This document shows, one piece after another, positions 1-64,000 of a stretch of DNA of 64,000 bases. The position numbers were made by a program, and so were the translations under genes. The stretch is taken from assembly GCA_002762785.1 (NCBI GenBank), contig PCXY01000005.1, forward strand, positions 495,390 through 559,389. The letters are read 5' to 3'. The DNA is from Candidatus Woesearchaeota archaeon CG10_big_fil_rev_8_21_14_0_10_45_16. Its GTDB lineage: Archaea; Nanobdellota; Nanobdellia; Woesearchaeales; GW2011-AR9. Below the pieces are notes generated by a model that saw only the letters and a program-made list of their open reading frames with translations, had not been told where the DNA came from and did not search any database. Each line of letters begins with the position of its first letter. Position 1 is the stretch's first letter.

Positions 1-1465
1 GTTCCGTATTATCAGGAAGGACTGTCAGCTGCACTGTGGTTCCAGACTTGACTTTCAGCACATCGGGAGTGAAAGACCATTTCCGGGAGCTTACTGACAG
101 TTCCTGGACCTTCACGGCCGGTTCTTGTGTTGGTGTTGGTTCGGGTACAGGCGGTTCTTCCTGTACAGGTTCTGGTATGATGACTTCGACAGGTTCTTCT
201 ACGCCTAGCATGGCATCAAGCCCTTTCTTGAACGTGGAGTAAGGCTGGTTGCCGCTCAACAGCTCACCGTTGATGAAGAAAGCAGGAGTGCCGGTGACGC
301 CGTTCTGTTTTCCCTGTTCCATATCTTCATTGACCTTGTCGAGATATTTCTGCGTGTTCATACAGTCTTCGAACTTAGCTTGATCCAGGCCCAGCTCACC
401 TGCCCATTTTGGATAGTTCGCCCATCGCAGATCGCTCTGCCGGCTGAAAAGCAGGTCGTGGTATTGCCAGAACTTACCTTGCTCATTGGCACATAAAGAA
501 GCCAGAGCAGCAGCTTCTGCTTCGGGATGGCTTGGCAGTGGGAACTGCTTGAAGACCAATTTTACCCTGCCGGTCTCGATGTAGTCTTTCTCCAGCTGTG
601 GCAGTGTCTCTTTAAAGAACTGTCCGCAGAACGGGCATTGGAAGTCAGAAAACTCCACTATGGTGATCGGCGCGCTAAGGCTGCCGACCATCGGATTTCC
701 ATCAACGGTGATCTCTTTGTTTGCATCGTCAGGATTTCCCAGCTGTTGTTCTGCTGGCTGTGTATCGTCTAAAGTGACGGCAGCTCCGGTAACTTCAAAG
801 CCTTGCGGAAAAAATAGTTCGCCATCTTTGGTCATGTAAGAGTCGACGGTCTGTCCGGCGATAGATAAAGTTATCAGATAAAGATCTCCTTCTTCAGTTG
901 AACTCAATACCTCGGCGGTGTACGGCGGCTGCAGAAGGTTATCATTTACAAACTCTAGCGCTTTCTGTTCTGCTTCCTGGATGGATATCGCCGTGCTGCT
1001 GCTCTCTTGCTCAGAAAACTGGAAGCCGTTGGTAAAGACAGCAAAGATCAATAATATCAGGACGATCCCGGTCAGGGCTTTCCAGGTTGAGATCTCTTTG
1101 AAAAGACTGGTCTCAGCATCAGCTGGTTCTTCCCAGGGATTGACTGGTTTAGAAGTTTCTACCGGTCTCTTCTCAGATTCCTTCTTCTCTTCGACAGCTT
1201 TTACCGGTTCTTCTTTGGGCGTCGGTTCAGATCTTTTCTCCATGAACTCGGCCGGCGCTTCCGGCGTCTTCATCTCGGTCACGACGATAGAATCGTTTTT
1301 CTCTTCTGATTTTTTTGAACTTGTTTTCTTTGCGGTAGCCTTCTTCTTAGTCTCTTTCTTAGGAGTGACGTCTTCTACCTTGATCTCTTCAAGGAAATCA
1401 CTGTCGTCGATGAATTCCTCTCCGAAGTAGGACTCGTCTATTTCGTCAACATGCTTCTTTTCCAT
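1..1465 (-). CDS. DsbA-like thioredoxin membrane protein with C-terminal cupredoxin-like start (partial)
   Basis: Reading the minus strand from the ATG at 1463-1465 gives an open frame to the window edge, so the C-terminus is missing. The first ~120 residues are acidic/lysine-rich and probably cytoplasmic. A single membrane segment follows (about residues 125-146, WKALTGIVLILLIFAVF). Then comes a DsbA/Thioredoxin_4 domain with the redox motif CPFC (complement of about 624-640) and the cis-Pro region TGTPAFFING. After a Pro/Glu-rich linker a second domain begins (WSFTPDVLKVKSGTTVQLTV), which resembles EfeO-type cupredoxins. Likely role: extracytoplasmic thiol-disulfide oxidoreductase. It lies 92 nt after the exporter operon and may be cotranscribed with it. 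The family call is firm; the cupredoxin call is tentative because it is cut off. Confidence 0.85.
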   Translation of the reverse strand, partial: MEKKHVDEIDESYFGEEFIDDSDFLEEIKVEDVTPKKETKKKATAKKTSSKKSEEKNDSIVVTEMKTPEAPAEFMEKRSEPTPKEEPVKAVEEKKESEKRPVETSKPVNPWEEPADAETSLFKEISTWKALTGIVLILLIFAVFTNGFQFSEQESSSTAISIQEAEQKALEFVNDNLLQPPYTAEVLSSTEEGDLYLITLSIAGQTVDSYMTKDGELFFPQGFEVTGAAVTLDDTQPAEQQLGNPDDANKEITVDGNPMVGSLSAPITIVEFSDFQCPFCGQFFKETLPQLEKDYIETGRVKLVFKQFPLPSHPEAEAAALASLCANEQGKFWQYHDLLFSRQSDLRWANYPKWAGELGLDQAKFEDCMNTQKYLDKVNEDMEQGKQNGVTGTPAFFINGELLSGNQPYSTFKKGLDAMLGVEEPVEVIIPEPVQEEPPVPEPTPTQEPAVKVQELSVSSRKWSFTPDVLKVKSGTTVQLTVLPDNTE

Positions 1466-1556
1466 AAAACTTCACCCTCTCCTCTTTTAGTTATTTTTTC
1501 TCCAGCTGTGAGAAATTTATAAAGATTTAGCTGGTTAAGAAGATATTATAAAAGAA

Positions 1557-2264
1557 TTACTTTTCAACGCCATTGTGTTTGACTTTCACTACTTCTCCAT
1601 CTTTGAGATAGATTATCTTCTTGGCATACCGGACCAGTTCGATATCATGGGTGATCAGGATGATGGTCTTGCCGCCTTGACCATGTAAAGTTGCCAGCAG
1701 GTCCATCACTTGCTGTCCCGATGTCGAGTCAAGGTTGCCCGTCGGCTCGTCAGCCAGGATGATGTCTGGGTCATTTACCAAAGCCCTGGCGATGGCCACC
1801 CGCTGCTGCTGCCCTCCTGAGAGTTCCGTCGGCTTGTGATGCATCCTGTCGGCCAGACCGACCTTAGCCAGCAGGTCTTTTGCTTTCTGCACCCTCTTCT
1901 CCTCGGAGACGTTCTGGAAGATTGTCGGCAGGGTTACGTTTTCCAAAGCCGTCAATGTCGGGATCAGGTTAAATTGCTGGAAGATGAAACCGATCTTACG
2001 GCCCCGCAGCTGAGCCAACTGTGATTCCTCCATCTTAGAGATGTCTTTTCCTTCCAGAAAGATAGCACCGCTGGTAGGCACGTCAAGGATCCCCACTTGG
2101 TTCATCAATGTCGATTTCCCGCTTCCTGAGGGGCCGATGATCACGGCGAAATCACCTTGATCTATCTTGATGTTGACTCCTTTAAGGACTTCCAGTGAAA
2201 CTTCGCCTATCTGGTAGGTCTTCCTGACATCGCGCAGTTCTATGACAGTTTTTTTTCCAGCCAT
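1557..2264 (-). CDS. MacB/LolD-type ABC transporter ATP-binding protein
   Basis: 235 aa, normal length for a LolD/MacB-type ATPase. Walker A GPSGSGKS at residues 44-51, Q-loop FQQFN near 95-99, signature LSGGQ at 148-152, Walker B IILADEP at 168-173 and the switch His in LITHD near 205 are all present, so it should hydrolyse ATP. It is the last gene of a four-gene unit with two permeases and a secreted adaptor. The unit is expected to power export or extraction of a lipid, peptide or envelope component; the substrate cannot be inferred. Confidence 0.93.
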
Positions 2265-2315
2265 CGTGTTTGTGGTGTGGTCTCTTTATTTAACTCTTTA
2301 TTTAAGTTTGTCTGA

Positions 2316-3530
2316 TCATTCATAGCGAAGGCTGTCCACGGGCTTCTGTTTAGAGGCGCTTCTGGCCGGAGCCAGTCCTGAAAGACAGCCGATCAGGAAT
2401 GAAAAGAACAGGGTTCCTGCAACCAGTAGGAGATCGATCTCGACGGAGAGGAAGGCCGGTCCAAGAAAAACGACGAAGGCTAGCTCCACCAAAAGGGCGA
2501 ATCCGATCCCCAGGATAACGCCGATAAGACCTCCACCAAGTCCATATAATCCTGACTCTATCAGGAACAGGTACAGGATCTGCGAATTTTTTGCTCCCAA
2601 AGCTTTCATGATACCGATCTCTTTAGTCCTTTGCAGTACGGATGTATACATGGTGTTCATGATGCCGATGCCGCCGACAAAGAGGGAGATGGCAGCAATT
2701 CCTATCAGGACGATCTGGATCACATCAAGCACCACGCCGAAGGCTTCTGCAAACTGTTCGGGGGTCTGGATGGTGAAATCTTCTTCTCCTTCGTCGAGGT
2801 TTCTCGACTTTCGCAGTTCTTCGTTGACCTCTGCCGCCACCACGGCTGGATCATCCCCCGGCTGTGTCTGGACGATGATATATCCTACTTCGTCTTCCCT
2901 GTTGAAGACTTCGCCGAACGTATCTAATGGGATCAATCCTGATTGGTCATCTGGAGGTGAACCGATCTTTTCCAGGAAGCCGATGACTTTGAACTCCCGA
3001 CCGTTGATAAGGATGGTATCGCCCAGCTCAACCGCTTTTTCAAACAAGGTATCTTGTGTGTATTCGTATCCTAGGATCACTTTGAACCGGTCGCCTTTCT
3101 CAAGGTTTCGGCCCTGCGCTATCTTCCAGGTCTGTGCTTCTCCGGCCAAAGCTCTCTCATCAGGTTCGGTAGAGATACCGCTGACAAAATTGAAACGGAC
3201 AACTTCATTGAACTCGTAACCGCTAGAAGCGTAGGCCAGGCCCGTGGCCCTTTTCACACCTGCTGTCCGCTTGATAACTTCCAGGTCGTCTTCTGTCATC
3301 ACCACGGAAGAGCCGATACCGGCAAAGGTTCCTCCTTTCGGACTGATGAACAGCTTGTCTTTTCCGAGAGCCTGGAACTGTCCTTCGATAGCATTTTCCA
3401 GACCCTGGCCTAGGGTGATCAATGAGACGATGGCTGCTATCCCGATGAAGACGCCGATAAGCGTCAACCAGGAGCGCAGTCTGCGTCTTTTGATCTCTCT
3501 CCAAGGTATGATGAAATAGTCTTTGATCAT
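2316..3530 (-). CDS. MacB-like ABC transporter permease (FtsX family), copy 2
   Basis: 404 aa. It has an N-terminal membrane helix (RSWLTLIGVFIGIAAIVSLITL), a large extracytoplasmic MacB_PCD domain, then three helices of the FtsX domain with the typical GGIGIMNTMYTSVLQRTKEIGIMKALGA stretch near residues 285-315. The start ATG overlaps the stop of the neighbouring permease by 4 nt (ATGA-type), so translation is probably coupled. It resembles the 406-aa permease next to it closely enough to suggest tandem duplication and a heterodimeric transporter. Confidence 0.92.
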   Translation of the reverse strand: MIKDYFIIPWREIKRRRLRSWLTLIGVFIGIAAIVSLITLGQGLENAIEGQFQALGKDKLFISPKGGTFAGIGSSVVMTEDDLEVIKRTAGVKRATGLAYASSGYEFNEVVRFNFVSGISTEPDERALAGEAQTWKIAQGRNLEKGDRFKVILGYEYTQDTLFEKAVELGDTILINGREFKVIGFLEKIGSPPDDQSGLIPLDTFGEVFNREDEVGYIIVQTQPGDDPAVVAAEVNEELRKSRNLDEGEEDFTIQTPEQFAEAFGVVLDVIQIVLIGIAAISLFVGGIGIMNTMYTSVLQRTKEIGIMKALGAKNSQILYLFLIESGLYGLGGGLIGVILGIGFALLVELAFVVFLGPAFLSVEIDLLLVAGTLFFSFLIGCLSGLAPARSASKQKPVDSLRYE

Positions 3531-4747
3531 TTTCGTAATGCGTCCACTGGTCTTAATGCCGCCGCCTGTTTAGCCGGTAGAAGGCCGGAAGCGGCTCCGA
3601 TGACAAATCCAAATAACAGCATCCCTACGATAACCAGGAGATCGAACTCGGCTTTGATCAACAGGCTGCCGGTGACCTGAAAAGCGATAAGTTCCACGCT
3701 CTTGCTGATCCCCATCCCCAGCAGGACGCCGATGACACCGCCGGTTATCCCCAGGATACCGGATTCTATCAGGAACAATGACAAGATCATGTTTCGCTGC
3801 GCCCCCAAAGCTTTCATGATGCCGATCTCCTTAGTCCTTTCCAGCACAGCAGTATACATAGTGTTCATGATGCCGATGCCGCCGACCAGTAAAGAGATGG
3901 CGGCGATACCGACCAGCACGCCCTGGACGATCAGAAGGATGTTGTTAAGGATACTAAGGATGTCGCCTGGTGTCTGCACCAAAAAGTCTTCTTTGCCTTC
4001 TTCAACGCCGCGGCTTTTCCGCAGCTCTTTCTTGACGCTCTCCGCCACCTCTTCGATATTCTCTCCCGATTTTATCCTTAAAGGGATGATGTCATATTCG
4101 TCTTGTATGTCCAGAACTTCCCTGAGAGCTGATTCTGGTACGACGATGGTGGAGTCTTGCTGCGGGTTGCCAGATTTTGCCAGGATACCGACCACGTCAA
4201 AGTCGATGTTCTGGATGCTGACGGTATCCCGCAGTTCTACCGGCTCGTCGAAGACGTCATCGGCAAAGTTGGAGCCGACCATGACTTTGAGACGGTCACC
4301 CCGCCTGAGCAGCCGGCCGTTTTCGATCTTGTAATTGTTAGCTTCTATGACCAAATCTCGTTCATCTTCACTGCTCCCATCGGGGATAGTGACCACGAAA
4401 TTGAACAGAATTTCATCTTTGAACTCCAGCTTTACCGAACGGATCAGTCTCCCTACGGCTAGGTCGACACCATTGGCCCTGGAGATGGCCCTCTTGTCAT
4501 GTTCCGTCAAAGGATTGACGACACCCGTGCCTGGAGGACCGAAGGTGGTTTCTGCAGACTGCACCACGAGCTTGTCAGTGCCAAGATTGACGAACTGCTG
4601 TTCAATGGCAACTTTAAGGCCCTGGCTCAGGGAGATGAGGGCTACCACGGCGGCTATGCCGATAAAGATTCCCAGCATGGTAAGCCAAGAACGAATCTTC
4701 CTTTGTTTCACTCCGCGATAGGCCAGGCGGACATAATCTTTGATCAT
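3527..4747 (-). CDS. MacB-like ABC transporter permease (FtsX family), copy 1
   Basis: 406 aa with the same layout as its neighbour: N-terminal helix (RSWLTMLGIFIGIAAVVALISL), MacB_PCD periplasm-like domain, then FtsX helices with GGIGIMNTMYTAVLERTKEIGIMKALGA. It lies 23 nt downstream of the secreted COG1361-like gene. The two permeases differ most in the extracytoplasmic domain, as expected if each contacts a different partner or substrate face. Confidence 0.92.
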   Translation of the reverse strand: MIKDYVRLAYRGVKQRKIRSWLTMLGIFIGIAAVVALISLSQGLKVAIEQQFVNLGTDKLVVQSAETTFGPPGTGVVNPLTEHDKRAISRANGVDLAVGRLIRSVKLEFKDEILFNFVVTIPDGSSEDERDLVIEANNYKIENGRLLRRGDRLKVMVGSNFADDVFDEPVELRDTVSIQNIDFDVVGILAKSGNPQQDSTIVVPESALREVLDIQDEYDIIPLRIKSGENIEEVAESVKKELRKSRGVEEGKEDFLVQTPGDILSILNNILLIVQGVLVGIAAISLLVGGIGIMNTMYTAVLERTKEIGIMKALGAQRNMILSLFLIESGILGITGGVIGVLLGMGISKSVELIAFQVTGSLLIKAEFDLLVIVGMLLFGFVIGAASGLLPAKQAAALRPVDALRK

Positions 4748-4770
4748 CGTGCGTCTCCTTAGGTTCTGTC

Positions 4771-6015
4771 CTAAGAAGCTTTCTTCTGTTTTCTCGGTTT
4801 GTAATAACGGCGGTAGAGATAATAACCTCCAGCGCCAAGAATGATTATGAACAGATAGGAGAAGATACTGCTGCCTTCGATCACACCGTACTTCCTCAGC
4901 TTGTAGGATGAGAACAGTTCCAGCTCTAGGTCGAAGTCTTGTTGGATGGGCTTGTTGTTGGCATCATAGTATTGTAATCGCAGCGGGATATGGAGTGTAT
5001 CGACCCCGCCGTTGACATAGATCGAGATGTCTTCACTTTCAGTGTCGTCAGCGTCGATGTCGCCGATGTAGAAGTAATCAGTAGGGGTGATCAACTGGTA
5101 ATCTTCTGAGAGAAGCAGCCATAATTCCAGAAGTTTTACGTCAGTCGTCCCAGCATTGGCGATCTCTAGGGTGACTGTTCCTTCTTTAGAGCTTTGCATG
5201 ACGGTGCTTCTCTTGATGTGAGCCCTGAGTTTTGGTATTTCTCCGACCTGCACCGCCAGAACATCGGTGATGGTCGTATTTTCACCCCGTTCATCGTTGA
5301 ACTTTATGGTAAGGGGAACTTTGTACAATCCTGGTGTGGCTTCAGGATCGGCGATGATGTTGAATGTCAGCGCATCCTGGAATCCTGATTTCAACTGGTT
5401 AAGGATCCTTTCTGAAGATGATTGGTACGGTGCTAAAGGAAGAGTTTCGTCAGAGAAGTCTAGCTTAAAGCGGATGTCTTTTAATAACGAATCGGCCAGG
5501 TTCTTGACGACGAAGGTGATCTCTCCCGGCTGCCCCGGCGGGATCTGCTTGGCGTCGATGGAGACGATATCAAGAACTGCATCATGGGTCTGGATGTCAA
5601 CCAGGAACTCTTCATTGTTATAGACACGGACGTTGGTGCCCATCCGCACTTCTAGTTCTATCTGGGTCTCTTTCTCGACGGCATCTTCATCGATCTTTAC
5701 GTCATATTCGACCACGACAGTATCGGAGCCGGATCTGACCTTGCCGATGTTCCTCTCTTCTGAGCCTTCATAAAGCGAGAATGGGTATTGCGGCTTGAGC
5801 TTGACGATGACATCATCATCAGAGACTGGGCCACTGTTGGCGACCTGGAAACGCAGCTTGACGACCTGTCCTGGTTCGACCGGATCGGGAGACTGCGACA
5901 ATAAAGTGAATTCCAACTGCGGGAAGTTGCTGATGATCGGAGCTTCCACCATCATTGCTGAGAGAAGGAACACGAGCAGTACTGCTGTTAAGACAACCAC
6001 CTTTTTCATAAGCAT
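4771..6015 (-). CDS. COG1361-like secreted adaptor with C-terminal membrane anchor
   Basis: 414 aa. A signal peptide (KKVVVLTAVLLVFLLSAMMVEA) is followed by CARDB/NEW3-like Ig domains with repeated patterns such as VEPGQVVKLRFQVANSGPV and IPPGQPGEITFVVKNLAD. The C-terminus has one helix (IFSYLFIIILGAGGYYLYRRY) and a basic tail, placing the domains outside the cell. In archaea such proteins often stand with MacB-like exporters as putative adaptors. A TATA-like box (complement of about 6033-6043) sits about 25 nt before the start, so the mRNA is probably leaderless; ATG at 6009 is an alternative start. Confidence 0.85.
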   Translation of the reverse strand: MLMKKVVVLTAVLLVFLLSAMMVEAPIISNFPQLEFTLLSQSPDPVEPGQVVKLRFQVANSGPVSDDDVIVKLKPQYPFSLYEGSEERNIGKVRSGSDTVVVEYDVKIDEDAVEKETQIELEVRMGTNVRVYNNEEFLVDIQTHDAVLDIVSIDAKQIPPGQPGEITFVVKNLADSLLKDIRFKLDFSDETLPLAPYQSSSERILNQLKSGFQDALTFNIIADPEATPGLYKVPLTIKFNDERGENTTITDVLAVQVGEIPKLRAHIKRSTVMQSSKEGTVTLEIANAGTTDVKLLELWLLLSEDYQLITPTDYFYIGDIDADDTESEDISIYVNGGVDTLHIPLRLQYYDANNKPIQQDFDLELELFSSYKLRKYGVIEGSSIFSYLFIIILGAGGYYLYRRYYKPRKQKKAS

Positions 6016-6053
6016 AAGGGGAGCTTTACCCTTTATAAAACTTTATCTTATGT

Positions 6054-6238
6054 AAAAATAGCCAGAAAACCACTGGCTTTAGTCTGTGGATGTCCACAGC
6101 AAAGCAACAACTTTGCTGGGACGCCCAAGAAGCATAAAAATCAATAAAGATTGATTTTTAGCTCCAAAAACAGATTGTTGTCTGTTTTTGGGAGTCGTTG
6201 CTTCTTTGTGCGAATGGCCTGACTTTTCTGGCTATTTT
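6054..6238. repeat. Multi-hairpin element with 15-bp terminal inverted repeat
   Basis: AAAATAGCCAGAAAA at 6055-6069 is perfectly inverted at 6224-6238. Nested hairpins lie inside: 6084-6099 (CTGTGGATGTCCACAG), 6099-6116, 6136-6159 (AAAAATCA/TGATTTTT stem) and 6163-6190 (CCAAAAACAGA/TCTGTTTTTGG stem). An intermediate GAAGCA...TGCTTC pair (6129-6134/6199-6204) encloses the last two. There is no coding sequence. It could be a MITE-like element, a structured RNA or a terminator/insulator in the divergent region between the exporter operon and the nucleotidyltransferase gene. Confidence 0.75.
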
Positions 6239-6245
6239 GCATCCT

Positions 6246-6323
6246 AAAAATGCGTGGTCAGAGAAACCGTCTTACCCCACTCTAAAAGACGGGGTTTGAA
6301 AAAAGACGCTTTCACGCATTTTT
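6246..6323. repeat. Second nested hairpin next to the multi-hairpin element
   Basis: AAAAATGCGTG at 6246-6256 pairs with CACGCATTTTT at 6313-6323. An inner ACCCC/GGGGT pair (6274-6278/6291-6295) or the alternative AACCGTCTT/AAGACGGGGTT pairing lies inside. No coding potential is seen. The stretch from 6330 to 6480 shows nothing else except a TATA-like AAAGTATTAATA before the next gene. Confidence 0.6.
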
Positions 6324-6490
6324 ATGATGTCAGCTCTGAAGAAAATCTCTTCGAGGGGTCACTGCCTCTTACATCAATCTTTTTTCGACAGGTCTTCGCA
6401 GCTGATCCAGTTAGAGCCAAAACGGGTGCAGACATTACTCTCCAATAGTTAAAAAGTATTAATAACTGGAAGAGGCTCAATAAGATAGAA

Positions 6491-7300
6491 ATGGAGTTTA
6501 AAGTAGAAAAAAGAATTTACCGGAATCTGGATAAATATCCTACCGACGATCTTAAGCTGGCTAAGAGATTTGCCACGGCCTTGCAGAAAGAGCTGGAAGA
6601 TTTCCTGATGGGTGTGGTCGTCTTTGGCAGCAGCGCCCGCCGCACTTCGGATGAGCACAGCGACATCGATGTGATGGTCATCACCGATGATGCTTCTTAC
6701 ATCGTCAATGAGGCGCTTATCGAAGGTTACCGGCTGATCATCGAGAAGCTTATGCAGGAGATCTCTCCCCGGTTTCATATCACTTCGATCACATTCACCA
6801 GTTTCTGGGAGCAGGTCAAGGCCGGCGACCCGATCATGATCAACATCCTGCGTGACGGCGTGCCGTTATATGACCTCGGTTTCTTCGATCCGATGCAGCG
6901 ATTATTGCAAAGCGGCCGTATCCGGCCTTCCGAAGAGAGCATCTGGCATTATTTCGGCCGTTCACCGCGGACGCTTCTTAACTCCAGGTGGCATGTCCTT
7001 CAGGCTACTTTAGATCTTTATTGGGCAGTCATCGACGCGGCCCATGCCGCCCTGATGCGGGCTAACCAGATCCCTCCGACACCGGAACATGTTGCTGAAC
7101 TGCTGGACAAAGTCTACGTCAAGAAACGGCTGATGGAGAAAAAATACGTCGATACCATGGAGAAGTTCTATCGGTTGAGTAAAGACATCACCCACCGTAA
7201 GATCAGTGAAGTGACCGGGAAAGAGTACGATGCGCTGTTTAAAGAAGCTGATGACTTCGTCAAGCGGATGAAACGGCTGGTGGAGAAAGGAAGGTTTTAA
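6491..7300 (+). CDS. Nucleotidyltransferase with HEPN-like C-terminal domain
   Basis: 269 aa. The N-terminal MNT-type fold has GSSARRTSDEHSDIDVMV, i.e. the GS...DxD motif with GS at 46-47 and metal-binding D58 and D60. The C-terminal half is helical (WHVLQATLDLYWAVIDAAHAALM...PPTPEHVAELL) and looks like a HEPN domain fused in the same chain. DPANN genomes often carry such fused proteins. It could be a nucleotide-transferring housekeeping enzyme rather than a toxin-antitoxin pair, since both parts are one polypeptide. The substrate is unknown. Confidence 0.82.
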   Translation: MEFKVEKRIYRNLDKYPTDDLKLAKRFATALQKELEDFLMGVVVFGSSARRTSDEHSDIDVMVITDDASYIVNEALIEGYRLIIEKLMQEISPRFHITSITFTSFWEQVKAGDPIMINILRDGVPLYDLGFFDPMQRLLQSGRIRPSEESIWHYFGRSPRTLLNSRWHVLQATLDLYWAVIDAAHAALMRANQIPPTPEHVAELLDKVYVKKRLMEKKYVDTMEKFYRLSKDITHRKISEVTGKEYDALFKEADDFVKRMKRLVEKGRF

Positions 7301-7349
7301 TCTTCTCTAACCCAAAACCTTTAATAACTCTGTATTCTCAACAAGCGAT

Positions 7350-9044
7350 ATGAACAGCAAGATCCTTACTTACGTGCTGAAAAATGCTCTGGATTTCAAC
7401 GGTTCTGTAAACCCCAAAGCAGTATTGGGTATGGTGTTACGAGATGATCCCTCATTGAAGGGTGATGTTCCAGGTGTTCTCAAAGATATTGAGAAAGTAA
7501 TAACGGAGATAAAACCATTAAATCAACAGCAGATCAAAGAGAAATTACAGAAACTTTCTCCCGAACTTCTAGAGGAAAAAGAAGAAGTTACAGCGGGACC
7601 TTTGAAAGCCCTGCCTAATGCCGTCAAAGGCAAAGTAGTCGTACGGATCGCTCCTTCGCCGTCTGGAGCCTTGCACATCGGGCATGCCTACGGCGCTGCT
7701 TTGAATGCTCTCTATGCTGACATGTACGATGGAAAATTTATCCTGCGTATCGAAGATACCAATCCTGAGAATATCTATCCGAAAGCCTATGAACTGATCC
7801 CGGAAGACGGCAACTGGATCACCGGTGATGCCGTCACCAAAACTATTGTCCAATCTGAGAGACTGGGCATGTATTATGACTGCGCTGAAAAGATGGTCGC
7901 TAAAGGCCAGGCTTATGTCTGTACTTGTGATGCTGATGAGTGGCGGGAGAAGAAGAATAAAGGAGAAGCCTGTCCCTGCCGGGATCTTAACAAGAAGGAA
8001 CAGCAGCAGAGGTATGCCAAGATGTTCAGCAGCTATGCGGAAGGGGAGGCAGTTCTTAGATTAAAGACCGACATCAAAGACAAGAACCCGGCCATGCGCG
8101 ATTTTGCGATCATGCGGGTCAATGAGCATATCCATCCTAAGACTAAGAAAGAGCAAAGGGTCTGGCCGCTGATGGTCTTCTCCGTCGCTGTCGATGATCA
8201 CGATCTTGGCATCACTCATGTCCTGAACGGCAAGGATCACGCCGATAACGCTAAGAAAGAGATGATGATCATGGATTGTTTCGGCTGGAAACATCCTGAA
8301 TATAAGCATTGGGGAAGGATCAACTTTGAAGGCTTTGACCTTAGCACTTCCAAGACGCGGTTAGCTATCGAACAAGGCGAATACACCGGTTGGGATGACA
8401 TCAAACTGCCGTTCCTGCCGGCTCTCAGAAAGAGAGGTTATCAACCGGAAGCCTTCCGCAAGTTTGCGGCTAAAGTCGGTCTCAGCTTAAATGACAAGAC
8501 CGTCTCTAAGGAAGAGTTCTGGAAGATGATCAACGCGTTCAACCGGGAGATTATAGAACCGAAAGCGAACCGTTATTTCGCAGTCGTTGATCCGGTCAAG
8601 GTAAAGATCGAGAAAGCGCCCAGCAAAAAAGCGATGATCGACCTGCATCCTGATTTCCCACAGAGAGGAAAACGCGTGCTGGAGGTGAAAGGCGAGGTCT
8701 ATCTGATGAAGAAAGACCTTGATCTTCTGGTCCCCGGCAAGATCCACCGCCTGATGGACTATTGCAACGTTGAGATGAAAGGAAAAAAGCTTGGTTTCGT
8801 CTCGGAAGCTTATGAAGAATATAAAAATTCTCCAGAGAGAGGGGCGATCATCCATTGGGTGCCGGTCGAGACCGCGCTGCCGGTGGAGATCATGATGGAC
8901 AACGGTGTGGTCAAGAAAGGTTTTGGCGAAAATTCATTAAAAGATGCCAAGAAGGGGGACATCGTCCAGCTGGAACGGCAGTTCTTCGCCCGCGTCGACA
9001 AGAAGGGGAAAGACAAAGTCGTCTTCTGGCACCTTCACGCATAG
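7350..9044 (+). CDS. gltX: Glutamyl-tRNA synthetase, archaeal type
   Basis: 564 aa, typical for archaeal/eukaryotic-type GluRS. The class I signature HIGH is at residues 108-111 (PSPSGALHIGHAYG), and the KMSKS counterpart is LSTSKTR near 333-339. A Cys-rich insert (CTCDADEW...CPCRD, about 190-207) may bind zinc. The C-terminal half is the beta-barrel anticodon domain of the archaeal form. The enzyme charges tRNA-Glu and, if the cell uses the GatDE transamidation route, also tRNA-Gln; a tRNA-Gln gene is encoded 1.3 kb downstream. Confidence 0.96.
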   Translation: MNSKILTYVLKNALDFNGSVNPKAVLGMVLRDDPSLKGDVPGVLKDIEKVITEIKPLNQQQIKEKLQKLSPELLEEKEEVTAGPLKALPNAVKGKVVVRIAPSPSGALHIGHAYGAALNALYADMYDGKFILRIEDTNPENIYPKAYELIPEDGNWITGDAVTKTIVQSERLGMYYDCAEKMVAKGQAYVCTCDADEWREKKNKGEACPCRDLNKKEQQQRYAKMFSSYAEGEAVLRLKTDIKDKNPAMRDFAIMRVNEHIHPKTKKEQRVWPLMVFSVAVDDHDLGITHVLNGKDHADNAKKEMMIMDCFGWKHPEYKHWGRINFEGFDLSTSKTRLAIEQGEYTGWDDIKLPFLPALRKRGYQPEAFRKFAAKVGLSLNDKTVSKEEFWKMINAFNREIIEPKANRYFAVVDPVKVKIEKAPSKKAMIDLHPDFPQRGKRVLEVKGEVYLMKKDLDLLVPGKIHRLMDYCNVEMKGKKLGFVSEAYEEYKNSPERGAIIHWVPVETALPVEIMMDNGVVKKGFGENSLKDAKKGDIVQLERQFFARVDKKGKDKVVFWHLHA

Positions 9045-9123
9045 GATTTAGTCATTATCGTCTTGATTTAAGAAAGATTTAAAAGAAGCAACTATTTCTT
9101 TTCATCAGTAAAGGGGGTTATCT

Positions 9124-9585
9124 ATGGCAAAAATCGCGCGTGACACACCATTGGCCGAGATCACCTTGCGCCGCTATGAAAAACCGACGATGGAAGGGCG
9201 TGAGCTGGTCCGCAAGTTCTGTCTTTCAGTGGGATTGTTGCAGCCGGGCGATTCCCGGGATGTTGTTGTTGACGTGCTTCATGTTCTTTTACAGGCTAAA
9301 CAGCGTAAAGAAGAGCTTCATTCTGAGGAGATCAAGAATCATGTCATGGATTACCGCAAGAAGAACGGTCTACAGATGCTGGGCATAGCCTCCTCTAACA
9401 TCAGAAGGCAGCTGAAACGCCTTAAAGATCTTCATCTCATCGAGACCAATGCTAATCTTTACCGCATCAACGAATGGAACAATGTTTCTGAGATCTTTGA
9501 GGAGAAGATGCATGATTTCTTATTACAGTCGGTGTTGAGCAGGGTGCGTGATTATGTTTCGCAGATAGATAAAGAGTTTAATTAG
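9124..9585 (+). CDS. Putative winged-helix DNA-binding protein
   Basis: 153 aa, unnamed family. After an N-terminal basic segment (ITLRRYEKPTMEGRELVRKFCLSVGLLQPGDSRDVVVDVLHVLLQA), the middle (IASSNIRRQLKRLKDLHLIETNANLYRI) reads like a winged-helix recognition helix plus wing. A strong Shine-Dalgarno-like AGGGGGTT lies 7 nt before the ATG, which fixes the start. It converges on the VTT protein, with a hairpin between them. The regulatory target is unknown. Confidence 0.7.
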   Translation: MAKIARDTPLAEITLRRYEKPTMEGRELVRKFCLSVGLLQPGDSRDVVVDVLHVLLQAKQRKEELHSEEIKNHVMDYRKKNGLQMLGIASSNIRRQLKRLKDLHLIETNANLYRINEWNNVSEIFEEKMHDFLLQSVLSRVRDYVSQIDKEFN

Positions 9586-9674
9586 AGAAGACTTTGTAAA
9601 AAGGAATTTTAGGTAAAATAAAACTCTAAAAATCTCAAACTAAGCCAAAAATTCCGCCATTTCAAATCCTCTTC

Positions 9675-9713
9675 AGAACTTTGCACATCAAAAAACCGAT
9701 TATGCAAAGTTCT
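9675..9713. terminator. Hairpin between convergent genes
   Basis: AGAACTTTGCA (9675-9685) pairs with TGCAAAGTTCT (9703-9713), with an A-rich loop. It abuts the stop codon of the minus-strand VTT gene and lies 90 nt after the plus-strand gene, so it may end or stabilise either transcript. Confidence 0.55.
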
Positions 9714-10304
9714 CTAAAGAAGTTCTCCAGCTACCGGCCAGATGATGCCGGCGAAGTAGGCTAATATCGCATATTTGAGGACGAGCCCGATGGCGCTGAT
9801 GGCGATCAATCTCCATAACTTATAACGCACCATGCCGGCCGCCACCGATATCACTGGTGATGATAACGGCAGCAGGTTGAATGAGAAGATAGTCCAGTCA
9901 CCGTACTTCTTGATCCTTTCTTTTACTTTCTCATAACGTTTCTCGCCGATCAAGTCGCTGATGATCTTACTGCTCATCAGGTAGCCAAAGCTATAGTTAA
10001 AGAATTGGGCGGCGATAGCTGTAGCGACGGCGAGGATAGCGATAGTCAATGGCGGATAGCCGGCGGCGATGAAAAATGGCACCAACGCTTCGACTGGCAT
10101 CAATAAGAAGAAGATATATCCGGCAAAATTAAGGATGATGAATGAGCTGAGGTCTGGTCTTGCTTGTTGGAAGACCTGCTTTCCTAAAGTTGCTGAGATG
10201 AGGAAGACGACTAATCCTAATGAGACCAGACCGAGGATGGTCCTCTTCTTGATCTTGATCCTGTCATGCAGGTGCGTTTTCAGGTCTTCGAATCTCTGGT
10301 TCAT
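9714..10304 (-). CDS. VTT/SNARE-associated (DedA-like) membrane protein
   Basis: 196 aa, about five membrane helices. The pattern FFIAAGYPPLTIAILAVATAIAAQFFNYSFGYLMSSK and the re-entrant FNLLPLSSPVISVAAGMVRYKLWR fit the VTT/DedA fold (YqaA-like group), linked to lipid scrambling or export. It is monocistronic, with the tRNA-Gln gene upstream on the same strand. Confidence 0.8.
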   Translation of the reverse strand: MNQRFEDLKTHLHDRIKIKKRTILGLVSLGLVVFLISATLGKQVFQQARPDLSSFIILNFAGYIFFLLMPVEALVPFFIAAGYPPLTIAILAVATAIAAQFFNYSFGYLMSSKIISDLIGEKRYEKVKERIKKYGDWTIFSFNLLPLSSPVISVAAGMVRYKLWRLIAISAIGLVLKYAILAYFAGIIWPVAGELL

Positions 10305-10360
10305 AGAAGGGTTTATTTATTCTTTCTAAGTTTAAAAGGGTTGTGGTGAGAAATAAGAAA

Positions 10361-10433
10361 TAGCCCCGCGCGGATTCGAACCGCGGTCAATGCCTCCAAA
10401 GGGCACTATGATAGTCCACTACACCACGGGGCT
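10361..10433 (-). tRNA. tRNA-Gln (UUG)
   Basis: The minus strand folds as a full cloverleaf: acceptor AGCCCCG/CGGGGCT, discriminator A, T arm CCGCGGTTCGAATCCGCG, anticodon stem GTGCC/GGCAT with loop CTTTGGA, so the anticodon is TTG. CCA is not encoded. No intron is seen. Confidence 0.93.
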
Positions 10434-10537
10434 CTGATTATAGGTCATCTCTTTATACTTATTTATAAAATTTTAGGTAGGTTACCAGCCAAAACCTATA
10501 AAAACCCCAAGTGTTTAATATACCCAAAAAGAGGTAG

Positions 10538-10870
10538 ATGATGAGACGTCTTATCACTGTGTTATTGCTCCTGACCGTATTTCTGGCAGGCTGCGACAGT
10601 ATCGACCCGGAAGAAAGTGCGGTCTTTGAGCCGGTCATCAACACCGTTCACGAGCTGCAAGTCATCGTCGGCGGTATCTTCGGTCTCTATCTCGTCCTGA
10701 TCATGGTCCGTATCTATTATGAACGGAAGAAGGTTAAGATATTACAAGATATCAGGTATGACCTGGACCATAGCAACATGGACAAAGGCATCGCTTACTC
10801 CCGTCATCGGCAGGGACGTTTCAAAGCTTTCGTGGGTAAGATAACCCAGTTATATCATAACAGAAAATGA
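10538..10870 (+). CDS. Small lipoprotein with a second membrane segment
   Basis: 110 aa. The N-terminal signal ends in a lipobox-like FLAGC (residues 15-19), so Cys19 may be lipid-modified. A second hydrophobic stretch (IVGGIFGLYLVLIMVRIYY) and a basic cytoplasmic tail follow. AGAGGTAG stands just before the ATG. The stop overlaps the next start by 4 nt, so the two are probably cotranslated. The function is unknown. Confidence 0.7.
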   Translation: MMRRLITVLLLLTVFLAGCDSIDPEESAVFEPVINTVHELQVIVGGIFGLYLVLIMVRIYYERKKVKILQDIRYDLDHSNMDKGIAYSRHRQGRFKAFVGKITQLYHNRK

Positions 10871-11547
10871 AATACGCAATAAAGAAACGGGTCTTCAAAG
10901 CTTATCCTAAACTGCAGATAGGCTTCATCGTCGTCCAGAATATGGATAACAAGAAGCATTACAAACATGCCAAGCACCTGGTGCAGGACGCTTCAGCGTA
11001 TCTTAGGTTGACGTTTAACCGTGAGACCTTACAGAACCATTACCTTCTCAAACCGTGGTCGGTCGCCCGGGAGGATCTCGGAAAAAAGGCCAGGCATTAT
11101 CATACTTCGGTAGAAAGATTATTGTCACGGTCGCTTAACCGCCAGAGCATCCATGCGCCAGATGTCCTTACCAATATTATCCAGTTCCAATCGTTGAAAT
11201 ATATCGTGCCGATGAGCGCTGACAACCTGGAAAAGATCGACAAGGAGATCAGCTACGATCTTGCTAGCGGTAAGGAACGCCGTTCTATCCTTAAAAGTTT
11301 GCACAAAGACGATATCTATCACAAGGATCGTTCCGGCATCCTGGGAGCAAGTCTTGATCATTGGCGGAACAGGAAACTGAAACTTAAGCCGTCTTCTTCA
11401 TCAGCCGTTGTCCACGTGGTAGCTCTTCCTCCAGTAAACAGGAAACAGCTGCAGCAGATCCTGAAGGAGACGGAAGAACTGATCCATGCTTTCTGCGGCG
11501 GTAAGACCAAGACGTTCATCTTGAACAAAAGTAAAAGTTCTGCTTAG
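10867..11547 (+). CDS. B3/B4 tRNA-binding-domain protein
   Basis: 226 aa. Its pattern (VFKAYPKLQIGFIVVQNMDN... and IVPMSADNLEKIDKEISYDLASGKE) matches the free-standing B3/B4 domain found in the PheRS beta chain, a family with proposed editing or nucleoside-binding roles. It overlaps the upstream lipoprotein gene by 4 nt and runs into the end of pyrBI on the other strand, also overlapping by 4 nt. The exact activity is unknown. Confidence 0.78.
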   Translation: MKYAIKKRVFKAYPKLQIGFIVVQNMDNKKHYKHAKHLVQDASAYLRLTFNRETLQNHYLLKPWSVAREDLGKKARHYHTSVERLLSRSLNRQSIHAPDVLTNIIQFQSLKYIVPMSADNLEKIDKEISYDLASGKERRSILKSLHKDDIYHKDRSGILGASLDHWRNRKLKLKPSSSSAVVHVVALPPVNRKQLQQILKETEELIHAFCGGKTKTFILNKSKSSA

Positions 11548-13007
11548 ACAAACTCGATCTGTTCTCTTTTCAGCGTCTTTTCGCAGTAATGGCATCTTAG
11601 CAATAAAGGTGACTGTGATTCGACGTGGAACTTGCTGACAGCCTGTTCATGATGTTCGGGCCGGCTGATGCAGTTGATGTTGCGGCAGATCACCAGCCCT
11701 TCCAGGCAGGACGGCAGGACCACTCTTCCTTTCTTGGTGACGTCCTGGTTCTCGATGATGTTTATCGTCGCCCTTTCGGAGACGAGATAGACTTTCCACA
11801 GCTGTTTTGGTTCTAAAGTGATGTTATGGATGGCTAGCACGTCTTTGCGTCCGTACTTGCTGCTCTTGATATTCAAAGCTGGAACGATCTCTACCTGTTT
11901 TAGGTTTTCCAAAGCCAGGAGGTGGTAGACCGTCAGTCCTCTTCCTTGCTCGATATGGTCGATCAGGATACCGTCGTCTAACCGATAAAGAAGCCTTTCT
12001 CCTTTCTTGCTCCCATGTTCTATCGGTAGATCCTGCCAGAGCTGGCTGCCGTTGCTTTCAGGAAGGTCTTTTTTCTTGCTTTCCAGAAGCAGCTTGTTGA
12101 TCACTACCTGACGGATAAACATGCCGTTCCTGGCCTGCTCAAAATAAAGAGCATGATCGGTGTTGTCGACATCTAAAGATATTTCTAGCTGTTCCTTTAC
12201 CCTTGGCAGCGGATGCATCAGTTTCAGATCTGCTCTGCCCTGAGCCAGCAGCTGCGGCGTTATCCGGTACGTTCCTTGCACCTTCTGATACTCGTATTCG
12301 CCTTCCGGTCCCCGTGGGAAACGTTCTCGCTGGATACGGGTCATGTAGAGGATGTCAGCTGAAAGGGCTTCATGGATATTTTCAGTAATTGTCACCCGGC
12401 CGCCTTTCTTGACGAAGTTATCGATAAAATGCTGTGGCATCTGCAGGCTGGGCGGAGCGACCAAGACAACTTCCACGTAATTGTAGAAGCTTAACCCTTG
12501 TAATAGTGAGTGGACGGTGCGACCGTACTTAAGGTCGCCGACCAAGGCAATCTTGAGATTGTCGATATGGCCTTTGGCTTCTTTGATAGTCATGAGATCT
12601 AATAAAGTCTGGGTAGGGTGGCTGTTTGCTCCGTCACCGGCATTGATCACCGGGATCGGTAGAAGATCTGCCACGTACCTGGCAGCTCCATCCAGGTTAT
12701 GTCTGATCACCACCAGGTCGGTGCCGTATCCTGCATACATCCTGACAGTATCGGCTAATGGTTCGCCTTTCTTGACGGATGTCCCTTCGATACCAGAGAA
12801 GCCGATGATCTTCATCCCCAAACGTTGGGCGGCCATGCCGTGGCTCTCTCTGGTTCGGGTAGAGTTTTCAAAGAACAAAGAAGCCATGACTTTTCCCTGA
12901 GCTTTATTTTCTAGGAAGGTATTATCTTGTTTCAAGTTGATGGCGGTCGTGATGATCTTGTCGATCTCCTCGCGATCGAGGTCCCGCACAGAAATGATGT
13001 CAGACAT
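11544..13007 (-). CDS. pyrBI: Aspartate carbamoyltransferase, fused catalytic and regulatory chains
   Basis: 487 aa. The first ~310 residues are PyrB with carbamoyl-phosphate motif STRTR (49-53), the NAGDGANSHPTQTLLD stretch and the aspartate loop HPLPRVKE. The rest is PyrI with its allosteric domain and a zinc site C441, C446, C472, C475 (CX4C...CX2C). It makes carbamoyl aspartate, the committed pyrimidine step. The fusion keeps the catalytic and regulatory chains at 1:1, as in E. coli, where they are separate. The gene stands alone, without other pyr genes nearby. Confidence 0.95.
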   Translation of the reverse strand: MSDIISVRDLDREEIDKIITTAINLKQDNTFLENKAQGKVMASLFFENSTRTRESHGMAAQRLGMKIIGFSGIEGTSVKKGEPLADTVRMYAGYGTDLVVIRHNLDGAARYVADLLPIPVINAGDGANSHPTQTLLDLMTIKEAKGHIDNLKIALVGDLKYGRTVHSLLQGLSFYNYVEVVLVAPPSLQMPQHFIDNFVKKGGRVTITENIHEALSADILYMTRIQRERFPRGPEGEYEYQKVQGTYRITPQLLAQGRADLKLMHPLPRVKEQLEISLDVDNTDHALYFEQARNGMFIRQVVINKLLLESKKKDLPESNGSQLWQDLPIEHGSKKGERLLYRLDDGILIDHIEQGRGLTVYHLLALENLKQVEIVPALNIKSSKYGRKDVLAIHNITLEPKQLWKVYLVSERATINIIENQDVTKKGRVVLPSCLEGLVICRNINCISRPEHHEQAVSKFHVESQSPLLLRCHYCEKTLKREQIEFV

Positions 13008-13097
13008 TAAAATACTAACAGCACGGCGGATGTTTAAAAAGATTTCCAGTGATGAGGATATAGGTTCTGAGAAAAGTATTTAAAGAAAAAAGCATAC

Positions 13098-13757
13098 ATG
13101 TTCGTCATGTGGGTCGCCAAGATTAGATTAAGACATGATTGTATCATTGGAAATCGTTGTAGAAAATTCAATATAATGATGCAATCTTTAGATCTTAATG
13201 AAGAAAAGAAAAATGGCAAGGTTTTGACTTCTTCCATTCACCAATTAATTGGAGATGATAGGAATATTCAGAGATTTGTTAGCGATTTAAAGAAAGATGA
13301 GAGAACCGAATTTGTAGAATTTAATGGTCAAACATTATTTTTAGTTGAGACTGCAAAGAAAAAGCCTGCTTCTGAATTTTCAAAGAAGATGTTTTTTGTT
13401 AAACCAATGGTGCTTGATACTAATGGCTATGAACATTGGGAAATTGCTTCTCATAAAAAAGAAATATTAATGGATTTTATTAAGAGGGTAAAACCGTTGG
13501 TTGATGAGTTTGAATTGTTAAGTTTGAAAGATACTTCTCTTCAAAATGTTTATTTTCCTAAGGTTATGCCTAAACTAACTGCACTACAAAAGAAAGCGTT
13601 GGAATTGGCAATTAAAGAGGGGTATTATGAAACTCCAAAGAAAACAAATCTTAGAGCATTAGCAAAATTAAGTAAAGTTTCTTTGGCTACATATCAAAAA
13701 CATCTTCAAAAAGCAGAATCAAAGATAATTCCGGACATTCTCTCTTTCTTGAAATAG
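13098..13757 (+). CDS. HTH_10 (Bat-like) transcriptional regulator
   Basis: Up to 219 aa. The N-terminus MWVAKIRLRHDCIIGNRCRKFNI is the start typical of this archaeal family, so ATG at 13107 is the likelier start. The C-terminus (LTALQKKALELAIKEGYYETPKKTNLRALAKLSKVSLATYQKHLQKAE) is the HTH_10 DNA-binding domain. A TATA-like TATTTAAA lies at about 13075. It is clearly AT-richer than its neighbours. GCATACATGTTCG at 13092-13104 recurs with one change at 13758-13770, flanking the gene. Confidence 0.85.
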   Translation: MFVMWVAKIRLRHDCIIGNRCRKFNIMMQSLDLNEEKKNGKVLTSSIHQLIGDDRNIQRFVSDLKKDERTEFVEFNGQTLFLVETAKKKPASEFSKKMFFVKPMVLDTNGYEHWEIASHKKEILMDFIKRVKPLVDEFELLSLKDTSLQNVYFPKVMPKLTALQKKALELAIKEGYYETPKKTNLRALAKLSKVSLATYQKHLQKAESKIIPDILSFLK

Positions 13758-13816
13758 GCGTACATGTTCGCTATAAAGTCTAAATAGGCTTAGGTTTAAA
13801 TTCAAATGTTTTTTGA

Positions 13817-14413
13817 ATGACACCGGAAAAATTAGAAAAACTAGCAGAAGAAGGTTATGATCTTAGCGAAGCTAGTCAATTTGACTGGCCTTATTTTAAT
13901 GGAATCGGTGAAAGTATCAGGAAAATGATTAATAACATTAACCAGGGTAGTGAAAAAGGATTGGTTTTCTTCCCTGGCGAAAGGGGTTGTTATGTGGTTC
14001 CAACCGAAAGACCTTATACTAGTTTATCTGTGAGAAAAAAGGGCCTCATTCTTGCACCAAGTAAAGATACCTATGTTCCATGTGCTGGAACTGCAGGATT
14101 ACTGGTTTATTCATCAGAAGATCAAAGCCGAAGAGAACATATACGTGTTGAGTTTCCGTTCAGAAATACAGAAGTATGGGTTGTTGAATCTGCTAGGGGT
14201 GTTGAAATCATGCTATTTGACGACGTCGATGCAGATACTATTTCTCGTGAAGCAAAATTTTATAGGGTATATGATGCAGATATTTATCAACAATTTCGAG
14301 ACCTTATACATGAATTAAAACAGAAAGGGCCAAAAAGATATATTCATTTCAAAACATTAAGCCAAGAACCAGTCTTTTATTTGCCACACGCAAAACCGAT
14401 TGTCCCTAGGTAG
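13817..14413 (+). CDS. Uncharacterised AT-rich protein
   Basis: 198 aa; I do not recognise the family. The centre is rich in beta-type segments (GLVFFPGERGCYVVPTERPYTSLSVRKKGLILAPSK, EVWVVESARGVEIMLFDD). No signal peptide or membrane helix is seen. It lies 60 nt after the regulator and shares its AT-rich composition, so the two may have arrived together. Confidence 0.65.
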   Translation: MTPEKLEKLAEEGYDLSEASQFDWPYFNGIGESIRKMINNINQGSEKGLVFFPGERGCYVVPTERPYTSLSVRKKGLILAPSKDTYVPCAGTAGLLVYSSEDQSRREHIRVEFPFRNTEVWVVESARGVEIMLFDDVDADTISREAKFYRVYDADIYQQFRDLIHELKQKGPKRYIHFKTLSQEPVFYLPHAKPIVPR

Positions 14414-14466
14414 ATTACTGTCTATCCCTACAAACGCTTATATACTACAAACGATTCTTTCGTCCC

Positions 14467-14655
14467 ATGAGAACTTCCTGGCTTGTCGGTTCGTTGATAA
14501 CGTTCATCATAGGTTTCATCCTGACCATAACCATCGTCGGCGCAGTATTAGGCATCCCGTTATTGTCATTAAGTATCATCATCCTGATCATCGGCCTGTT
14601 CCTGCCGGCGCAGAAGAAAGTTCATATCCACCATCATCACCATCCTAAGAAATGA
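14467..14655 (+). CDS. Small two-helix membrane protein with His-rich tail
   Basis: 62 aa: two hydrophobic segments (WLVGSLITFIIGFILTITIVGAVLG and LLSLSIIILIIGLFL), then QKKVHIHHHHHPKK. The natural poly-His end may bind metal. Another frame (14400-14648) overlaps it but lacks such coherent structure. Confidence 0.6.
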   Translation: MRTSWLVGSLITFIIGFILTITIVGAVLGIPLLSLSIIILIIGLFLPAQKKVHIHHHHHPKK

Positions 14656-14689
14656 TAACGTTAATATACTCTTTCTTCTTCATCAGCAT

Positions 14690-15124
14690 ATGCGCAAGAT
14701 ACTGCTGCTGATCGTCATCATACTATTAGGTTTCTATCTATTCTCTGATCCTGTTCCGGATCATTATCAGATCATCAAGCAGACCGGCATCAGCAGCCAA
14801 GGTTCATCGACAGGGGCCTGGTTTACGGCCACCGTCACTTATGAACTCCAGGATGGAGCGATAATCTCTGCTTCAGCATCTTCTTTTAACGGCAACGTTT
14901 CAGGCGAACGGACCTGTGAGCACCAATATGTCGACGACTGCTGGAACACTTGTGATGGTGAGAAAGCCTGCGGCCTTTTCCCGATGGAGACGTACGAAGA
15001 GCTGATAGAAAAAGCTGGTTTCCATCTGCCGTATGTCTGCGGTGGAGAAACCTGTTTCAGAGGCAGACGGCTGGTCTCTCTCAAAGAAGGGGATGAGAGT
15101 TGGGAAGTGATGGTGCTGAAGTAA
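14690..15124 (+). CDS. Secreted or membrane-anchored Cys-rich protein
   Basis: 144 aa. An N-terminal helix (KILLLIVIILLGFYLF) is followed by a small domain with eight cysteines (CEHQYVDDCWNTCDGEKACG...CGGETC), probably disulfide-bonded outside the cell. No family is recognised. It is 50 nt before argS. Confidence 0.65.
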   Translation: MRKILLLIVIILLGFYLFSDPVPDHYQIIKQTGISSQGSSTGAWFTATVTYELQDGAIISASASSFNGNVSGERTCEHQYVDDCWNTCDGEKACGLFPMETYEELIEKAGFHLPYVCGGETCFRGRRLVSLKEGDESWEVMVLK

Positions 15125-15173
15125 CTCCAAATTCCCCATAACCTATATAAATGACCTTCTTCTGTAATATCTT

Positions 15174-16874
15174 ATGGATTTTAAGCAAGAGATTATCAGC
15201 CTTCTCAGCAAGAAGATCGAGCTTCCGGAAGAAAAGCTCCAGCAACTGTTAACGGTTCCGCCGGACTCTAAACTTGGCGATTTCGCCTTTCCTTGTTTTT
15301 CCCTAGGCAAGAATCCGAAAGAGGCGGCAGAAAAATTAAAAGAGAAGATCGAGCTGCCAGAATATGTCACTAAGATAGAAGTCGCCGGCCCGTATCTTAA
15401 CTTTTTCCTCAACCCTTCTTCTTTAGCGGAAGCAACTTTAACAAGCATCTATAAGCAGGCTAAGACCTATGGGGGGAATCAGGCAAAAGGCAAGCGCATC
15501 GTCATCGAGTACTGCGGGCCGAACACCAACAAGCCGCTGCATCTCGGTCATCTGCGGAACATGGCCCTTGGCAATGCCGTCTGCCGTATCTTATCATTTT
15601 ACGGCCACACGGTCATCCCTGTCAATATCATCAACGACCGCGGTGTCCATATCTGCCAGTCGATGCTGGCCTATCAGAGATGGGGCGGCAACAAAGAGCC
15701 TGACAAGAAGGGCGATCATTTTGTCGGCGATTATTATGTGATGTTTTCTAAAGCGGCCAAAGAAGACCCTGCTTTGCAGGAAGAAGCTCAGGAACTGCTG
15801 GTTAAGTGGGAGAATAATGATCCAGAAACAAGAAAACTGTGGCAGCAGATGAACAGTTATGTCCTCAATGGTTTTTCAGAGACCTATAAACGGTTCGGCA
15901 TCAAGTTCGACAAAGAGTATTTTGAATCGCAGTATTACTCCAAAGGTAAGGAGATGGTCATGGAAGGTCTGGAGCAAGGCATCTTCCAGAAAGACGCGCA
16001 AGGGTCGATCATCGCCCCGTTGGAAGACCAGAAACTCCCCGATAAGATATTACTACGGGCTAACGGCACTTCTATCTACATCACTCAGGACATGTATCTA
16101 GCGGACATGAGGTACGCCGATTTTAAGTACAGCCAGATGATCTATGTCGTCGCTTCCGAACAGCGTCTTCATTTCCAGCAGTTGTTCGCTATCCTAAAGA
16201 AACTTCGCAAGCCGTACGCGGAAAATATGTATCATCTCAGCTACGGCCTGGTGCATCTGCCGTCAGGAAGGATGAAGTCGCGGGAAGGCACGGTCGTTGA
16301 TGCTGATGATGTCATGGATGAGACGTCTGCTTTGGCCAAAGAAGAAATATTGAAAAGACATGAAGGTATCGAAGAGAGCGAATGTTTGCAGCGCGCTGAA
16401 GCGATCTCACTAGCTGCCATCAAATTTTTCATGACCCGCACCGATCCGATAAAAGATATCGTCTTCAATCCGGAGGAGTCTCTTAGTTTTGAAGGCGAGA
16501 CCGGACCATATGTACAATATGCCCATGCCCGGATCTGTTCCATCCTGCGGAAAGCGCAGAGCGATCATCAGCAGTCGGTCGTCTTGACTGTCAATTTTTC
16601 ACTTTTTACCTTAGAAGAAGAACAGAAACTGCTGAAATTGTTGGCCTCTTTCCCTGAGATCGTCGAAAAATCAGCTTCTTCCTGCAAGCCGCACCATCTG
16701 GCCAATTATCTGGTGGCATTAGCGCAATCGTTCAATGAGTTTTACCATAAATGTCCGGTCCTTTCTGATATGAAAAACCAGACCAAAGCTCGCTTGCTGC
16801 TGGTGGATTCTACCAGGCAGGTCCTGGAGAACGGTCTGGGTCTTCTGGGGATAACTGCTCCTGAAGAGATGTAA
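15174..16874 (+). CDS. argS: Arginyl-tRNA synthetase
   Basis: 566 aa, full length. It has the N-terminal Add-1 domain, HIGH as HLGH near 123-126 (NTNKPLHLGHLRN) and a KMSKS counterpart in GRMKSREGTVVDADDV near 365-380. The C-terminal DALR anticodon domain ends in ARLLLVDSTRQVLENGLGLLGI. It charges tRNA-Arg. A short untranslated region follows the previous gene, and the downstream Cys-rich gene starts 1 nt after the stop. Confidence 0.96.
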   Translation: MDFKQEIISLLSKKIELPEEKLQQLLTVPPDSKLGDFAFPCFSLGKNPKEAAEKLKEKIELPEYVTKIEVAGPYLNFFLNPSSLAEATLTSIYKQAKTYGGNQAKGKRIVIEYCGPNTNKPLHLGHLRNMALGNAVCRILSFYGHTVIPVNIINDRGVHICQSMLAYQRWGGNKEPDKKGDHFVGDYYVMFSKAAKEDPALQEEAQELLVKWENNDPETRKLWQQMNSYVLNGFSETYKRFGIKFDKEYFESQYYSKGKEMVMEGLEQGIFQKDAQGSIIAPLEDQKLPDKILLRANGTSIYITQDMYLADMRYADFKYSQMIYVVASEQRLHFQQLFAILKKLRKPYAENMYHLSYGLVHLPSGRMKSREGTVVDADDVMDETSALAKEEILKRHEGIEESECLQRAEAISLAAIKFFMTRTDPIKDIVFNPEESLSFEGETGPYVQYAHARICSILRKAQSDHQQSVVLTVNFSLFTLEEEQKLLKLLASFPEIVEKSASSCKPHHLANYLVALAQSFNEFYHKCPVLSDMKNQTKARLLLVDSTRQVLENGLGLLGITAPEEM

Positions 16875-16875
16875 G

Positions 16876-17316
16876 ATGGTCTTTTCTCCTTTATGTCAAC
16901 TGAACGGCGGCTGCATGGGCTGCTGCGGCCATGATTTTATCTCTAAAGAGAAGACAAAAGAGGCTATCGACAAAAATACTGAAGAGTTTGCTCTTATTCC
17001 AGAGAAAGATGAAAGGTCATTGTTAACTTTCCGCGATCGGGCTTATACGAGCGACCTTCGAGACGGCGTCTGCCGCAACCTTATCAAGAAAGACGGCTGC
17101 TTTCTCTGTCCATTGCATCCGGCCTTGAACAAGAAAGATCTGCGTATCGGCCATTGCGACGTTAACTTTCTTTGCGATACGGCTAAGAAGTTTGCCGATT
17201 GGGATGAAAAAAAGCAGCAGCGATTCACCTTTTTTATCGAAAGCAGGAAGCTGGACAACATCTCTTATTCGATGCAGATGTCTTCCGGTTCATTATTGGC
17301 GGAGTTCACACGATGA
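16876..17316 (+). CDS. Cys-rich putative metal-binding protein
   Basis: 146 aa with cysteines in CQLNGGCMGCCGH near the N-terminus and CRNLIKKDGCFLCPLHPALN plus CDVNFLC in the centre, suggesting one or two zinc or Fe-S sites. It resembles the YkgJ-type CxxCC group only loosely. It is tightly packed between argS (1-nt gap) and cutA (4-nt overlap). Confidence 0.65.
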   Translation: MVFSPLCQLNGGCMGCCGHDFISKEKTKEAIDKNTEEFALIPEKDERSLLTFRDRAYTSDLRDGVCRNLIKKDGCFLCPLHPALNKKDLRIGHCDVNFLCDTAKKFADWDEKKQQRFTFFIESRKLDNISYSMQMSSGSLLAEFTR

Positions 17317-17636
17317 TGTTTGTCTACACAACTTTATCCACGGAACAGGAAGCGAAGCGGATCAGTACAGTTCTTATCGAAAAGAAGCTCATCGCCTGTG
17401 CCAACCTCTTTCCCATACAGAGCATCTACGCTTGGGAAGGGTCTGTCAAGGAAGAACCAGAGTATGTTGTCTTGATGAAGACCACTTCTGAGAGAGCCGA
17501 AGACGCTAAAGCAGAATTGGAGAAGATCCATCCTTATGAAGTTCCGTGCATCTGTCTCATCCCAGCTGATTCCACGAAACCCTTTGCGGGTTGGCTTCTT
17601 CAGGCGACGGCTCATACGAGAACATCAGATAGATGA
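17313..17636 (+). CDS. cutA: CutA1 family protein
   Basis: 107 aa. Family hallmarks are FVYTTLSTEQEAKRISTVLIEKKLIACANLFPIQSIYAWEGSV, then EEPEYVVLMKTTSE and HPYEVPCICLIP. It should form the ferredoxin-like trimer; reported roles are divalent metal tolerance and signalling. The last 80 nt overlap the end of the convergent membrane-protein gene. Confidence 0.94.
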   Translation: MMFVYTTLSTEQEAKRISTVLIEKKLIACANLFPIQSIYAWEGSVKEEPEYVVLMKTTSERAEDAKAELEKIHPYEVPCICLIPADSTKPFAGWLLQATAHTRTSDR

Positions 17637-17988
17637 TGAAATAGATCTCGAAGATGGACAAAGCCACGCTGGCCAGCAGAAGATAGAACCCAGCGCTTTC
17701 TAAAACGTTAAAAGTCCCCAGGATCAATCCGAGAGCAAAGAACAATAAGACACTGATCACATAATAAACCGGCAGGACCAGGAGCATGCCGGGGGCGCTT
17801 CCCCGGACGAAATAGGTCACGGTGACGATATTATACGCAAAAAATAGGAAAGTGACCAAAGCCAGGATACCTTCTCCGTAGGGGATGGATATCTCAAGGT
17901 AGCCCAAAACGTCGTTAGTCACATTGATGATGACAAACAACAGGGCCAGGAGAACATAGGCCTGGACATATCCCCTTTTTATATTCAT
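17557..17988 (-). CDS. Four-helix membrane protein
   Basis: About 143 aa from ATG 17986-17988 (MNIKRGYVQAYVLL). Upstream in frame the sequence runs back into the rpl10e gene, so the internal start is preferred; a TATA-like ACATATAAATT (complement, about 18009-18018) lies 25 nt before it. It has four hydrophobic segments and a hydrophilic tail that overlaps cutA antisense. The function is unknown. Confidence 0.65.
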   Translation of the reverse strand: MNIKRGYVQAYVLLALLFVIINVTNDVLGYLEISIPYGEGILALVTFLFFAYNIVTVTYFVRGSAPGMLLVLPVYYVISVLLFFALGLILGTFNVLESAGFYLLLASVALSIFEIYFIIYLMFSYEPSPEEANPQRVSWNQLG

Positions 17989-18094
17989 GTTGAAAGTATC
18001 TATTCTGGAATTTATATGTCTTTTTGTTATCGGGCCGTAAGACTCTTCAGAAACACCGTTATATTTATAAATAGGCCATTGTATCAGCCTATCC

Positions 18095-18610
18095 ATGGCA
18101 CGAATACGCAAGAATTCCGCATACCAGAACCTGGAAAGACCGTACACTCGGATCAGTAAGTATACTAAGAAAAACTATGTCCGCGGCGGCTTTCCTAACA
18201 TGAAAGTCATCAAGTTTGACATGGGAACACCTCAAAAACAGTTTGACACGACTCTTCAGCTGACTTCCGGGAGAGCCATGAACATCCGTCACAATTCTAT
18301 CGAAGCAGCCAGGATGACTTCCAACAGGTTGCTGGAAAAGTCTATCGGTAAGGAATACCATCTTCGTATCAAGATCTATCCGTTCCATGTCCTAAGGGAA
18401 AACCCTCTGGCTTCCGGAGCAGGAGCAGACAGGATGAGCACCGGTATGAAGAAATCATATGGTAAGTCTATCGGCTGCGCTGCCAGAGTAAGAGATGGTC
18501 AGGCTCTGATGGAACTGAAAGTCAACAGTGCTAACCTAAAGGTTGCCCGTGAAGCATTGGCTCGAGCGGCTAAAAAATTTCCGTGCACTTGTAAAGTTCA
18601 GGTCTTGTAA
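18095..18610 (+). CDS. rpl10e: Large ribosomal subunit protein L10e (uL16)
   Basis: 171 aa, the usual archaeal length. It begins MARIRKNSAYQNLERPYTRISKYTKKNYVRG and has the conserved FHVLRENPLASGAGADRMSTGMKKSYGKSIGCAARV loop that reaches toward the peptidyl-transferase centre. A clear TATA box (TTATATTTATAAATAG, about 18058-18073) precedes it. It is an anchor for the archaeal assignment. Confidence 0.97.
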   Translation: MARIRKNSAYQNLERPYTRISKYTKKNYVRGGFPNMKVIKFDMGTPQKQFDTTLQLTSGRAMNIRHNSIEAARMTSNRLLEKSIGKEYHLRIKIYPFHVLRENPLASGAGADRMSTGMKKSYGKSIGCAARVRDGQALMELKVNSANLKVAREALARAAKKFPCTCKVQVL

Positions 18611-18654
18611 TTTTTGGCAAGTTTTATATATCATTTTTCTTTCCCTTCCAGTTG

Positions 18655-19332
18655 ATGTTTGGTTTTACAGAAAAAGAGGCGGCGGTGTTCAAAAGTCTTG
18701 ACACTCCCTGGAAGATCCAGGAATATCTTAATAAGGTTCCGATCAATTTTGAGCTTGATAGAGAGACCTCGTTGTCGCCGCGCAAGCTGCTGCAAGAAAA
18801 TCGGGCTCATTGTATGGAAGGTGCGATGTTTGCTGCTGTCGCCTTACGTTTTCATGGGCATCCGCCTTTGATAGTCGATCTGACAGCTACGGAAGATGAT
18901 GACGACCACGTCATCGCCGTCTTTAAGCAGGATGGTCATTGGGGGGCTATCTCCAAGACCAATCATGGTGTGCTGCGTTACCGCGAACCGATCTACCGCA
19001 CCATCCGGGAGCTGGTCATGTCTTATTTTCATGAATACACCACCCCTGACGGGAAGAAAGTCCTTCGTTCATATTGTCTGCCGGTCAACCTGGCCCGTTT
19101 TGACAAGAGAGGCTGGATGACTGCCGAAGAAGATGTCTGGTACATTCCCGATTACCTGGTGGAAGTAGCCCATAAAGAGATCCTTTCTGATAATCAAATA
19201 AAAGCTCTTCGCAGAGCAGATTCTATCGAGAGAGAGGTCGGCAAGATCGTCGAGTGGAAGAAGCCGGAAGTAGAAGAAGTTGCTGCGATCGATGTTGCTG
19301 AAGGTATCGGGATAACAGTCGAGAACGATTAG
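18655..19332 (+). CDS. Transglutaminase-like cysteine protease-fold protein
   Basis: 225 aa from ATG 18655. An in-frame TTG lies 3 nt upstream, but the TATA box TTTTATATATC at about 18621 fits the ATG. The pattern NRAHCMEGAMFAAVALRFHGHPPLIVDLTATEDDDDHVIAVFKQDGHWGAISK gives the Cys, His (DDHV) and downstream Asp/Asn expected of a transglutaminase-like catalytic core. The substrate is unknown. Confidence 0.75.
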   Translation: MFGFTEKEAAVFKSLDTPWKIQEYLNKVPINFELDRETSLSPRKLLQENRAHCMEGAMFAAVALRFHGHPPLIVDLTATEDDDDHVIAVFKQDGHWGAISKTNHGVLRYREPIYRTIRELVMSYFHEYTTPDGKKVLRSYCLPVNLARFDKRGWMTAEEDVWYIPDYLVEVAHKEILSDNQIKALRRADSIEREVGKIVEWKKPEVEEVAAIDVAEGIGITVEND

Positions 19333-19934
19333 ATCTTTTTGAATCTTGGCACTTGTCTGCCGTCTATCGTAACATCTTCTTCAAAATCTTTCTTCGGCCT
19401 GATCCAGAGAGGATCTTTTCCAAATTCTGAATCATATAAGCCTTGGTAGATGACGTGTTCTTCTAAAGTTTCGGAATGTCTGGCAGTGCCGAGAACTTGG
19501 TAGTGATTGCCTTTGTAATGCTGGTATCTATCGATTGATCTGTTCAGGTCAAACCCGTCTTTGATAAGGTTGATGATCGGCTGGAACAAGGGCTGCGGAA
19601 GAGCATCCCAGGAGAACCACTTTATTCCCTCGCATTTATCCGGTTCTTTATTGGTTATATCTCCTTCTTTATACTCAGCTGTGCAGAAGATAGTAAGATA
19701 ATGTTTGTTTTCAAATATGTCGTTGGTGACAGAAGCGAAACGGATGTTTTGGATCGTGATCCCGACTTCTTCTAAAGTTTCTCTTTTGGCGCAGTCTTCA
19801 TAGGATTCACCAAATTCCAAGTGGCCGCCGGCCAGTCCCCAGGTGCCTTCCCCGTGCGCTCCTTTCCTTTTAAGCAGCAGGAACTTACCGTCTTTGATGA
19901 TGAACACGCCTAATCCTACTTTTGGCCTTTCCAT
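19329..19934 (-). CDS. Nudix hydrolase
   Basis: 201 aa. A perfect Nudix box GX5EX7REUXEEXGU runs from G37 to I59 (GHLEFGESYEDCAKRETLEEVGI). The N-terminus (GLGVFIIKDGKFLLLKRKGAHGEGTWGLAGGHLE) resembles NUDT15/MutT-type nucleotide hydrolases. About 60 extra C-terminal residues are of unknown use. The tail overlaps the transglutaminase-like gene by 4 nt. Confidence 0.92.
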   Translation of the reverse strand: MERPKVGLGVFIIKDGKFLLLKRKGAHGEGTWGLAGGHLEFGESYEDCAKRETLEEVGITIQNIRFASVTNDIFENKHYLTIFCTAEYKEGDITNKEPDKCEGIKWFSWDALPQPLFQPIINLIKDGFDLNRSIDRYQHYKGNHYQVLGTARHSETLEEHVIYQGLYDSEFGKDPLWIRPKKDFEEDVTIDGRQVPRFKKI

Positions 19935-19969
19935 GGGTTGCGGGAACAGAAAGAGGTTTAAATGTATTG

Positions 19970-21427
19970 CTATACTTCTTCACCAACGATACTTCGCAGC
20001 ATATGGTCCACCACTTTTACCTTGATCCGTTTCTTCAGCGGCAGCCGTCCTTTCACGCCGATCACCAACGGATAGGTTCCCATCTGTCTGCAGAAAGTGG
20101 TCTTGCCATCGTACATCTCCGTAAAGACGTCAGTCAACACTGTTCCTTTGGGCAATAATCTTTCTAGCATCGGGAAATCGATCTTCTGACGGATCTCGTT
20201 GCGCCACTTCCAGTAATACTGCTTGTTCTTCCGTAAGAATTTGTTGCCGCCATGTTTCTCCAGGAAAGTTCCCGGCAATACAGCCACCTGCCGGATATTG
20301 ATCCGTCGTAATAACAAGTCTTCAGCCATGACTTGTGATAACGCTTCCATGTTTTTCTTGTGGGTTTCTTTAGTTTCATTAAGCAACCCGAAGATGATGT
20401 TGATCCCAGGCAAAAATTTGTGCAACCCGTTCTCGCCGCGGACAGCTCCGTATTTATTGATGATCTTGATAGCTTTCATAGCGATCAACGGCATGGTGTT
20501 CAAGAGGTTAGCTTTAACAACTTCGGGATCGAAACTTTCCACGCCAAACGCAGCGATGTTGCCGGATGTACAGTATTCGACAACAGCTTTGGTGATCTCT
20601 TCTCCGCCTGGCTTGACCACGGAATTGGGATTGACGTTATCGATATGGAGCATCTCTACTTCCGGACAGGCTTCTCGTATCTCTTTCAGCATCTCGATGG
20701 GCCTGTCAGAAGCATAGAAATCGGCCTGTTTGCCAAGACGGAAATATCTGGCTCCTCTCTGATAGTATGCTTTGGTCTCTTTGACTACATCTTCTTTCTT
20801 CCGGTTGACAAAACTATTTTTCAACGGTTCGGTACAGAAACTGCACTTTCCGACGTTGCAGCCTCGTCCTGTCTCTATCTCGATGACTCTTCTGTCAGGT
20901 ATCTGTCTGATGATATCGACGCCTTCCAGCACGTACTTCTCCAGTTCTTCAAAACTGGCGTCATAATTGGTAACGTCGTCAAATGAAGAGAGATCTTCTT
21001 TCTCAAAGAATTTGCCGCCTTCCAGCTGGGTGCCGAAGACAGCCGGTCCGGTCAATATCTTCTTGCAGTTGATATCTTTCAGCAAGGGGATCACTTCATG
21101 TAAGGTTCCTGGAAGAGCAGTCAGGTATTTTCCCGGGACGTGGACACCAAGGATGACGATCAGGACATCCGTCTCCGGCAGGACTTCAGATGCTTTATTA
21201 TTGGTCAGGTTGTAGATCAGGATGTTGGTCTTTTCTTTTTCAGATGTTTCTTTTTTGATGTTATCATATTTTTTCCATAACCTCAAGTCGTCAATTGTCA
21301 GGTATGCTACTTCATGTCCTTCCTGTTTAAACTTGCCAAATAAATATCTTGGATAAGTTCCTAAGTACGGTGGCACGCCTAAGCCGGAGGCTTCATCAGT
21401 ATAGCAGTCAAGGATGGTGTAATGCAT
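19970..21427 (-). CDS. B12-binding-domain-like radical SAM enzyme
   Basis: 485 aa. The N-terminal ~170 residues look like a B12-binding-type Rossmann domain (LGVPPYLGTYPRYLFGKFKQEGHEVAYLTIDD). The radical SAM centre is GRGCNVGKCSFC near 187-198, a CX4CX2C spacing instead of the standard CX3CX2C but within a typical GRGC...CSFC frame. The C-terminus has a TRAM-like basic end. The reaction is unknown. Confidence 0.85.
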   Translation of the reverse strand: MHYTILDCYTDEASGLGVPPYLGTYPRYLFGKFKQEGHEVAYLTIDDLRLWKKYDNIKKETSEKEKTNILIYNLTNNKASEVLPETDVLIVILGVHVPGKYLTALPGTLHEVIPLLKDINCKKILTGPAVFGTQLEGGKFFEKEDLSSFDDVTNYDASFEELEKYVLEGVDIIRQIPDRRVIEIETGRGCNVGKCSFCTEPLKNSFVNRKKEDVVKETKAYYQRGARYFRLGKQADFYASDRPIEMLKEIREACPEVEMLHIDNVNPNSVVKPGGEEITKAVVEYCTSGNIAAFGVESFDPEVVKANLLNTMPLIAMKAIKIINKYGAVRGENGLHKFLPGINIIFGLLNETKETHKKNMEALSQVMAEDLLLRRINIRQVAVLPGTFLEKHGGNKFLRKNKQYYWKWRNEIRQKIDFPMLERLLPKGTVLTDVFTEMYDGKTTFCRQMGTYPLVIGVKGRLPLKKRIKVKVVDHMLRSIVGEEV

Positions 21428-21521
21428 GCTATCGTTGTTTCTTTTCTGCTTTTTAAATATGTTGCTCCTAGCAGGTGATTATCTGCAGAATGTTTATAAA
21501 AAAAGCCCTGTTCTGAAGCGT

Positions 21522-21968
21522 ATGAGATATGCTTCATTAGTACTTGCGCTTGGAATGACTGCCTGCGGTTCTGCACCTCAGATTAGTGTTGAAGAATGCG
21601 GTAGGTTGTATAATGCTGCTGATCCGGTTGTTCCTGATCAAGTGCCTGCCTGGTGTCAGAATCTTGTCGAGACATCGGTGAATCACCATCTAAGTGATGT
21701 TCTTAGAGTTAATAAACATTCTAGTTTTGAATCACAGATAGCTGTCAGGAGAATGCTTTCTGAAGTGACGCCTACCCAATGTGAAGGCTTAAGAGGGAGT
21801 TATCTCTCGGATCTTACTGCTTTTGAAAGTAGCTTTGACACCTGGACTGCTGATGTTGAAGCTCGTTTTTGGAGCCTGGGCAGAGAGTATCGGATGCTGA
21901 AGGCCGAAGTTACCGAAGACCTTGTCAAGAAAAAGGCTGATGCAGAGGAGTATGATTGTAACAGATGA
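21522..21968 (+). CDS. Lipoprotein of unknown function
   Basis: 148 aa from ATG 21522 (MRYASLVLALGMTACGS), chosen because TGTTTATAAAAA at 21490-21501 is a TATA box about 25 nt upstream and the sequence then gives a clean signal peptide with lipobox GMTAC. Longer in-frame starts exist back to 21426. The mature part is helical and contains four cysteines. Confidence 0.7.
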   Translation: MRYASLVLALGMTACGSAPQISVEECGRLYNAADPVVPDQVPAWCQNLVETSVNHHLSDVLRVNKHSSFESQIAVRRMLSEVTPTQCEGLRGSYLSDLTAFESSFDTWTADVEARFWSLGREYRMLKAEVTEDLVKKKADAEEYDCNR

Positions 21969-22045
21969 TCGTATCAAAGAAGTCTTAAGATTATTAAGGT
22001 AGACTACAACAATTCTTTAATACTAATGACAACTCCTTCTACAGC

Positions 22046-22678
22046 ATGGTCTATAAGATCGGTCTTATCGGCACCCATGGAACAGGCAAGACTGCTCTCG
22101 CTGCCTTACTCTCCGGCGAACTGAAACGAAGAAGGATAGAAGCCAAGTTTATCGGCGAGGTGGCGACGGAAGCAAAAGAAAGAGGTCTGCCGATCAATGA
22201 AGGCACTACTTTAGCCACGCAGCTGTGGATACTGCATACCCAGTTTGCTAAAGAGCTGGCATATAGCAGCCAGCTCGAAGGCCGGCCGAATTATGAGGTC
22301 ATCATCTGCGACCGCGGTCCAGATAATTATTGTTACTTGGAACATAACTTAGGAAAAGATGAGTATGCCCTGCAATTGACGTTAGGCCATCTCAAAGCCG
22401 CTCCGTATTCGCAGCTGTATCTACTGCCGGTGACTGATACGGAGATCCAGACGGGCAGTGGTGTGAGGGCCTTAGATAAAGAGTTTCAGAAAGAGATGGA
22501 CCAAAAGATCAGGAAATTTCTATCTGCTCACGGCATCCCTTTCATCGAGCTGCCTAAACCGTCCCTCAGCGACAACTTTCGTGACATCTGGATCAAGATG
22601 ATCGTCAACCAGACTTTGAAAGACCTCGGCCACCCGGAAGAGTTCTTCATGCAGCAGACCTTGTTTGATTTTGAGTAG
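22046..22678 (+). CDS. P-loop ATPase/kinase of the AAA_28 (NadR-like) type
   Basis: 210 aa. Walker A GTHGTGKT near residues 9-16, then FIGEVATEAKERGLPINEGTTLATQLWI and EVIICDRGPDNYCYL, the latter giving the DRG motif of NadR/AAA_28 kinases. It probably phosphorylates a small molecule; the substrate is unknown. It is followed by the large inverted-repeat element. Confidence 0.8.
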   Translation: MVYKIGLIGTHGTGKTALAALLSGELKRRRIEAKFIGEVATEAKERGLPINEGTTLATQLWILHTQFAKELAYSSQLEGRPNYEVIICDRGPDNYCYLEHNLGKDEYALQLTLGHLKAAPYSQLYLLPVTDTEIQTGSGVRALDKEFQKEMDQKIRKFLSAHGIPFIELPKPSLSDNFRDIWIKMIVNQTLKDLGHPEEFFMQQTLFDFE

Positions 22679-22685
22679 GGAAGAA

Positions 22686-23024
22686 CGTACGTATTTAGTT
22701 GCGTTTCTTGTGAGCGCAGCACGGCGCGATTACGGGAGCATCTTTAAGTGAAATAAGCAGAAATCCTCTGGATTCGCTTAGAGAAGAAACCACTTCTCTG
22801 GCGCACTGATAAGATGGTTTTCTTATCGTGTGCATCCTGGGGATGCAAGAAAAGTGGAATCTAGCACTTTTCTGCACAGAGATCAAATCTTCGTTTGATT
22901 TCTTGTGAATGCGAGTTATCACTCAGGGGATTTCCGCCGCTTCTCAGCATTTTCTTTAATAGAATACTCGTCTCTCCCGTGCGCTTCGATGGGCGGCGCT
23001 CACCTACTTAACTAAATACGTACG
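22686..23024. repeat. 340-bp structured element bounded by a 15-bp inverted repeat
   Basis: CGTACGTATTTAGTT (22686-22700) is perfectly inverted at 23010-23024. Inside are many hairpins: 22780-22799, 22801-22833 (GATAAG/CTTATC), 22832-22846 (GCATCC/GGATGC), 22848-22873 (AGAAAAGTG/CACTTTTCT) and 22885-22901, plus an ACGGGAG/CTCCCGT pair near both ends. No protein is encoded. It may be a MITE-like insertion or a large structured RNA. It ends 46 nt before tRNA-Ile. Confidence 0.8.
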
Positions 23025-23069
23025 GAAGAACAAAATCTTTAAAAAGAAGCCACAGTTCCAGCAAATAAC

Positions 23070-23183
23070 GGCCCCGTGGCTTAGCCTGGTAGAGCGCACG
23101 ACTGATACGTTGACGGTACGGCAATGTTCGGAACGTCAGTGACTGAAATCGTGAGGTCCTGAGTTCAAATCTCAGCGGGGCCA
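23070..23183 (+). tRNA. tRNA-Ile (GAU) with a 40-nt intron at 37/38
   Basis: Acceptor GGCCCCG/CGGGGCC, discriminator A, D arm GCTTAGCCTGGTAGAGC, anticodon stem CACGA/TCGTG and T arm CTGAGTTCAAATCTCAG. The anticodon loop CTGATA-A is interrupted after position 37 by an intron at 23108-23147 that folds on itself, as expected for a bulge-helix-bulge substrate of archaeal splicing endonuclease. A T-run at 23185-23190 follows. Confidence 0.93.
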
Positions 23184-23359
23184 TTTTTTCTTGATTAAAA
23201 AACGGTCAAAGTTTTCTTTTCCCTCATTCTCCACTATATATTCCATTGTCTCTAAATCTTTAAATAAGAGTTGTCATTCAAAAATCATAAAAATTTTAGG
23301 TTCCTGAGAATGTTCGCATGTTTTCCAGGATACTTACAACATAGTGGGGGGTGTATTTC

Positions 23360-24346
23360 ATGAAAAAAGAAGTGGTCATAGCAGGACTTATCATATTGAT
23401 TCTAATATTTACCGTAGGCTGTGATTATAAAGCCTATGATCTCCAAGATCAGCCGACGTCTGATACCAGCCTGGTTGATGAGATCGCCCAGATCGAGGAG
23501 GATCTGGCTCAGGAAGTAGAAGATGTTCCTGTCGTCGAGGAGGAAGTAGTCATTCCCGAGCTGACGGAAGAACCGCAGATGGAGGGCGACGTCCAGGTTG
23601 TCCGTGTTAAAGAGAATGAGTTCGTACGATTAAAGCCGACAGTCACTGATCCTGATAACGATCCAGTTACCTGGTCGTTCACTAAACCTTTGGATGCTAA
23701 AGGCGATTGGAAGACCCAGTACAGCGATGCCGGGGAATATATGGTCACCCTTACTGCGACTGACGGCAAGCTTACCACTTCCAAGAAGATCAAGCTCGTT
23801 GTTGAACGGGTCAACGTCCCGCCGACGATCAGCGGCGTCAAAGACATCACCGTCCGCGAGGGAGAGGTGGTCCGTTTCGAACCGCAGGTCAGCGACCCTA
23901 ACAAGGATCCGATCACCGTCACCATCTCCGAACCGTTGAAAGGCGGTTCTTTTGTAACTGATCATACCAGCGCCGGGCAGTATACAGTTACCGTGAAAGC
24001 TAATGACGGCGAACTTAATGCTGAGCAGTCATTCAAGTTGACGGTCCTTGATGTAAATGTCAAGCCGGAGATAAAGAATGTCCAGGATGTCACTGTTGTT
24101 GAAGGCGAGCTGGTCCAGATCAAACCGGAAGTGACCGATCTTGATGAAGATCAAGTGGATGTCTCCATCTCTGAACCTTTGGGCAGCGACGGCAAATGGC
24201 AGACTAGCTTCACCGATCATGGTGAATACTTCGTCACTGTCACGGCTGACGACGGCAAGGACAAGGTCACCAAGCGTGTCAAGGTGACTGTCCAGGATGT
24301 CAACAAGGCTCCAGAGATTGTCGATGTCTCTTTGGCCGTCAATTAA
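23360..24346 (+). CDS. Lipoprotein with three cadherin-like/Ig-like repeats
   Basis: 328 aa from ATG 23360; GGGGGGTG just upstream serves as a Shine-Dalgarno and favours this ATG over the in-frame GTG at 23351. The signal peptide ends in lipobox FTVGC. After an acidic linker there are three ~85-residue repeats, each with a D-P/L-D-x-D-x-V motif, then a G-x-Y/F-x-V-T-V-x-A-x-D-G motif (calcium-binding cadherin-like pattern). It is probably displayed on the cell surface. The next gene encodes a larger protein of the same design 37 nt downstream. Confidence 0.85.
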   Translation: MKKEVVIAGLIILILIFTVGCDYKAYDLQDQPTSDTSLVDEIAQIEEDLAQEVEDVPVVEEEVVIPELTEEPQMEGDVQVVRVKENEFVRLKPTVTDPDNDPVTWSFTKPLDAKGDWKTQYSDAGEYMVTLTATDGKLTTSKKIKLVVERVNVPPTISGVKDITVREGEVVRFEPQVSDPNKDPITVTISEPLKGGSFVTDHTSAGQYTVTVKANDGELNAEQSFKLTVLDVNVKPEIKNVQDVTVVEGELVQIKPEVTDLDEDQVDVSISEPLGSDGKWQTSFTDHGEYFVTVTADDGKDKVTKRVKVTVQDVNKAPEIVDVSLAVN

Positions 24347-24357
24347 TTTTTTTTCTT
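24345..24357 (+). terminator. T-rich run after the repeat lipoprotein
   Basis: A run of T residues directly after the stop codon (TTTTTTTTC within 24346-24356), consistent with an archaeal intrinsic terminator. Partial read-through into the next gene is possible. Confidence 0.45.
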
Positions 24358-24383
24358 ACTTTAACTCAAGAAGGTTGTAAACG

Positions 24384-26708
24384 ATGGCTGCCATGATACG
24401 GAAGATTGCGCTGAGCGTGTTCATTCTCCTGCTTGTCATAAACCTAGCGTTAGCCGCCACCAGGACCTTCAGAGCTGAAGAGACGGATTTCGTGAAGATT
24501 ATCCCGGAAGCTGTTGATCTCGACCTGGATCAGATAACCTACACCTTCTCTCCGCCGCTGGATGAGAAAGGCGAATGGCAGACCGATTATGGCGATGCCG
24601 GCGAATATGACCTGGACATCACCGCTTCCGACGGCAAAAACGAGTCTGTTGAGCGTGTCCATCTTATCATCAACAAGAAAAACCAGCCTCCAGTCCTAGA
24701 AAAAAACAAGATCAGCGTCTCTGAAAACCAGCAGGTTGACCTGAAGAAACTGGTGGATGATCCAGATGATGATGTATTGGAATTTAAGTTCCAAAAACCG
24801 TTTGACAAAGACGGCCTCTGGAAACCCTCTTTTACAGATGCTGGTGTCTACCTCGCTTCGTTTACCGTCAGTGATGGCCAGCATGAGACAATAGGAAGAG
24901 TTGAGGTTACGGTCATCAATGCCAACCAGCCGCCGCATATCACTAAAGTCTTCAGGGAAGATGATCTAACTTTAGAAGAGGATCAGGAACTATCATTTTT
25001 CGTCGAAGCTGAAGATGGAGATAAAGATGGTCTCTCTTACGAATGGCTTCTTGACGGGACTAAGATCGCGACAAAAAAAGATGGGAAGTATCAGTTCGGA
25101 TTTGACAGCGCCGGTGACCACACCTTAAAAGTGGTCGTGACTGACGGTTCTGGCAAGACAGAAAGGTCTTGGGCAGTCCATATAAGCAACAAGAACCGCA
25201 AACCAACATTGTCTATCTCTCCGGTGATCGCCAATGAAGGCGATGCTGTCACTCTTCCTCTTCCCAAGAAAGATGCTGATGGTGATGATATTGCCTATGC
25301 CTTTGAAAAACCGTTCAATACTGACGGTATCTGGCAGACATCGTTTGATGATGCCGGACAATATGAAGCCAGGATCGTCGCTTCTGATGGTCAGCTGGAG
25401 ACAGCAGCCACGGTGCCGATAACCATTTTAGATGTAGATAGGGTTCCGCAGCTTGATCTGCCTTCCCGTCTTGAAGCCAGGGAAGGGGAAGTTCTGGTCT
25501 GGGACATCGTTGCTCTCGATCCAGATGGTGATAAGGTTATCTTAAGTGTTGACGGAGCTCCCGAAGATTCTATCCTTGACCAGAAAAAACAGCAATTCCG
25601 TTGGTCGCCTGATTTTACAGCTTTGCGGAGGAAGGGCGGTTTTTTCAGCAACATGCTTAACGCCATCCGTCTTGAAAAATATTTTATCGCCAGCCGCACC
25701 ATCCCACTTACGGTCAAAGCTTGCGGCAAGGATCTCTGCAGCCAGGGAACAGTGGATCTGGTCCTTTTTAATGTCAACCAGCCTCCACAGCTGGAAGTGC
25801 CTTCGCTCGTCATCCTTAATGAGACGCAGAAAGTGGCTGTCCAGCCGGCCGGTTCTGATGCTGACGGCGACATCCTCCGTTATCACTACACAGAACCGCT
25901 CAACGGCAAAGGGGAGTGGACCACCAGTTATGATGACGAAGGAGCCTATACCTCTTATGTGACGGTCACCGACGGCTCAGCTGAAGACACCAAACCCGTC
26001 AATATTGAAGTCAGGAAGACCGACAGGCAGCCCGAACTGATCGTCGCTGCTGATGAGATCACTGTCAACGAAGGTCAGGAATTCACGCTGTATCTGGAAG
26101 CTGCTGACCCAGACGGCGACGAGGTGGCTGTCTCTTTGCAGGATCTGCCGCCAGGGGCTTCCTTCCGTGACGGCGTCTTTGTCTGGACACCCCCTTATAC
26201 GGCCGTCATGAACCGCAGCGACAGCTGGCAGAACCGGCTGGTCAGCAGGAACTCGTATCTTAACAAGAGGTTCAGCAAGGATCTGGAAGTTTTCTGGCTT
26301 AATTTTGTCGTTGAAGAAGGTATGTTCAGGGTCGAGCATCCGATCAAGGTAAGAGTCAAGAATGTCGATCAGGCTCCGCAGCTGTCAAATGTTGTTCCGG
26401 CTGACAGGATGACTGTCCGTCTGAACGAGCCGGTAGTTTTCCACATCGATGCAAGTGATCCTGATGGTGACGAACTGGAATACAGATGGCATTTCAGCCT
26501 CCATGAGCCGGAGATCGGCGGCACCGATACGATCGAAAGGGTCTTCACCGCGCCCGGCGTCAAGACAGTTTCTGTCACCGTCAGCGACGGCTGGAAAAGC
26601 GCAGTAAAAGAATGGGTTGTTGACGTGCTGGACGAGCCGGTCCGGCAGGAAGCTGTTAACGTTGTTCAGGATCCGTTCACGGTCCGGGTCTATGTCATCG
26701 AAAGCTGA
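24384..26708 (+). CDS. Large secreted cadherin-like repeat protein
   Basis: 774 aa. A signal peptide (IRKIALSVFILLLVINLALAA) is followed by about seven repeats with paired acidic motifs (DxDxDxL/V) and DAGxYxxxxxxxDG motifs, like those of the preceding lipoprotein. The last repeat (DPDGDELEYRWHFSLHEP...VFTAPGVKTVSVTVSDGWKS) is closest to a PKD domain. Repeats 5 and 7 contain longer inserts with basic residues. It is likely an adhesin or S-layer-associated protein. No C-terminal anchor is seen. AAGGTTGT precedes the start. Confidence 0.85.
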   Translation: MAAMIRKIALSVFILLLVINLALAATRTFRAEETDFVKIIPEAVDLDLDQITYTFSPPLDEKGEWQTDYGDAGEYDLDITASDGKNESVERVHLIINKKNQPPVLEKNKISVSENQQVDLKKLVDDPDDDVLEFKFQKPFDKDGLWKPSFTDAGVYLASFTVSDGQHETIGRVEVTVINANQPPHITKVFREDDLTLEEDQELSFFVEAEDGDKDGLSYEWLLDGTKIATKKDGKYQFGFDSAGDHTLKVVVTDGSGKTERSWAVHISNKNRKPTLSISPVIANEGDAVTLPLPKKDADGDDIAYAFEKPFNTDGIWQTSFDDAGQYEARIVASDGQLETAATVPITILDVDRVPQLDLPSRLEAREGEVLVWDIVALDPDGDKVILSVDGAPEDSILDQKKQQFRWSPDFTALRRKGGFFSNMLNAIRLEKYFIASRTIPLTVKACGKDLCSQGTVDLVLFNVNQPPQLEVPSLVILNETQKVAVQPAGSDADGDILRYHYTEPLNGKGEWTTSYDDEGAYTSYVTVTDGSAEDTKPVNIEVRKTDRQPELIVAADEITVNEGQEFTLYLEAADPDGDEVAVSLQDLPPGASFRDGVFVWTPPYTAVMNRSDSWQNRLVSRNSYLNKRFSKDLEVFWLNFVVEEGMFRVEHPIKVRVKNVDQAPQLSNVVPADRMTVRLNEPVVFHIDASDPDGDELEYRWHFSLHEPEIGGTDTIERVFTAPGVKTVSVTVSDGWKSAVKEWVVDVLDEPVRQEAVNVVQDPFTVRVYVIES

Positions 26709-26813
26709 TGTCATTGAAAGCTGACCCTTCCCAAAGCTGAGATCTCCGGAAGTTAACTTCTCCCTGTAGGGGGAACAAATCATTTTTAAAGTAGTTCTTT
26801 ACCAGCACTCACT

Positions 26814-28334
26814 ATGGACGAAACAGTAAAGCTTGCTCTGGACACTATCCACAAAGAGAAGCAGGCGATCATCTTCGCACCTAGCAGGGCCAGCGCGGAG
26901 AAAGCTGCTGAAGACATCGCCAAGATCACATCATTCTCTCTTCTGGACCTGGAAAAAGGCGTCCTGAAAGGTGTTGGAACGCCGACGAAACAATGCCGTC
27001 GATTATCTCATTGTATCAGGAAAGGCGTGGCTTTTCATCATGCCGGGCTTACTAACAAGCAGAAAGAGCTCATCGAGGATTCTTTCCGTGAAGGTAAGAT
27101 AAGGATCATCTGCGCCACCCCGACGCTGGCTGCCGGTCTTTCTTTGCCGGCGTATAGGGTTATCATAAAATCATTGAAACGTTATTCTGGCCGCTGGGGG
27201 ATGGACTGGATCCCTGTTTTGGAATACATGCAGATGGCCGGCCGGGCTGGTCGGCCGGAATATGAATCACTCGGTGAAGCGTTGACTATTGCTAAGACTG
27301 ATGCAGAGAAAGAAGAGATCCACGAGCGCTATGTCTGCGGGGTTCCGGAAGAGATCTATTCTAAGCTGGCCGTCGAGCCGGTGTTAAGAACTTATCTTCT
27401 GTCATTGATCGCCTCCGGCATCATCAGGGATAACAAGAGCATGCAGGATTTCTTCGGAAAAACATTTTGGGCGTTCCAGTTCGGTGACATGAACAAGCTG
27501 AACCTGATCATGGAACGGATGCTCCATCTCCTGGAAGAATGGGGGTTTGTCACCTTGCAGAATCCTGGCGGAGATTTCGCTCCAGCTAATGCTTTATCTG
27601 CTGAACAACAGATGCGGGCTACTGCTATCGGCAAAAGAGTTTCGGAGCTGTATCTTGATCCGCTTACGGCCAGACATCTTCTGGATTGTTTGATCAAGTA
27701 TGACGACAGCAAGAACACATTTTCATTATTGCAGATGGTCTCTAATACGTTAGAGATGCGGCCGCTTCTTCGCATAAAAGCTAAAGAAGAAGATTTCATC
27801 CATCAGGAACTGATGAAGCAATATGAGAACCTGCTTACGAAAGAGCCCAGCGCTTTCGACATCGATTACAGTGATTTCATGAACTCTATCAAGACAGCTT
27901 TGTTCTTTGAAGCCTGGATCGGTGAGAATGATGAAGACTATCTTTTGGAGAAGTTTAACGTCCGTCCCGGCGAGATCAGAGTTAAGCTGGAGACAGCTGA
28001 CTGGCTGCTGTACGCTTCTGAAGAACTGGCTAAAGTCGCTTCTCAGAAAAATATCATGGCGCCTATCCATCGGCTCCGTCTTCGGTTGAAAGACGGCGTC
28101 AAAGAAGAATTGCTTCCACTCCTTAAATTCAAAGGCATCGGCCGGGTGAGGGCCCGCAAGCTTTACAGCAACGGCCTTAAAGACATAGGTCATCTGAAAG
28201 CTGTCGACATGGCTACTTTGTCGCAGCTGCTGGGTAAAGTGTTGGCAGCCGATGTCAAGGAGCAGTTAGGGGAGACGGTCCAGCAGGTCCCTGCCGGTAA
28301 ACGGAAGGGGCAGCTTAGCCTAGAGAAGTTCTAA
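26814..28334 (+). CDS. Hel308-like helicase lacking the N-terminal RecA domain
   Basis: 506 aa. It begins at the second RecA-like domain (TIHKEKQAIIFAPSRASAEKAAEDIA) and has motif V (TPTLAAGLSLPAYRVII) and motif VI (QMAGRAGRP, about 140-148). The winged-helix, ratchet and C-terminal HLH parts of Hel308 follow, ending GIGRVRARKLYSNG. The Walker A and DEAD-box half (about 200-250 residues) is absent, and the 105 nt upstream do not encode it. A TATA-like ATTTTTAAAG at about 26783 suggests the short form is expressed. It could be a split gene whose other half is elsewhere, or a DNA-binding remnant. Confidence 0.85.
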   Translation: MDETVKLALDTIHKEKQAIIFAPSRASAEKAAEDIAKITSFSLLDLEKGVLKGVGTPTKQCRRLSHCIRKGVAFHHAGLTNKQKELIEDSFREGKIRIICATPTLAAGLSLPAYRVIIKSLKRYSGRWGMDWIPVLEYMQMAGRAGRPEYESLGEALTIAKTDAEKEEIHERYVCGVPEEIYSKLAVEPVLRTYLLSLIASGIIRDNKSMQDFFGKTFWAFQFGDMNKLNLIMERMLHLLEEWGFVTLQNPGGDFAPANALSAEQQMRATAIGKRVSELYLDPLTARHLLDCLIKYDDSKNTFSLLQMVSNTLEMRPLLRIKAKEEDFIHQELMKQYENLLTKEPSAFDIDYSDFMNSIKTALFFEAWIGENDEDYLLEKFNVRPGEIRVKLETADWLLYASEELAKVASQKNIMAPIHRLRLRLKDGVKEELLPLLKFKGIGRVRARKLYSNGLKDIGHLKAVDMATLSQLLGKVLAADVKEQLGETVQQVPAGKRKGQLSLEKF

Positions 28335-28340
28335 CTAAGA

Positions 28341-28370
28341 AGTAGTGAAATAAGCGAAAGCTTTATAAAG
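28341..28370 (+). promoter_or_regulatory. Promoter of the cassette-type class (AGTAGT, CGAAAG, TATA)
   Basis: AGTAGT at 28341, CGAAAG at 28355-28360 (in the BRE position) and TTTATAAA at 28362-28369. The same three parts with the same spacing precede several genes of the 39-64 kb array. The start codon lies 29 nt downstream, with AGGTGA as Shine-Dalgarno. Confidence 0.75.
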
Positions 28371-28398
28371 TGATAACAGAAACAAAGGTGAGTAATAC

Positions 28399-29673
28399 AT
28401 GAATACAGCGACGACAATGAATGGAATACAACAAGATATATTTGAACTGCTTTTGAGTTTGCGAGACCCAAGTCTTGAATTAGATGCTTTGAGCCGGTTA
28501 CATTTTGAACCGCCAAGAGTATATAACCCAGATATTACTGTAAAGCAGTTTTTACCAGAGGAATTATCGCCATTACCCCCTACCGAAGAAGTGATTATTA
28601 GTCCTGAGATGTATGCTGCTTTCGGCATTGATATCTTAGACGATGTGATCACTATTAAACCAGCTGATTATGCTGCTTTTGGTATAACTGAAGAAACTAT
28701 CGGTAATACTATCGTTGACTTTCCGTTAGCTTCAGGGGAATTTTTGACTTTTCCTGAAAAGACCAGAGTTGGTATCAGGCGGGAAGATGATATTCCTGAT
28801 TTGACTCATTTGCTGGAAGAGGTTCAGGTTCAAGATCAAGATGTCTTTAAACATAATTTCATCACTGATGGCTACGATGCGTTGCAGGTTGGCGAAGCAG
28901 ACGGTGTCTTGCTGGATAGAGAGACTGGCTATGCTGCCAGAGCTTTAGAAGACGACGTTCTTGATCTTGGCCTTACGCCGTACATGGGGCATTCTATCTC
29001 ACCTTCTATCTCAAGAAGGGCTGTTGATTATGATGCTCTCGGCGTCACTTCGTTGGAAGAGATGGCTGCCGCAACTGCTACTCTGGCTACTCCGGCTAAG
29101 AGATCTATCAAAGGTACCGTCTCTTCATTATGGAACGGATTCAAGAGATATGTGGCTCTTCCGGCTTTGGCGGCAGCTACCCTGGCAGCCTGTGTCGGCG
29201 TCGGTAAATATGCTGCTGTTGATCAGCCGCGCGAGACCGTCGTGATCAATTTGACATCTGAATATCAACCTCTAGAGAAGGTAGTAGTTGAACCGCTTCC
29301 GGAACTAGTGAAAGCTGAAGTTGTGGTGACTCCGGCGTATGAAGTTGCTAAAGGCGACAGTTACTGTGGTATCGGCAAGAGACAGTTCGGTGACGGCACC
29401 ATGGCTTTTGCTGAGATCCTGAAGACGCTTAACGGCGGCCAGGAAACTATCCATCCCGGTGATGAGATCTATACCGGCAGCTGGAAGGTTGGTGAAGGCC
29501 AGACTCCATGGAAAGTCTCTAAAGAGCTCTCCAGGAAGACTGGACTAGAAGCAGCTGAGATCTTCCAGGGATTGCTTGATGCTAATCCTCAATTGAGAGA
29601 TAACAGAAATGTTAAAATAGGAGAGACTTACACCCTGCCGCAAGGGATCACAGACTACCTTGCTGCGGGCTAG
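28399..29673 (+). CDS. Membrane protein with extracellular LysM-like tail
   Basis: 424 aa. The first ~245 residues are acidic, with a repeated Y-(A/D)-A-(F/L)-G-(I/V) motif. One membrane helix (VALPALAAATLAACVGVGKYAA) leads to a C-terminal region with two LysM-like units (VAKGDSYCGIGKRQFGDGTMAFAEILKTLNGGQETIHPGDEIYTG and VGEGQTPWKVSKELSRKTGLEAAEIFQGLLDANPQL). It may bind a cell-surface polymer. It uses a promoter like those of the array cassettes. The cyclase gene starts 8 nt after its stop, so signal input to the cyclase is conceivable. Confidence 0.72.
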   Translation: MNTATTMNGIQQDIFELLLSLRDPSLELDALSRLHFEPPRVYNPDITVKQFLPEELSPLPPTEEVIISPEMYAAFGIDILDDVITIKPADYAAFGITEETIGNTIVDFPLASGEFLTFPEKTRVGIRREDDIPDLTHLLEEVQVQDQDVFKHNFITDGYDALQVGEADGVLLDRETGYAARALEDDVLDLGLTPYMGHSISPSISRRAVDYDALGVTSLEEMAAATATLATPAKRSIKGTVSSLWNGFKRYVALPALAAATLAACVGVGKYAAVDQPRETVVINLTSEYQPLEKVVVEPLPELVKAEVVVTPAYEVAKGDSYCGIGKRQFGDGTMAFAEILKTLNGGQETIHPGDEIYTGSWKVGEGQTPWKVSKELSRKTGLEAAEIFQGLLDANPQLRDNRNVKIGETYTLPQGITDYLAAG

Positions 29674-29681
29674 ATCAACAC

Positions 29682-30347
29682 ATGACACCAAGACAAAAAT
29701 CGGAATCAACTGTACTTACGGTGATGTTTATCGACATCGTCGGCTATACTAAAAAGACTGCCAGCCTGAGCCGGGAAAAGTTTGATGAGATGCACGACAT
29801 CTTTGACAGCTTGTCTATCCCTGTGTTCGAGAAATACGGCGGCTCTGTCGTGAAGAAGATCGGCGATGCTTTCCTGATCACGTTCACGTCAGCCACTGAT
29901 GCTGTCCTTTGCGGTATCGAGCTGCAGAATTCCTTCCGGCAATACAACCGGGCCAACAAGGGAAATATCCCTCTGCAGATCAGGGTGGCCATCCATACCG
30001 GAGAAGTTATCCTGCGAGACAATGATGTCTACGGAGATGCCGTGAATACTGCTGCTCGTATCGAGGGTGTGGCTAAAGCAGACCATATCGTCTTCAGCGA
30101 GACGGTCTTCTCAGCCATGAACAAGAGTGAGATCCCGTATATCCATCTTGGGTTGAGGAAGATGAAAGGACTGCGTTATCCGGTCCGTATCTTCCGGGTC
30201 AAGAGCCAGTATGATAAGATCTTGAAACGACGTAAAAGGTTCAAGAGACGCCGGCAGCGGATGCGCAACCTGCTTTTTAGCATGGCTGCTTTCGCTTTTG
30301 TCATCCTGATGATAATGCTCTTGCTTTATCTGTTGGGCATGATGTAA
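29682..30347 (+). CDS. Class III adenylate/guanylate cyclase, membrane-anchored
   Basis: 221 aa. The catalytic domain is complete: metal aspartates D18 (FIDIVGYT) and D62 (KKIGDAF), the lysine pair at 58-59, D115 (NDVYGD) and transition-state N122 and R126 (VNTAARIE). A basic stretch and one C-terminal helix (LFSMAAFAFVILMIMLLLYLLGM, about 198-220) anchor it, an unusual order since anchors are normally N-terminal. It should act as a homodimer. Together with the CYTH protein at 37.2 kb it hints at cyclic-nucleotide chemistry in this archaeon. Confidence 0.9.
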   Translation: MTPRQKSESTVLTVMFIDIVGYTKKTASLSREKFDEMHDIFDSLSIPVFEKYGGSVVKKIGDAFLITFTSATDAVLCGIELQNSFRQYNRANKGNIPLQIRVAIHTGEVILRDNDVYGDAVNTAARIEGVAKADHIVFSETVFSAMNKSEIPYIHLGLRKMKGLRYPVRIFRVKSQYDKILKRRKRFKRRRQRMRNLLFSMAAFAFVILMIMLLLYLLGMM

Positions 30348-30358
30348 TTTTTTTTTAT
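30346..30358 (+). terminator. T-run terminator after the cyclase
   Basis: A run of eight or more T residues directly after the stop codon, typical for archaeal termination. Confidence 0.5.
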
Positions 30359-30408
30359 TAGTTCTTTTTTGATCTTCTTCAGAAATTCTTAACATTGAAA
30401 ATAATAAA

Positions 30409-31167
30409 CTATCGAGAACAAATATCTTTGAACGCTGTGTTATAGATGACTTCCGCTAGTCGTTGCGCTCCTTCCTTGGTGGGATGGAGCTTGTCAACCG
30501 TATCTTTTGGTCTGAGATGTCCTTTATTATGGGGGTTTTCCATGACCTGGTAGGCGCTTACGGGGGTTATTCCCTGTCTTGTGAAGATCCAGGTATTCAC
30601 TATATCGACAACTTGCTGGCTGTGTTCCGAATAGTGCGCCTGTCCGTACTTTGTTTTTGCTCCGACATAGCCGCCCCAGGGAAGGATAGTGACAGCCACA
30701 ACCTCCATCCCGGCTTCTTCCGCTCTGCTATACATCTCATCCAGGCGGTCGATGATGCCTTCTGCATGTTTCTTCACCTGTCTCTCAGACCATCTTTCTC
30801 CGGTGCAAATTTTATCTTTGCCGTTAGGACAATCTTTAAGATCAGTGATAGCAACATCATTGATGCCGGCGAGGATTATGACGGTATCGTAATCTCCTCT
30901 AACAACGTCGTTAAAATGGCGTAGAAGATATCTGGTGTCTTGGCCGCCGACAGCATGGTTGCTGGCGGTCATACCTGGACACATCTCTTGCAATGGCTTC
31001 CAATACGGTGCATAGGGTTTTCCGGCTGAGATGGAATCGCCGACGATGGCTACTTTTGGGCCTACTCTCTGTTCTAAAGAAGCTTCTGTTTGTGGGGCTG
31101 CCGCTTCTACTTCTGGAGCTGTCGCTGTCAGTCCTGCTGCCATCAGATAAGAGATCAGCCGTTTCAT
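30409..31167 (-). CDS. Secreted SGNH/GDSL hydrolase
   Basis: 252 aa from ATG 31165-31167, which lies about 25 nt after TTTATATAAA (minus strand, about 31187-31198), so the mRNA is leaderless. After the signal peptide come block I GDSIS, block II Gly (VGGQDT), block III GIND and block V DKLHP, so the Ser-Asp-His triad is present. It probably deacylates or deacetylates an extracellular glycan or lipid. Four cysteines could form disulfides. Confidence 0.88.
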   Translation of the reverse strand: MKRLISYLMAAGLTATAPEVEAAAPQTEASLEQRVGPKVAIVGDSISAGKPYAPYWKPLQEMCPGMTASNHAVGGQDTRYLLRHFNDVVRGDYDTVIILAGINDVAITDLKDCPNGKDKICTGERWSERQVKKHAEGIIDRLDEMYSRAEEAGMEVVAVTILPWGGYVGAKTKYGQAHYSEHSQQVVDIVNTWIFTRQGITPVSAYQVMENPHNKGHLRPKDTVDKLHPTKEGAQRLAEVIYNTAFKDICSR

Positions 31168-31204
31168 AACCACTAAAGGGGGGTGATTTTATATAAAGCT
31201 TTCC

Positions 31205-32413
31205 CTACAGCACAAAGAACAGTATCACCGGCAGTATCAGGCAGCCCATCAGATGGTTCTTGCCGACGCCCCAGCTTTGAGTCAAGATACCTAGGGCGGT
31301 AGCTGTCAGCAGGATCACCAATCCGATAAGACCGTCAAAGAAGATGGTCATGGCGGTGATGAAGACGACGATGGTCCAGACTATGGCAGCATAATTTATC
31401 TTTGGGATAATCCTGGCAAAAATTTTTGATATCCTGATGGCCAAGAGCACGGCTACTGCTCCAGCTAGTAGAGCAGATACTAAAAAAAGGACCACCTGGT
31501 AGATCGTCACCGTCCCCAGCAGGCTCTGCACGGCTACGATAGCTCCGTTGCGGGCTTTTTCCAGGGCATAGATGGTGCCGATGCTTAAGACAAAATTGGC
31601 AGTGTTGATGCCCCCTACCAAAGTAAGGAAACCTTCATCTCCGATGTCACCGACGACGTTGGTGGCGATGATGGCAGCCTGGCTGTTGCCGAAACCAGGA
31701 AGGAAAGCGGCGATGAAGCCGATGCCGGAAGCGGCAGAGATCGCTTTCACGGTATTCTTTTTAGAGATGTTCAGGCTGCCTTCTTCTTTCTGTTCCGGAA
31801 CTATCGATTTCTGCAAAAGGCTGATCAATAAGATAGAGAAGCCGAACAGGCCGGATAATAGCGGCAGCAACGGCTGTTTCAACGTCGCTGTTCCCAGGAC
31901 CAGCAGTCCCAGGCAGCCGGCCAGCAAGAAAATAGTCAGGCTTCTCAACCATTTCTTTTTCTCTCTTGCTGTCATGTAGATCATGATGCCTATCAACAGG
32001 TAGCCGACGCTGTGCTGGGCGAATGGCGCTAGAAATTTCATGCCCATCAATGCTAACGGGAAAACGATGATGCCGACTACCAGTGTTCCAAACGATCCCA
32101 GAAGCGTGTACATCACTGCCTGATGGCCGAGTCCCTGCATCAGCAGCCGATGGCCGGGCAAGGCGTTCAAAGCCTGCGCTTCATCCGGTGCGCCGAGGTA
32201 GATGCTGGGTATGGAATCAAGGAAAGAATGGGTCACGGCCAGGCTGATGATGTAGACTGCGAGAGTGGTCGCTGAAGTTATCTCTAACAGTAAGGAGGAT
32301 AACGAAAGGGCGATCACCGCAATCAGGTTGACGTGGACGCCCGGTATGAGGCCGGTGATGATGCCGCTGCCGATACCTGCTGCTAACGCCAGAGTAACTG
32401 CTGTGAAGGACAT
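31205..32413 (-). CDS. TctA-like (tripartite tricarboxylate transporter permease family) membrane protein
   Basis: 402 aa, ten or more helices. The signatures GIITGLIPGVHVNLIA and, in the second half, GIGFIAAFLPGFGNSQAAIIATNVVG are the paired PGxGxS-type motifs of the TctA/DUF112 family. No substrate-binding protein or small subunit lies next to it. The archaeal members have no settled substrate. Confidence 0.85.
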   Translation of the reverse strand: MSFTAVTLALAAGIGSGIITGLIPGVHVNLIAVIALSLSSLLLEITSATTLAVYIISLAVTHSFLDSIPSIYLGAPDEAQALNALPGHRLLMQGLGHQAVMYTLLGSFGTLVVGIIVFPLALMGMKFLAPFAQHSVGYLLIGIMIYMTAREKKKWLRSLTIFLLAGCLGLLVLGTATLKQPLLPLLSGLFGFSILLISLLQKSIVPEQKEEGSLNISKKNTVKAISAASGIGFIAAFLPGFGNSQAAIIATNVVGDIGDEGFLTLVGGINTANFVLSIGTIYALEKARNGAIVAVQSLLGTVTIYQVVLFLVSALLAGAVAVLLAIRISKIFARIIPKINYAAIVWTIVVFITAMTIFFDGLIGLVILLTATALGILTQSWGVGKNHLMGCLILPVILFFVL

Positions 32414-32534
32414 CTTAAGTATTGTTCAGCTTGAATTTATCTATATTTTGGCTGTCAAAAGATAGCTTCATGACAAGCAACACAAACCTTTATAAACGTC
32501 CTTCCTTTGTTTCTATGAGGACAGAGGTGAATAT

Positions 32535-34244
32535 TTGGCAGTCGTGATAGATGGTGTGTTTCTGCAGTTAGGCTTAGTCGTGATTCTAGCTGCCGCCGCC
32601 GCGTATATCCTGCGCCTGTTTAGGCAGCCACAAATTCTCGCTTATGTCATCGTCGGTATTCTTATCACTCCGGTATTTCAGATCATAACAGACACCAGCA
32701 TCGTAGAATCGATGTCTATCGTCGGGATCGCGTTTCTCTTGTTCATCGTCGGCCTGGAGATGGATCTCAAGCTTCTGAAAAGCGTCGCGCTGGTCTCGTC
32801 ACTAGGGGGGTTGATCCAGACCGTCATCATCGCCGGTATCGGTTATCTGGTGGCTCTTTCGCTCGGTTTCATGAGCCTCCAGGCGGCTTACATCGGCCTG
32901 ATGTTATCATTCTCTTCCACGATGGTAGTGATGAAGCTTCTTTCAGACAAGAAAGAGCTGAATACTCTCCATGGCCGTCTGGCCGTCGGCATCCTTTTGA
33001 TGCAGGACATCGTGGCTATCCTGGCCCTTTCTTTTCTCTCGTCGATCAATGATTTTTCCTGGACGATATTGGCCACGGCCTTGCTCAAGTTCGGCTTATT
33101 GTTTGGAGCCGCGTTCATCGCCAGCAAATACCTCTTCCCATTCATCTTCCGTTTCTCGGCTAAGAATCAGGAACTTCTTCTGATAAATTCCCTGGCTGTC
33201 TGTTTCCTGTTCTCACTGGCTTTTTATTATCTTGATTTTTCCATAGCCATCGGCGCTTTCATCGCCGGCATCTCTTTAGGAAACTTACAATACAACTATG
33301 AGATCATCTCGAAGGTGAAAAGCCTTAAAGATTTTTTTTCGTTGCTGTTCTTCGTCTCGTTAGGCATGGGCATCTCCATCTCGGTCATCAAGAACATGTG
33401 GATCCCGCTGCTGGTGATCATGCTTTTGATCATGGTCATAAAGCCGTTTATCATCATGGCCGTCTGTTCTATCTTTCGCTATACCAAGAAGCCATCGTTC
33501 ATGACGGCCAACTCCCTGGCTCAGATCGGCGAGTTCTCGTTGATCCTGGTCGCAGAAGGCCTCGCTCTAGGCCATGTCTCTCAGGAACTGTTTTCATTGA
33601 CAGTTATCGCTACCCTGGCTTCGATCGTCCTGACAACCTACTACATCCAGTATAACCAGTTCTTTTATCGCCTCATGCAGAAACCTCTTTCTATCTTTGA
33701 TGTATTTACGACTGAAGGGATGGAGTATCTGCCGACGGAAGTCAAACCAGCATATGTCCTTTGCGGTCACAACCGTATCGGTTACAGTATCCTCCGCGAC
33801 CTGCATAAGGTCAAGAAGAAAGTGCTGGTGGTGGATTACAATCCAGAAGTTATCAATGACATGGTCAAGAAGGGCTACCACTGTATCTACGGAGAGGTTA
33901 CTGATGATGAGATCATCGACCGCATGAACCTTCCTAAGCTGAAGATCCTGATCTCGACTATCCCTGATACCAAAGCTACTATCTACCTGCTGGAAAGACT
34001 TAAGGCGGTGAACAAGAAAGCAGCTGTCTTCGTCTCGGCTAAGGATGTCGATGAAGCATTATATCTCTATGAGAAAGGCGCTGATTACGTCATCCTGCCG
34101 CATTTCCTCGGCGGGGAGCATGTTTCCGGCTTGATTACCAACCTTCGTAATAAAAAACTGGACCTGAAGAAAGAGGTCAAGAAGCATCTGGAACATCTGC
34201 ATGAGCGCAAAGGCCTGGGTCATGACCATCCTAAAGAACATTAG
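32535..34244 (+). CDS. CPA2-type cation/proton antiporter with RCK (TrkA-N) domain
   Basis: 569 aa. The first ~380 residues form about 12 helices of a Kef/NhaA-like transporter with the FIVGLEMDLKLL and FFVSLGMGISI signatures. The C-terminus is an RCK/TrkA-N domain (YVLCGHNRIGYSILRDL...VLVVDYNPE). It should exchange K+ or Na+ for H+ under nucleotide control. The start codon is TTG at 32535, preceded by AGAGGTGA at 5-12 nt; a TATA box (CCTTTATAAACG) lies at about 32487. Confidence 0.92.
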   Translation: MAVVIDGVFLQLGLVVILAAAAAYILRLFRQPQILAYVIVGILITPVFQIITDTSIVESMSIVGIAFLLFIVGLEMDLKLLKSVALVSSLGGLIQTVIIAGIGYLVALSLGFMSLQAAYIGLMLSFSSTMVVMKLLSDKKELNTLHGRLAVGILLMQDIVAILALSFLSSINDFSWTILATALLKFGLLFGAAFIASKYLFPFIFRFSAKNQELLLINSLAVCFLFSLAFYYLDFSIAIGAFIAGISLGNLQYNYEIISKVKSLKDFFSLLFFVSLGMGISISVIKNMWIPLLVIMLLIMVIKPFIIMAVCSIFRYTKKPSFMTANSLAQIGEFSLILVAEGLALGHVSQELFSLTVIATLASIVLTTYYIQYNQFFYRLMQKPLSIFDVFTTEGMEYLPTEVKPAYVLCGHNRIGYSILRDLHKVKKKVLVVDYNPEVINDMVKKGYHCIYGEVTDDEIIDRMNLPKLKILISTIPDTKATIYLLERLKAVNKKAAVFVSAKDVDEALYLYEKGADYVILPHFLGGEHVSGLITNLRNKKLDLKKEVKKHLEHLHERKGLGHDHPKEH

Positions 34245-34282
34245 GACAAACATTAATAAAACAGGCTTCTTTCTGAGCAGTT

Positions 34283-35239
34283 ATGAATTTCCAGAAGATA
34301 CCCCCAGTCGAGACGGCTGACGAGATGCTTGAACTTGCTTTCCGTAAAGCGAGAGAAAGAAGCAATTATCGTTCTTTGCAAGGCACGTGGCTGGAAAAGA
34401 TCAAGCAGAAGGAAGGTATCAAGATCGATATCATCAAATCTTCTTTATATGCTCGATTGGATGCGGTCATGGTCGTCTTTCCTGACCTTAGCGTCATCTC
34501 TAACTTTTACATAAAACTGATGAGGCTGACCATTGATTTTGGTAAATTGAAGCAATCTTTAAGCACGCTGAACTGGGCTAAAGAACAGATCAGCCGTCTT
34601 CACCGTATGACGGCCCGTAAGATCGGTCGCAGCGAGACGAAGGATGAGATCGGCGAGGCATCCAAGCAGTTCTATGGCCGGGTCTCTTCGGTCATCAAGC
34701 AGATCGACCAATACCTTCAGTTCCTGGAAGCGTCACGGAAGACGATGCGCACTTATCCTGATATCAAAGATCTCTTCACGGTCTGTATCTATGGTTTCCC
34801 TAATGTTGGCAAGACTACCCTGTTAAACAATCTTACTGGAACAACCGCCAAGATCGCAGCCTATGCTTTCACGACTGTGACCATCAATGCCGGCTATGTG
34901 ACGATCGATGGTGAAAAAGTGCAGATCCTAGACGTTCCGGGTACCTTAGCTAGGGAGGAGAAACTGAACAACATCGAACTGCAGGCTGAACTTGCGCTGA
35001 AAGAGGTGGCTGACCTTATCATCTATGTTTTTGATCTGACGGAGCAGTGCGGTTTCTCTAGAGAGGTGCAGGAACAGCTGTTCGCTACCATCAAGACCAA
35101 GAAGCCGGTGGTGGTCTATCTGAGCAAGATCGATCTTATCCCGAAGTCGCAGATCAAGTCGCTGCCGTACAAAGCCTTGTCCATGGCTGACCTGCAGAAA
35201 GAGATTAGAGAAGTACTGTTAAGTAGTAAAACTGAGTAA
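34283..35239 (+). CDS. NOG1-type GTPase
   Basis: 318 aa. An N-terminal helical bundle of ~165 residues matches NOG1 (ADEMLELAFRKARERSNY...). G1 is GFPNVGKTT (about 172-180), G3 DVPGT and G4 SKID in place of NKxD. Archaeal NOG1 acts in 50S ribosomal subunit assembly. Confidence 0.93.
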   Translation: MNFQKIPPVETADEMLELAFRKARERSNYRSLQGTWLEKIKQKEGIKIDIIKSSLYARLDAVMVVFPDLSVISNFYIKLMRLTIDFGKLKQSLSTLNWAKEQISRLHRMTARKIGRSETKDEIGEASKQFYGRVSSVIKQIDQYLQFLEASRKTMRTYPDIKDLFTVCIYGFPNVGKTTLLNNLTGTTAKIAAYAFTTVTINAGYVTIDGEKVQILDVPGTLAREEKLNNIELQAELALKEVADLIIYVFDLTEQCGFSREVQEQLFATIKTKKPVVVYLSKIDLIPKSQIKSLPYKALSMADLQKEIREVLLSSKTE

Positions 35240-35271
35240 AGTTTAAAATGTTCTAGTGTTATTTAGCCGTT

Positions 35272-35994
35272 ATGAAATTTCTCTACGGGCCGGAGCAAGG
35301 AACCTGGGTGGCCACCCCTCATGCTGATCTGGAAGCCAGGACTGTTGCTAGAAAGATCCTCTCTGCTGACGTCTGTATCTCTGATCTTGATGATACTGAT
35401 GCCGATTCTCCCGCTAAAGAGATTGCGTTCAAAGCGTTAGGGACCAGTTACCTAAGCCCTCGCTACTTAGGCTGGCTGGCTGCTACGGCCTTTCAATATC
35501 TGGGTCACGGCAAAGCAGCTGAATCGGCAGCCTGGCGTGATTACATCGATACATTTTTACATAATAATCCACAAGGATTACGGGAAGTTGTGGATCATTT
35601 CACACCGGAACGGGTGGAAGCAACTCTCTATCCTGGTGTTAAAGAATTATATGGTCATCTGGCAGCTACGAGAGTATATTTTACTCGGAACATCCCTCCT
35701 GTCGCAAAACTTTTTGAGCAAGCTGCAGGTGTCAGCTGTCATGCTGCCGAGGTGTTTCATAAAGCTCAGGCCATAGAAAAGTTCAACCATAATTTTCCTC
35801 ATTTTCAACGCTACTTTGTAAAAGGTGATTCTACAGAAGATCAGGAGATGGTAGAAGTTCTTCAGTTTTTGGTTAAGATGAACAGGATAGAATCCGTCGT
35901 CTCCTGCCGTCGTCTTGATCTGGCGACAGACATAACTGGACCTTGGGATATCGGCGTCCCTAAGGATTATCGGGGATTAGTGGCTCTCTTATGA
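35272..35994 (+). CDS. HAD-superfamily hydrolase
   Basis: 240 aa. Motif I is SDLDDTD (about 37-43), motif II the Thr in VYFTRN, motif III a Lys around FHKAQAIEK and motif IV VKGDSTEDQE. A helical cap lies between motifs I and II. It is likely a phosphatase; the substrate is unknown. It converges on rlmH with a 6-nt overlap. Confidence 0.82.
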   Translation: MKFLYGPEQGTWVATPHADLEARTVARKILSADVCISDLDDTDADSPAKEIAFKALGTSYLSPRYLGWLAATAFQYLGHGKAAESAAWRDYIDTFLHNNPQGLREVVDHFTPERVEATLYPGVKELYGHLAATRVYFTRNIPPVAKLFEQAAGVSCHAAEVFHKAQAIEKFNHNFPHFQRYFVKGDSTEDQEMVEVLQFLVKMNRIESVVSCRRLDLATDITGPWDIGVPKDYRGLVALL

Positions 35995-36390
35995 CTTATG
36001 ATACGGTTCGTTATGGATGATGGTCAAGGCCCGGTAGAGCTGTTCCATGAACAATACCCGGACCAGCTGGGTGGGAAAGGTCATCTTTGATAGTGAAATG
36101 ATGGCATGACATCTCTTGACGAATTCTTTCGGCAAACCTTCCGCTTCGCCGATGACGAAAGTGATATCTTTCTGCTCAAGGTCGATCTTCTTGAAAAAAA
36201 GAGCGAATTCTTCCGAGGAATACTGTCTGCCTTTTTCATCCAAAGCGATGACGAAACCTTTCACTTTATCTAATGTTGAGACTTCTTTGTATTCTACTTT
36301 TAGATATTTCTGTACTCTCTTTAGATATTCATCGATACCTTCTTTAACAAAAGTTTGGCGGGCTTTTCCGACAGCGAGGAGGGTGATCAT
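35989..36390 (-). CDS. rlmH: Ribosomal RNA large subunit (pseudouridine1915-N3)-methyltransferase
   Basis: 133 aa SPOUT methyltransferase. The knot motif FVIGEAEGLP and the C-terminal SLSKMTFPTQLVRVLFMEQLYRALTIIHNEPYHK are diagnostic. It modifies helix 69 of 23S rRNA. Its start overlaps the upstream membrane-protein gene by 4 nt, so the pair is probably one operon. Confidence 0.95.
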   Translation of the reverse strand: MITLLAVGKARQTFVKEGIDEYLKRVQKYLKVEYKEVSTLDKVKGFVIALDEKGRQYSSEEFALFFKKIDLEQKDITFVIGEAEGLPKEFVKRCHAIISLSKMTFPTQLVRVLFMEQLYRALTIIHNEPYHKS

Positions 36391-37220
36391 CGTATCAACA
36401 ACTTTTCTTTCTTAAGGAATAAGCTTCTTACGAACCAATACATCGCATATAGTTCAAATGAGAACGGGAAATAGCCGAGGTATCCTAATATCGGCATCTC
36501 AAAGATCTTGAAGAATCCCACGAAAGGGATGTTATAAGTCCATTTCGGTATGGCCCAGTAGTTCCAGAATTCCCAGAGGAAGCCGAGGATGATGCCGGCC
36601 AGCAGTAAAGACAAAGGGATCGCTAGTCTCTTATCTTTCAGATGGCCGATGATGCTCGGCTGCTTATGCAAGTAGTTGATCGGGTCGATGATGAAGAAGA
36701 AACTGAGCCAGACCAGGGGGAAGGTAAATGCCGGCAGGATTAATGGAGTTAGGAAACAGATAACTCCTAAAGAGATCATGGTATACAGGAACCTTTTGGT
36801 GATCTTATGGCTTCTTTTTAATCTCTTGCTTTCAAACAGGTGTATCGACCTGATCAGTTCGACTGTCTCAAATAAAGCCGGCAGGACGGTGGCGAAGCTG
36901 AGCAGTCCGAACAGGGTGACGATGCTGTTGCTCTTTAATCCTTCCAAGCCTTGATAACTCCAGTTCTGCAACGGGAGGTTAAGGAATTCAAAGATCCACC
37001 ATAGCAGGGCGGAGATGATGATCATGCCCAGGAATTGCCAGAAGCGGTCGCTGATCAGTGATTTTCCTCTTAGCTTATGGACGATCGCATCTATCGTCAG
37101 GATATAGCCGAACCAGACGATGGGGAAGTACCAGTCAGCGAACGGCTGGATCTTCAGGAAAAAATTAGCTTCTATGAAGATGACCGTTAGGATTCCCAGA
37201 AAACCGTACCATTTGAACAT
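36387..37220 (-). CDS. Multi-helix membrane protein
   Basis: 277 aa, about eight hydrophobic segments, rich in Trp, Phe and Tyr, with WEFWNYWAIPKWTY near the C-terminus and WWIFEFLNLPLQNWSY earlier, an internal repeat of the pattern W-x-F-x-N. I recognise no family with confidence. Translationally coupled to rlmH. Confidence 0.7.
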   Translation of the reverse strand: MFKWYGFLGILTVIFIEANFFLKIQPFADWYFPIVWFGYILTIDAIVHKLRGKSLISDRFWQFLGMIIISALLWWIFEFLNLPLQNWSYQGLEGLKSNSIVTLFGLLSFATVLPALFETVELIRSIHLFESKRLKRSHKITKRFLYTMISLGVICFLTPLILPAFTFPLVWLSFFFIIDPINYLHKQPSIIGHLKDKRLAIPLSLLLAGIILGFLWEFWNYWAIPKWTYNIPFVGFFKIFEMPILGYLGYFPFSFELYAMYWFVRSLFLKKEKLLIR

Positions 37221-37244
37221 GGTTTAGGTAAAATTTGATTGTTT

Positions 37245-37796
37245 TTAAAGTTTCTTGTGATGCTCCCGCATCAGTTCGGGATAGGAAGAGGAGATGTTTT
37301 CCAGAAATGAGATGTTATGTTCCTTCAGGAAGTTGAGGCAGTATTCTTTGGTGAAATTCTTAGTCTTCTCTGAATTGATCACTTCAACTTCGATAAATTC
37401 ACCGAGATCCTTAACATTATCCAAGACAACCTCAAAGTTGCCGCACTGCCAGTATTCCCTGTGTTTATCGATGATGAACGCTTCTTTGAAACCGAGAAAT
37501 CCTAAGATGGTCTTGAGTTTTTTGGGATCGTCGATGCCGACTTCGTATTCCTGACTGTGTTCGGTCTTTTTATCAAGATCGATGACTTTGTGGTAGGCAA
37601 CCTGGTCTTTTCCTTCTTGTTCTCTTACTCGGAAAAATTCAGTGACTCTTTTTTCAGTGAAGAAGTCTTTGTGGGTCGGCACATAGTAGGTGTCTTTCTG
37701 TCTGATCTCTTTTATGAAAGAGCAGACTTTAGCGATAGTTTCTTTCACCGCTTTCAGGCTCTTGACCCGTACTTTGATCTCGATCTCTTTATTCAT
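37245..37796 (-). CDS. CYTH-domain protein (CyaB/thiamine-triphosphatase group)
   Basis: 183 aa. It starts with the ExExK signature (NKEIEIKVRV) and has FFRVREQEGK, AYHKVI and GEFIEVEV as expected for the triphosphate tunnel. It could be a class IV adenylyl cyclase or an inorganic/thiamine triphosphatase; sequence alone does not decide. Confidence 0.88.
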   Translation of the reverse strand: MNKEIEIKVRVKSLKAVKETIAKVCSFIKEIRQKDTYYVPTHKDFFTEKRVTEFFRVREQEGKDQVAYHKVIDLDKKTEHSQEYEVGIDDPKKLKTILGFLGFKEAFIIDKHREYWQCGNFEVVLDNVKDLGEFIEVEVINSEKTKNFTKEYCLNFLKEHNISFLENISSSYPELMREHHKKL

Positions 37797-37799
37797 TTT

Positions 37800-37874
37800 C
37801 TCATGGACTCGTCGGTAAGCAAAGGAACATCCTTTTTACCGACAAGCCATTCGTCTCTCTCATGGACTCGTCGG
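37800..37874. repeat. Direct repeat of the tRNA-Ala 3' end
   Basis: CTCATGGACTCGTCGG occurs at 37800-37815 and again at 37859-37874, where it covers the 3' end of the tRNA gene. Between the copies is a hairpin (CGGTAA...TTACCG region, about 37813-37841). It looks like an integration scar at a tRNA 3' end or a partial tRNA duplication. Confidence 0.65.
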
Positions 37875-37933
37875 GAATCGAACCCGAATCTGACCCTAGC
37901 CAAGGGTCTGTTCTACCGTTATACCACGAGCCC
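37863..37933 (-). tRNA. tRNA-Ala (GGC)
   Basis: Cloverleaf on the minus strand: acceptor GGGCTCG/CGAGTCC with the G3-U70 pair that identifies tRNA-Ala, anticodon stem GACCC/GGGTC, loop TTGGCTA, anticodon GGC, T arm TCGGGTTCGATTCCCGA. No encoded CCA and no intron. Confidence 0.92.
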
Positions 37934-38094
37934 TTAATTTCCTTGGTTCCGGCCAGTCTTCCTATTTAAATTTATGCCTTGCTGGGGTCTTTATGAAATA
38001 CACTCTATGTTCTAGTATTGAACAGCCTCTATTCTAGACAGAGTCAGGTAAATCGATAAATTTATAATTCACAAAAATGTCTTATTATAATCAA

Positions 38095-39123
38095 ATGAAA
38101 AGAGTAACATATTTACTGGTGTTCTTTGTAATATTAGGTTTGCTGTCTGGATGTGCTGCCCCGCCAACCGCTTTGGATGATGAAAGAGAGGAAAGGCCGG
38201 ATAGACTACAGCCACCGATCATGGATGTCGAGGATATCAATGCTGAAAAGCAGATTCCTGAACGACCGGATCAAGTGCCTTCGGTTGCAGTACCGGAAGC
38301 TGTTGTAGAGACGTTGTCTTTTTCGTGGAAAGAAGACAGCGATTCCCGAATTGTGGATGGTTCTGTTCCGTTTGTACATAGGTTTAAAGACGGAAAAGTC
38401 CGTCTCTATTACTGTAAAGATGAACAGATATTGTCGGCTATTTCCAAAGATGGACTTACTTTTACAAAAGAGAAAGGTGTTAGGATCTCTCCAGGGACGG
38501 GGTTTGAGGCTCATGTTTGTGATCCTACTCTTGTAGACCTTCCGGATGGAAAGATGCGGATGTACTACAAAGGGGCCAACACCATGAGACCAGGTCCTGG
38601 GTCTGTCCATAAGATCTATTCCGCAATATCTTCAGATGGTCTAAATTTTCAAAAAGAAGGGTTGAGGATCGATTCAGAAATTAGCGGCGATAAGGGGTGG
38701 GCTTCTGTTCCGGATGCAATAACCCTTCCCGATGGCAGAGTGAGAATATATTATGTAACTAATTCAGAAATGCCGCACGGGATCGCTTCAGCCATATCTT
38801 CTGACGGGCTTTATTTCACAAAAGAACCGGGTATAAGGGTTTCTAAACTTGTTGATCCAGCTTTAGTTAGATTGGATGACAAGTATGTCCTTTTCGCGGC
38901 TTCTATAGAAGAGATGTCTCCCCGAGTTCCTAAAGGGATCTATTATTTAGAATCCTCAGATGGATTAAAGTTTGGCGAGCCTAGAGCAGTTTTTCAAACA
39001 AGTGGTGTCTATGATCCCTCAGTATTAAAAGTTGACGAAAGGACCGTTAGGGTATTTTATGGAAAGGTTGAACCTCCGCAGAAACCTGCCGTGGAAAGCT
39101 ACACTGGAAGGATCCTGGAGTAA
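38095..39123 (+). CDS. Lipoprotein with beta-propeller (sialidase/GH43-like) repeats
   Basis: 342 aa from ATG 38095, preferred over 38077 because TTTATAAT at about 38059 is only about 15 nt before the first ATG. Signal peptide with lipobox LLSGC. The rest repeats S(A)ISxDGLxFxKE and DGxxRxYY units, the blade pattern of five-bladed glycosidase-like propellers. Catalytic residues cannot be assigned. The gene ends just before site E1, and the sequence after its stop (39149-39162) has the form of a cassette 3' arm, so it may be the remains of a first cassette. Confidence 0.78.
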   Translation: MKRVTYLLVFFVILGLLSGCAAPPTALDDEREERPDRLQPPIMDVEDINAEKQIPERPDQVPSVAVPEAVVETLSFSWKEDSDSRIVDGSVPFVHRFKDGKVRLYYCKDEQILSAISKDGLTFTKEKGVRISPGTGFEAHVCDPTLVDLPDGKMRMYYKGANTMRPGPGSVHKIYSAISSDGLNFQKEGLRIDSEISGDKGWASVPDAITLPDGRVRIYYVTNSEMPHGIASAISSDGLYFTKEPGIRVSKLVDPALVRLDDKYVLFAASIEEMSPRVPKGIYYLESSDGLKFGEPRAVFQTSGVYDPSVLKVDERTVRVFYGKVEPPQKPAVESYTGRILE

Positions 39124-39148
39124 AAGTTGGTTTTTTTCTATTCCACCA

Positions 39149-39256
39149 TTTTGCCTCAAAAAATTGAGACTAACATTGGGTCCCTGTTAGGCGTCCTGAA
39201 CGAAGTGAGAGCGCAGCGTGGTCGAGCGATAGCGGAGAAGTTTAATTTTCAAATCC
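39149..39256 (+). repeat. Cassette site E1 (left end of array)
   Basis: 3'-type arm TTTTGCCTCAAAAA at 39149-39162, then ATT, GAGAC and the core TAACA (39171-39175) TT GGGTCCC TGTTA (39185-39189). The following leader contains GAGAGCGCAGCGTGGTCGA and ends GAAGT. The 5' arm of cassette C1 (TTTAATTTTCAAATCC) is at 39241-39256. GTTAGGC at the core matches the integron core-site consensus GTTRRRY. Confidence 0.88.
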
Positions 39257-39688
39257 GTCATACAGTTTAAGAATTTCTTCTTTTAGAACTCCGCCTTTTA
39301 TTTCAATTTTATTAGCACCTTTTCCATTAAGATAATCAGCACTAACAAGAATTTCTTGACCAAATAATTTTGATGATTCTTCTAACGAAACTCCAAAGAT
39401 GATTTTACTAATATTTGCCCACCAAGAAGCAGAGAAACACATTGGGCAAGGTTCACAAGTTGAATACAATGTAACTCCAGATAAATCTTTGGAGTTGAGT
39501 TTTTTACAAGCACTTCTAATAGCATTAATCTCAGAATGGGCAGTCGGGTCAAAATTATTGGTTTCCCCAGATTTGCCAGTTGCAATAACCTGATTATCTT
39601 TAACTAAAACACAACCAAAAGGAAAAGGTGCGGTTCTTGCTTCCTCAATTGCTAACTTCATGAATTTTTCGTCACTCATATAATTCAT
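39242..39688 (-). CDS. Cytidine/guanine deaminase-like enzyme (cassette C1)
   Basis: 148 aa. Zinc site H51-x-E53 (HSE) with C81 and C84 (PCPMC), the CDA/GuaD-type fold. The proton-shuttling Glu is present. It could act on guanine, cytosine or a related base. The stop codon falls inside the cassette's 5' arm. A close relative (158 aa) stands in cassette C11, where HSE is HAE. Confidence 0.9.
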   Translation of the reverse strand: MNYMSDEKFMKLAIEEARTAPFPFGCVLVKDNQVIATGKSGETNNFDPTAHSEINAIRSACKKLNSKDLSGVTLYSTCEPCPMCFSASWWANISKIIFGVSLEESSKLFGQEILVSADYLNGKGANKIEIKGGVLKEEILKLYDGFEN

Positions 39689-39722
39689 TAAGGTGGAGTT
39701 CTTTATTAAAATTACTATTCTA

Positions 39723-39820
39723 GGATTTGAAAATTAAATTACATATAACATCGTCCTGTTAGTTTCTTTGATCCTACAACGTGGGGTCAAACTGCGTCCG
39801 CAGAGTAGTTTTTTAAGAGC
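39723..39820 (+). repeat. Cassette site E2
   Basis: 3' arm of C1 at 39723-39738 (complement of 39241-39256). Core TAACA 39746-39750, centre TCGTCC, TGTTA 39757-39761, one of the shortest cores. The leader departs from the consensus (TTTGATCCTACAACGTGGGGTCAAA, itself a hairpin). 5' arm of C2 (TAGTTTTTTAAGAGC) at 39806-39820. Confidence 0.88.
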
Positions 39821-39974
39821 GGTTTCGAGCGAGCACAGCGAGCGATAAAGTTAGGGAAGCGAGGCGGATTTGGCGTCTTAGAGTAATACGTCTATTACAT
39901 AGTAGTAAAATTATAGAAACTTATAAATACTACTTGTCTTTTGTTATATCAATAATTATTAAGAAGGCGAAAAA

Positions 39975-40256
39975 ATGACTCTAAAAGCAGGAATATTAAC
40001 ATGCTCTCTAACTGAATTAGCTGAAATGTATGAATTAGAATTAAAGAATTATACTCCAAAACAATTACTAGCTGCCGATGGTCAAATAGGTATCATTGAT
40101 CAAGCAGATCTATATCAATCAGCTGAAAATTTATTAAGACAAGCTGGAGAGGTCGTAGGGGCAGAATTTATTGCTAACATGAAGTATCACCCGATGTCTC
40201 CAGCAGATGGCGTAGTACAATATATAGCTTCAGCTATTGCACTTGTTCCAAAATAG
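39975..40256 (+). CDS. Small unknown protein (cassette C2)
   Basis: 93 aa, no family recognised. The C-terminal half (GAEFIANMKYHPMSPADGVVQYIASAIALVPK) is mildly hydrophobic. GAAGGCGAAAAA precedes the ATG, and AGTAGTAAAA with a TATA box (ACTTATAAATA, about 39919) lies upstream as in other cassettes. It is the only gene of the cassette. Confidence 0.65.
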   Translation: MTLKAGILTCSLTELAEMYELELKNYTPKQLLAADGQIGIIDQADLYQSAENLLRQAGEVVGAEFIANMKYHPMSPADGVVQYIASAIALVPK

Positions 40257-40289
40257 AAATATCCAAATCCCCCTTTCTTTTATTTTAGC

Positions 40290-40394
40290 TCTTAAAAAAC
40301 TATTGAAACTAACATCGCGCGCTGTTAAATCCTTTTCCAGTTACGAGCGAAGCGGAGTTCTGGAAAACTGCGTAGCAGAGTTTTTGAAAATGCC
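40290..40394 (+). repeat. Cassette site E3
   Basis: 3' arm of C2 at 40290-40304. Core TAACA 40312-40316, TC, GCGCGC, TGTTA 40325-40329. Leader with a GAGCGAAGCGGA hairpin. 5' arm of C3 (TTTTTGAAAATGCC) at 40381-40394. C2 starts TTAGTTTC and ends GAAACTAA, exactly complementary. Confidence 0.9.
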
Positions 40395-40448
40395 GTCAAT
40401 CAAAAGAACGAAGTGATACATCAAGACACAGAATTAAGGGGCTGGACT

Positions 40449-41075
40449 TTATTTCATCAATCTCTTTTTTATTAAGAAATCTTTGATTATTTTGTATATT
40501 TCTTCATAACCTCTTTTATTTGGATGGACACCATCAACTAATAATTTTTTGTAGTTTAAGTTAGAGATAGTATTGAATAGATTAACATATTGAATTTTAT
40601 TCTTTTGAGCCGATTTTTTGAGGATTTCATCATATTCTTGAATTCTATCATTTGTAAAATATGTATCTTCAAAAGGATTCGTGATATCTTCATCAACAGG
40701 AGTTAAACCAACAACTACAACATTTTTTGTGTATTTTTTTGCAATTTGAATAAGTTTAGTTATATTGTTTTCAAATTTAGCAGGTTTGGTTTCCAATTTA
40801 TTTAGAGATCCTAAACCTCTTGAATCATTTATTCCAATTGCAATCATCACAACAAATTTGTCTCCAGGACGAATATATTTAATCCGAAATTTAATCTCTG
40901 TTTCAAATCGTTTAATTAATGCTGTAGATGTGTCTCCAGGAATTCCCAGATTATATAAGCAATTGTGAAATTCTTGAGACTCAAAATATTTTTTAAGTCT
41001 TCCAGACCAACCAATTGTTGGAGACTCACCTCTACCAAAAGAAATACTATCTCCACAAACTAATATTCCAAACAT
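40449..41075 (-). CDS. Cytoplasmic SGNH/GDSL hydrolase (cassette C3)
   Basis: 208 aa without signal peptide. Block I CGDSISFG, block II Gly in NLGIPGDTS, block III AIGINDS and block V VDGVHPN are complete, so an esterase or thioesterase is expected. It is unrelated in detail to the secreted SGNH protein at 30.4 kb. Confidence 0.88.
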   Translation of the reverse strand: MFGILVCGDSISFGRGESPTIGWSGRLKKYFESQEFHNCLYNLGIPGDTSTALIKRFETEIKFRIKYIRPGDKFVVMIAIGINDSRGLGSLNKLETKPAKFENNITKLIQIAKKYTKNVVVVGLTPVDEDITNPFEDTYFTNDRIQEYDEILKKSAQKNKIQYVNLFNTISNLNYKKLLVDGVHPNKRGYEEIYKIIKDFLIKKRLMK

Positions 41076-41140
41076 AGTGTAAAATAAAAGAGGTTAGTAT
41101 ATAAAAGTTCTTCTAAAAGTCAAGCCCCATTCACAAAATA

Positions 41141-41252
41141 GGCATTTTCAAAAATTGGATTTAACATCGCGCGCTGTTAGGCGTCCCGAGCGATAGCGAG
41201 AGCCTGCAAGGCGTGGCAAAATCTCGAAGAGATTTTGAGTTGCTAGGCAGAC
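41141..41252 (+). repeat. Cassette site E4
   Basis: 3' arm of C3 at 41141-41154. Core TAACA 41162-41166, TC, GCGCGC, TGTTA 41175-41179, followed by GGCGTCCCGAGCGATAGCGA. In the leader the usual GCGCAGCG is replaced by a GCCTGCAAGGC hairpin before GTGG, a compensatory-looking change. 5' arm of C4 (TTGCTAGGCAGAC) at 41240-41252. Confidence 0.9.
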
Positions 41253-41992
41253 TATTCGACTTTATCAAGAATGATTTTATCTTTAAATCCGCCCCGTTTC
41301 TGAGATTTATCTTTTCTGAGAAGTTCCAATTGATTAAAATCGATATTCTCAAATTCACAGAGAGCATGAATTACTTCAAGAATATCGGCAAGTTCATCTT
41401 CACTATTATCCTCTAAATATTCCTCAACTTCTTCTTGTAATTTTTCTTTTAACTTTTGCCGATATTCTTCATTATTTGCTATATGTGTAGTTGGAACTTC
41501 TCCTTTTGATTTTATAATCTCAGGGATTCTATCACGAACTAATTTTTCATATATTCTTGGTTGATCAGAAACATAATCTTTTCGTGATGGAATTTTTTTA
41601 ATTTCAGGAGTGTAATCAGCTTTTTTAGGAAAAATGTTTCTGACACCGCCACGAGGATTTTTTACATCCCCTGTATATCTCGGAATTAAATGGACATGCA
41701 GATGAAAAATACTTTGACCAGCAGATTCTCCATCATTTATTCCTATATTAAAACCATCTGGATTAAATTTTTCTTCCAGAAGTTTTTTGGTTTCATCTAA
41801 TAAAGAGAATAAATTTTGAATCTGCTGAGATGAAAGCTTAAAAATTGAAGCAACATGAGATTTTGGAATAATCTCTGCGTGTCCTTTGGAAACTGGAAAA
41901 TCATCAAATCGCGAGAAAAAATCCTCGTTTTCAATTATTCTTTTATCATCTTTTTGCTTCTGTATATCACAGAAGAAACATTTTTCTGCCAT
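41252..41992 (-). CDS. HIT hydrolase fused to MazG-like pyrophosphohydrolase (cassette C4)
   Basis: 246 aa. Residues 1-~110: HIT domain with the histidine triad H97-x-H99-x-H101 (HLHVHLIPR) and an N-terminal CxxC (C5, C8) that may bind zinc. Residues ~145-246: KLVRDRIPEIIKSKG...EEVEEYLEDNSEDELADILEVIHAL, the phosphoribosyl-ATP-pyrophosphohydrolase/MazG-like helical fold with its acidic metal site. Both halves act on nucleotide phosphates, so a housecleaning role is plausible. The stop lies at the inner edge of the cassette arm. Confidence 0.88.
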   Translation of the reverse strand: MAEKCFFCDIQKQKDDKRIIENEDFFSRFDDFPVSKGHAEIIPKSHVASIFKLSSQQIQNLFSLLDETKKLLEEKFNPDGFNIGINDGESAGQSIFHLHVHLIPRYTGDVKNPRGGVRNIFPKKADYTPEIKKIPSRKDYVSDQPRIYEKLVRDRIPEIIKSKGEVPTTHIANNEEYRQKLKEKLQEEVEEYLEDNSEDELADILEVIHALCEFENIDFNQLELLRKDKSQKRGGFKDKIILDKVE

Positions 41993-42029
41993 ATGAAATT
42001 AAAATAGGGGCGGATTTAATAAATCTTTT

Positions 42030-42144
42030 GTCTGCCTAGCAATTTCGCCTAACGTCGGGCCCTTGTTATGTGTCCCGAGCGGAGTTTACGAAGCGAGAGC
42101 GCAGCGGGGTGCGGAGCGTAGCGGAGCAAGTTCGAAAACCTGCC
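42030..42144 (+). repeat. Cassette site E5
   Basis: 3' arm of C4 at 42030-42042. Core TAACG 42050-42054, TC, GGGCCC, TTGTTA ending 42068. Leader CGAGAGCGCAGCGGGG-type. 5' arm of C5 (TTCGAAAACCTGCC) at 42131-42144 plus a second arm GTGCGCACAAAC at about 42161-42172. C4 ends CGCCTAA, complementary to its start TTAGGCG. Confidence 0.9.
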
Positions 42145-42173
42145 GTCTTCAATATTAAGAGTGCGCACAAACA

Positions 42174-42806
42174 TTATCTAGGAGTTAAATTGTAAGAGCC
42201 AATCTGTATAGTGAATATAGGGATTAACCATAATGCTGATATTCCAGACAAATACCACCAGACGACTGTTGTTCCTAGCATGGTTATTAAATGGATATGT
42301 TTGAAATCTTTCTTTAATCCAAAGATGATTGGAAGAGTTTTTAATCCCTCTTTTCGATCTTTTACAATATCTCTTAAATCTCCTGCAAAATTACGGATGA
42401 ATAATAAGACAGAAGCGAGAAATGAAACAGGATTGAGAAATCCGATAATTCCTGCGGAAAAGAAATAATACTGCAGTCCTCTAAAAATTGGGCCAGACCA
42501 TCCAAATTTTGGTAGATTCTTTTTGACATAGAAAAAACTACAAATCAAAAAGCCTATGACTGCAATATTCTGATAGAATACCACTCCAAGAGCTAGCAGG
42601 ACTGCCCAGAGATATTTTGGAAAAGCAATTCTAAACTCATGCTTGTGAGTAAATTCTAAGAAGAGTAAGAATCCAAGATGTAATAAAACTATTCCTGCAA
42701 TTTGAAAAGAATTTGCTTTGATTGCGATCGAAAAGAGGATAAGATCAATAAGAGAATAGAATCTAATTTGACCAAGTAAATTTAACAACTTTGATTGGCT
42801 CTTCAT
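42174..42806 (-). CDS. UbiA-like prenyltransferase (cassette C5)
   Basis: 210 aa from the internal ATG at 42804-42806; the longer frame to 42854 would put the start codon inside the cassette arm and leave no room for a promoter. About seven helices. The second UbiA aspartate motif is clear (GDLRDIVKDRKEGLKTLP), whereas the first (NDxxDxxxD) is not recognisable, so activity is uncertain. If active it transfers a prenyl group in the membrane. Confidence 0.7.
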   Translation of the reverse strand: MKSQSKLLNLLGQIRFYSLIDLILFSIAIKANSFQIAGIVLLHLGFLLFLEFTHKHEFRIAFPKYLWAVLLALGVVFYQNIAVIGFLICSFFYVKKNLPKFGWSGPIFRGLQYYFFSAGIIGFLNPVSFLASVLLFIRNFAGDLRDIVKDRKEGLKTLPIIFGLKKDFKHIHLITMLGTTVVWWYLSGISALWLIPIFTIQIGSYNLTPR

Positions 42807-42863
42807 AAATCTAATAAAATTTCCATTGATTAAAAACTTTTTGTTTGTGCGCACTTACCAAAA

Positions 42864-42971
42864 GGCAGGTTTTCGAATTACACATAACATCGGGGCCTGT
42901 TAATTGCCCCGAGCCGATAGACGAGAGCGCAGCGTGGTCGAGGCGAAGCCGAAGAAGTTTGAGATTTGGGC
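42864..42971 (+). repeat. Cassette site E6
   Basis: 3' arm of C5 at 42864-42877, with the outer arm GTTTGTGCGCAC near 42843-42855. Core TAACA 42885-42889, TC, GGGGCC, TGTTA 42898-42902. Leader with GAGAGCGCAGCGTGGTCGA and a GGCGAAGCC hairpin, then GAAGT. 5' arm of C6 (TTTGAGATTTGGGC) at 42958-42971. Confidence 0.92.
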
Positions 42972-42990
42972 GTATCAATATTAACTTCAG

Positions 42991-43020
42991 AGTAGTAATT
43001 AGCGCGAAAGGTTTATAAAT
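42991..43020 (+). promoter_or_regulatory. Promoter of cassette C6, mirrored at the stop codon
   Basis: AGTAGTAATT, then GCGAAAGGTTTATAAAT (BRE-like CGAAAG and TATA). GCGAAAGGTTTAT (43004-43016) is perfectly inverted at 43449-43461, which contains the stop codon of the gene. Confidence 0.8.
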
Positions 43021-43044
43021 GAGTGGAGATATCCTAAATTTATA

Positions 43045-43452
43045 ATGGCAGAAAATCAAGATTCAGAACAACCTGTTCAAGAAGTAGACAGAAAAATGAC
43101 TCTTACAGAAAGAGTGACAGATGGGCTCAGAGCAATTCCTCCAATTTTAGGATGCACAGCTGGAGCTTATTTATTAAATCTTTCTGGATGCGTAAATAGA
43201 ATTGCTGAATCTTTGCCAGCAGATGGTTTAAATTTAGGATATCATCTTGCAGCAGGTTCAGGTTTATATGGTGGATACACTTCTAAAGCAGAAAGAAAAA
43301 TCGCATCGCTTGTAACATTAGCAGGTTCTTTTACACCAGAAATTGCGATGCTTGCACAAGATGGTGATTTAAGAAGTGTAGGAACAGCTTCTGCTGCAAA
43401 GTTGGTGGGCTATGGATTAGGATACATAGTCGGACATATTTTTGGGGAATAA
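43045..43452 (+). CDS. Small membrane protein (cassette C6)
   Basis: 135 aa. A charged N-terminus (MAENQDSEQPVQEVDRK) precedes two or three weakly hydrophobic Gly/Ala-rich segments (IPPILGCTAGAYLLNLSGC, LAAGSGLYGGY, AAKLVGYGLGYIVGHIFG). It resembles the C20 and C23 proteins in type but not in sequence. The function is unknown. Confidence 0.7.
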   Translation: MAENQDSEQPVQEVDRKMTLTERVTDGLRAIPPILGCTAGAYLLNLSGCVNRIAESLPADGLNLGYHLAAGSGLYGGYTSKAERKIASLVTLAGSFTPEIAMLAQDGDLRSVGTASAAKLVGYGLGYIVGHIFGE

Positions 43453-43474
43453 ACCTTTCGCTTTCTATTTTTTA

Positions 43475-43587
43475 GCCCAAATCTCAAATTGCAATTAACG
43501 CCGGGCCCTGTTAAACTCCCCGAGGCGAAGCCGAGAGCGCAGCGTGGTCGACCGACTGAAAGGAGGGAGAAGTTGAAAAAGTCGGCC
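43475..43587 (+). repeat. Cassette site E7
   Basis: 3' arm of C6 at 43475-43488. Core TAACG 43496-43500, CC, GGGCCC, TGTTA 43509-43513. Leader CCCCGAGGCGAAGCCGAGAG then CGCAGCGTGGTCGACC, ending GAGAAGT. 5' arm of C7 (TTGAAAAAGTCGGCC) at 43573-43587. Confidence 0.92.
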
Positions 43588-43630
43588 GTCAATGGTAATA
43601 TTTATATAAATTGATTAAATTATTCTTCAT

Positions 43631-44152
43631 ATGCGAGAAGTATATGTTTTAAGACATGCAAATTGGAATCTTGATAAAGACAGCTTGACTGATGAGGGTA
43701 AGCAAAAGTGTCTAGATCTAAAAAAGAAATTAGGCGATTTTGATATTATAATATCTTCAAATTTTGACCGTAATAAAGAAACTGCAAAATTGTTGACAGG
43801 TAAAGAACCACAAGTTGATGAAAGAGCAGGAATACTGAAATTAACTGATGAACAAAATCAAAAAATTACAGAATTAAGACAGAAACATCCACTCGGTGTT
43901 GCTGGAGCAATATTCAGTATTCCTGAATTGATAGAGCCAGTCAAAGAAGCAGGTCAAAATTTGATTGAATTGATTAAAGAAGTTTCATCAAAATTGCCTG
44001 AAAATGGAAGAGCATTAATAATTTCTCATGATGGAACAATAGTTTCTGCTGAAAAAATTATCAAGAAAGACACTTTTGCGTCAATAGAACATACATATTA
44101 TGAACTTGAAGGATTCATTATTGATTCCAATTTGCAGATAAAAGAATTCTAA
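43631..44152 (+). CDS. Histidine phosphatase family protein (cassette C7)
   Basis: 173 aa. The phosphorylated His is in VLRHAN (R8-H9-A10; Ala replaces the usual Gly). The second Arg region is IISSNFDRNKETAKLL and the second catalytic His is in IISHDGTIV. SixA/cobC-like size. The substrate is unknown. Confidence 0.88.
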   Translation: MREVYVLRHANWNLDKDSLTDEGKQKCLDLKKKLGDFDIIISSNFDRNKETAKLLTGKEPQVDERAGILKLTDEQNQKITELRQKHPLGVAGAIFSIPELIEPVKEAGQNLIELIKEVSSKLPENGRALIISHDGTIVSAEKIIKKDTFASIEHTYYELEGFIIDSNLQIKEF

Positions 44153-44153
44153 A

Positions 44154-44265
44154 GGCCGACTTTTTCAATTGAGTTTAACATCGGGGCCCCTGTTAAGTCG
44201 TGTGAGCGAAGCGAAAGTCTGCAAGACGGCACCGAGCCAAAGGCGAAGGAGTTTTTTCTTCTGCG
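44154..44265 (+). repeat. Cassette site E8
   Basis: 3' arm of C7 at 44154-44168, directly after the stop codon. Core TAACA 44176-44180, TC, GGGGCCCC, TGTTA 44191-44195. Leader with GAGCGAAGCGAAAG and a GTCTGCAAGAC hairpin in place of GCGCAGCG. 5' arm of C8 at about 44250-44265 (GTTTTTTCTTCTGCG). Confidence 0.88.
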
Positions 44266-44314
44266 TTAATAAAATTTAAATCTCCTATTTTGAAGGTGGG
44301 GGACGGCGCGCGTT

Positions 44315-45436
44315 TCAGAATTTAAGTTCTTTTTGTTTATCAGAGTTTAATCCTCTGTTTCTAATTGAAATTCCTGTTTGCGAATAAACTTCTCCCATAA
44401 CTTTACTTTCGATTCCGTATTGTTTTGCAACATTCATCACTTTATCAGGTTCTGGTGTAATCACAACCATCCCTTGTCCCATGTTCCAAGTCTTATATGC
44501 TTCTTCATCTGAAACGCTTCCTTTTTCTTGACAATATAACATCAATTCTGCTGGGGAGAAGGGTTCAGAAATTACTGCACCCAACCCAGAAGGTTTTAGA
44601 ACTCTTCCTAATTTGCCAGGAAGTCCTCCTCCAGTGATATGTGCGACACCATGAACTTTTGCTTTAGGTTCATCTTGATAACCTCCAAACATATCAACAA
44701 CTGCACCAGAATAAACTTTTGAAGGTTCTAAAGCAAGTTTTGCCAAACTTTCTCCGTTGTGTGTTTGAGTGTGCCAATCTTCTCCATGATTTGTTTTCAT
44801 AATTTTTCTTACAAGAGATAAACCATTTGACCTAAAACCTGTTTCTTGTAGTCCTACAAGATAATCTCCCTCTTGAATTTCTCTACCTGTAAATAACCTA
44901 TCTCTGTTTGCAAACCAAACAACTGCTGCACCCCAGTTGTAATTAAAAGAGCCAAATCCTCCAATTCTGTTTCCTAATTCTGCGACTTCTCCATTAACAA
45001 TTGCGACATTGGCACTTTTTGCAGCATTGATATAACCTTCAGCTAATTGTCTAACTGGTTCAAGAAAATCTCCGTCAGAATTTCCTAAAGAATTAACATC
45101 TAATATTGAACCGATTAAAACTGGTTCAGCACCTCTAACAACAGCATCATCACAAACCATGGCAAACAAGTCATAAGCAATTGTTCTATGGTCATTGATT
45201 CTTTCAGCAAGTTCCATTTTTGTTCCGACGCCATCAAAACCAATATTCATCAAAGTTCCTGAAGGCAAATTGGAAACATCGATTGCTCTAACTCCACTAA
45301 AGTCATCAAAAGGAACAATTAGTTCTCCAACTTTTCCTTTTCGATTATCCCATGTTTGTTTTGCGGCGTTGTATAGAATTTTGGAAACATCATCGCCCAA
45401 TTCAATATTAACGCCTGAACTTTTGTAATCAACCAT
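44315..45436 (-). CDS. purM: Phosphoribosylformylglycinamidine cyclo-ligase-like protein (cassette C8)
   Basis: 373 aa. It begins VDYKSSGVNIE and has the AIR-synthase patterns NIGFDGVGTKMELAERINDHRTIAYDLFAMVCDDAVVRGAEPVLIGSILDVN and VHGVAHITGGGLPGKLGRVLKPSGLGAVI, with the C-terminal MGQGMVVITPEPD. It should form aminoimidazole ribonucleotide from FGAM and ATP. An essential purine-pathway enzyme is unusual cargo for a mobile cassette; whether the genome has another copy cannot be seen. Confidence 0.92.
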   Translation of the reverse strand: MVDYKSSGVNIELGDDVSKILYNAAKQTWDNRKGKVGELIVPFDDFSGVRAIDVSNLPSGTLMNIGFDGVGTKMELAERINDHRTIAYDLFAMVCDDAVVRGAEPVLIGSILDVNSLGNSDGDFLEPVRQLAEGYINAAKSANVAIVNGEVAELGNRIGGFGSFNYNWGAAVVWFANRDRLFTGREIQEGDYLVGLQETGFRSNGLSLVRKIMKTNHGEDWHTQTHNGESLAKLALEPSKVYSGAVVDMFGGYQDEPKAKVHGVAHITGGGLPGKLGRVLKPSGLGAVISEPFSPAELMLYCQEKGSVSDEEAYKTWNMGQGMVVITPEPDKVMNVAKQYGIESKVMGEVYSQTGISIRNRGLNSDKQKELKF

Positions 45437-45465
45437 AGATTAAAGAATTTTATTAGAATTTAAAA

Positions 45466-45600
45466 AGTTATGTGTAATTGAGTGTCGTTTAGCGCGCCGT
45501 CTGTTGGGGGAAGGTATTTAGAGATTTAAATTTTTAGCAGAAAAAATGCTGGAGAAAATCTTTGATTTTCGTAAGCACAGTATGACGCAGGACACTATCC
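45466..45600 (+). repeat. Vestigial cassette site E9
   Basis: A run (GTTATGTGTAATTGAGTGTC, then GTTTAGCGCGCCGTCTGTTGG) looks like a decayed or rearranged core. It is followed by GCAGAAAAAATG (partial match to the expected C8 3' arm) and a hairpin (GAAAATC/GATTTTC). Only the right part is intact: GGACACTATCC at 45590-45600 is inverted at 46127-46137. C8 and C9 therefore seem fused into one unit. Confidence 0.55.
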
Positions 45601-46092
45601 ACTAGAATAAAAATCTTGCATTTCTTTCCAATTTCCATCAACTTTTTTTGCTAAAGTGTATTTTGCGATTCTGTTTTTTCGACCAATTAATTCTTTTGAA
45701 GTTCTATCAAATTGTGAAGATGATTTTGAAATTGTTAAATGAGGATTATAATTATCTCCAAAATATTGTTTTGCAATTGCATCAAATTCTGAATCAGCAT
45801 AATTTTTTACAACAGAAACAATTCCACTATGCAATTGCAGAAGTTCATCAGAACGAGATAATTTTAACACTAAAGAATCTTTATCAAAATCATCAAAACC
45901 TAAAGTTTCAAATTCAAAAGGATTAAAATTAATTTGAGACAAATCCATAACTAATTTATTTTCATGTCCAGGTTCCATATAGAAAAAACAAAGTGTAGAA
46001 TGTAATCCAGAACCAGGAAGAACTAAATGATTTTGTCTCGAAATTAAATCAGACAATTCTTTGTTTGGTTGAAAATAAGCAAGATACTTCAT
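45595..46092 (-). CDS. 2H phosphoesterase, LigT/CPDase-like (cassette C9)
   Basis: 165 aa. The two HxT motifs are H31-S-T (HSTLCF) and H118-L-T (HLTIS). Members cleave or form 2',5' or cyclic phosphates in RNA, for instance in tRNA splicing intermediates. The last codons overlap the 5' arm of the unit. Confidence 0.87.
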   Translation of the reverse strand: MKYLAYFQPNKELSDLISRQNHLVLPGSGLHSTLCFFYMEPGHENKLVMDLSQINFNPFEFETLGFDDFDKDSLVLKLSRSDELLQLHSGIVSVVKNYADSEFDAIAKQYFGDNYNPHLTISKSSSQFDRTSKELIGRKNRIAKYTLAKKVDGNWKEMQDFYSSG

Positions 46093-46126
46093 AATTTATG
46101 GAAAGAAATACACTAATATAAATATT

Positions 46127-46386
46127 TGGATAGTGTCCGAGTAATATTGCACATAACATCGCAACTATGCGAAGTCTCAAAAGGGTGGTATCGTGATGAG
46201 GCACCCCACAGCTCGTGCAGGTTAGGGTAAATTTATTTTGAAAATTATAAATTTGGTTTGAGATTTGGGAGAGGCGGAAGGAGTTACGTAGTGGCGACTG
46301 GAGCGAAACCGTATAGTTGCTGTTATATGATTCTGACTACGTAGTGGGAAGAATGCGTAGTGAAACGGAGCAAGTTTTTTGTGACC
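46127..46386 (+). repeat. Cassette site E10 with long structured centre
   Basis: 3' arm of C9 at 46127-46137. TAACA 46154-46158, TC, then a 160-nt centre closed by GCAACTATGCG/CGTATAGTTGC, then TGTTA 46321-46325. The centre contains GAAGTCTCAAA...TTTGAGATTTGGGA, repeating the GAAGT-stem...stem-ATT grammar of the cassettes. It is nearly identical to the centre of E15. 5' arm of C10 (AGTTTTTTGTGACC) ends at 46386. Confidence 0.9.
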
Positions 46387-46524
46387 GAACATACAGACTG
46401 GTGCCGTCTTTAATCTTCATTTATTCTTTATTGTTTTATTTTAGAAAGGGGGACTTAAGAGTTTTAAGAAATAAATGGTTTTTTGTAGGGAAATATTTAT
46501 AATTGAACCTCCATTTTAACTGCT

Positions 46525-46893
46525 ATGCCTAATATTAGAGAGATATTAACCATTACAGGAATAGTGGCTGGAGCAGTAGCTTTTGTAGCTTCTGGAGTTT
46601 ATGCTTTAAACAAACCTATTTATGAAGGTCCAATAAATGTTCCAGGTGTAAATAGAGTAGTGGTTAGTCCAGAGTATATGTCTCATACAATAGATTGTTT
46701 GCATTTAGATGGAACTACTGTTAATGTTTTTTATGAAGATGGTAGTGAAGCTAGTGTAAGAGATTACAATGGAAATTTTCAGATTGATGGTAAAGATACA
46801 GTTCAACCAAGCACAAAAAAAGATCTCCCAGCAATATTGGAAGCTACAGCTAAAAAAGGATTGGAAACTGGGGCTTTGAGGATTACTTTCTAA
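46525..46893 (+). CDS. Small membrane-anchored protein (cassette C10)
   Basis: 122 aa. One N-terminal helix (ILTITIGIVAG-like, residues 7-27) and a small beta-rich domain (VNRVVVSPEYMSHTIDCLHLDGTTVNVFYEDGSEASVRDYNG). No family recognised. The flanks of this cassette are almost the same as those of C24, whose protein is unrelated. Confidence 0.68.
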   Translation: MPNIREILTITGIVAGAVAFVASGVYALNKPIYEGPINVPGVNRVVVSPEYMSHTIDCLHLDGTTVNVFYEDGSEASVRDYNGNFQIDGKDTVQPSTKKDLPAILEATAKKGLETGALRITF

Positions 46894-47067
46894 GCAACCA
46901 GATGATTATTCGCTCTAAATTTCTTAATGGAATTAATCATTATTTTCTAAGTAGGTTGTTTGCCCTCATTTTCTCTTAAGTCCCCCCTAATTTTTAATAA
47001 TTCATAAAGTCAAAAGAATATAGGCACCAGTCATTAAGTTCTTAGAGTTCAAATTCATCTTCCTAAA

Positions 47068-47182
47068 GGTCACAAAAAATTTCATATAACGTCAGGGCCC
47101 TTGTTATGTGTCCCGAGCGTAACGCAGTGAAGCGAGAGCGCAGCGGGGTCGGAGCGAAGCGGAGAAGTTTAATTTTCAGATC
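47068..47182 (+). repeat. Cassette site E11
   Basis: 3' arm of C10 at 47068-47081, with further mirrored segments GGCACCAGTC and CTTAAGTCCCCC upstream. Core TAACG 47087-47091, TC, AGGGCCC, TTGTTA ending 47106. Leader GAGAGCGCAGCGGGGTCGGAGCG. 5' arm of C11 (TTTAATTTTCAGATC) at 47168-47182. Confidence 0.9.
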
Positions 47183-47645
47183 TGTCATATAGTTTGATAA
47201 CTTCTTCTTTTAGAACTCCGCCTTTTATTTCTATTTTGTTAGCACCTTTTCCATTAAGATAATCAGCACTAACCAGAATTTCTGGACCAAATAATTTTGA
47301 CGATTCTTCAAGCGAAATTCCAAAGACGATTCTACTGATATTTGCCCACCAAGAAGCAGAAAGACACATTGGACAGGGTTCGCAAGTTGAGTATAAGGTC
47401 ACACCTAATAATTCTTTGGAATTTAGTTTTTCACACGCACTTCTAATTGCATTAATTTCTGCGTGTGCAGTTGGGTCAAAATTATTTGTTTCGCCAGATT
47501 TACCAGTAGCAATAATTTGATTATCTTTAACCAAAACACAACCAAATGGAAAAGGTGCGTTTTTTGCTTCCTCGATTGCTAATTTCATGAATTTTTCATC
47601 GTTCACAGTATTAGTTAAGGCGGAGTTCTTTTTAATGTTTATCAT
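47169..47645 (-). CDS. Cytidine/guanine deaminase-like enzyme, second copy (cassette C11)
   Basis: 158 aa, over most of its length nearly the same as the C1 protein (DEKFMKLAIEEA...PFPFGCVLVKDNQ, HAE, PCPMC). The N-terminus is different and ten residues longer. The canonical HAE replaces HSE of C1. Gene and arms were duplicated together, so this is a cassette duplication rather than a gene duplication. Confidence 0.9.
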   Translation of the reverse strand: MINIKKNSALTNTVNDEKFMKLAIEEAKNAPFPFGCVLVKDNQIIATGKSGETNNFDPTAHAEINAIRSACEKLNSKELLGVTLYSTCEPCPMCLSASWWANISRIVFGISLEESSKLFGPEILVSADYLNGKGANKIEIKGGVLKEEVIKLYDRSEN

Positions 47646-47650
47646 TATAG

Positions 47651-47769
47651 GATTTGAAAATTAAATTACAGATAACATCGCTCGCTGTTATATCCGTCGG
47701 AGTGAAACGGAGACCGAGGGTTAGTGCAACGTTCGGCGAAGCCGAAACCCGAAGAGTAATTTTTTGGGC
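47651..47769 (+). repeat. Cassette site E12
   Basis: 3' arm of C11 at 47651-47665 (one mismatch to its 5' arm). Core TAACA 47673-47677, TC, GCTCGC, TGTTA 47686-47690. Leader with GTTAGTGCAACGTTCG and a GGCGAAGCC hairpin. 5' arm of C12 (TAATTTTTTGGGC) at 47757-47769, then the second leader module (ATCAA...ACACATCAAGAACAAGAATTAAGGGC) to 47818. Confidence 0.9.
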
Positions 47770-47862
47770 GTTCTATCAAAGGAGCAAAGCGACACATCAA
47801 GAACAAGAATTAAGGGCAATTAAATCAAATAATTTATATATATTTGATTATCTATATCATTT

Positions 47863-48660
47863 ATGAATAGAGAATCTGATGGAGAAAGAGCAGTTCGTGT
47901 TGCTTTAGATAATTTAGGATTAAAGTATGAACAGGAGAAAGAGATTAATTTCTTGAAGGGGGATTTTAAAGGAAGTAGGCGAGCAGATTTTTTCTTACCT
48001 AAATACAATATCTATATTGAATATCTTGGCGGTTGGGATAAAAAAGATACTGAAGAACAAAAGAAAGAAAGGGCAAGATATAATGAAAAAAAAGATGCCT
48101 ATAGTTTAAATGATTTAAAATGTATTTACATTTATCCGAATCAACTGAATTATGTATCTAATGTTATAAAGAAAGGAATTGAGAAATTTGGACATAAAGC
48201 AGAGCCACTTCCTATTTACAAAAATCCTCTTGCAATTTCAATAACGACTGCAATTATTTTTCTCCTATTATCACCTTTATCTTTTACAATATTCTTGACA
48301 TTATTGTTCATAAATATTATTTTAATAATTATTTTTAGCTTAACAAGATGTCCTAATTGTAAAAGAGTGTTTGCAAAAGACCATGTAAGCACAGATTTCG
48401 AAAGAATAGAGAAACGACCTTGGGAATATAGGATAGAAACAAAATATCTCTATTCTGATGGTTCTTATAAAAATAGTACATATACTGAGTGGAGAACAAG
48501 AATTGAAAGAATCAAAATTTTAAAAAATACAAAGGAGTGTAAATTTTGCGGGTACAAATGGACAGAGAATGAAGAAATTAATCTCGATAAAGCAACACGA
48601 CCTCAAACGGTTTATTCCAGAAGAACAAATTATAGAAATCCTGCAACACGAACATATTGA
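47863..48660 (+). CDS. PD-(D/E)XK-like nuclease fused to two helices and a zinc ribbon (cassette C12)
   Basis: 265 aa. N-terminal ~105 residues: SDGERAVRVALDNLGLKYEQEKEINF...GSRRADFFLPKYNIYIEYLGGWDKKD, fitting the E...D...ExG/K pattern of Vsr/DUF559-type nucleases. Then two membrane helices (about 120-160). The C-terminus has CPNCKRVF and CKFCGYKW, a split zinc ribbon. A membrane-tethered nuclease suggests defence or DNA uptake; this is inference. Confidence 0.72.
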   Translation: MNRESDGERAVRVALDNLGLKYEQEKEINFLKGDFKGSRRADFFLPKYNIYIEYLGGWDKKDTEEQKKERARYNEKKDAYSLNDLKCIYIYPNQLNYVSNVIKKGIEKFGHKAEPLPIYKNPLAISITTAIIFLLLSPLSFTIFLTLLFINIILIIIFSLTRCPNCKRVFAKDHVSTDFERIEKRPWEYRIETKYLYSDGSYKNSTYTEWRTRIERIKILKNTKECKFCGYKWTENEEINLDKATRPQTVYSRRTNYRNPATRTY

Positions 48661-48695
48661 AAGAGATATTGATTTAATTGCCCCTTCTACTTTTA

Positions 48696-48791
48696 GCCCA
48701 AAAAATTATTGGATATAACATTGGGTCCTGTTAGTTACTTTGACCCTACAACGTGGGGTCAAATTTCGTCCGAAAAGTCGAGAATGAGTCC
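48696..48791 (+). repeat. Cassette site E13
   Basis: 3' arm of C12 at 48696-48708, with outer arm GATTTAATTGCCCC at 48671-48684. ATTGGATATAACA, TT, GGGTCC, TGTTA ending 48733. Leader TTTGACCCTACAACGTGGGGTCAAA as in E2. 5' arm of C13 (TCGAGAATGAGTCC) at 48778-48791 followed by the second leader module to 48838. Confidence 0.9.
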
Positions 48792-48903
48792 GTCCATCAG
48801 CGAACAAAGTGAGCTATCAAGACACAAAATTAAGGGGCAATTTCTATTCATCAGAGCTGAAGGCTCATTAAGTTATAAATTTCGCGGGGGTCGTTATTAA
48901 CCT

Positions 48904-49215
48904 ACATCCAAATATGATATTAGAAACAATACTGCTGTAGTTGGAGTATATTGATTAAAATGAAATCTAGCTTATTTAAAAAATTTATTCATCAAAATTG
49001 AGATATACGATACACAAATATGACTGTATTAGATAAAATTAGGAAGAATACAACTCGCATTTCATGTAAAAATATGAACATTTTAAAAATTGACCTCCAG
49101 ATTATCCTATTTCTTGTTAATATTCAAGTTTGATTTATCATAAAAACCTTTATAAAAAAGGCTAGTTCACATCCAAATATGATATTAGAAACAATACTGC
49201 TGTAGTTGGAGTATA
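48904..49215 (+). repeat. 47-bp direct repeat, each copy just after a TATA box (cassette C13)
   Basis: An identical 47-nt sequence beginning ACATCCAAATATGATATTAG lies at 48904-48950 and 49169-49215. Each copy follows a TATA-like box by about 25 nt (GTTATAAATTT near 48871; CCTTTATAAAAA near 49147), so both would sit at a transcription start. The 658 nt between the C12 gene and the first C13 gene hold E13, the second leader module and these repeats; no protein gene is seen. Confidence 0.8.
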
Positions 49216-49326
49216 AAATAAAAAATGAAAAAAATTTATGAATATTAATTTATTACCATAATATTTAAATACTAGTATGCTTTTTTACTTTAAATTAGCC
49301 CGAAAAGGGGCTGGAGGATGATATTA

Positions 49327-49851
49327 ATGGATAATCAAAAACTAAAAGAAGAAATAGAACAGGCTAAGGAAACTGTAGAGGGTTTACCAGAACCTTTTAA
49401 GTCAAAAACTTATGATAAGCTTTTGGAGAGAATTCTTGATGCTGCTTATGGGGCAAAATCTCAAAAAAAAGCAGGAAATGTTGCGAGAAGTAAGAAAAAT
49501 GTGGCTCCACGAGAAGACGACATTGTGCAAAGAGTCATTAATGATCTAGATAGGAGTAAATATGAAGAGATCCATAACCTAAAAGTCTTGGAAAGATCCC
49601 TATACCTATTAAGGATTGTAAGAGAAAAACTAAAAATAGATGGCCTTAGTCCTTCTCAGATTGCATCCATCTTAACTGATAAGTTTAGAATTAAAACAAC
49701 TAAAGAAGCTGTTTCAATGTCTTTGATGAAAACACATTATGTAGATAGGATTCCTACAGTTAATAGGGGTGCTCGAACATATCAATATAAGCTAATGCAA
49801 AAAGGTGAGGATTATTTAAAAAAGGTATTAGAGAGCGAAGAAAATGAATGA
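49327..49851 (+). CDS. wHTH-like protein, first gene of C13
   Basis: 174 aa from ATG 49327 (GGAGGATGATATTA places GGAGG about 10 nt before it; ATG 49318 overlaps the Shine-Dalgarno). The N-terminal helical motif LPEPFKSKTYDKLLERILDAAYG has relatives in the next gene and in C19. The C-terminal half (LSPSQIASILTDKFRIKTTKEAVSMSLMK...YQYKLMQKGEDYL) is a winged-helix-like DNA-binding domain. Overlaps the next gene by 8 nt. Confidence 0.72.
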   Translation: MDNQKLKEEIEQAKETVEGLPEPFKSKTYDKLLERILDAAYGAKSQKKAGNVARSKKNVAPREDDIVQRVINDLDRSKYEEIHNLKVLERSLYLLRIVREKLKIDGLSPSQIASILTDKFRIKTTKEAVSMSLMKTHYVDRIPTVNRGARTYQYKLMQKGEDYLKKVLESEENE

Positions 49852-50686
49852 ACAAGAATTGAAAGAAATAATCAATATTGCCTGGTCTGCCGTTAAAGAT
49901 ATTGAGGATAAAGATAGAAGACAGAAAACTTATGAGATCATAATGAACAATCTTATTGGAAAAGCCAAAAAACCAGAAGTTGTCAAGGAGAGGAGTAAAA
50001 GCCCAATTACAATCATAGATAGTATAGAAAAACTAGCGAAAAAATTGAACATTGACAAAGAAAAACTTGAAGATTTCATAGAAGTTGATACAGATGATAT
50101 GAATATCTTATTCCCTATAAAGAGAAATTCCAATAGAGAAGAGCATTTAATTTTTTCTTTAGTCTATCTTACTATTAGGAAACTATGTTTAGAGGTAAGA
50201 GAAATAGAATCAAGCAAGTTAAGAGAATTAATGGCATCGAGGGGTCTTGGCTCTTTAGTTAATTTGAGCACCAACTTGAAAAAATTTCCAACATTGATTG
50301 CCCATAAATCAGGTAAAAAGGGGAGCACAAATACTTATTACAGGCTGACTATTGAAGGTTTTTCTAAGGGATTGTGGTTACTAAAAGAAATCATAGAGAA
50401 AGGGAATAAGGTTGAGAAGATTGAAGCGGACTTTTTGGAAAGTACAAGAGGATTTAAAAAACGAGCTAAAAGAAGTTCTGCTTTATCTAATGAAATAAAC
50501 ATGATTATTGATGAAGGGTTTTTTACTGAATTTAAATCAGTAAATAAACTCATGAATGAACTTCGTACCAGAGGATTTTTCAATAAAAGACAGGATATAG
50601 ATTCCTATTTACGAAAAGTCCTTTTAGGAAAGCGATTACTAAGAGAAAAAATAGATGGCACTTGGAATTATGTAATCAAAAAATGA
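49844..50686 (+). CDS. Helical protein with shared N-terminal motif, second gene of C13
   Basis: 280 aa. The N-terminus AVKDIEDKDRRQKTYEIIMNNLIGKAKKPE matches the first gene's N-terminal motif in pattern. The middle resembles a winged-helix fold (LRELMASRGLGSLVNLSTNLKKFPTLIAHKSGKKGSTNTYYRLTIEGFSKGL). The rest is helical. No catalytic motif is seen. Its stop overlaps the start of the third gene (ATGA). Confidence 0.68.
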   Translation: MNEQELKEIINIAWSAVKDIEDKDRRQKTYEIIMNNLIGKAKKPEVVKERSKSPITIIDSIEKLAKKLNIDKEKLEDFIEVDTDDMNILFPIKRNSNREEHLIFSLVYLTIRKLCLEVREIESSKLRELMASRGLGSLVNLSTNLKKFPTLIAHKSGKKGSTNTYYRLTIEGFSKGLWLLKEIIEKGNKVEKIEADFLESTRGFKKRAKRSSALSNEINMIIDEGFFTEFKSVNKLMNELRTRGFFNKRQDIDSYLRKVLLGKRLLREKIDGTWNYVIKK

Positions 50687-51453
50687 GAAAAGAAAACTCT
50701 GTTGTAAGGAAGATTTTGGATGCAAAGATACCCTGGAATAACTATCCTAATTATAAGATCTTAAAAACTAATAAGATTCGGGCGTACTATATTTTACATA
50801 TTGTTGATAATGAACTCAAAATATCTCATCTTTCAGCCCCACAAATAGCCAGCATAATTACAAAGAAGTTTAAAAAGACAATTCTTCAACAAGCCATCCG
50901 TATTGTCCTTGATAAGGAGATAGGCAATGGTGTTGATACTATCAAAGAGGATGGAGTAATAAAATACCACTTATTGCCCAACGGAATCAAGGAGATCCCC
51001 GACATAGAAGTAAAGAAAGAAGTTGTTTTTCACCCAAAAGATATTATTATTCCTTTTGAACTATTTGAATCCAGCAAAGGCTATATCAAAAAAGTTGTAC
51101 ATCAAATAAATGGTTGTTATAAAGATGAATACTTTGATGCTTGTTATGTCATGATTAGGAGACTATTTGAGACATTAATAATTGATGTATATGAGAAAAA
51201 GAGGTTAGAAGATAAAATAAAACAGAAGGATGGCTCCTTCTTAATGCTTAGAGATTTAATTAAAATGAGTATTAATGACAAAGATATTAAATTATCTTCA
51301 CAAACAAAAAATCATTTGCCTAAGATAAAATTATTAGGGGATGTTGGTGCACATAGTAGAAAAATAAATCTGAGGAAACATGATATTGAAAAGTATTCTG
51401 ACCATCTTAGACTCTGTGCTGATGAATTAAATACAGAACTAAATGAAAATTAG
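50683..51453 (+). CDS. wHTH plus HEPN/DUF4145-like protein, third gene of C13
   Basis: 256 aa from ATG 50683, which overlaps the upstream stop; longer in-frame starts exist. N-terminal wHTH (LSAPQIASIITKKFKKTILQQAIRIVLDKEIG) resembles that of the first gene. The C-terminal ~130 residues (YKDEYFDACYVMIRRLFETLIIDVYEKK...SSQTKNHLPKIKLLGDVGAHSRK) look like the DUF4145/HEPN-type abortive-infection fold. Three overlapping genes in one cassette suggest a defence or regulatory module. Confidence 0.7.
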   Translation: MRKENSVVRKILDAKIPWNNYPNYKILKTNKIRAYYILHIVDNELKISHLSAPQIASIITKKFKKTILQQAIRIVLDKEIGNGVDTIKEDGVIKYHLLPNGIKEIPDIEVKKEVVFHPKDIIIPFELFESSKGYIKKVVHQINGCYKDEYFDACYVMIRRLFETLIIDVYEKKRLEDKIKQKDGSFLMLRDLIKMSINDKDIKLSSQTKNHLPKIKLLGDVGAHSRKINLRKHDIEKYSDHLRLCADELNTELNEN

Positions 51454-51505
51454 TATATATATTAAATAACGACCCCCCATTTAGAAATTGCCCCCTTTCT
51501 TTTTT

Positions 51506-51655
51506 GGACTCATTCTCGATTGTAACTAACATCGGCGGCCTGTTAAACTCCCCGAGCCGAAGGCGAGAGTGCAACGTGGTCGACTGACCGAAGGGAAGGA
51601 GAAGTACTAAGATTTCACGAGGCGAAGCCGAGACTTAACTAGGGACTTTTTGGAC
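51506..51655 (+). repeat. Cassette site E14
   Basis: 3' arm of C13 at 51506-51519, with outer mirrored TTAAATAACGACCCCCC at about 51463-51479. Core TAACA 51527-51531, TC, GGCGGCC, TGTTA 51541-51545. Leader GAGAGTGCAACGTGGTCGACTG. Inner 5' arm TACTAAGATTTCA near 51606 and outer arm GGGACTTTTTGGAC at 51642-51655 for C14. Confidence 0.9.
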
Positions 51656-51696
51656 TTTACGATATAATTATAAACAATTAAGATATTAATTCTACT

Positions 51697-52032
51697 ATGA
51701 GCGATGTTGTTATCAAAAAATCAAAGATTGGACAATTCCCAAACGGAAAAGGAGTCTTTGCTAATCGAGATTTCAAAAAGGGTGAAGTCGTTATAAAATA
51801 TAATCTCAAACCATTAACAAAAGAAGAGTTTGAGAATCTTCCAGAAAGCGAAAAAGAGTTCACCCACAAGCATCAGGGAGTTATCCAATTATATTCTGTC
51901 CCTGAACGATATGTAAATCACACTCCTAATCCAAATACGATTCAAGATTTAAAAAATAAGTGTGATGTTGCAAAAAGGGACATCAAAAAAGGAGAAGAAA
52001 TAACGACCGATGCGAGCAAAGACGACATCTAA
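51697..52032 (+). CDS. Small SET-domain protein (cassette C14)
   Basis: 111 aa. SET hallmarks: GKGVFANRDFKKGEVVIKYNLKPLT, then YVNHTPNPNT (the RFxNHxxxPN equivalent) and AKRDIKKGEEITTDAS (where GEExxxDY is usual; Tyr is replaced by Ala-Ser). It is a minimal SET fold; the lost Tyr makes methyltransferase activity uncertain. Confidence 0.82.
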   Translation: MSDVVIKKSKIGQFPNGKGVFANRDFKKGEVVIKYNLKPLTKEEFENLPESEKEFTHKHQGVIQLYSVPERYVNHTPNPNTIQDLKNKCDVAKRDIKKGEEITTDASKDDI

Positions 52033-52041
52033 AAACATCGC

Positions 52042-52315
52042 GTCCAAAAAGTCCCGTCAATAAAATTGAAATCTGAGTATTGAGTTTAACATCGCAACTA
52101 TGCGAAGTCTCAAAAGGGTGGCAACTGAGATGAGGCAAACCACAGCTCGTGCAGGTAAGGGTAAATTTATTTTGAAAATTATAAATTTGGTTTGAGATTT
52201 GGGAGAGGCGCAAGGAGTTACGAAGTGGCGACTGGAGCCGAACCGTATAGTTGCTGTTAAGTTCTCCCGACTACGAAGTGGGAGGGATTGCGAAGCAAAG
52301 TAAAATTTGAGTTCT
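52042..52315 (+). repeat. Cassette site E15 with long centre
   Basis: 3' arm of C14 at 52042-52055. TAACA 52087-52091, TC, a ~160-nt centre closed by GCAACTATGCG/CGTATAGTTGC, TGTTA 52255-52259. It is nearly identical to the centre of E10 although the cassettes on either side differ. 5' arm of C15 (TAAAATTTGAGTTCT) at 52301-52315. Confidence 0.9.
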
Positions 52316-52390
52316 AATCAATTCCAAATGTAATGAGACTATAGTTAAAAAGGGAATTCTATTTAAAGTAGTATCAATCTTAACAAATTA

Positions 52391-53200
52391 ATGGGAGTAG
52401 AATCAATTTGTTTGAGGGAAGCCGCACATCTTGTTAAAAGGTCACCAAAATATTGGCATCTTGTAGGTAAACTTTATTTAGAAGGTTTAGCTAATCCTCA
52501 TTCTGCTAAAGTCTTTAGAGCAGCATATTTTTTTTGTCGTCATATTGATGATGTTCTTGATGGTGATAGGTCAGTAACAGTTAATCCTGAAGCCTATGTT
52601 CGTGATATTTTAAGTGCTGTAGAAAATGGACATCAAGGACCGCCAATAGTTGAATTATACAAATTTGCTATTGGTCCAATTAAAGAAATGGCTACTGAAA
52701 CCGATGATCCTAAATCTTATTTTATTAGAGTTATTAAAGATGCCATGCTTTTTGATTTTGAGAGAGCAAAAGAAAGAAGAGTTTTAACAAGAGATGAGAT
52801 TGAACAATATTATGATGATACTTTTACTCCTGTAACTAATATTGCACTAATTATAGCTGGTTCACAGCAAAGAATAAGGGATGTTCCAGAGATGGTAACA
52901 ACTCAAGGACACATCTATACTATTCGTGATTTGACAAGGGATTTAGAACAAGGAATAATTAATGTTCCTAGTGAAGAATTACAAGAAGCTGGATTAAATG
53001 GAAAACATCTTTCTTACGATGTAGTTAGAAGAAATCCAGTTTTATCTTCTTGGATGGATAATGAGGTGGAGAGGTATAGCGGTGAGTTAAAAGTAGCTAG
53101 AGAGAAATTGTCAGATGCGGCTTCCCGAAAAGTTTGTTTCCCATTAATTTGGCAAATGAATACATACTGTAAATTGTATCAATTAGGACTTCATAAATAG
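52391..53200 (+). CDS. Squalene/phytoene synthase-like enzyme (cassette C15)
   Basis: 269 aa. First aspartate motif RHIDDVLDGD (about 50-59), second IRDLTRDLEQGIINVPSEEL (about 176-195), both as in head-to-head prenyl synthases. Expected to join two prenyl diphosphates. With the UbiA-like protein of C5 it brings isoprenoid functions into the array. Confidence 0.9.
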   Translation: MGVESICLREAAHLVKRSPKYWHLVGKLYLEGLANPHSAKVFRAAYFFCRHIDDVLDGDRSVTVNPEAYVRDILSAVENGHQGPPIVELYKFAIGPIKEMATETDDPKSYFIRVIKDAMLFDFERAKERRVLTRDEIEQYYDDTFTPVTNIALIIAGSQQRIRDVPEMVTTQGHIYTIRDLTRDLEQGIINVPSEELQEAGLNGKHLSYDVVRRNPVLSSWMDNEVERYSGELKVAREKLSDAASRKVCFPLIWQMNTYCKLYQLGLHK

Positions 53201-53216
53201 AATTCCCCACAACCAA

Positions 53217-53325
53217 AGAACTCAAATTTTATTGAACTTAACATCGCGCTGTTATCTACCCCGACGACCAAAGGGAGGAGAGCGCAGCGTGGTCGGAGCG
53301 TTAGCGACGAAGTTTTTTAGTTGTC
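53217..53325 (+). repeat. Cassette site E16
   Basis: 3' arm of C15 at 53217-53231. The shortest core: TAACA 53239-53243, TC, GCGC, TGTTA 53250-53254. Leader GAGAGCGCAGCGTGGTCGGAGCG. 5' arm of C16 (TTTTTTAGTTGTC) at 53313-53325 plus outer GGTGCTATC near 53336. Confidence 0.9.
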
Positions 53326-53443
53326 GTACATTTAAGGTGCTATCGTAGTTAAGAGTTTTACAGTCTAGTTCAAAGAGTTCCAGCCCAACCACTATTTTGT
53401 AATAGTAAACTTAATAAAACAGCTTAATTCTCTATAGAATAAG

Positions 53444-55105
53444 ATGACTATTCCAAGACCTGATATTTTGTATTTGGGAGAAGCAGTTCCGACTAATACG
53501 GTGTGGGGATTTAGTCCTAAGGCTGAAGAACAACCTCAAGTTTACATTGATGAAATGATGAGTGCTTTGTTTATTCAGCCAGACGATTCTTTTGATCATC
53601 CAGAGATGAGAGATGATTTAGAATTAGATACTTTAGTTGATAAAGCATTTGAGCCTGATTATTCTAAAGAATTTGTAAGAAAAGCATTTGCTTCAGCACC
53701 AACAAGAAGAGAAGTAATTTTGGATAGGCAACAGACACTAGAAACTTTGTTTCAGAATCCAGAAGAAAGAAGAAGAGTAGGAGAAGTTGCTCAATCAATT
53801 AATGGTATTGTAAAAACATTATTGGATATTGATAAACAAAAAAGATTACGCAACTTCGCTTATACTGGCGGTTTATTGGCAGCCGAAGTCACACTTCTTT
53901 CTGGGTATGTTGATGTTGTTAATTCTCTTTGCGGATTGCCAGAATCTTCTGAAGCATTGCGCCAGTTAGGGAATTTTGGAAGAGCAGTTAAGGAAAGTGA
54001 TAATTTTAGAGAATTGGAGCAATATTCTAATGCGTTCAGAAACAGATATACATTTACTTTAGAAGTTGCTGTTGATGCAGTTGGTGCTGTTACAGGAATG
54101 AATATTGTTGGAATTGATGAAAGCGGTCGTTTTACAAAAAGAGGATTGGTTCAAAATCTTCAAGGAAGAAAAGTTTTAGGTCGTTTAGGTGTAGATGATT
54201 ATGGAATTGTTGCTCAAGCAATTGATAAGATAGTAAACAAAAACCTAAAACAGATTAGTGAAACATCATTTTTACTTGGGCCACTTGACTTTTATCTCTC
54301 TGCTTTGAATTTCTATGATCAAATGGAAGCAAAAGGAGTTGAATTAACACTTCCAGAAATAACAGCGATGGAAGAAAGAGCAACATTTGTGCCCGGCGTA
54401 AGAAATCCTCTTTTATTGTATAAGAAAGGGGAGAGTAAGATAGAGAGAGGTAGTGATATTGTACCAAATGATGTATCTTATGATGATAAAAGAAGAGTAA
54501 GAATCATTTCTGGTCCAAATAGTGGGGGGAAAACAGTTTATATTAAGGCTGCTGGAATTGCAACAGTTCTTGCTCAAAATGGCATGAAAATTCCTGCACA
54601 AGTTGATGGACAACCATGCCGAATGAGTGTTGTTGATGGATTATATACTGTTTTTGTTTCACGAGAAGAAACAACTGCTGATGCAGGGGGACAATTAGAA
54701 TATCAGGCGAAACAAGTTAAAGGAGTTTTGAAGAAAATAACCCCATATAGTCTAGTCTTATTTGATGAAATTGGAAGAGGGACAAGTGAAGATGAAGGGA
54801 CGGAATTTTGTTTTGATAATATTATCCACCCTCTCGCTTTAAGCTCTGAAGGACCAATTGGCTCTGCAGCTTATTTTTCAACCCATTTACATCATTTTGC
54901 AGAAAGAGCTGATCCTGTTGATGGAGTAGAAAATTTTCAGGCTGAAATTGTGAGAGGAGAAGGAGAACAACTAACACCAACATATAGAATTGTTTCTGGC
55001 AGAGCTGGAAAAAGTTACGCCAAACTTGTTGAGGGGAGAGTTGGTTTAGGTATAGAGAATGTTGATGGTTTAATTAGGGAACGAAGAGAAAAAGGAACGC
55101 TTTAA
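53444..55105 (+). CDS. MutS-family ATPase without mismatch-binding domain (cassette C16)
   Basis: 553 aa. The C-terminal MutS domain V has Walker A GPNSGGKT (about 356-363), Walker B with signature FDEIGRGTSEDEGT (about 439-452) and the His switch STHLHHF. The N-terminal half has lever/clamp-like helices but no MutS domain I. It belongs with solo MutS-like ATPases rather than the repair protein. It may move on branched DNA; the role is unknown. Confidence 0.87.
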   Translation: MTIPRPDILYLGEAVPTNTVWGFSPKAEEQPQVYIDEMMSALFIQPDDSFDHPEMRDDLELDTLVDKAFEPDYSKEFVRKAFASAPTRREVILDRQQTLETLFQNPEERRRVGEVAQSINGIVKTLLDIDKQKRLRNFAYTGGLLAAEVTLLSGYVDVVNSLCGLPESSEALRQLGNFGRAVKESDNFRELEQYSNAFRNRYTFTLEVAVDAVGAVTGMNIVGIDESGRFTKRGLVQNLQGRKVLGRLGVDDYGIVAQAIDKIVNKNLKQISETSFLLGPLDFYLSALNFYDQMEAKGVELTLPEITAMEERATFVPGVRNPLLLYKKGESKIERGSDIVPNDVSYDDKRRVRIISGPNSGGKTVYIKAAGIATVLAQNGMKIPAQVDGQPCRMSVVDGLYTVFVSREETTADAGGQLEYQAKQVKGVLKKITPYSLVLFDEIGRGTSEDEGTEFCFDNIIHPLALSSEGPIGSAAYFSTHLHHFAERADPVDGVENFQAEIVRGEGEQLTPTYRIVSGRAGKSYAKLVEGRVGLGIENVDGLIRERREKGTL

Positions 55106-55569
55106 TCTTCTTGTTTTATCATTTTAAAAAACATTGCCGATAGTACAGTATCTCTATGTACATAAAGATTATTTGTAGAAAGTGCGTAAGCATCTGCTGA
55201 ATATTTTGAAGCCTGTTTAGTTATAGCGGCAATGACATCACTTCGTTCGTAATCACCAAAACCATAATAAACATTTAATGGTTCTGTAGCAAGAGGTTCA
55301 ACTTCTCTAACTTCTCCACTTCCATCAATCCAAGCTTCTTTCACTTGATCTCGATAAAGTCTTACTAAAGCTCCTAAATCCCCCACGCCCGGAGGAGAAA
55401 AACTTTCCTCTGCTTCTCCTAATGCAGTTCTGTATTGGTTGCGGAATCTTCTTTCTGCCATAGAGGTTTCCATTCTATAAAGAGAGTATTTCATTAAACC
55501 TATGAACCCGCCAAATATGGCAGCCATTCCAAGCAAGTAATACAATGAGTTTACGTTTTCATCAGGCAT
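55102..55569 (-). CDS. Small membrane protein, second gene of C16
   Basis: 155 aa, one N-terminal helix (LYYLLGMAAIFGGFIGLMKYSLY) and a hydrophilic domain (YGFGDYERSDVIAAITKQASKYSADAYALSTNNLYVHRDTVLSAMF). It converges on the MutS-like gene with a 4-nt overlap. No family recognised. Confidence 0.68.
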   Translation of the reverse strand: MPDENVNSLYYLLGMAAIFGGFIGLMKYSLYRMETSMAERRFRNQYRTALGEAEESFSPPGVGDLGALVRLYRDQVKEAWIDGSGEVREVEPLATEPLNVYYGFGDYERSDVIAAITKQASKYSADAYALSTNNLYVHRDTVLSAMFFKMIKQED

Positions 55570-55721
55570 ATCTAATCTGAGATATGGACTATTTTAAATA
55601 GATTACGTTTCTGAAGTGGTAAAAACATCAAGGGCTGGAACTCTCACATTACTATTATATTTATTTACGAAGATAGCACCATTAAAGTTGTTAGATTTTC
55701 CGTCAAGGAAGTAGTCATTAA

Positions 55722-55839
55722 GACAACTAAAAAATTGTAGATAACATCGGGCCCTGTTAAATCCGCCGACGAACGAAGTGAGGAGAGTGCAACGTGCCCG
55801 AGTGAAATGAAATGGAGCGAAGGAGTTTTTAGAAATGCC
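55722..55839 (+). repeat. Cassette site E17
   Basis: 3' arm of C16 at 55722-55734, outer GATAGCACC at about 55661. Core TAACA 55742-55746, TC, GGGCCC, TGTTA 55755-55759. Leader GAGAGTGCAACGTGCCCGAG. 5' arm of C17 (TTTTTAGAAATGCC) at 55826-55839. The 324 nt between genes hold only this site and the mirrored arms. Confidence 0.9.
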
Positions 55840-55892
55840 GTTTTAATGAGCGAATGCGATACATAAAATAAAATAATAAAAGGGGCAAAAGT

Positions 55893-56261
55893 TTATTTAT
55901 ATTTAGAATCTAATTTTTGAGCTACAGCTTTCCAAGCAGGATCAATTACATAAACTTTTATCGGAGTTCCTGGCTTAGTGTTGAAAAGTTTTCCATCTAA
56001 ACTCATATTTTCTCCGACCATATTTTCAATCAATTCAACCAATTCATCTTCTCCCATTGTTGAAGGATGGGCTACGCCCATTGTTCCTGTTGAAGATGAA
56101 GGTGTTTGGCGGTATGAAACTTCTGACTGTTCAATCCATTGCTGAGGTTCTCTTAAAGTGACATAAGGGAAAGGTTCTTCTTGAGATGGTCGTCCCTCAA
56201 TTATTTCAAATTTTCTTTCTTGAAGATATTGTTTTTGTTCTGGCGATAATTCGTTTTTCAT
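55893..56261 (-). CDS. Small unknown protein (cassette C17)
   Basis: 122 aa, hydrophilic. Central Ser/Thr/Gly-rich linker (YRQTPSSSTGTMGVAHPSTMGEDELVELIENMV) between two short ordered parts. No family recognised. GGAGGAATAAT stands before the ATG on the minus strand, and a TATA box (GTTTTATAAAGC) lies about 80 nt upstream. Confidence 0.65.
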   Translation of the reverse strand: MKNELSPEQKQYLQERKFEIIEGRPSQEEPFPYVTLREPQQWIEQSEVSYRQTPSSSTGTMGVAHPSTMGEDELVELIENMVGENMSLDGKLFNTKPGTPIKVYVIDPAWKAVAQKLDSKYK

Positions 56262-56371
56262 ATTATTCCTCCTAAATCCCCAAGAAATCTTGAGGCGACT
56301 AACTATTCACCTCTTCAATTAAAGGAATACATATATGCTTTATAAAACTTTTGCCCCTCTTCAAAATATTA

Positions 56372-56532
56372 GGCATTTCTAAAAATTGGATTTAACACCG
56401 CAACTTGCTGTTATATCCCCCGACCAGAATTTTTAACGACCATAGGGAGTTTAAAAATGGCGGGAGAGCGCAGCGTGGTCAAGGTTTAAATTCCCGAAGG
56501 GAATATTAAACCGCAGAAGTCTCTAATTTTCC
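56372..56532 (+). repeat. Cassette site E18
   Basis: 3' arm of C17 at 56372-56385, outer GCCCCT near 56353. ATTGGATTTAACA, CC, GCAACTTGC, TGTTA ending 56413. The leader carries extra hairpins (ATTTTTAACGACC...TTTAAAAATGG; TTTAAATTCCC...GGGAATATTAAA) around GAGAGCGCAGCGTGGTC. 5' arm of C18 (TCTCTAATTTTCC) at 56520-56532, outer CCTGAACAC after it. Confidence 0.9.
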
Positions 56533-56642
56533 TGAACACAGGGGCTTGGCGTAGTTTTTCCAATTGAATTATCTATCAAATCACGAGCAGAGCGAGGCTA
56601 TATTTTGAGGTGCTTAAGTTCGTTGTTTTGTATTTACTATTG

Positions 56643-56672
56643 AGTGACTAAACAACCGAAAGGTTTATAAAT
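56643..56672 (+). promoter_or_regulatory. Promoter of cassette C18
   Basis: AGTGACTAA at 56643, CCGAAAGG at 56656-56663 and TTTATAAAT at 56664-56672. The ATG at 56694 is about 26 nt downstream, fitting a leaderless mRNA. Confidence 0.75.
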
Positions 56673-56693
56673 AACTTCATGTATATTGGTGTT

Positions 56694-57698
56694 ATGAAAT
56701 GGAGAAATTTACTTTCATTGGGTTTAGTAGGAGCTCTTGCTTTAGGCTCAGTTGGATGTAAGGATAATGAAAATTTAGAATCTAAAGTTAAACAGACAAC
56801 CCCTATTACCAGAACAATCAATGGAGAAGAATATAGATTTGAAGGAAATAAAGTTTCTCAATTGAGTTCTGATGAAGATAACCAAGCAAGATACGGTGTT
56901 ATTTCTGATGCTCATGGAGAAGTTGAAAAAGCAAGAGCATTTGCACAAAAATTCAAAGAAATGGGCGTAGATGGAATTATTCTCCCTGGTGATATGCCAA
57001 GTAATGAAACATTAAGATATGGTCGTAGAGATTCTAATCCAGACAAGAATGAAATAAAACAGGTTTTGGAAGCAGTTGCTGAAACTGGTTTGCCGGTTTG
57101 GGTTATTCCTGGAAACCATGAAAGAAAATCAGATTATGAATCTGCTCTTGCAGAAGTAACAGCAAAATATGAGAATGTTATTGATATGACACAATTTAGA
57201 ATTTATGATGGAGATGATGCTGATTTTGTAAGTTTGCCTGGATACCAAACATTTAGAATTCCTGGAAGACAATTTATTCCAGATGATGGTTATTGGGCAA
57301 AACAAGATTTTATAAGAGCAACCGGAAAACTTCGTGAAGGATTGGATGATTCAGTTGTATTAATTGCTCATGGTGCAGGTAAAACCGAAACAGATAGAAA
57401 AGCTGGTCCTGCTACAGTCTATTCAGGAAATGATGTTGGTGATGCAACCACAACTGAAATGATGAAAGCAAATAATATTGCATTTGCAGTTGTTGGAAAT
57501 ATCCATGAAGCTGGCGGATTTGCTGCAACACATGACGGAAAATCTATTAAACCAGGAGAATGGGCAACACAATTCACTGCAAATTTTGGTGGACTTGAAA
57601 GATGGAAACATCTTGACGGACAAACTTATAATGGAATGGCAGGAGTTTTGACCGTGAAAGGAGATCAAGCAAAATTTGATATGATGTATCTCAAGTAA
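56694..57698 (+). CDS. Calcineurin-like metallophosphoesterase lipoprotein (cassette C18)
   Basis: 334 aa from ATG 56694 by distance to the TATA box. Lipobox GSVGC. The metallophosphoesterase motifs are in order: DAH (VISDAHGE), GD (LPGDM), GNHE (IPGNHERK), H (LIAHGAG) and GNIH-x (VVGNIHEAG). A surface-exposed phosphatase or phosphodiesterase is likely. Confidence 0.88.
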   Translation: MKWRNLLSLGLVGALALGSVGCKDNENLESKVKQTTPITRTINGEEYRFEGNKVSQLSSDEDNQARYGVISDAHGEVEKARAFAQKFKEMGVDGIILPGDMPSNETLRYGRRDSNPDKNEIKQVLEAVAETGLPVWVIPGNHERKSDYESALAEVTAKYENVIDMTQFRIYDGDDADFVSLPGYQTFRIPGRQFIPDDGYWAKQDFIRATGKLREGLDDSVVLIAHGAGKTETDRKAGPATVYSGNDVGDATTTEMMKANNIAFAVVGNIHEAGGFAATHDGKSIKPGEWATQFTANFGGLERWKHLDGQTYNGMAGVLTVKGDQAKFDMMYLK

Positions 57699-57876
57699 AT
57701 TTCTTTATTTAGAACTTAAGCCCCTCTTTTTATTCAATTGGAAAAATTTGGATGAAGCGAAGCGTAATCGTTTAGCAAATGTTATGCCGAGTTGCGAAGC
57801 AATTGGTTACTTCTTTTTTAGACTGCTAAACGAAGCCAAGCCCCAAAAAGTGTTCAGGTTACTTCATCGTCTTGAA

Positions 57877-57994
57877 GGAAAATTAGAGATTGGATATAAC
57901 ATCGCTCGCTGTTAAACTCTCCCAAGAGGGATTGAATTTTAGTGCAACGTTCCGTAGCGAAGCGGAGGAAAAATTCAAAGTAAATTTGAAGTCC
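57877..57994 (+). repeat. Cassette site E19
   Basis: 3' arm of C18 at 57877-57889, outer arm GTGTTCAGG at about 57850. ATTGGATATAACA, TC, GCTCGC, TGTTA ending 57914. Leader GTGCAACGTTCCGTAGCGAAGCGGA. 5' arm of C19 (TAAATTTGAAGTCC) at 57981-57994 and the second leader module to about 58045. Confidence 0.9.
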
Positions 57995-58047
57995 GTTCTA
58001 TCAACTGAGCGACAGCGACACTTCGAGAACAAGAAGTTAGGGGCGAC

Positions 58048-58824
58048 TCAACCTTTTAGGTCTATATTTTGTTCTACGAACTTAATTCCTTTTGGAGATA
58101 AAAATATGTATTTTGATGAAGCGTCATATTCAATAAGTCTTCTTTTATGTAGGGGTATTATTATTTTCTTTCGGAACATTGAAGGATTTGAATATTCAAG
58201 CCAGTATACTAATTTTGGTTCTAAAACTGGATTTGGATGCGAAGAATATAACAAGACCAAAGCTTTGTTTTCAAATGTGAGTTCTGTATCTAATATCCTT
58301 TTTTTGTCTCCGATGTCCCACACAATAGGATATTCTTTAGTTGTTAAGTTTTCTACAATTTTTTCCGCTTCTGAAAGACTTATTGTATGAAAAATTCTGA
58401 TTAGTTCTGCCAGAATCCATCTAGCGATATGTACCAGTAAGGTGGCATCCATATGATTAGGGTTGACATCGCCACCTATGTGCCCAACACCTCTTTTATT
58501 TCGGATTGAATATATAGCCGAAAGAAGTTTAGGGATGTGGAATCGAATCGTATCCGTATGGGGAGTCATATTTTCAAATTTTTTTAATGAATCTGAAAAA
58601 TTTCTTATAGCCTGTCCAAATGGAGTATAGGATCTGTTTGAGTTTGTATGCCATTCCAATACCCTATATACAGCTTCTGAAAACTTCCCTCCATTAAGCT
58701 CAGATGGTTCAAATCTGCTTTCATGAAAATTACGAATAATCTCGTCATATGTGCCCTCAAGATGCTCGAGTAAGTCCTTGGGCAATTGCGAAAATACTTC
58801 AGAGAATCTAAAAAAGTCTGTCAT
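58048..58824 (-). CDS. Abi_C/HEPN-like protein (cassette C19)
   Basis: 258 aa from ATG 58822-58824, 1 nt after the upstream stop. The centre KLLSAIYSIRNKRGVGHIGGDVNPNHMDATLLVHIARWILAELIRIF resembles the Abi_C/HEPN-type abortive-infection domain (RN..G.GH pattern). The C-terminus (PSMFRKKIIIPLHKRRLIEYDASSKYIFLSPKGIKFVEQ) looks like a winged helix. Likely partner of the preceding gene. Confidence 0.7.
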   Translation of the reverse strand: MTDFFRFSEVFSQLPKDLLEHLEGTYDEIIRNFHESRFEPSELNGGKFSEAVYRVLEWHTNSNRSYTPFGQAIRNFSDSLKKFENMTPHTDTIRFHIPKLLSAIYSIRNKRGVGHIGGDVNPNHMDATLLVHIARWILAELIRIFHTISLSEAEKIVENLTTKEYPIVWDIGDKKRILDTELTFENKALVLLYSSHPNPVLEPKLVYWLEYSNPSMFRKKIIIPLHKRRLIEYDASSKYIFLSPKGIKFVEQNIDLKG

Positions 58825-58825
58825 T

Positions 58826-59446
58826 TTACTGCTCGTCAGAACTTTCTGCACTATCTTTCGAGTTTTTCTTTTTACGTCCTCGTTTAGTGCTTCCTGGCTT
58901 CCACTTTGCAGTGACCTCTGTATTCAAGATATCTCTGATGAATCCATCTGCTTCTTGTTCTGCATGAATATCTAGACTAAACTGGTCTCCGTTCCGGACT
59001 AATCCCGGATCATTCGCAAGAAACCTTCTTGTATTGCCATCATAAACTCGCCACGATGTGAGGAATGGATTTATGACCTCTTTCCTGGACACTGTTTCCG
59101 TACCCATCACTTTAGTGTATGCTCGGATAAGCACATATGTAAGTCTCTTGGCTGCATCCCATTGGTTAGTTGCCTTGATATCTCGTACTGAAAAATGGAA
59201 CTGACCATCTTGGGTTTTCATAGCTATTCCTGTGATGTCCCCTGATGGAACTTGAGGCAGTTGGTTGCTTTTCATAGAGACTGGTTTTGCAGAAGATTGC
59301 ACTACTGGGATTACCCCCCCGATTAATGACGATACTAAAACGTCAAATGCTTTAGGCTGCACTGCCTCTGGAAACCCAGAAATAACTTTAGCAATCTCAG
59401 GAAATTCTTTCATAAGTTTTTCATATTGTGTCATTTCAATCACCAT
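58826..59446 (-). CDS. Partner protein with C13-type N-terminal motif (cassette C19)
   Basis: 206 aa. The N-terminus FPEIAKVISGFPEAVQPKAFDVLVSSLIGG matches the helical motif seen in the first two C13 proteins. The middle has a possible globular domain (DGQFHFSVRDIKATNQWDAAKRLTYVLIRAYTKVMG). The tail is Lys/Ser/Glu-rich. Coupled to the Abi_C-like gene. Confidence 0.66.
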   Translation of the reverse strand: MVIEMTQYEKLMKEFPEIAKVISGFPEAVQPKAFDVLVSSLIGGVIPVVQSSAKPVSMKSNQLPQVPSGDITGIAMKTQDGQFHFSVRDIKATNQWDAAKRLTYVLIRAYTKVMGTETVSRKEVINPFLTSWRVYDGNTRRFLANDPGLVRNGDQFSLDIHAEQEADGFIRDILNTEVTAKWKPGSTKRGRKKKNSKDSAESSDEQ

Positions 59447-59509
59447 TTACACAAGTGATAAAACACTTGTTTAAATACTTTTCGGTTGAGTCGCCCCCTC
59501 TATCTTTTA

Positions 59510-59622
59510 GGACTTCAAATTTATTGAGTTTAACATCGGCATGCCTGTTAGCCGACCCGACGACTGAAGGGAGGAGAGCGCAGCGTGGCTCGGAGCGTAG
59601 CGGAGAGAGTTTTTTTACTGCC
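59510..59622 (+). repeat. Cassette site E20
   Basis: 3' arm of C19 at 59510-59523, outer GGTTGAGTCGCCCC at about 59484. Core TAACA 59531-59535, TC, GGCATGCC, TGTTA 59546-59550. Leader GAGAGCGCAGCGTGGCTCGGAGCG. 5' arm of C20 (TTTTTTTACTGCC) at 59610-59622. Confidence 0.9.
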
Positions 59623-59671
59623 GAAAATTCGTTGTTATCACAGTTGTTGAAAAATAAGTTATTAACTTTCA

Positions 59672-59700
59672 AGTAGTAAAAGAAACGAAAGATTTATAAA
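59672..59700 (+). promoter_or_regulatory. Promoter of cassette C20, mirrored at the stop codon
   Basis: AGTAGTAAAAGAAACGAAAGATTTATAAA in parts: AGTAGT 59672, CGAAAG 59686-59691, TTTATAAA 59693-59700. AACGAAAGATTTAT (59684-59697) is inverted at 60078-60091, covering the stop codon. The same block occurs before the C23 gene (62063-62091). Confidence 0.82.
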
Positions 59701-59724
59701 GTGCTAATTAATTCTAATATTACA

Positions 59725-60081
59725 ATGAAACAAGTTCAAGAAACAGATTGGGCAAGAAGAACCAAATATGATAACGGAGTTACTGTTACAAGACAGAAAC
59801 ATCCAATTCTTAATCTAGCATTAACTGCTGGTGGTGCTCTTGCTATGTATGGAATTGGAAGATTAGTTGGTGAAGGAGTAGACCACATTCCATACCTAAA
59901 TGAATGGATTCCAGCAGCAGTAAATTACGTTTCTGGAATTGATGTTTCTGGAAATATTGATGGATTAATGGGTCTTCTTGGCGGATTATATGGAGTAAGG
60001 GAATCTGGAATAAAACTTGATGACGAAACATTAGAATTAGAAAAACTAGCACTTACACCAATTCATTTTAACAAGAAATAA
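59725..60081 (+). CDS. Small membrane protein (cassette C20)
   Basis: 118 aa from ATG 59725, which fits the TATA box; an in-frame GTG exists at 59701. Two hydrophobic segments (ILNLALTAGGALAMYGIGRLVG and IDGLMGLLGGLYGV) separated by PYLNEWIPAAVNYVSGIDV. No family recognised. Flanks as in C23. Confidence 0.68.
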   Translation: MKQVQETDWARRTKYDNGVTVTRQKHPILNLALTAGGALAMYGIGRLVGEGVDHIPYLNEWIPAAVNYVSGIDVSGNIDGLMGLLGGLYGVRESGIKLDDETLELEKLALTPIHFNKK

Positions 60082-60222
60082 ATCTTTCGTTCTATAATTT
60101 TTATTTTTCAACAATTTCGTTAAAATTTTGTTAGGCAAAGTTACGAAGTAATTTTGTAAGTTTTCTTTTATGATTTTAACGAAGATAACAACATTAGAAT
60201 TTTCGGTTTACCGACGCTAGGA

Positions 60223-60457
60223 GGCAGTAAAAAAATTTTGGCTAACATCGGGCTTAAGGGAAGTTTTTTCTTTCCTCGTGGAGCATTTTGAGGCATCCCA
60301 CAAAATGCGGAACAGAGCTGAAAGAAAAAATTTGGGTCGGAGAAACCTGCAAGGTTTCGGAGCCCTTTAAGCCCTGTTATGCTCGTCTGACCGAAGGGCA
60401 GACCTAAAATTTAGTGCAACGTTCCGAAGGAAAATTTTAGAGTTTTTTGGGGCAAAA
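60223..60457 (+). repeat. Cassette site E21 with long centre
   Basis: 3' arm of C20 at 60223-60235. TAACA 60243-60247, TC, a ~127-nt centre closed by GGGCTTAAGG/CCTTTAAGCCC, TGTTA 60375-60379. Inside, GAAGTTTTTTCTTTC...GAAAGAAAAAATTTGGG follows the GAAGT-stem-ATT rule, with a GCATTTTG/CAAAATGC hairpin and an AACCTGCAAGGTT hairpin. 5' arm of C21 (TTTTTTGGGGCAAAA) at 60443-60457. Confidence 0.9.
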
Positions 60458-60516
60458 TTTCATCTAGCACGAAGTGCCTTCAAGTTAAAAGAATAAAGGG
60501 CAAGAATAAAAAAAAT

Positions 60517-60750
60517 CTAAAGCCGGTATTTTTCTGCACATTGATAACATGCTTTCAAACTACCTTGTCTCTGGTCTTTATAATTCATGATTTCAACAGC
60601 ATCGCCTTCATGTCCGCAATCCCATCTCATTTCAAAATGATGGACAATACCCATACTTCTGAAACCTTGTTCGGCTAATTTTTCAAGAGCTGGACCAGAA
60701 ACTACATTTGAATGATAAGGTGGTGCTGGTTCATTTTTTTCTTGTGGCAT
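60517..60750 (-). CDS. Small Cys/His-rich protein (cassette C21)
   Basis: 77 aa. FEMRWDCGHEGDAVEIMNYKDQRQGSLKACYQCAEKYRL gives C-x-H...CxxC, a probable zinc site. GGAGGT lies about 9 nt before the ATG, and an ACGAAAGCTTTAAATACTAC promoter (complement of about 60785-60803) lies upstream. No family recognised. Confidence 0.7.
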   Translation of the reverse strand: MPQEKNEPAPPYHSNVVSGPALEKLAEQGFRSMGIVHHFEMRWDCGHEGDAVEIMNYKDQRQGSLKACYQCAEKYRL

Positions 60751-60851
60751 ATTTTATTACCTCCATGAATTATAAATATGTAGGTAGTATTTAAAGCTTT
60801 CGTTTTATAGTCATTTGTAAGTAGTAAATCTGCTTTTTGCCCTTTACACTA

Positions 60852-61055
60852 TTTTGCCCCAAAAAATTGAGCATAACATCGGAATTTAACGAAGTTTGAT
60901 TTTCCCTCGTGGAGCGAAGCGGAACAGAGCTGGAAAATCAAATTTGGGAAAAATGCGAGCCGAGCATTTTTCCGTTAAATTCCTGTTAAACGACCCGAAC
61001 GAAGTGAGAGCGCAGCGTGGCACGAGGCGAAGCCGAGTGAGTTCAAAAAAGACTC
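60852..61055 (+). repeat. Cassette site E22 with long centre
   Basis: 3' arm of C21 at 60852-60866. TAACA 60874-60878, TC, a centre closed by GGAATTTAACG/CGTTAAATTCC, TGTTA 60984-60988. Inside are GAAGTTTGATTTTCC/GGAAAATCAAATTTGGG and AAAAATGCGAGCCGAGCATTTTT. Leader GAGAGCGCAGCGTGGCACGAGG. 5' arm of C22 (TTCAAAAAAGACTC) at 61042-61055. Confidence 0.9.
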
Positions 61056-61101
61056 ATCAAGGACATAGTCCAATCAAAATATAGAATAAAAAGCCCCTCC
61101 C

Positions 61102-61734
61102 CTACTTGATATTTTTACATTCAACTATTTGCATATTTCCCAACAAATGCGTTTCTTTGTTTAATGGTTTAAGATTAACAGCTTTAAGATAACGTTCTAA
61201 TCCAACATTCATGAAATGGTCATAATATTTGCTTTCCCAAAGTTTGGCGATCCTGAAACCAATCCACGCAATCATTTTATTTCTTGGTTTGTGATAATCA
61301 ACAATAATAATCTGGCCGTTTTTCTTTGTTGTTCTAATCATCTCTTTTAAAATCATCAAGCCTATTTCTTCAGGCATGTCATGTAAGCCGAATGAAATTG
61401 ATGATGCGTCAAATGTTGAATTTTTATAATCTATCTTGGTAGCATCTCCGTAGATAAATTTTAATTTGTATGATGATTTTATTTTTTTGTTGGCATATCT
61501 TAGCATATCTGGGGAGAGATCAATTCCAACAACAGAAAAACCGCGTTTAGCAAATGCAATGGATTGGTTTCCTGTTCCACATGCCAGGTCTAATATTTTT
61601 GAGTTCTTATCTTTGATTTTGTTGGCAACTTTTTTTCTTAAAGAACTAACAAGGAACTCAATATAATCATAGACTGGAGCCATTCGCTTGAACCATCTTA
61701 CATTGTACCATTTATGTTTTTCTTTGACATCCAT
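61102..61734 (-). CDS. SAM-dependent methyltransferase, UbiE-like (cassette C22)
   Basis: 210 aa. Motif I ILDLACGTGNQSIAFAK, acidic loop VVGIDLSPDML, motif II FIYGDATKIDYKNSTFDASSISFGLHDM, motif III KNGQIIIVDYHKP. Class I fold closest to UbiE/Coq5-type C-methyltransferases; the substrate is unknown, possibly an isoprenoid ring compound given the C5 and C15 cargo. Confidence 0.88.
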   Translation of the reverse strand: MDVKEKHKWYNVRWFKRMAPVYDYIEFLVSSLRKKVANKIKDKNSKILDLACGTGNQSIAFAKRGFSVVGIDLSPDMLRYANKKIKSSYKLKFIYGDATKIDYKNSTFDASSISFGLHDMPEEIGLMILKEMIRTTKKNGQIIIVDYHKPRNKMIAWIGFRIAKLWESKYYDHFMNVGLERYLKAVNLKPLNKETHLLGNMQIVECKNIK

Positions 61735-61812
61735 AATGCAATTATAAGAAACGCATTTAATATAAATATATCGAATGAAATATGCAAGGGGAGGGGCTTC
61801 TTCAACAACTTA

Positions 61813-62013
61813 GAGTCTTTTTTGAATTTCGTTTAACATCGCGATTAAGAGAAGTTGGATTTTTGAGAGTGGAGCGTAGCGACCTCCAAAAATTCAATTT
61901 GGGAAAATTCCTGCAAGGGATTTTCCTCTTAATCGCTGTTAAACTCCCCGAACGAAACGAAGTGGAGTGAGAGTGCAACGTGGTCGACCGAAGGGAGAAG
62001 TTCGGGGCTCGCC
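61813..62013 (+). repeat. Cassette site E23 with long centre
   Basis: 3' arm of C22 at 61813-61826, outer GGGGAGGGGCTT at about 61788. TAACA 61834-61838, TC, a centre closed by GCGATTAAGAG/CTCTTAATCGC, TGTTA 61937-61941. Inside are GAAGTTGGATTTTTG/CAAAAATTCAATTTGGG and a GGAAAATTCCTGCAAGGGATTTTCC hairpin (in parts). 5' arm of C23 (TTCGGGGCTCGCC) at 62001-62013. Confidence 0.9.
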
Positions 62014-62062
62014 GAAAATTCGTTGTTATCGTAGTTGTTGAAAAATAAGTTATTAACTTTTA

Positions 62063-62091
62063 AGTAGTAAAAGAAACGAAAGATTTATAAA
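62063..62091 (+). promoter_or_regulatory. Promoter of cassette C23, nearly identical to that of C20
   Basis: AGTAGT 62063, CGAAAG 62077-62082, TTTATAA 62084-62090; AACGAAAGATTTAT (62075-62088) is inverted at 62485-62498, again over the stop codon. Confidence 0.8.
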
Positions 62092-62113
62092 GCATTGATT
62101 TATTCTGATTAGT

Positions 62114-62488
62114 ATGGCAGAAAAAGAAAGTTCAGGAAGTAGCAACCCATTAGGTTGTTTAGCTCCAGCAGTAGGAATTGCAGGATTGGTTGCTACACTA
62201 GCATTAGGGCCAATGGATCTTGGAAGATCTGTGTATAATCAAATTATTGGAGATACTCCAATTCTAAAAAGAGAACTTTTAGATTATACACGAAGAGATA
62301 TTCAAAGAAGCAATCCTAAATATACTGTTCAACAGGTTGAGGGTAATCTTGCTAATGAATTAGGTTACAAACTTGAAGGAGATAAAATAGACCCTCAAGA
62401 TGTGAGTATTGAAAAGTTATGGGATGCTTCTGAAGATCATGCAAGATCATGGTATCAGAAATGGGTTTGGCCCTCTTTAGATGAATAA
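62114..62488 (+). CDS. Small membrane protein (cassette C23)
   Basis: 124 aa. One N-terminal hydrophobic segment (PLGCLAPAVGIAGLVATLALGP) and a charged helical C-terminus ending ARSWYQKWVWPSLDE. Unrelated to the C20 protein although the DNA before the promoter and after the stop is nearly the same. No family recognised. Confidence 0.68.
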   Translation: MAEKESSGSSNPLGCLAPAVGIAGLVATLALGPMDLGRSVYNQIIGDTPILKRELLDYTRRDIQRSNPKYTVQQVEGNLANELGYKLEGDKIDPQDVSIEKLWDASEDHARSWYQKWVWPSLDE

Positions 62489-62630
62489 ATCTTTCGTTCT
62501 ATAATTTTTATTTTTCAACAATTTCGTTAAAATTTCGTTAGGCAAAATTACGAAGTAATTTTGTGAGTTTTTCTTTTATGATTTTAACGAAGATAACAAC
62601 ATTAGAATTTTCGGTTTTAACCTCTGTGGA

Positions 62631-62901
62631 GGCGAGCCCCGAATTGAGTTTAACGTCCGAATTAACCGAAGTTTTCAATGGGTGGTATCTTGAATGAGGC
62701 ACCCCACAGTCAAGAACAGGTTAGGGTAGATTTAATTAACGAAGTGTAAAAATCTGGATGAAAATTTGGGCGTAGTGGAGTGACTTACGTAGTGGGGAAC
62801 GGAACGAAGCTGGTTAATTCGTGTTATATGACCCGAACTACGAAGTGGAGAGGGGAAGGTTTAACTCTGAAAGAGATTAAACCGCACAGTTTTTTGTGAC
62901 C
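62631..62901 (+). repeat. Cassette site E24 with long centre
   Basis: 3' arm of C23 at 62631-62643. TAACG 62651-62655, TC, a ~165-nt centre closed by CGAATTAACC/GGTTAATTCG, TGTTA 62822-62826. Its inner part shares GGGTGGTATC and GAGGCACCCCACAG with E10 but has different outer stems. 5' arm of C24 (AGTTTTTTGTGACC) at 62888-62901, then GACTGGTGCC and GGGGGACTTAAG mirrored after the gene. Confidence 0.9.
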
Positions 62902-63081
62902 GAGCATAGAGACTGGTGCCGTTTTTAATCTTCATTTATTCTTTATTATTTTATTTAGAAAAGGGGGACTTAAGAAAAAGACATGATGTTCATTTTTGTT
63001 TCATTATATTTATAAACTGGAACCTCTAGATTAGATTAATTAGGTGATTCTAGATGATTAACACTATTTGGGGGAATAAAA

Positions 63082-63603
63082 ATGTATGATCAAACAAAAA
63101 GTTATGAAGTAAATGTAGCTGAATTACTTTCTGGAGTTTCATTAGCTAGTGATTTAAATACTGATAATATGAGGGCCACACATATTAGGGAATTACGTAG
63201 CGAAGCCCTATACGACGTATTTGGAGCAATTTATGATGAATTTAAAGGAGATGTTTTTCCTAGATTGGAGGGTAAAGGAATTGTTTTAGAAGGAATGTTC
63301 TCGAGAGAATCTCGCTCTAGTCCTACTTCTTTTAGTTCAACTTCTTATCCCGCTCCTCTTGGTATGATTCTGACTCCTGAAAATTTAGGTATAAATCGAA
63401 CACCAAATTTATCTCAACCACATTACGTAAGATTTAATACAGAAGATTGTGTTAGTCTACCTGCAAGTAGAGATTATGCTGGTTTAGATTGGTTAATAGG
63501 GACATTTGTTTCAGAAACAGATCCGGAATATGTTGAGAAGGGAAGACGTAATGTTAGTGGTTGGAAGGAATGGCAAATGAAAGAACAAAGGCGAAGTGCT
63601 TAA
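63082..63603 (+). CDS. Unknown protein (cassette C24)
   Basis: 173 aa, hydrophilic, with a Ser-rich middle (SRESRSSPTSFSSTSYPAPLG). No family recognised. GGGGGAAT lies 7 nt before the ATG. A short upstream frame starts at 63055 and its stop TGA overlaps the start of this gene (ATGTATGA), so translation coupling is possible. A TATA box (ATATTTATAAAC) lies near 63006. Confidence 0.68.
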   Translation: MYDQTKSYEVNVAELLSGVSLASDLNTDNMRATHIRELRSEALYDVFGAIYDEFKGDVFPRLEGKGIVLEGMFSRESRSSPTSFSSTSYPAPLGMILTPENLGINRTPNLSQPHYVRFNTEDCVSLPASRDYAGLDWLIGTFVSETDPEYVEKGRRNVSGWKEWQMKEQRRSA

Positions 63604-63724
63604 CGAAATTGATTTCTTTTTTATTATACTTTTTTCTTAAGTCCCCCTAATTTTTAATAATTCATAAAGTTAACAGAATAAAGGCACCAGTCAAAGTTGT
63701 AAAGTTCAAATTCATCTTCTTAAA

Positions 63725-63926
63725 GGTCACAAAAAATTTCATATAACGTCGCAACTATGCGAAGTCGTTTAAGTTCGGAGCGAAGCGGAGAACATTAAAC
63801 GATTTGGGAAATGTCCCGAGCTGAGGGACTTTCCGCATAGTTGCTGTTAAACGAGGGTGAGGAGCGCAGCGACGAAAGCGCAGCGTCCCCAAGCGACCGA
63901 AGGGAGCGCAGAGTTTTCTTACTGCC
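63725..63926 (+). repeat. Cassette site E25, beginning of C25
   Basis: 3' arm of C24 at 63725-63738. TAACG 63744-63748, TC, a centre closed by GCAACTATGCG/CGCATAGTTGC with GAAGTCGTTTAA...TTAAACGATTTGGGA inside, TGTTA 63845-63849. Leader GAGGAGCGCAGCGACGAAAGC. The 5' arm of C25 (TTTTCTTACTGCC) ends at 63926. No gene is visible in the last 75 nt. Confidence 0.88.
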
Positions 63927-64000
63927 GAAAATCCAGTTAGTGCCGTAGTTTTTGCCGACATTATAGTTAATAGATTACTGCTTTAGCAGAGTAGAGTTTA

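Follow-up and report, generated by a model that had tools for sequence, protein, structure and literature searches.

A tandem cassette array in a Woesearchaeota genome as a likely integron with a Xer-type archaeal recombinase

Results

Within the window, which is the whole 64,000-nt stretch of DNA analysed in this work, the last 25 kb contained 24 intact sites, every one on the + strand, and one decayed site. They formed cassette array A (39163–64000, + strand), in which 23 complete cassettes were bounded by intact sites. Since contig C3 (559,389 bp) ends while the array is still running, the right end of the array is unseen. The consensus of the sites was AATTG-NNNN-TAACATCG-palindrome-TGTTA-NNNN-CCCCGA-leader. 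A core of 16–21 nt, from TAAC to GTTA on the + strand, was found in 17 of the 24 sites: site 1 (39171–39189), site 2 (39746–39761), site 3 (40310–40327), site 4 (41162–41179), site 5 (42050–42068), site 6 (42885–42902), site 7 (43496–43513), site 8 (44176–44195), site 10 (47087–47106), site 11 (47673–47690), site 12 (48716–48733), site 13 (51527–51545), site 15 (53239–53254), site 16 (55742–55759), site 17 (56393–56413), site 18 (57897–57914), and site 19 (59531–59550). The remaining seven, likewise on the + strand, had a long centre with 106–176 nt from TAAC to GTTA: site 9 (46154–46325), site 14 (52087–52259), site 20 (60243–60379), site 21 (60874–60988), site 22 (61834–61941), site 23 (62651–62826), and site 24 (63744–63849). 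The right half of the decayed site (GTTATGTG, 45467–45474, + strand), recognized partly by eye, lay within cassette 8 and matched the CACA before site 9. Because this half survives, the 25 sites in one orientation counted in the original prediction are a fair count; of the approximately 24 cassettes claimed there, 23 were complete between intact sites.

The genes of array A were directed both ways, with 13 on the + strand and 11 on the − strand, and a TATA-like box preceded 15 of the 24 genes, compared with 16% of random positions. Cassette 1 carried a gene of the cytidine deaminase family (39242–39688, − strand), a related copy of which was present in cassette 10 (47169–47645). Cassette 14 encoded a protein of the squalene/phytoene synthase family (52391–53200, + strand), and cassette 15 a protein with MutS domain V (53444–55105, + strand). 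The Pfam scan covered 26 of the 27 listed cassette genes of at least 80 aa, omitting the copy at 47169–47645, and gave no match for 13 of the 26; a UbiA match was under the cut-off. PADLOC gave weak matches for the genes in cassettes 11 and 12. The leader of cassette 1 (39190–39255, + strand) is an example of those following the cores: it ended in the arm TTTAATTTTCAAATCC, whose partner was located before site 2. Leaders also contained mini-hairpins with GNA loops, and similar-looking GC-rich hairpins occurred elsewhere in the genome. Three-base loops of any kind numbered 34 in the leaders, against a shuffled mean of 26.4 and a maximum of 43, and GNA loops alone stood out.

A rule-based finder called 22 of the 24 window sites and none on the opposite strand; the two that it missed (39746 and 42050) were added manually for the unit comparison. 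Over all loci examined, it made 144 calls, a total in which sites were counted repeatedly where loci overlap, and a single call in the same sequences reversed. Among 25 array pieces, 124 of the 127 called sites pointed one way and three the opposite way. The pattern GTTRRRY fitted 12 of the 24 right boxes and 9 of the 24 left boxes, the latter read on the other strand, where three were expected for each. In 11–16 bacterial IntI loci, attC candidates numbered just 3 and 4. An Rfam scan of the array gave two sub-threshold matches, both within genes, and no family fitted the sites, so that the match to an ordinary terminator or REP family on which the original prediction would have fallen was not seen. 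In the pair count, two measures of covariation were not clearly above shuffles (49 and 193 of 500). A solitary site was located on contig C2, apart from any array. When viral contigs were scanned with a minimal core, the loci matched, at least 80, had one match each and no array, and these matches were taken as chance.

In 19 of the 23 window cassettes, the 4 nt that follow GTTA at the start and the 4 nt that precede TAAC at the end of the same cassette were reverse complements of each other; four cassettes departed from this rule, and the same complementarity inside one site was found in 0 of 24. Over the 25 array pieces, the rule held for 66 of 96 cassettes and failed in 30 (shuffled mean 20.6, maximum 36); it held for 50 of 75 with the window set aside, and boxes were complementary within a site in 6 of 124 sites. 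The cassette-specific second stem around the genes, as originally proposed, proved real: in 16 of 23 cassettes, the head paired with its own tail better than with any other tail. The arm started exactly 3 nt before the 4-nt box in 14 of 23 cassettes. Cassette 8, which holds the decayed site, showed neither the own-tail preference nor the 3-nt spacing. Joined own ends were computed to fold at −24.8 kcal/mol, compared with −14.6 kcal/mol for joining with other tails, and own ends were better in 16 of 17 cases; the preference between strands was small (−24.8 versus −22.9). The computed fold suggests that joining the two ends of a cassette, as in an excised circle, would unite the second stem and the core into one long hairpin.

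The boundary of the unit is at TAAC. One unit of 1,032 nt was 91.8% identical between two genera whose Rpb2 proteins were 74.1% identical, and its flanks in the two genera were unrelated. Within array B, an exact unit was found (903/903 nt, 93.5%). Homology within G042/G047 and within G020/G039 ended at the TAAC of the platform site, and close relatives, in two pairs, were alike to the right of this TAAC and different to its left. These pairs, which differ at the site, are the reverse of the same gene order without site-bounded differences that would have spoken against the first reading. The centre and the conserved leader described in that reading exist, but both are parts of the cassette to the right of them, at what would be its attC end in an integron, and the boundary drawn there gives way to TAAC.

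The genome (98.3% complete) encoded three tyrosine recombinases. The suggested search for such a gene in the flanks found none on contig C3, which carries the window array, and a second array in the genome ended 200–320 bp before the tyrosine recombinase gene intB. The gene intA was located on contig C5, the end of which is 165 nt upstream of the gene, and a platform site was present within those 165 nt. Over 48 recombinase loci, the finder called 41 sites upstream on the strand of the gene, 0 downstream, and 1 on the opposite strand, the downstream sequence compared being shorter than the upstream. Where the upstream sequence exceeded 1.5 kb, 5 of 11 and 7 of 20 loci had no finder site. The 21 intA loci included L121 and L122, whose recombinases were matched by the intB query only; the 19 others gave 7 sites upstream and 0 and 0 in the other two classes. 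With L121 left out, a platform motif, defined after the inspected loci had been read, was present ahead of the gene in all 21 of them, and its TAAC was intact in 17. A scan with one short motif gave, among the matches listed, named outgroups and, as a named host of an intA-type gene, Woesearchaeota Bin_423 (L125). The recombinase genes are on the right-hand side of the array, with transcription leading away from it, which reverses the orientation first assigned: the integron sense is the reverse complement of the strand read there.

Against the NCBIfam IntI model, for which 265 bits are required, the three recombinases reached 194, 216, and 63 bits. With NCBIfam NF040815 (cut-off 220), IntB passed at 235.5 and IntA was just under at 210.5. 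Among solved structures, the best relatives of IntA, in both sequence and fold, were archaeal XerA (5hxy and 4a8e), and those of IntB by sequence were also archaeal XerA. Between two motifs, 40 proteins of the intA/intB type had 59–65 residues, compared with 104–109 in 16 bacterial IntI; IntA and IntB aligned to IntI4 in two pieces, with 41–45 residues absent. In the phylogenetic tree, the intA/intB-type recombinases, which lack the IntI insertion of roughly 44 residues, were placed outside the IntI clade. Rows B_L083 and n_L148 were removed before tree construction, L121 and L122 were excluded from the protein comparison and the tree (L122 also from the alignment, since its match runs across a stop), and row B_L098 of the tree is an artefact caused by poor trimming of its frame. 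Since conservation of the IntI insertion is incomplete in an integron-like subgroup, according to PMC8138268, a lack of the insertion does not by itself exclude kinship.

Discussion

The array of 23 cassettes likely works as an integron in which cassettes would be excised as circles and inserted at a platform site by an archaeal tyrosine recombinase of Xer type that has no IntI-specific domain. Arrays in related genomes, some of them just upstream of a Xer-type gene, suggest that these rows likely work like bacterial integrons. We infer recombination itself: the recombinase would cut at TAAC (read as GTTA on the opposite strand), release circular cassettes, and place these at the platform site adjoining its own gene. 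The folding strand would be the + strand of the window, that is, the bottom strand in the integron sense, and the joined own arms, the 4-nt boxes, and the core would form one long hairpin marking the whole cassette. Cassettes probably carry their own promoters. The window array may continue over the assembly gap to C5, with its platform site and intA at the end; intB on contig C2 is an alternative candidate for its recombinase. Another assembly apparently places intA on a contig no longer than 638,281 bp and a gene of the window on a contig no longer than 568,430 bp, which leaves room for the two being separate in that assembly. The union of C3 and C5 in one 638,281-bp contig was thereby weakened.

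Several other explanations were weighed. The layout, the own-end complementarity, and the excess of GTTRRRY boxes would suit an ordinary integron or CALIN as already described for archaea, with attC sites that are unusually short and an IntI acting in trans, and the available part of PMC9668308 gives CALINs as the commonest archaeal form. We consider this unlikely, because all three tyrosine recombinases of the genome score under the IntI cut-off and those adjoining such arrays have no IntI insertion and branch apart from the IntI clade. It is less probable still that the units are pdif-like modules moved at dif-like sites by the chromosome-dimer resolvase: the recombinases are Xer-like and the sites short and palindromic, but nearly all sites point one way (3 of 127 opposite), a platform site lies beside the gene, and own-end boxes and arms are present.

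Inverted cassette-specific arms flanking each gene, together with the solitary site on C2, could be explained if each cassette were a small transposon of its own, ending in inverted repeats and nested beside others without a platform. Transposon ends are common to their copies, whereas these arms vary between cassettes, and the head-to-tail order, the single strand, and the linkage to recombinase genes make this very improbable. Structured repeats of the terminator or REP-like hairpin kind, lying between ordinary genes and unconnected with gene gain, would account for the hairpin form of the sites, the GNA-loop leaders, and the similar GC-rich hairpins elsewhere in the genome. The complementary boxes are at opposite ends of one unit and not inside one site, exact units recur across genera, and no Rfam family fits, so that this explanation has almost no likelihood. 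The original description as an archaeal integron-like cassette array with sites unlike ordinary attC is retained.

Integrons are the model platform of gene capture, and searches for them depend on IntI and attC models. In the literature searched, no description of arrays such as these was found. We give an even chance to the broader proposal that DPANN archaea have a second kind of integron, common in this order, with Xer-type integrases of at least two families (IntA and IntB) and self-checking cassettes that take self-expressed genes between genera. In such a self-check, the recombination hairpin would be completed by the arms around each gene only if the circle is whole and has closed correctly. 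If this is true, the integron principle is not bound to IntI, the small-genomed DPANN archaea have a route of gene turnover, and the role of the IntI-specific domain is reopened as a question. The shortness of the sites suits a direct assay.

Compared with known systems, the recombinases resemble archaeal XerA, which includes the closest solved relatives of IntA and IntB, and NF040815 fits IntB. The review concerned (PMC8371274) presents XerA as the chromosome-dimer resolvase, and the word cassette is absent from its available text. As far as the available accounts of pdif modules of Acinetobacter plasmids extend, the arrays resemble these in that short sites separate gene modules and the recombinase is of Xer type. 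Site orientation alternates in dif modules, whereas it does not alternate here, and a dedicated recombinase lies beside the array. The available part of PMC9668308 describes integrons in archaeal MAGs that share with the present arrays an archaeal host, Nanoarchaeota among them, and cassette arrays; according to that part, they were detected by IntegronFinder with IntI or attC models, the longest single-contig array had 12 attC sites, and their IntI carry the IntI-specific domain. As in integrons, the units are in tandem with sites in one orientation, complementary own ends, and a boundary box containing GTT, and the integrase gene is transcribed away from the array with a platform site adjoining; this attI-like site before the recombinase gene would apply to the window's own array by inference alone. 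Integron cassettes are generally promoterless according to the available part of PMC8946536, whereas the genes here run both ways (13 and 11), with TATA-like boxes before 15 of 24. The array further differs from integrons in its 16–21-nt cores (17 of 24 sites), in the arms that flank each gene beyond the core, and in a type of recombinase that lacks the IntI insertion and lies outside the IntI clade.

Sites and cassette units of the array

Between position 39171 and the window's right-hand end, array A contained 24 intact sites, every one on the + strand, with the consensus AATTG-NNNN-TAACATCG-palindrome-TGTTA-NNNN-CCCCGA; a decayed 25th site at 45467 retained the right half only. The core, from TAAC to GTTA, was 16–21 nt long in 17 sites, and the other seven had long centres of 106–176 nt. 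In 18 short sites (17 from the window and one from contig C2 of the same genome), core pairs were conserved in 99.2% of cells, which none of 500 shuffles matched; both-sided changes were present at two core pairs, a number also reached by 49 of the 500 shuffles. A rule-based finder recovered 22 of the 24 window sites and 144 sites over the loci examined (overlaps counted), against one in the same sequences reversed. GNA three-base loops, which are unusually stable in single-stranded DNA, occurred in the leaders following the cores 12 times on the + strand and once on the opposite strand (500 shuffles: mean 2.3, maximum 8). By eye, a 45-nt stretch was duplicated at about 48905–48950 and 49170–49215, in cassette 12, within non-coding sequence 5' of its first gene.

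In 19 of the 23 complete cassettes, the 4-nt box that follows GTTA at the start was exactly reverse-complementary to the 4 nt that precede TAAC at the cassette's own end. Such complementarity was found inside a single site in 0 of 24 window sites, and other pairings had it in 24 of 506 cases; 100,000 permutations gave at most 9. In 25 array pieces taken from the genome and its relatives, the own-end rule held for 66 of 96 cassettes (20,000 within-array shuffles: mean 20.6, maximum 36), and for 50 of 75 without the window array. Outside the boxes, the cassette-specific arms were mostly 12–19 nt long, and the head paired best with its own tail in 16 of the 23 window cassettes.

Two copies of a cassette in array B, on contig C2, aligned over 903 of 903 nt with 93.5% identity from TAAC to TAAC. 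A cassette of relative G010 likewise matched one of G045, from another genus of the same family, over 1,032 nt at 91.8%, TAAC to TAAC; the Rpb2 genes of these genomes were 74.1% identical over 1,889 nt. The flanks of both pairs were unrelated, except for a shared ATT and core letters. For window cassettes 9 and 14, centre and leader were found again in two relatives (G028 and G035) with 88–95% identity, in matches beginning at TAAC and ending before the gene. These alignments show that TAAC is the cassette boundary and that centre and leader are part of the right-hand cassette. Cassettes 9 (46154–47090) and 23 (62651–63747) were 74% alike over 325 nt at their starts and 91% over 122 nt at their ends, and cassettes 19 (59531–60246) and 22 (61834–62654) shared 134 nt close to the end at 97% identity and 99 nt 5' of the gene at 91%. 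Both pairs differed in the genes between these parts, and would represent gene exchange within shared ends.

Recombinase genes and platform sites

Three tyrosine recombinases were detected by Pfam in the genome (98.3% complete, six contigs). No recombinase gene was found on array A's own contig, and we infer a link of this array to intA, a Xer-type gene on contig C5. intA lay 165 nt from the contig end, and a platform site, AATTGAATT-TAACACGTATTAAGC, was located within those 165 nt. A second Xer-type gene, intB on contig C2, had a terminal site 200–320 bp to its left, depending on the start codon chosen. This site closed array B, which had nine sites with the minimal core TAACGATGTTA in the locus examined and continued further left. 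Homologues of intB were present in 111 of 145 genomes (E ≤ 1e-20, a threshold that captures intA as well) and those of intA in 27 of 145 (E ≤ 1e-55), both counts including the genome under study.

A platform site with the sequence ATTG-NNNN-TAACACCTATTAAACG, or one close to it, was present 82–205 nt before the matched coding stretch at 21 of 21 loci (19 intA homologues, L122, and L125 from Woesearchaeota Bin_423), the motif having been composed after reading these loci, as a description rather than a test; TAAC was intact in 17. At 27 intB-type loci, the finder detected 31 sites upstream on the same strand, none downstream and one on the opposite strand (173,784 nt scanned upstream vs 51,741 nt downstream), with at least one site at 13 loci. 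At the 21 intA-set loci it detected 10, 0 and 0, respectively (76,533 vs 6,400 nt), with at least one site at six. No recognised site was present at 7 of the 20 intB-type and 5 of the 11 intA-set loci whose upstream sequence exceeded 1.5 kb. Sites of the array A type were found upstream of intB-type genes as well. Near intA, a hairpin-rich element whose outer arms were long was seen by eye at about 8727–8900 of L008 (G000:C5), and its other strand carried GAGCGCAGCACGG, resembling the leader motif GAGAGCGCAGCGTGG.

Differences between relatives

Two relatives of the same genus, G042 and G047, were 96% identical in the 2.6 kb starting at the integrase gene and 86% identical in the 254 nt containing the platform site. 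The homology stopped at the platform TAAC, with 55 of 60 letters alike on the right and 19 of 60 on the left; around the platform of G020 and G039, also of one genus, the counts were 49 and 23 of 60. A 665-nt segment further left in G042 was present in G047 at a different distance, with 78% identity. By coordinates, a contig end lay no more than 500 bp upstream of the gene at 10 of the 21 intA-set loci and equally close downstream at 0 of 21, a pattern expected where strains differ.

Distribution and gene content

Model R1, built for the short sites, matched 45 of 145 genomes at E ≤ 0.01 and 25 of 371 phylum-sampled genomes at E ≤ 1e-4, the genome under study included in each; all but one of the 25 share its order. 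The minimal core occurred 104 times in 30 of 145 genomes, against four matches of a reversed control pattern, and 4 of the 25 array pieces combined both site types in a single array. Among 120 matches listed for one window gene, the named homologues were from Woesearchaeota, Nanoarchaeota, Nanoarchaeia or simply "archaeon", so that a Woesearchaeon is the most probable host. A solitary site with a cassette-like DUF559 gene and no second recognised site, at L006:9114–9687 (G000:C2:169114), may have been inserted away from any array or may be a remnant. Upstream of Xer-like recombinase genes, GAACCGCATATACAGTGTTG occurred twice in a Peregrinibacteria locus (L124; about 3500 and 1674 nt) and GGAACCGCCTATACCCTGTTG once in a Magasanikbacteria locus (L141; about 520 nt); these repeats, similar to the short sites, perhaps mark related arrays in candidate-phyla bacteria.

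Of the 26 cassette genes compared with Pfam, 13 had a match: cytidine deaminase, GDSL lipase, HIT, UbiA (a match below the cut-off), histidine phosphatase, AIRS, 2'-5' RNA ligase, DUF4145, SET, squalene/phytoene synthase, MutS domain V, metallophosphatase and methyltransferase. Among 24 genes, 13 were on the + strand and 11 on the − strand. A TATA-like box preceded 15 of the 24, always at −28 to −33, against 16% at random positions, which makes it likely that cassettes carry their own promoters. Weak PADLOC matches were found in cassette 11 (47863–48660; PDC-S69 and a PD-(D/E)XK protein) and cassette 12 (49318–49851; LmuA, E = 7e-4), whose genes are possible defence cargo. An array B cassette gene contained a 12-bp tandem repeat (L007:7616–7675).

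Comparison with integrons

The account of archaeal integrons in PMC9668308 gives 75 MAGs, six IntI and 539 attC sites, with a maximum of 12 attC per contig, as detected by IntegronFinder. No description of Xer-type cassette arrays was found in the open-licence PubMed Central literature among the matches listed. When the archaeal arrays were read on the opposite strand, the recombinase gene, transcribed away, was followed by a platform ending in G-TTA and then by cassettes starting with TTA-NNNN-CAAT and ending with NNNN-TAACA-centre-TG, which is the order of an integron. By this analogy, the + strand of the window would correspond to the bottom strand, whose recombination in integrons is stated to be about a thousandfold more efficient (PMC8946536). 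In modelled folds, the joined own ends of a cassette gave −24.8 kcal/mol on the + strand, compared with −14.6 kcal/mol with other cassettes' tails (own tail better in 16 of 17) and −22.9 kcal/mol on the opposite strand (+ strand better in 16 of 17).

The predicted model of intA (mean pLDDT 82.7, pTM 0.61) gave XerA chains as top Foldseek matches and IntI4 next. intA and intB each aligned with the solved IntI4 as two separate segments, lacking 45 and 41 residues, respectively. In a tree of 78 proteins, intA rows were grouped with support of 83/90 with L125 and 100/95 without it, and intB rows, excluding an artefact row, with 100/99; neither was placed among the 16 bacterial IntI, which formed a single clade (100/100). 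The intA/intB-type recombinases also differed from IntI in the stretch between two conserved motifs, which was 104–109 residues long in the 16 IntI, whereas it was 59–65 residues in 40 intA/intB-type proteins (19 intA, L125 and 20 intB).
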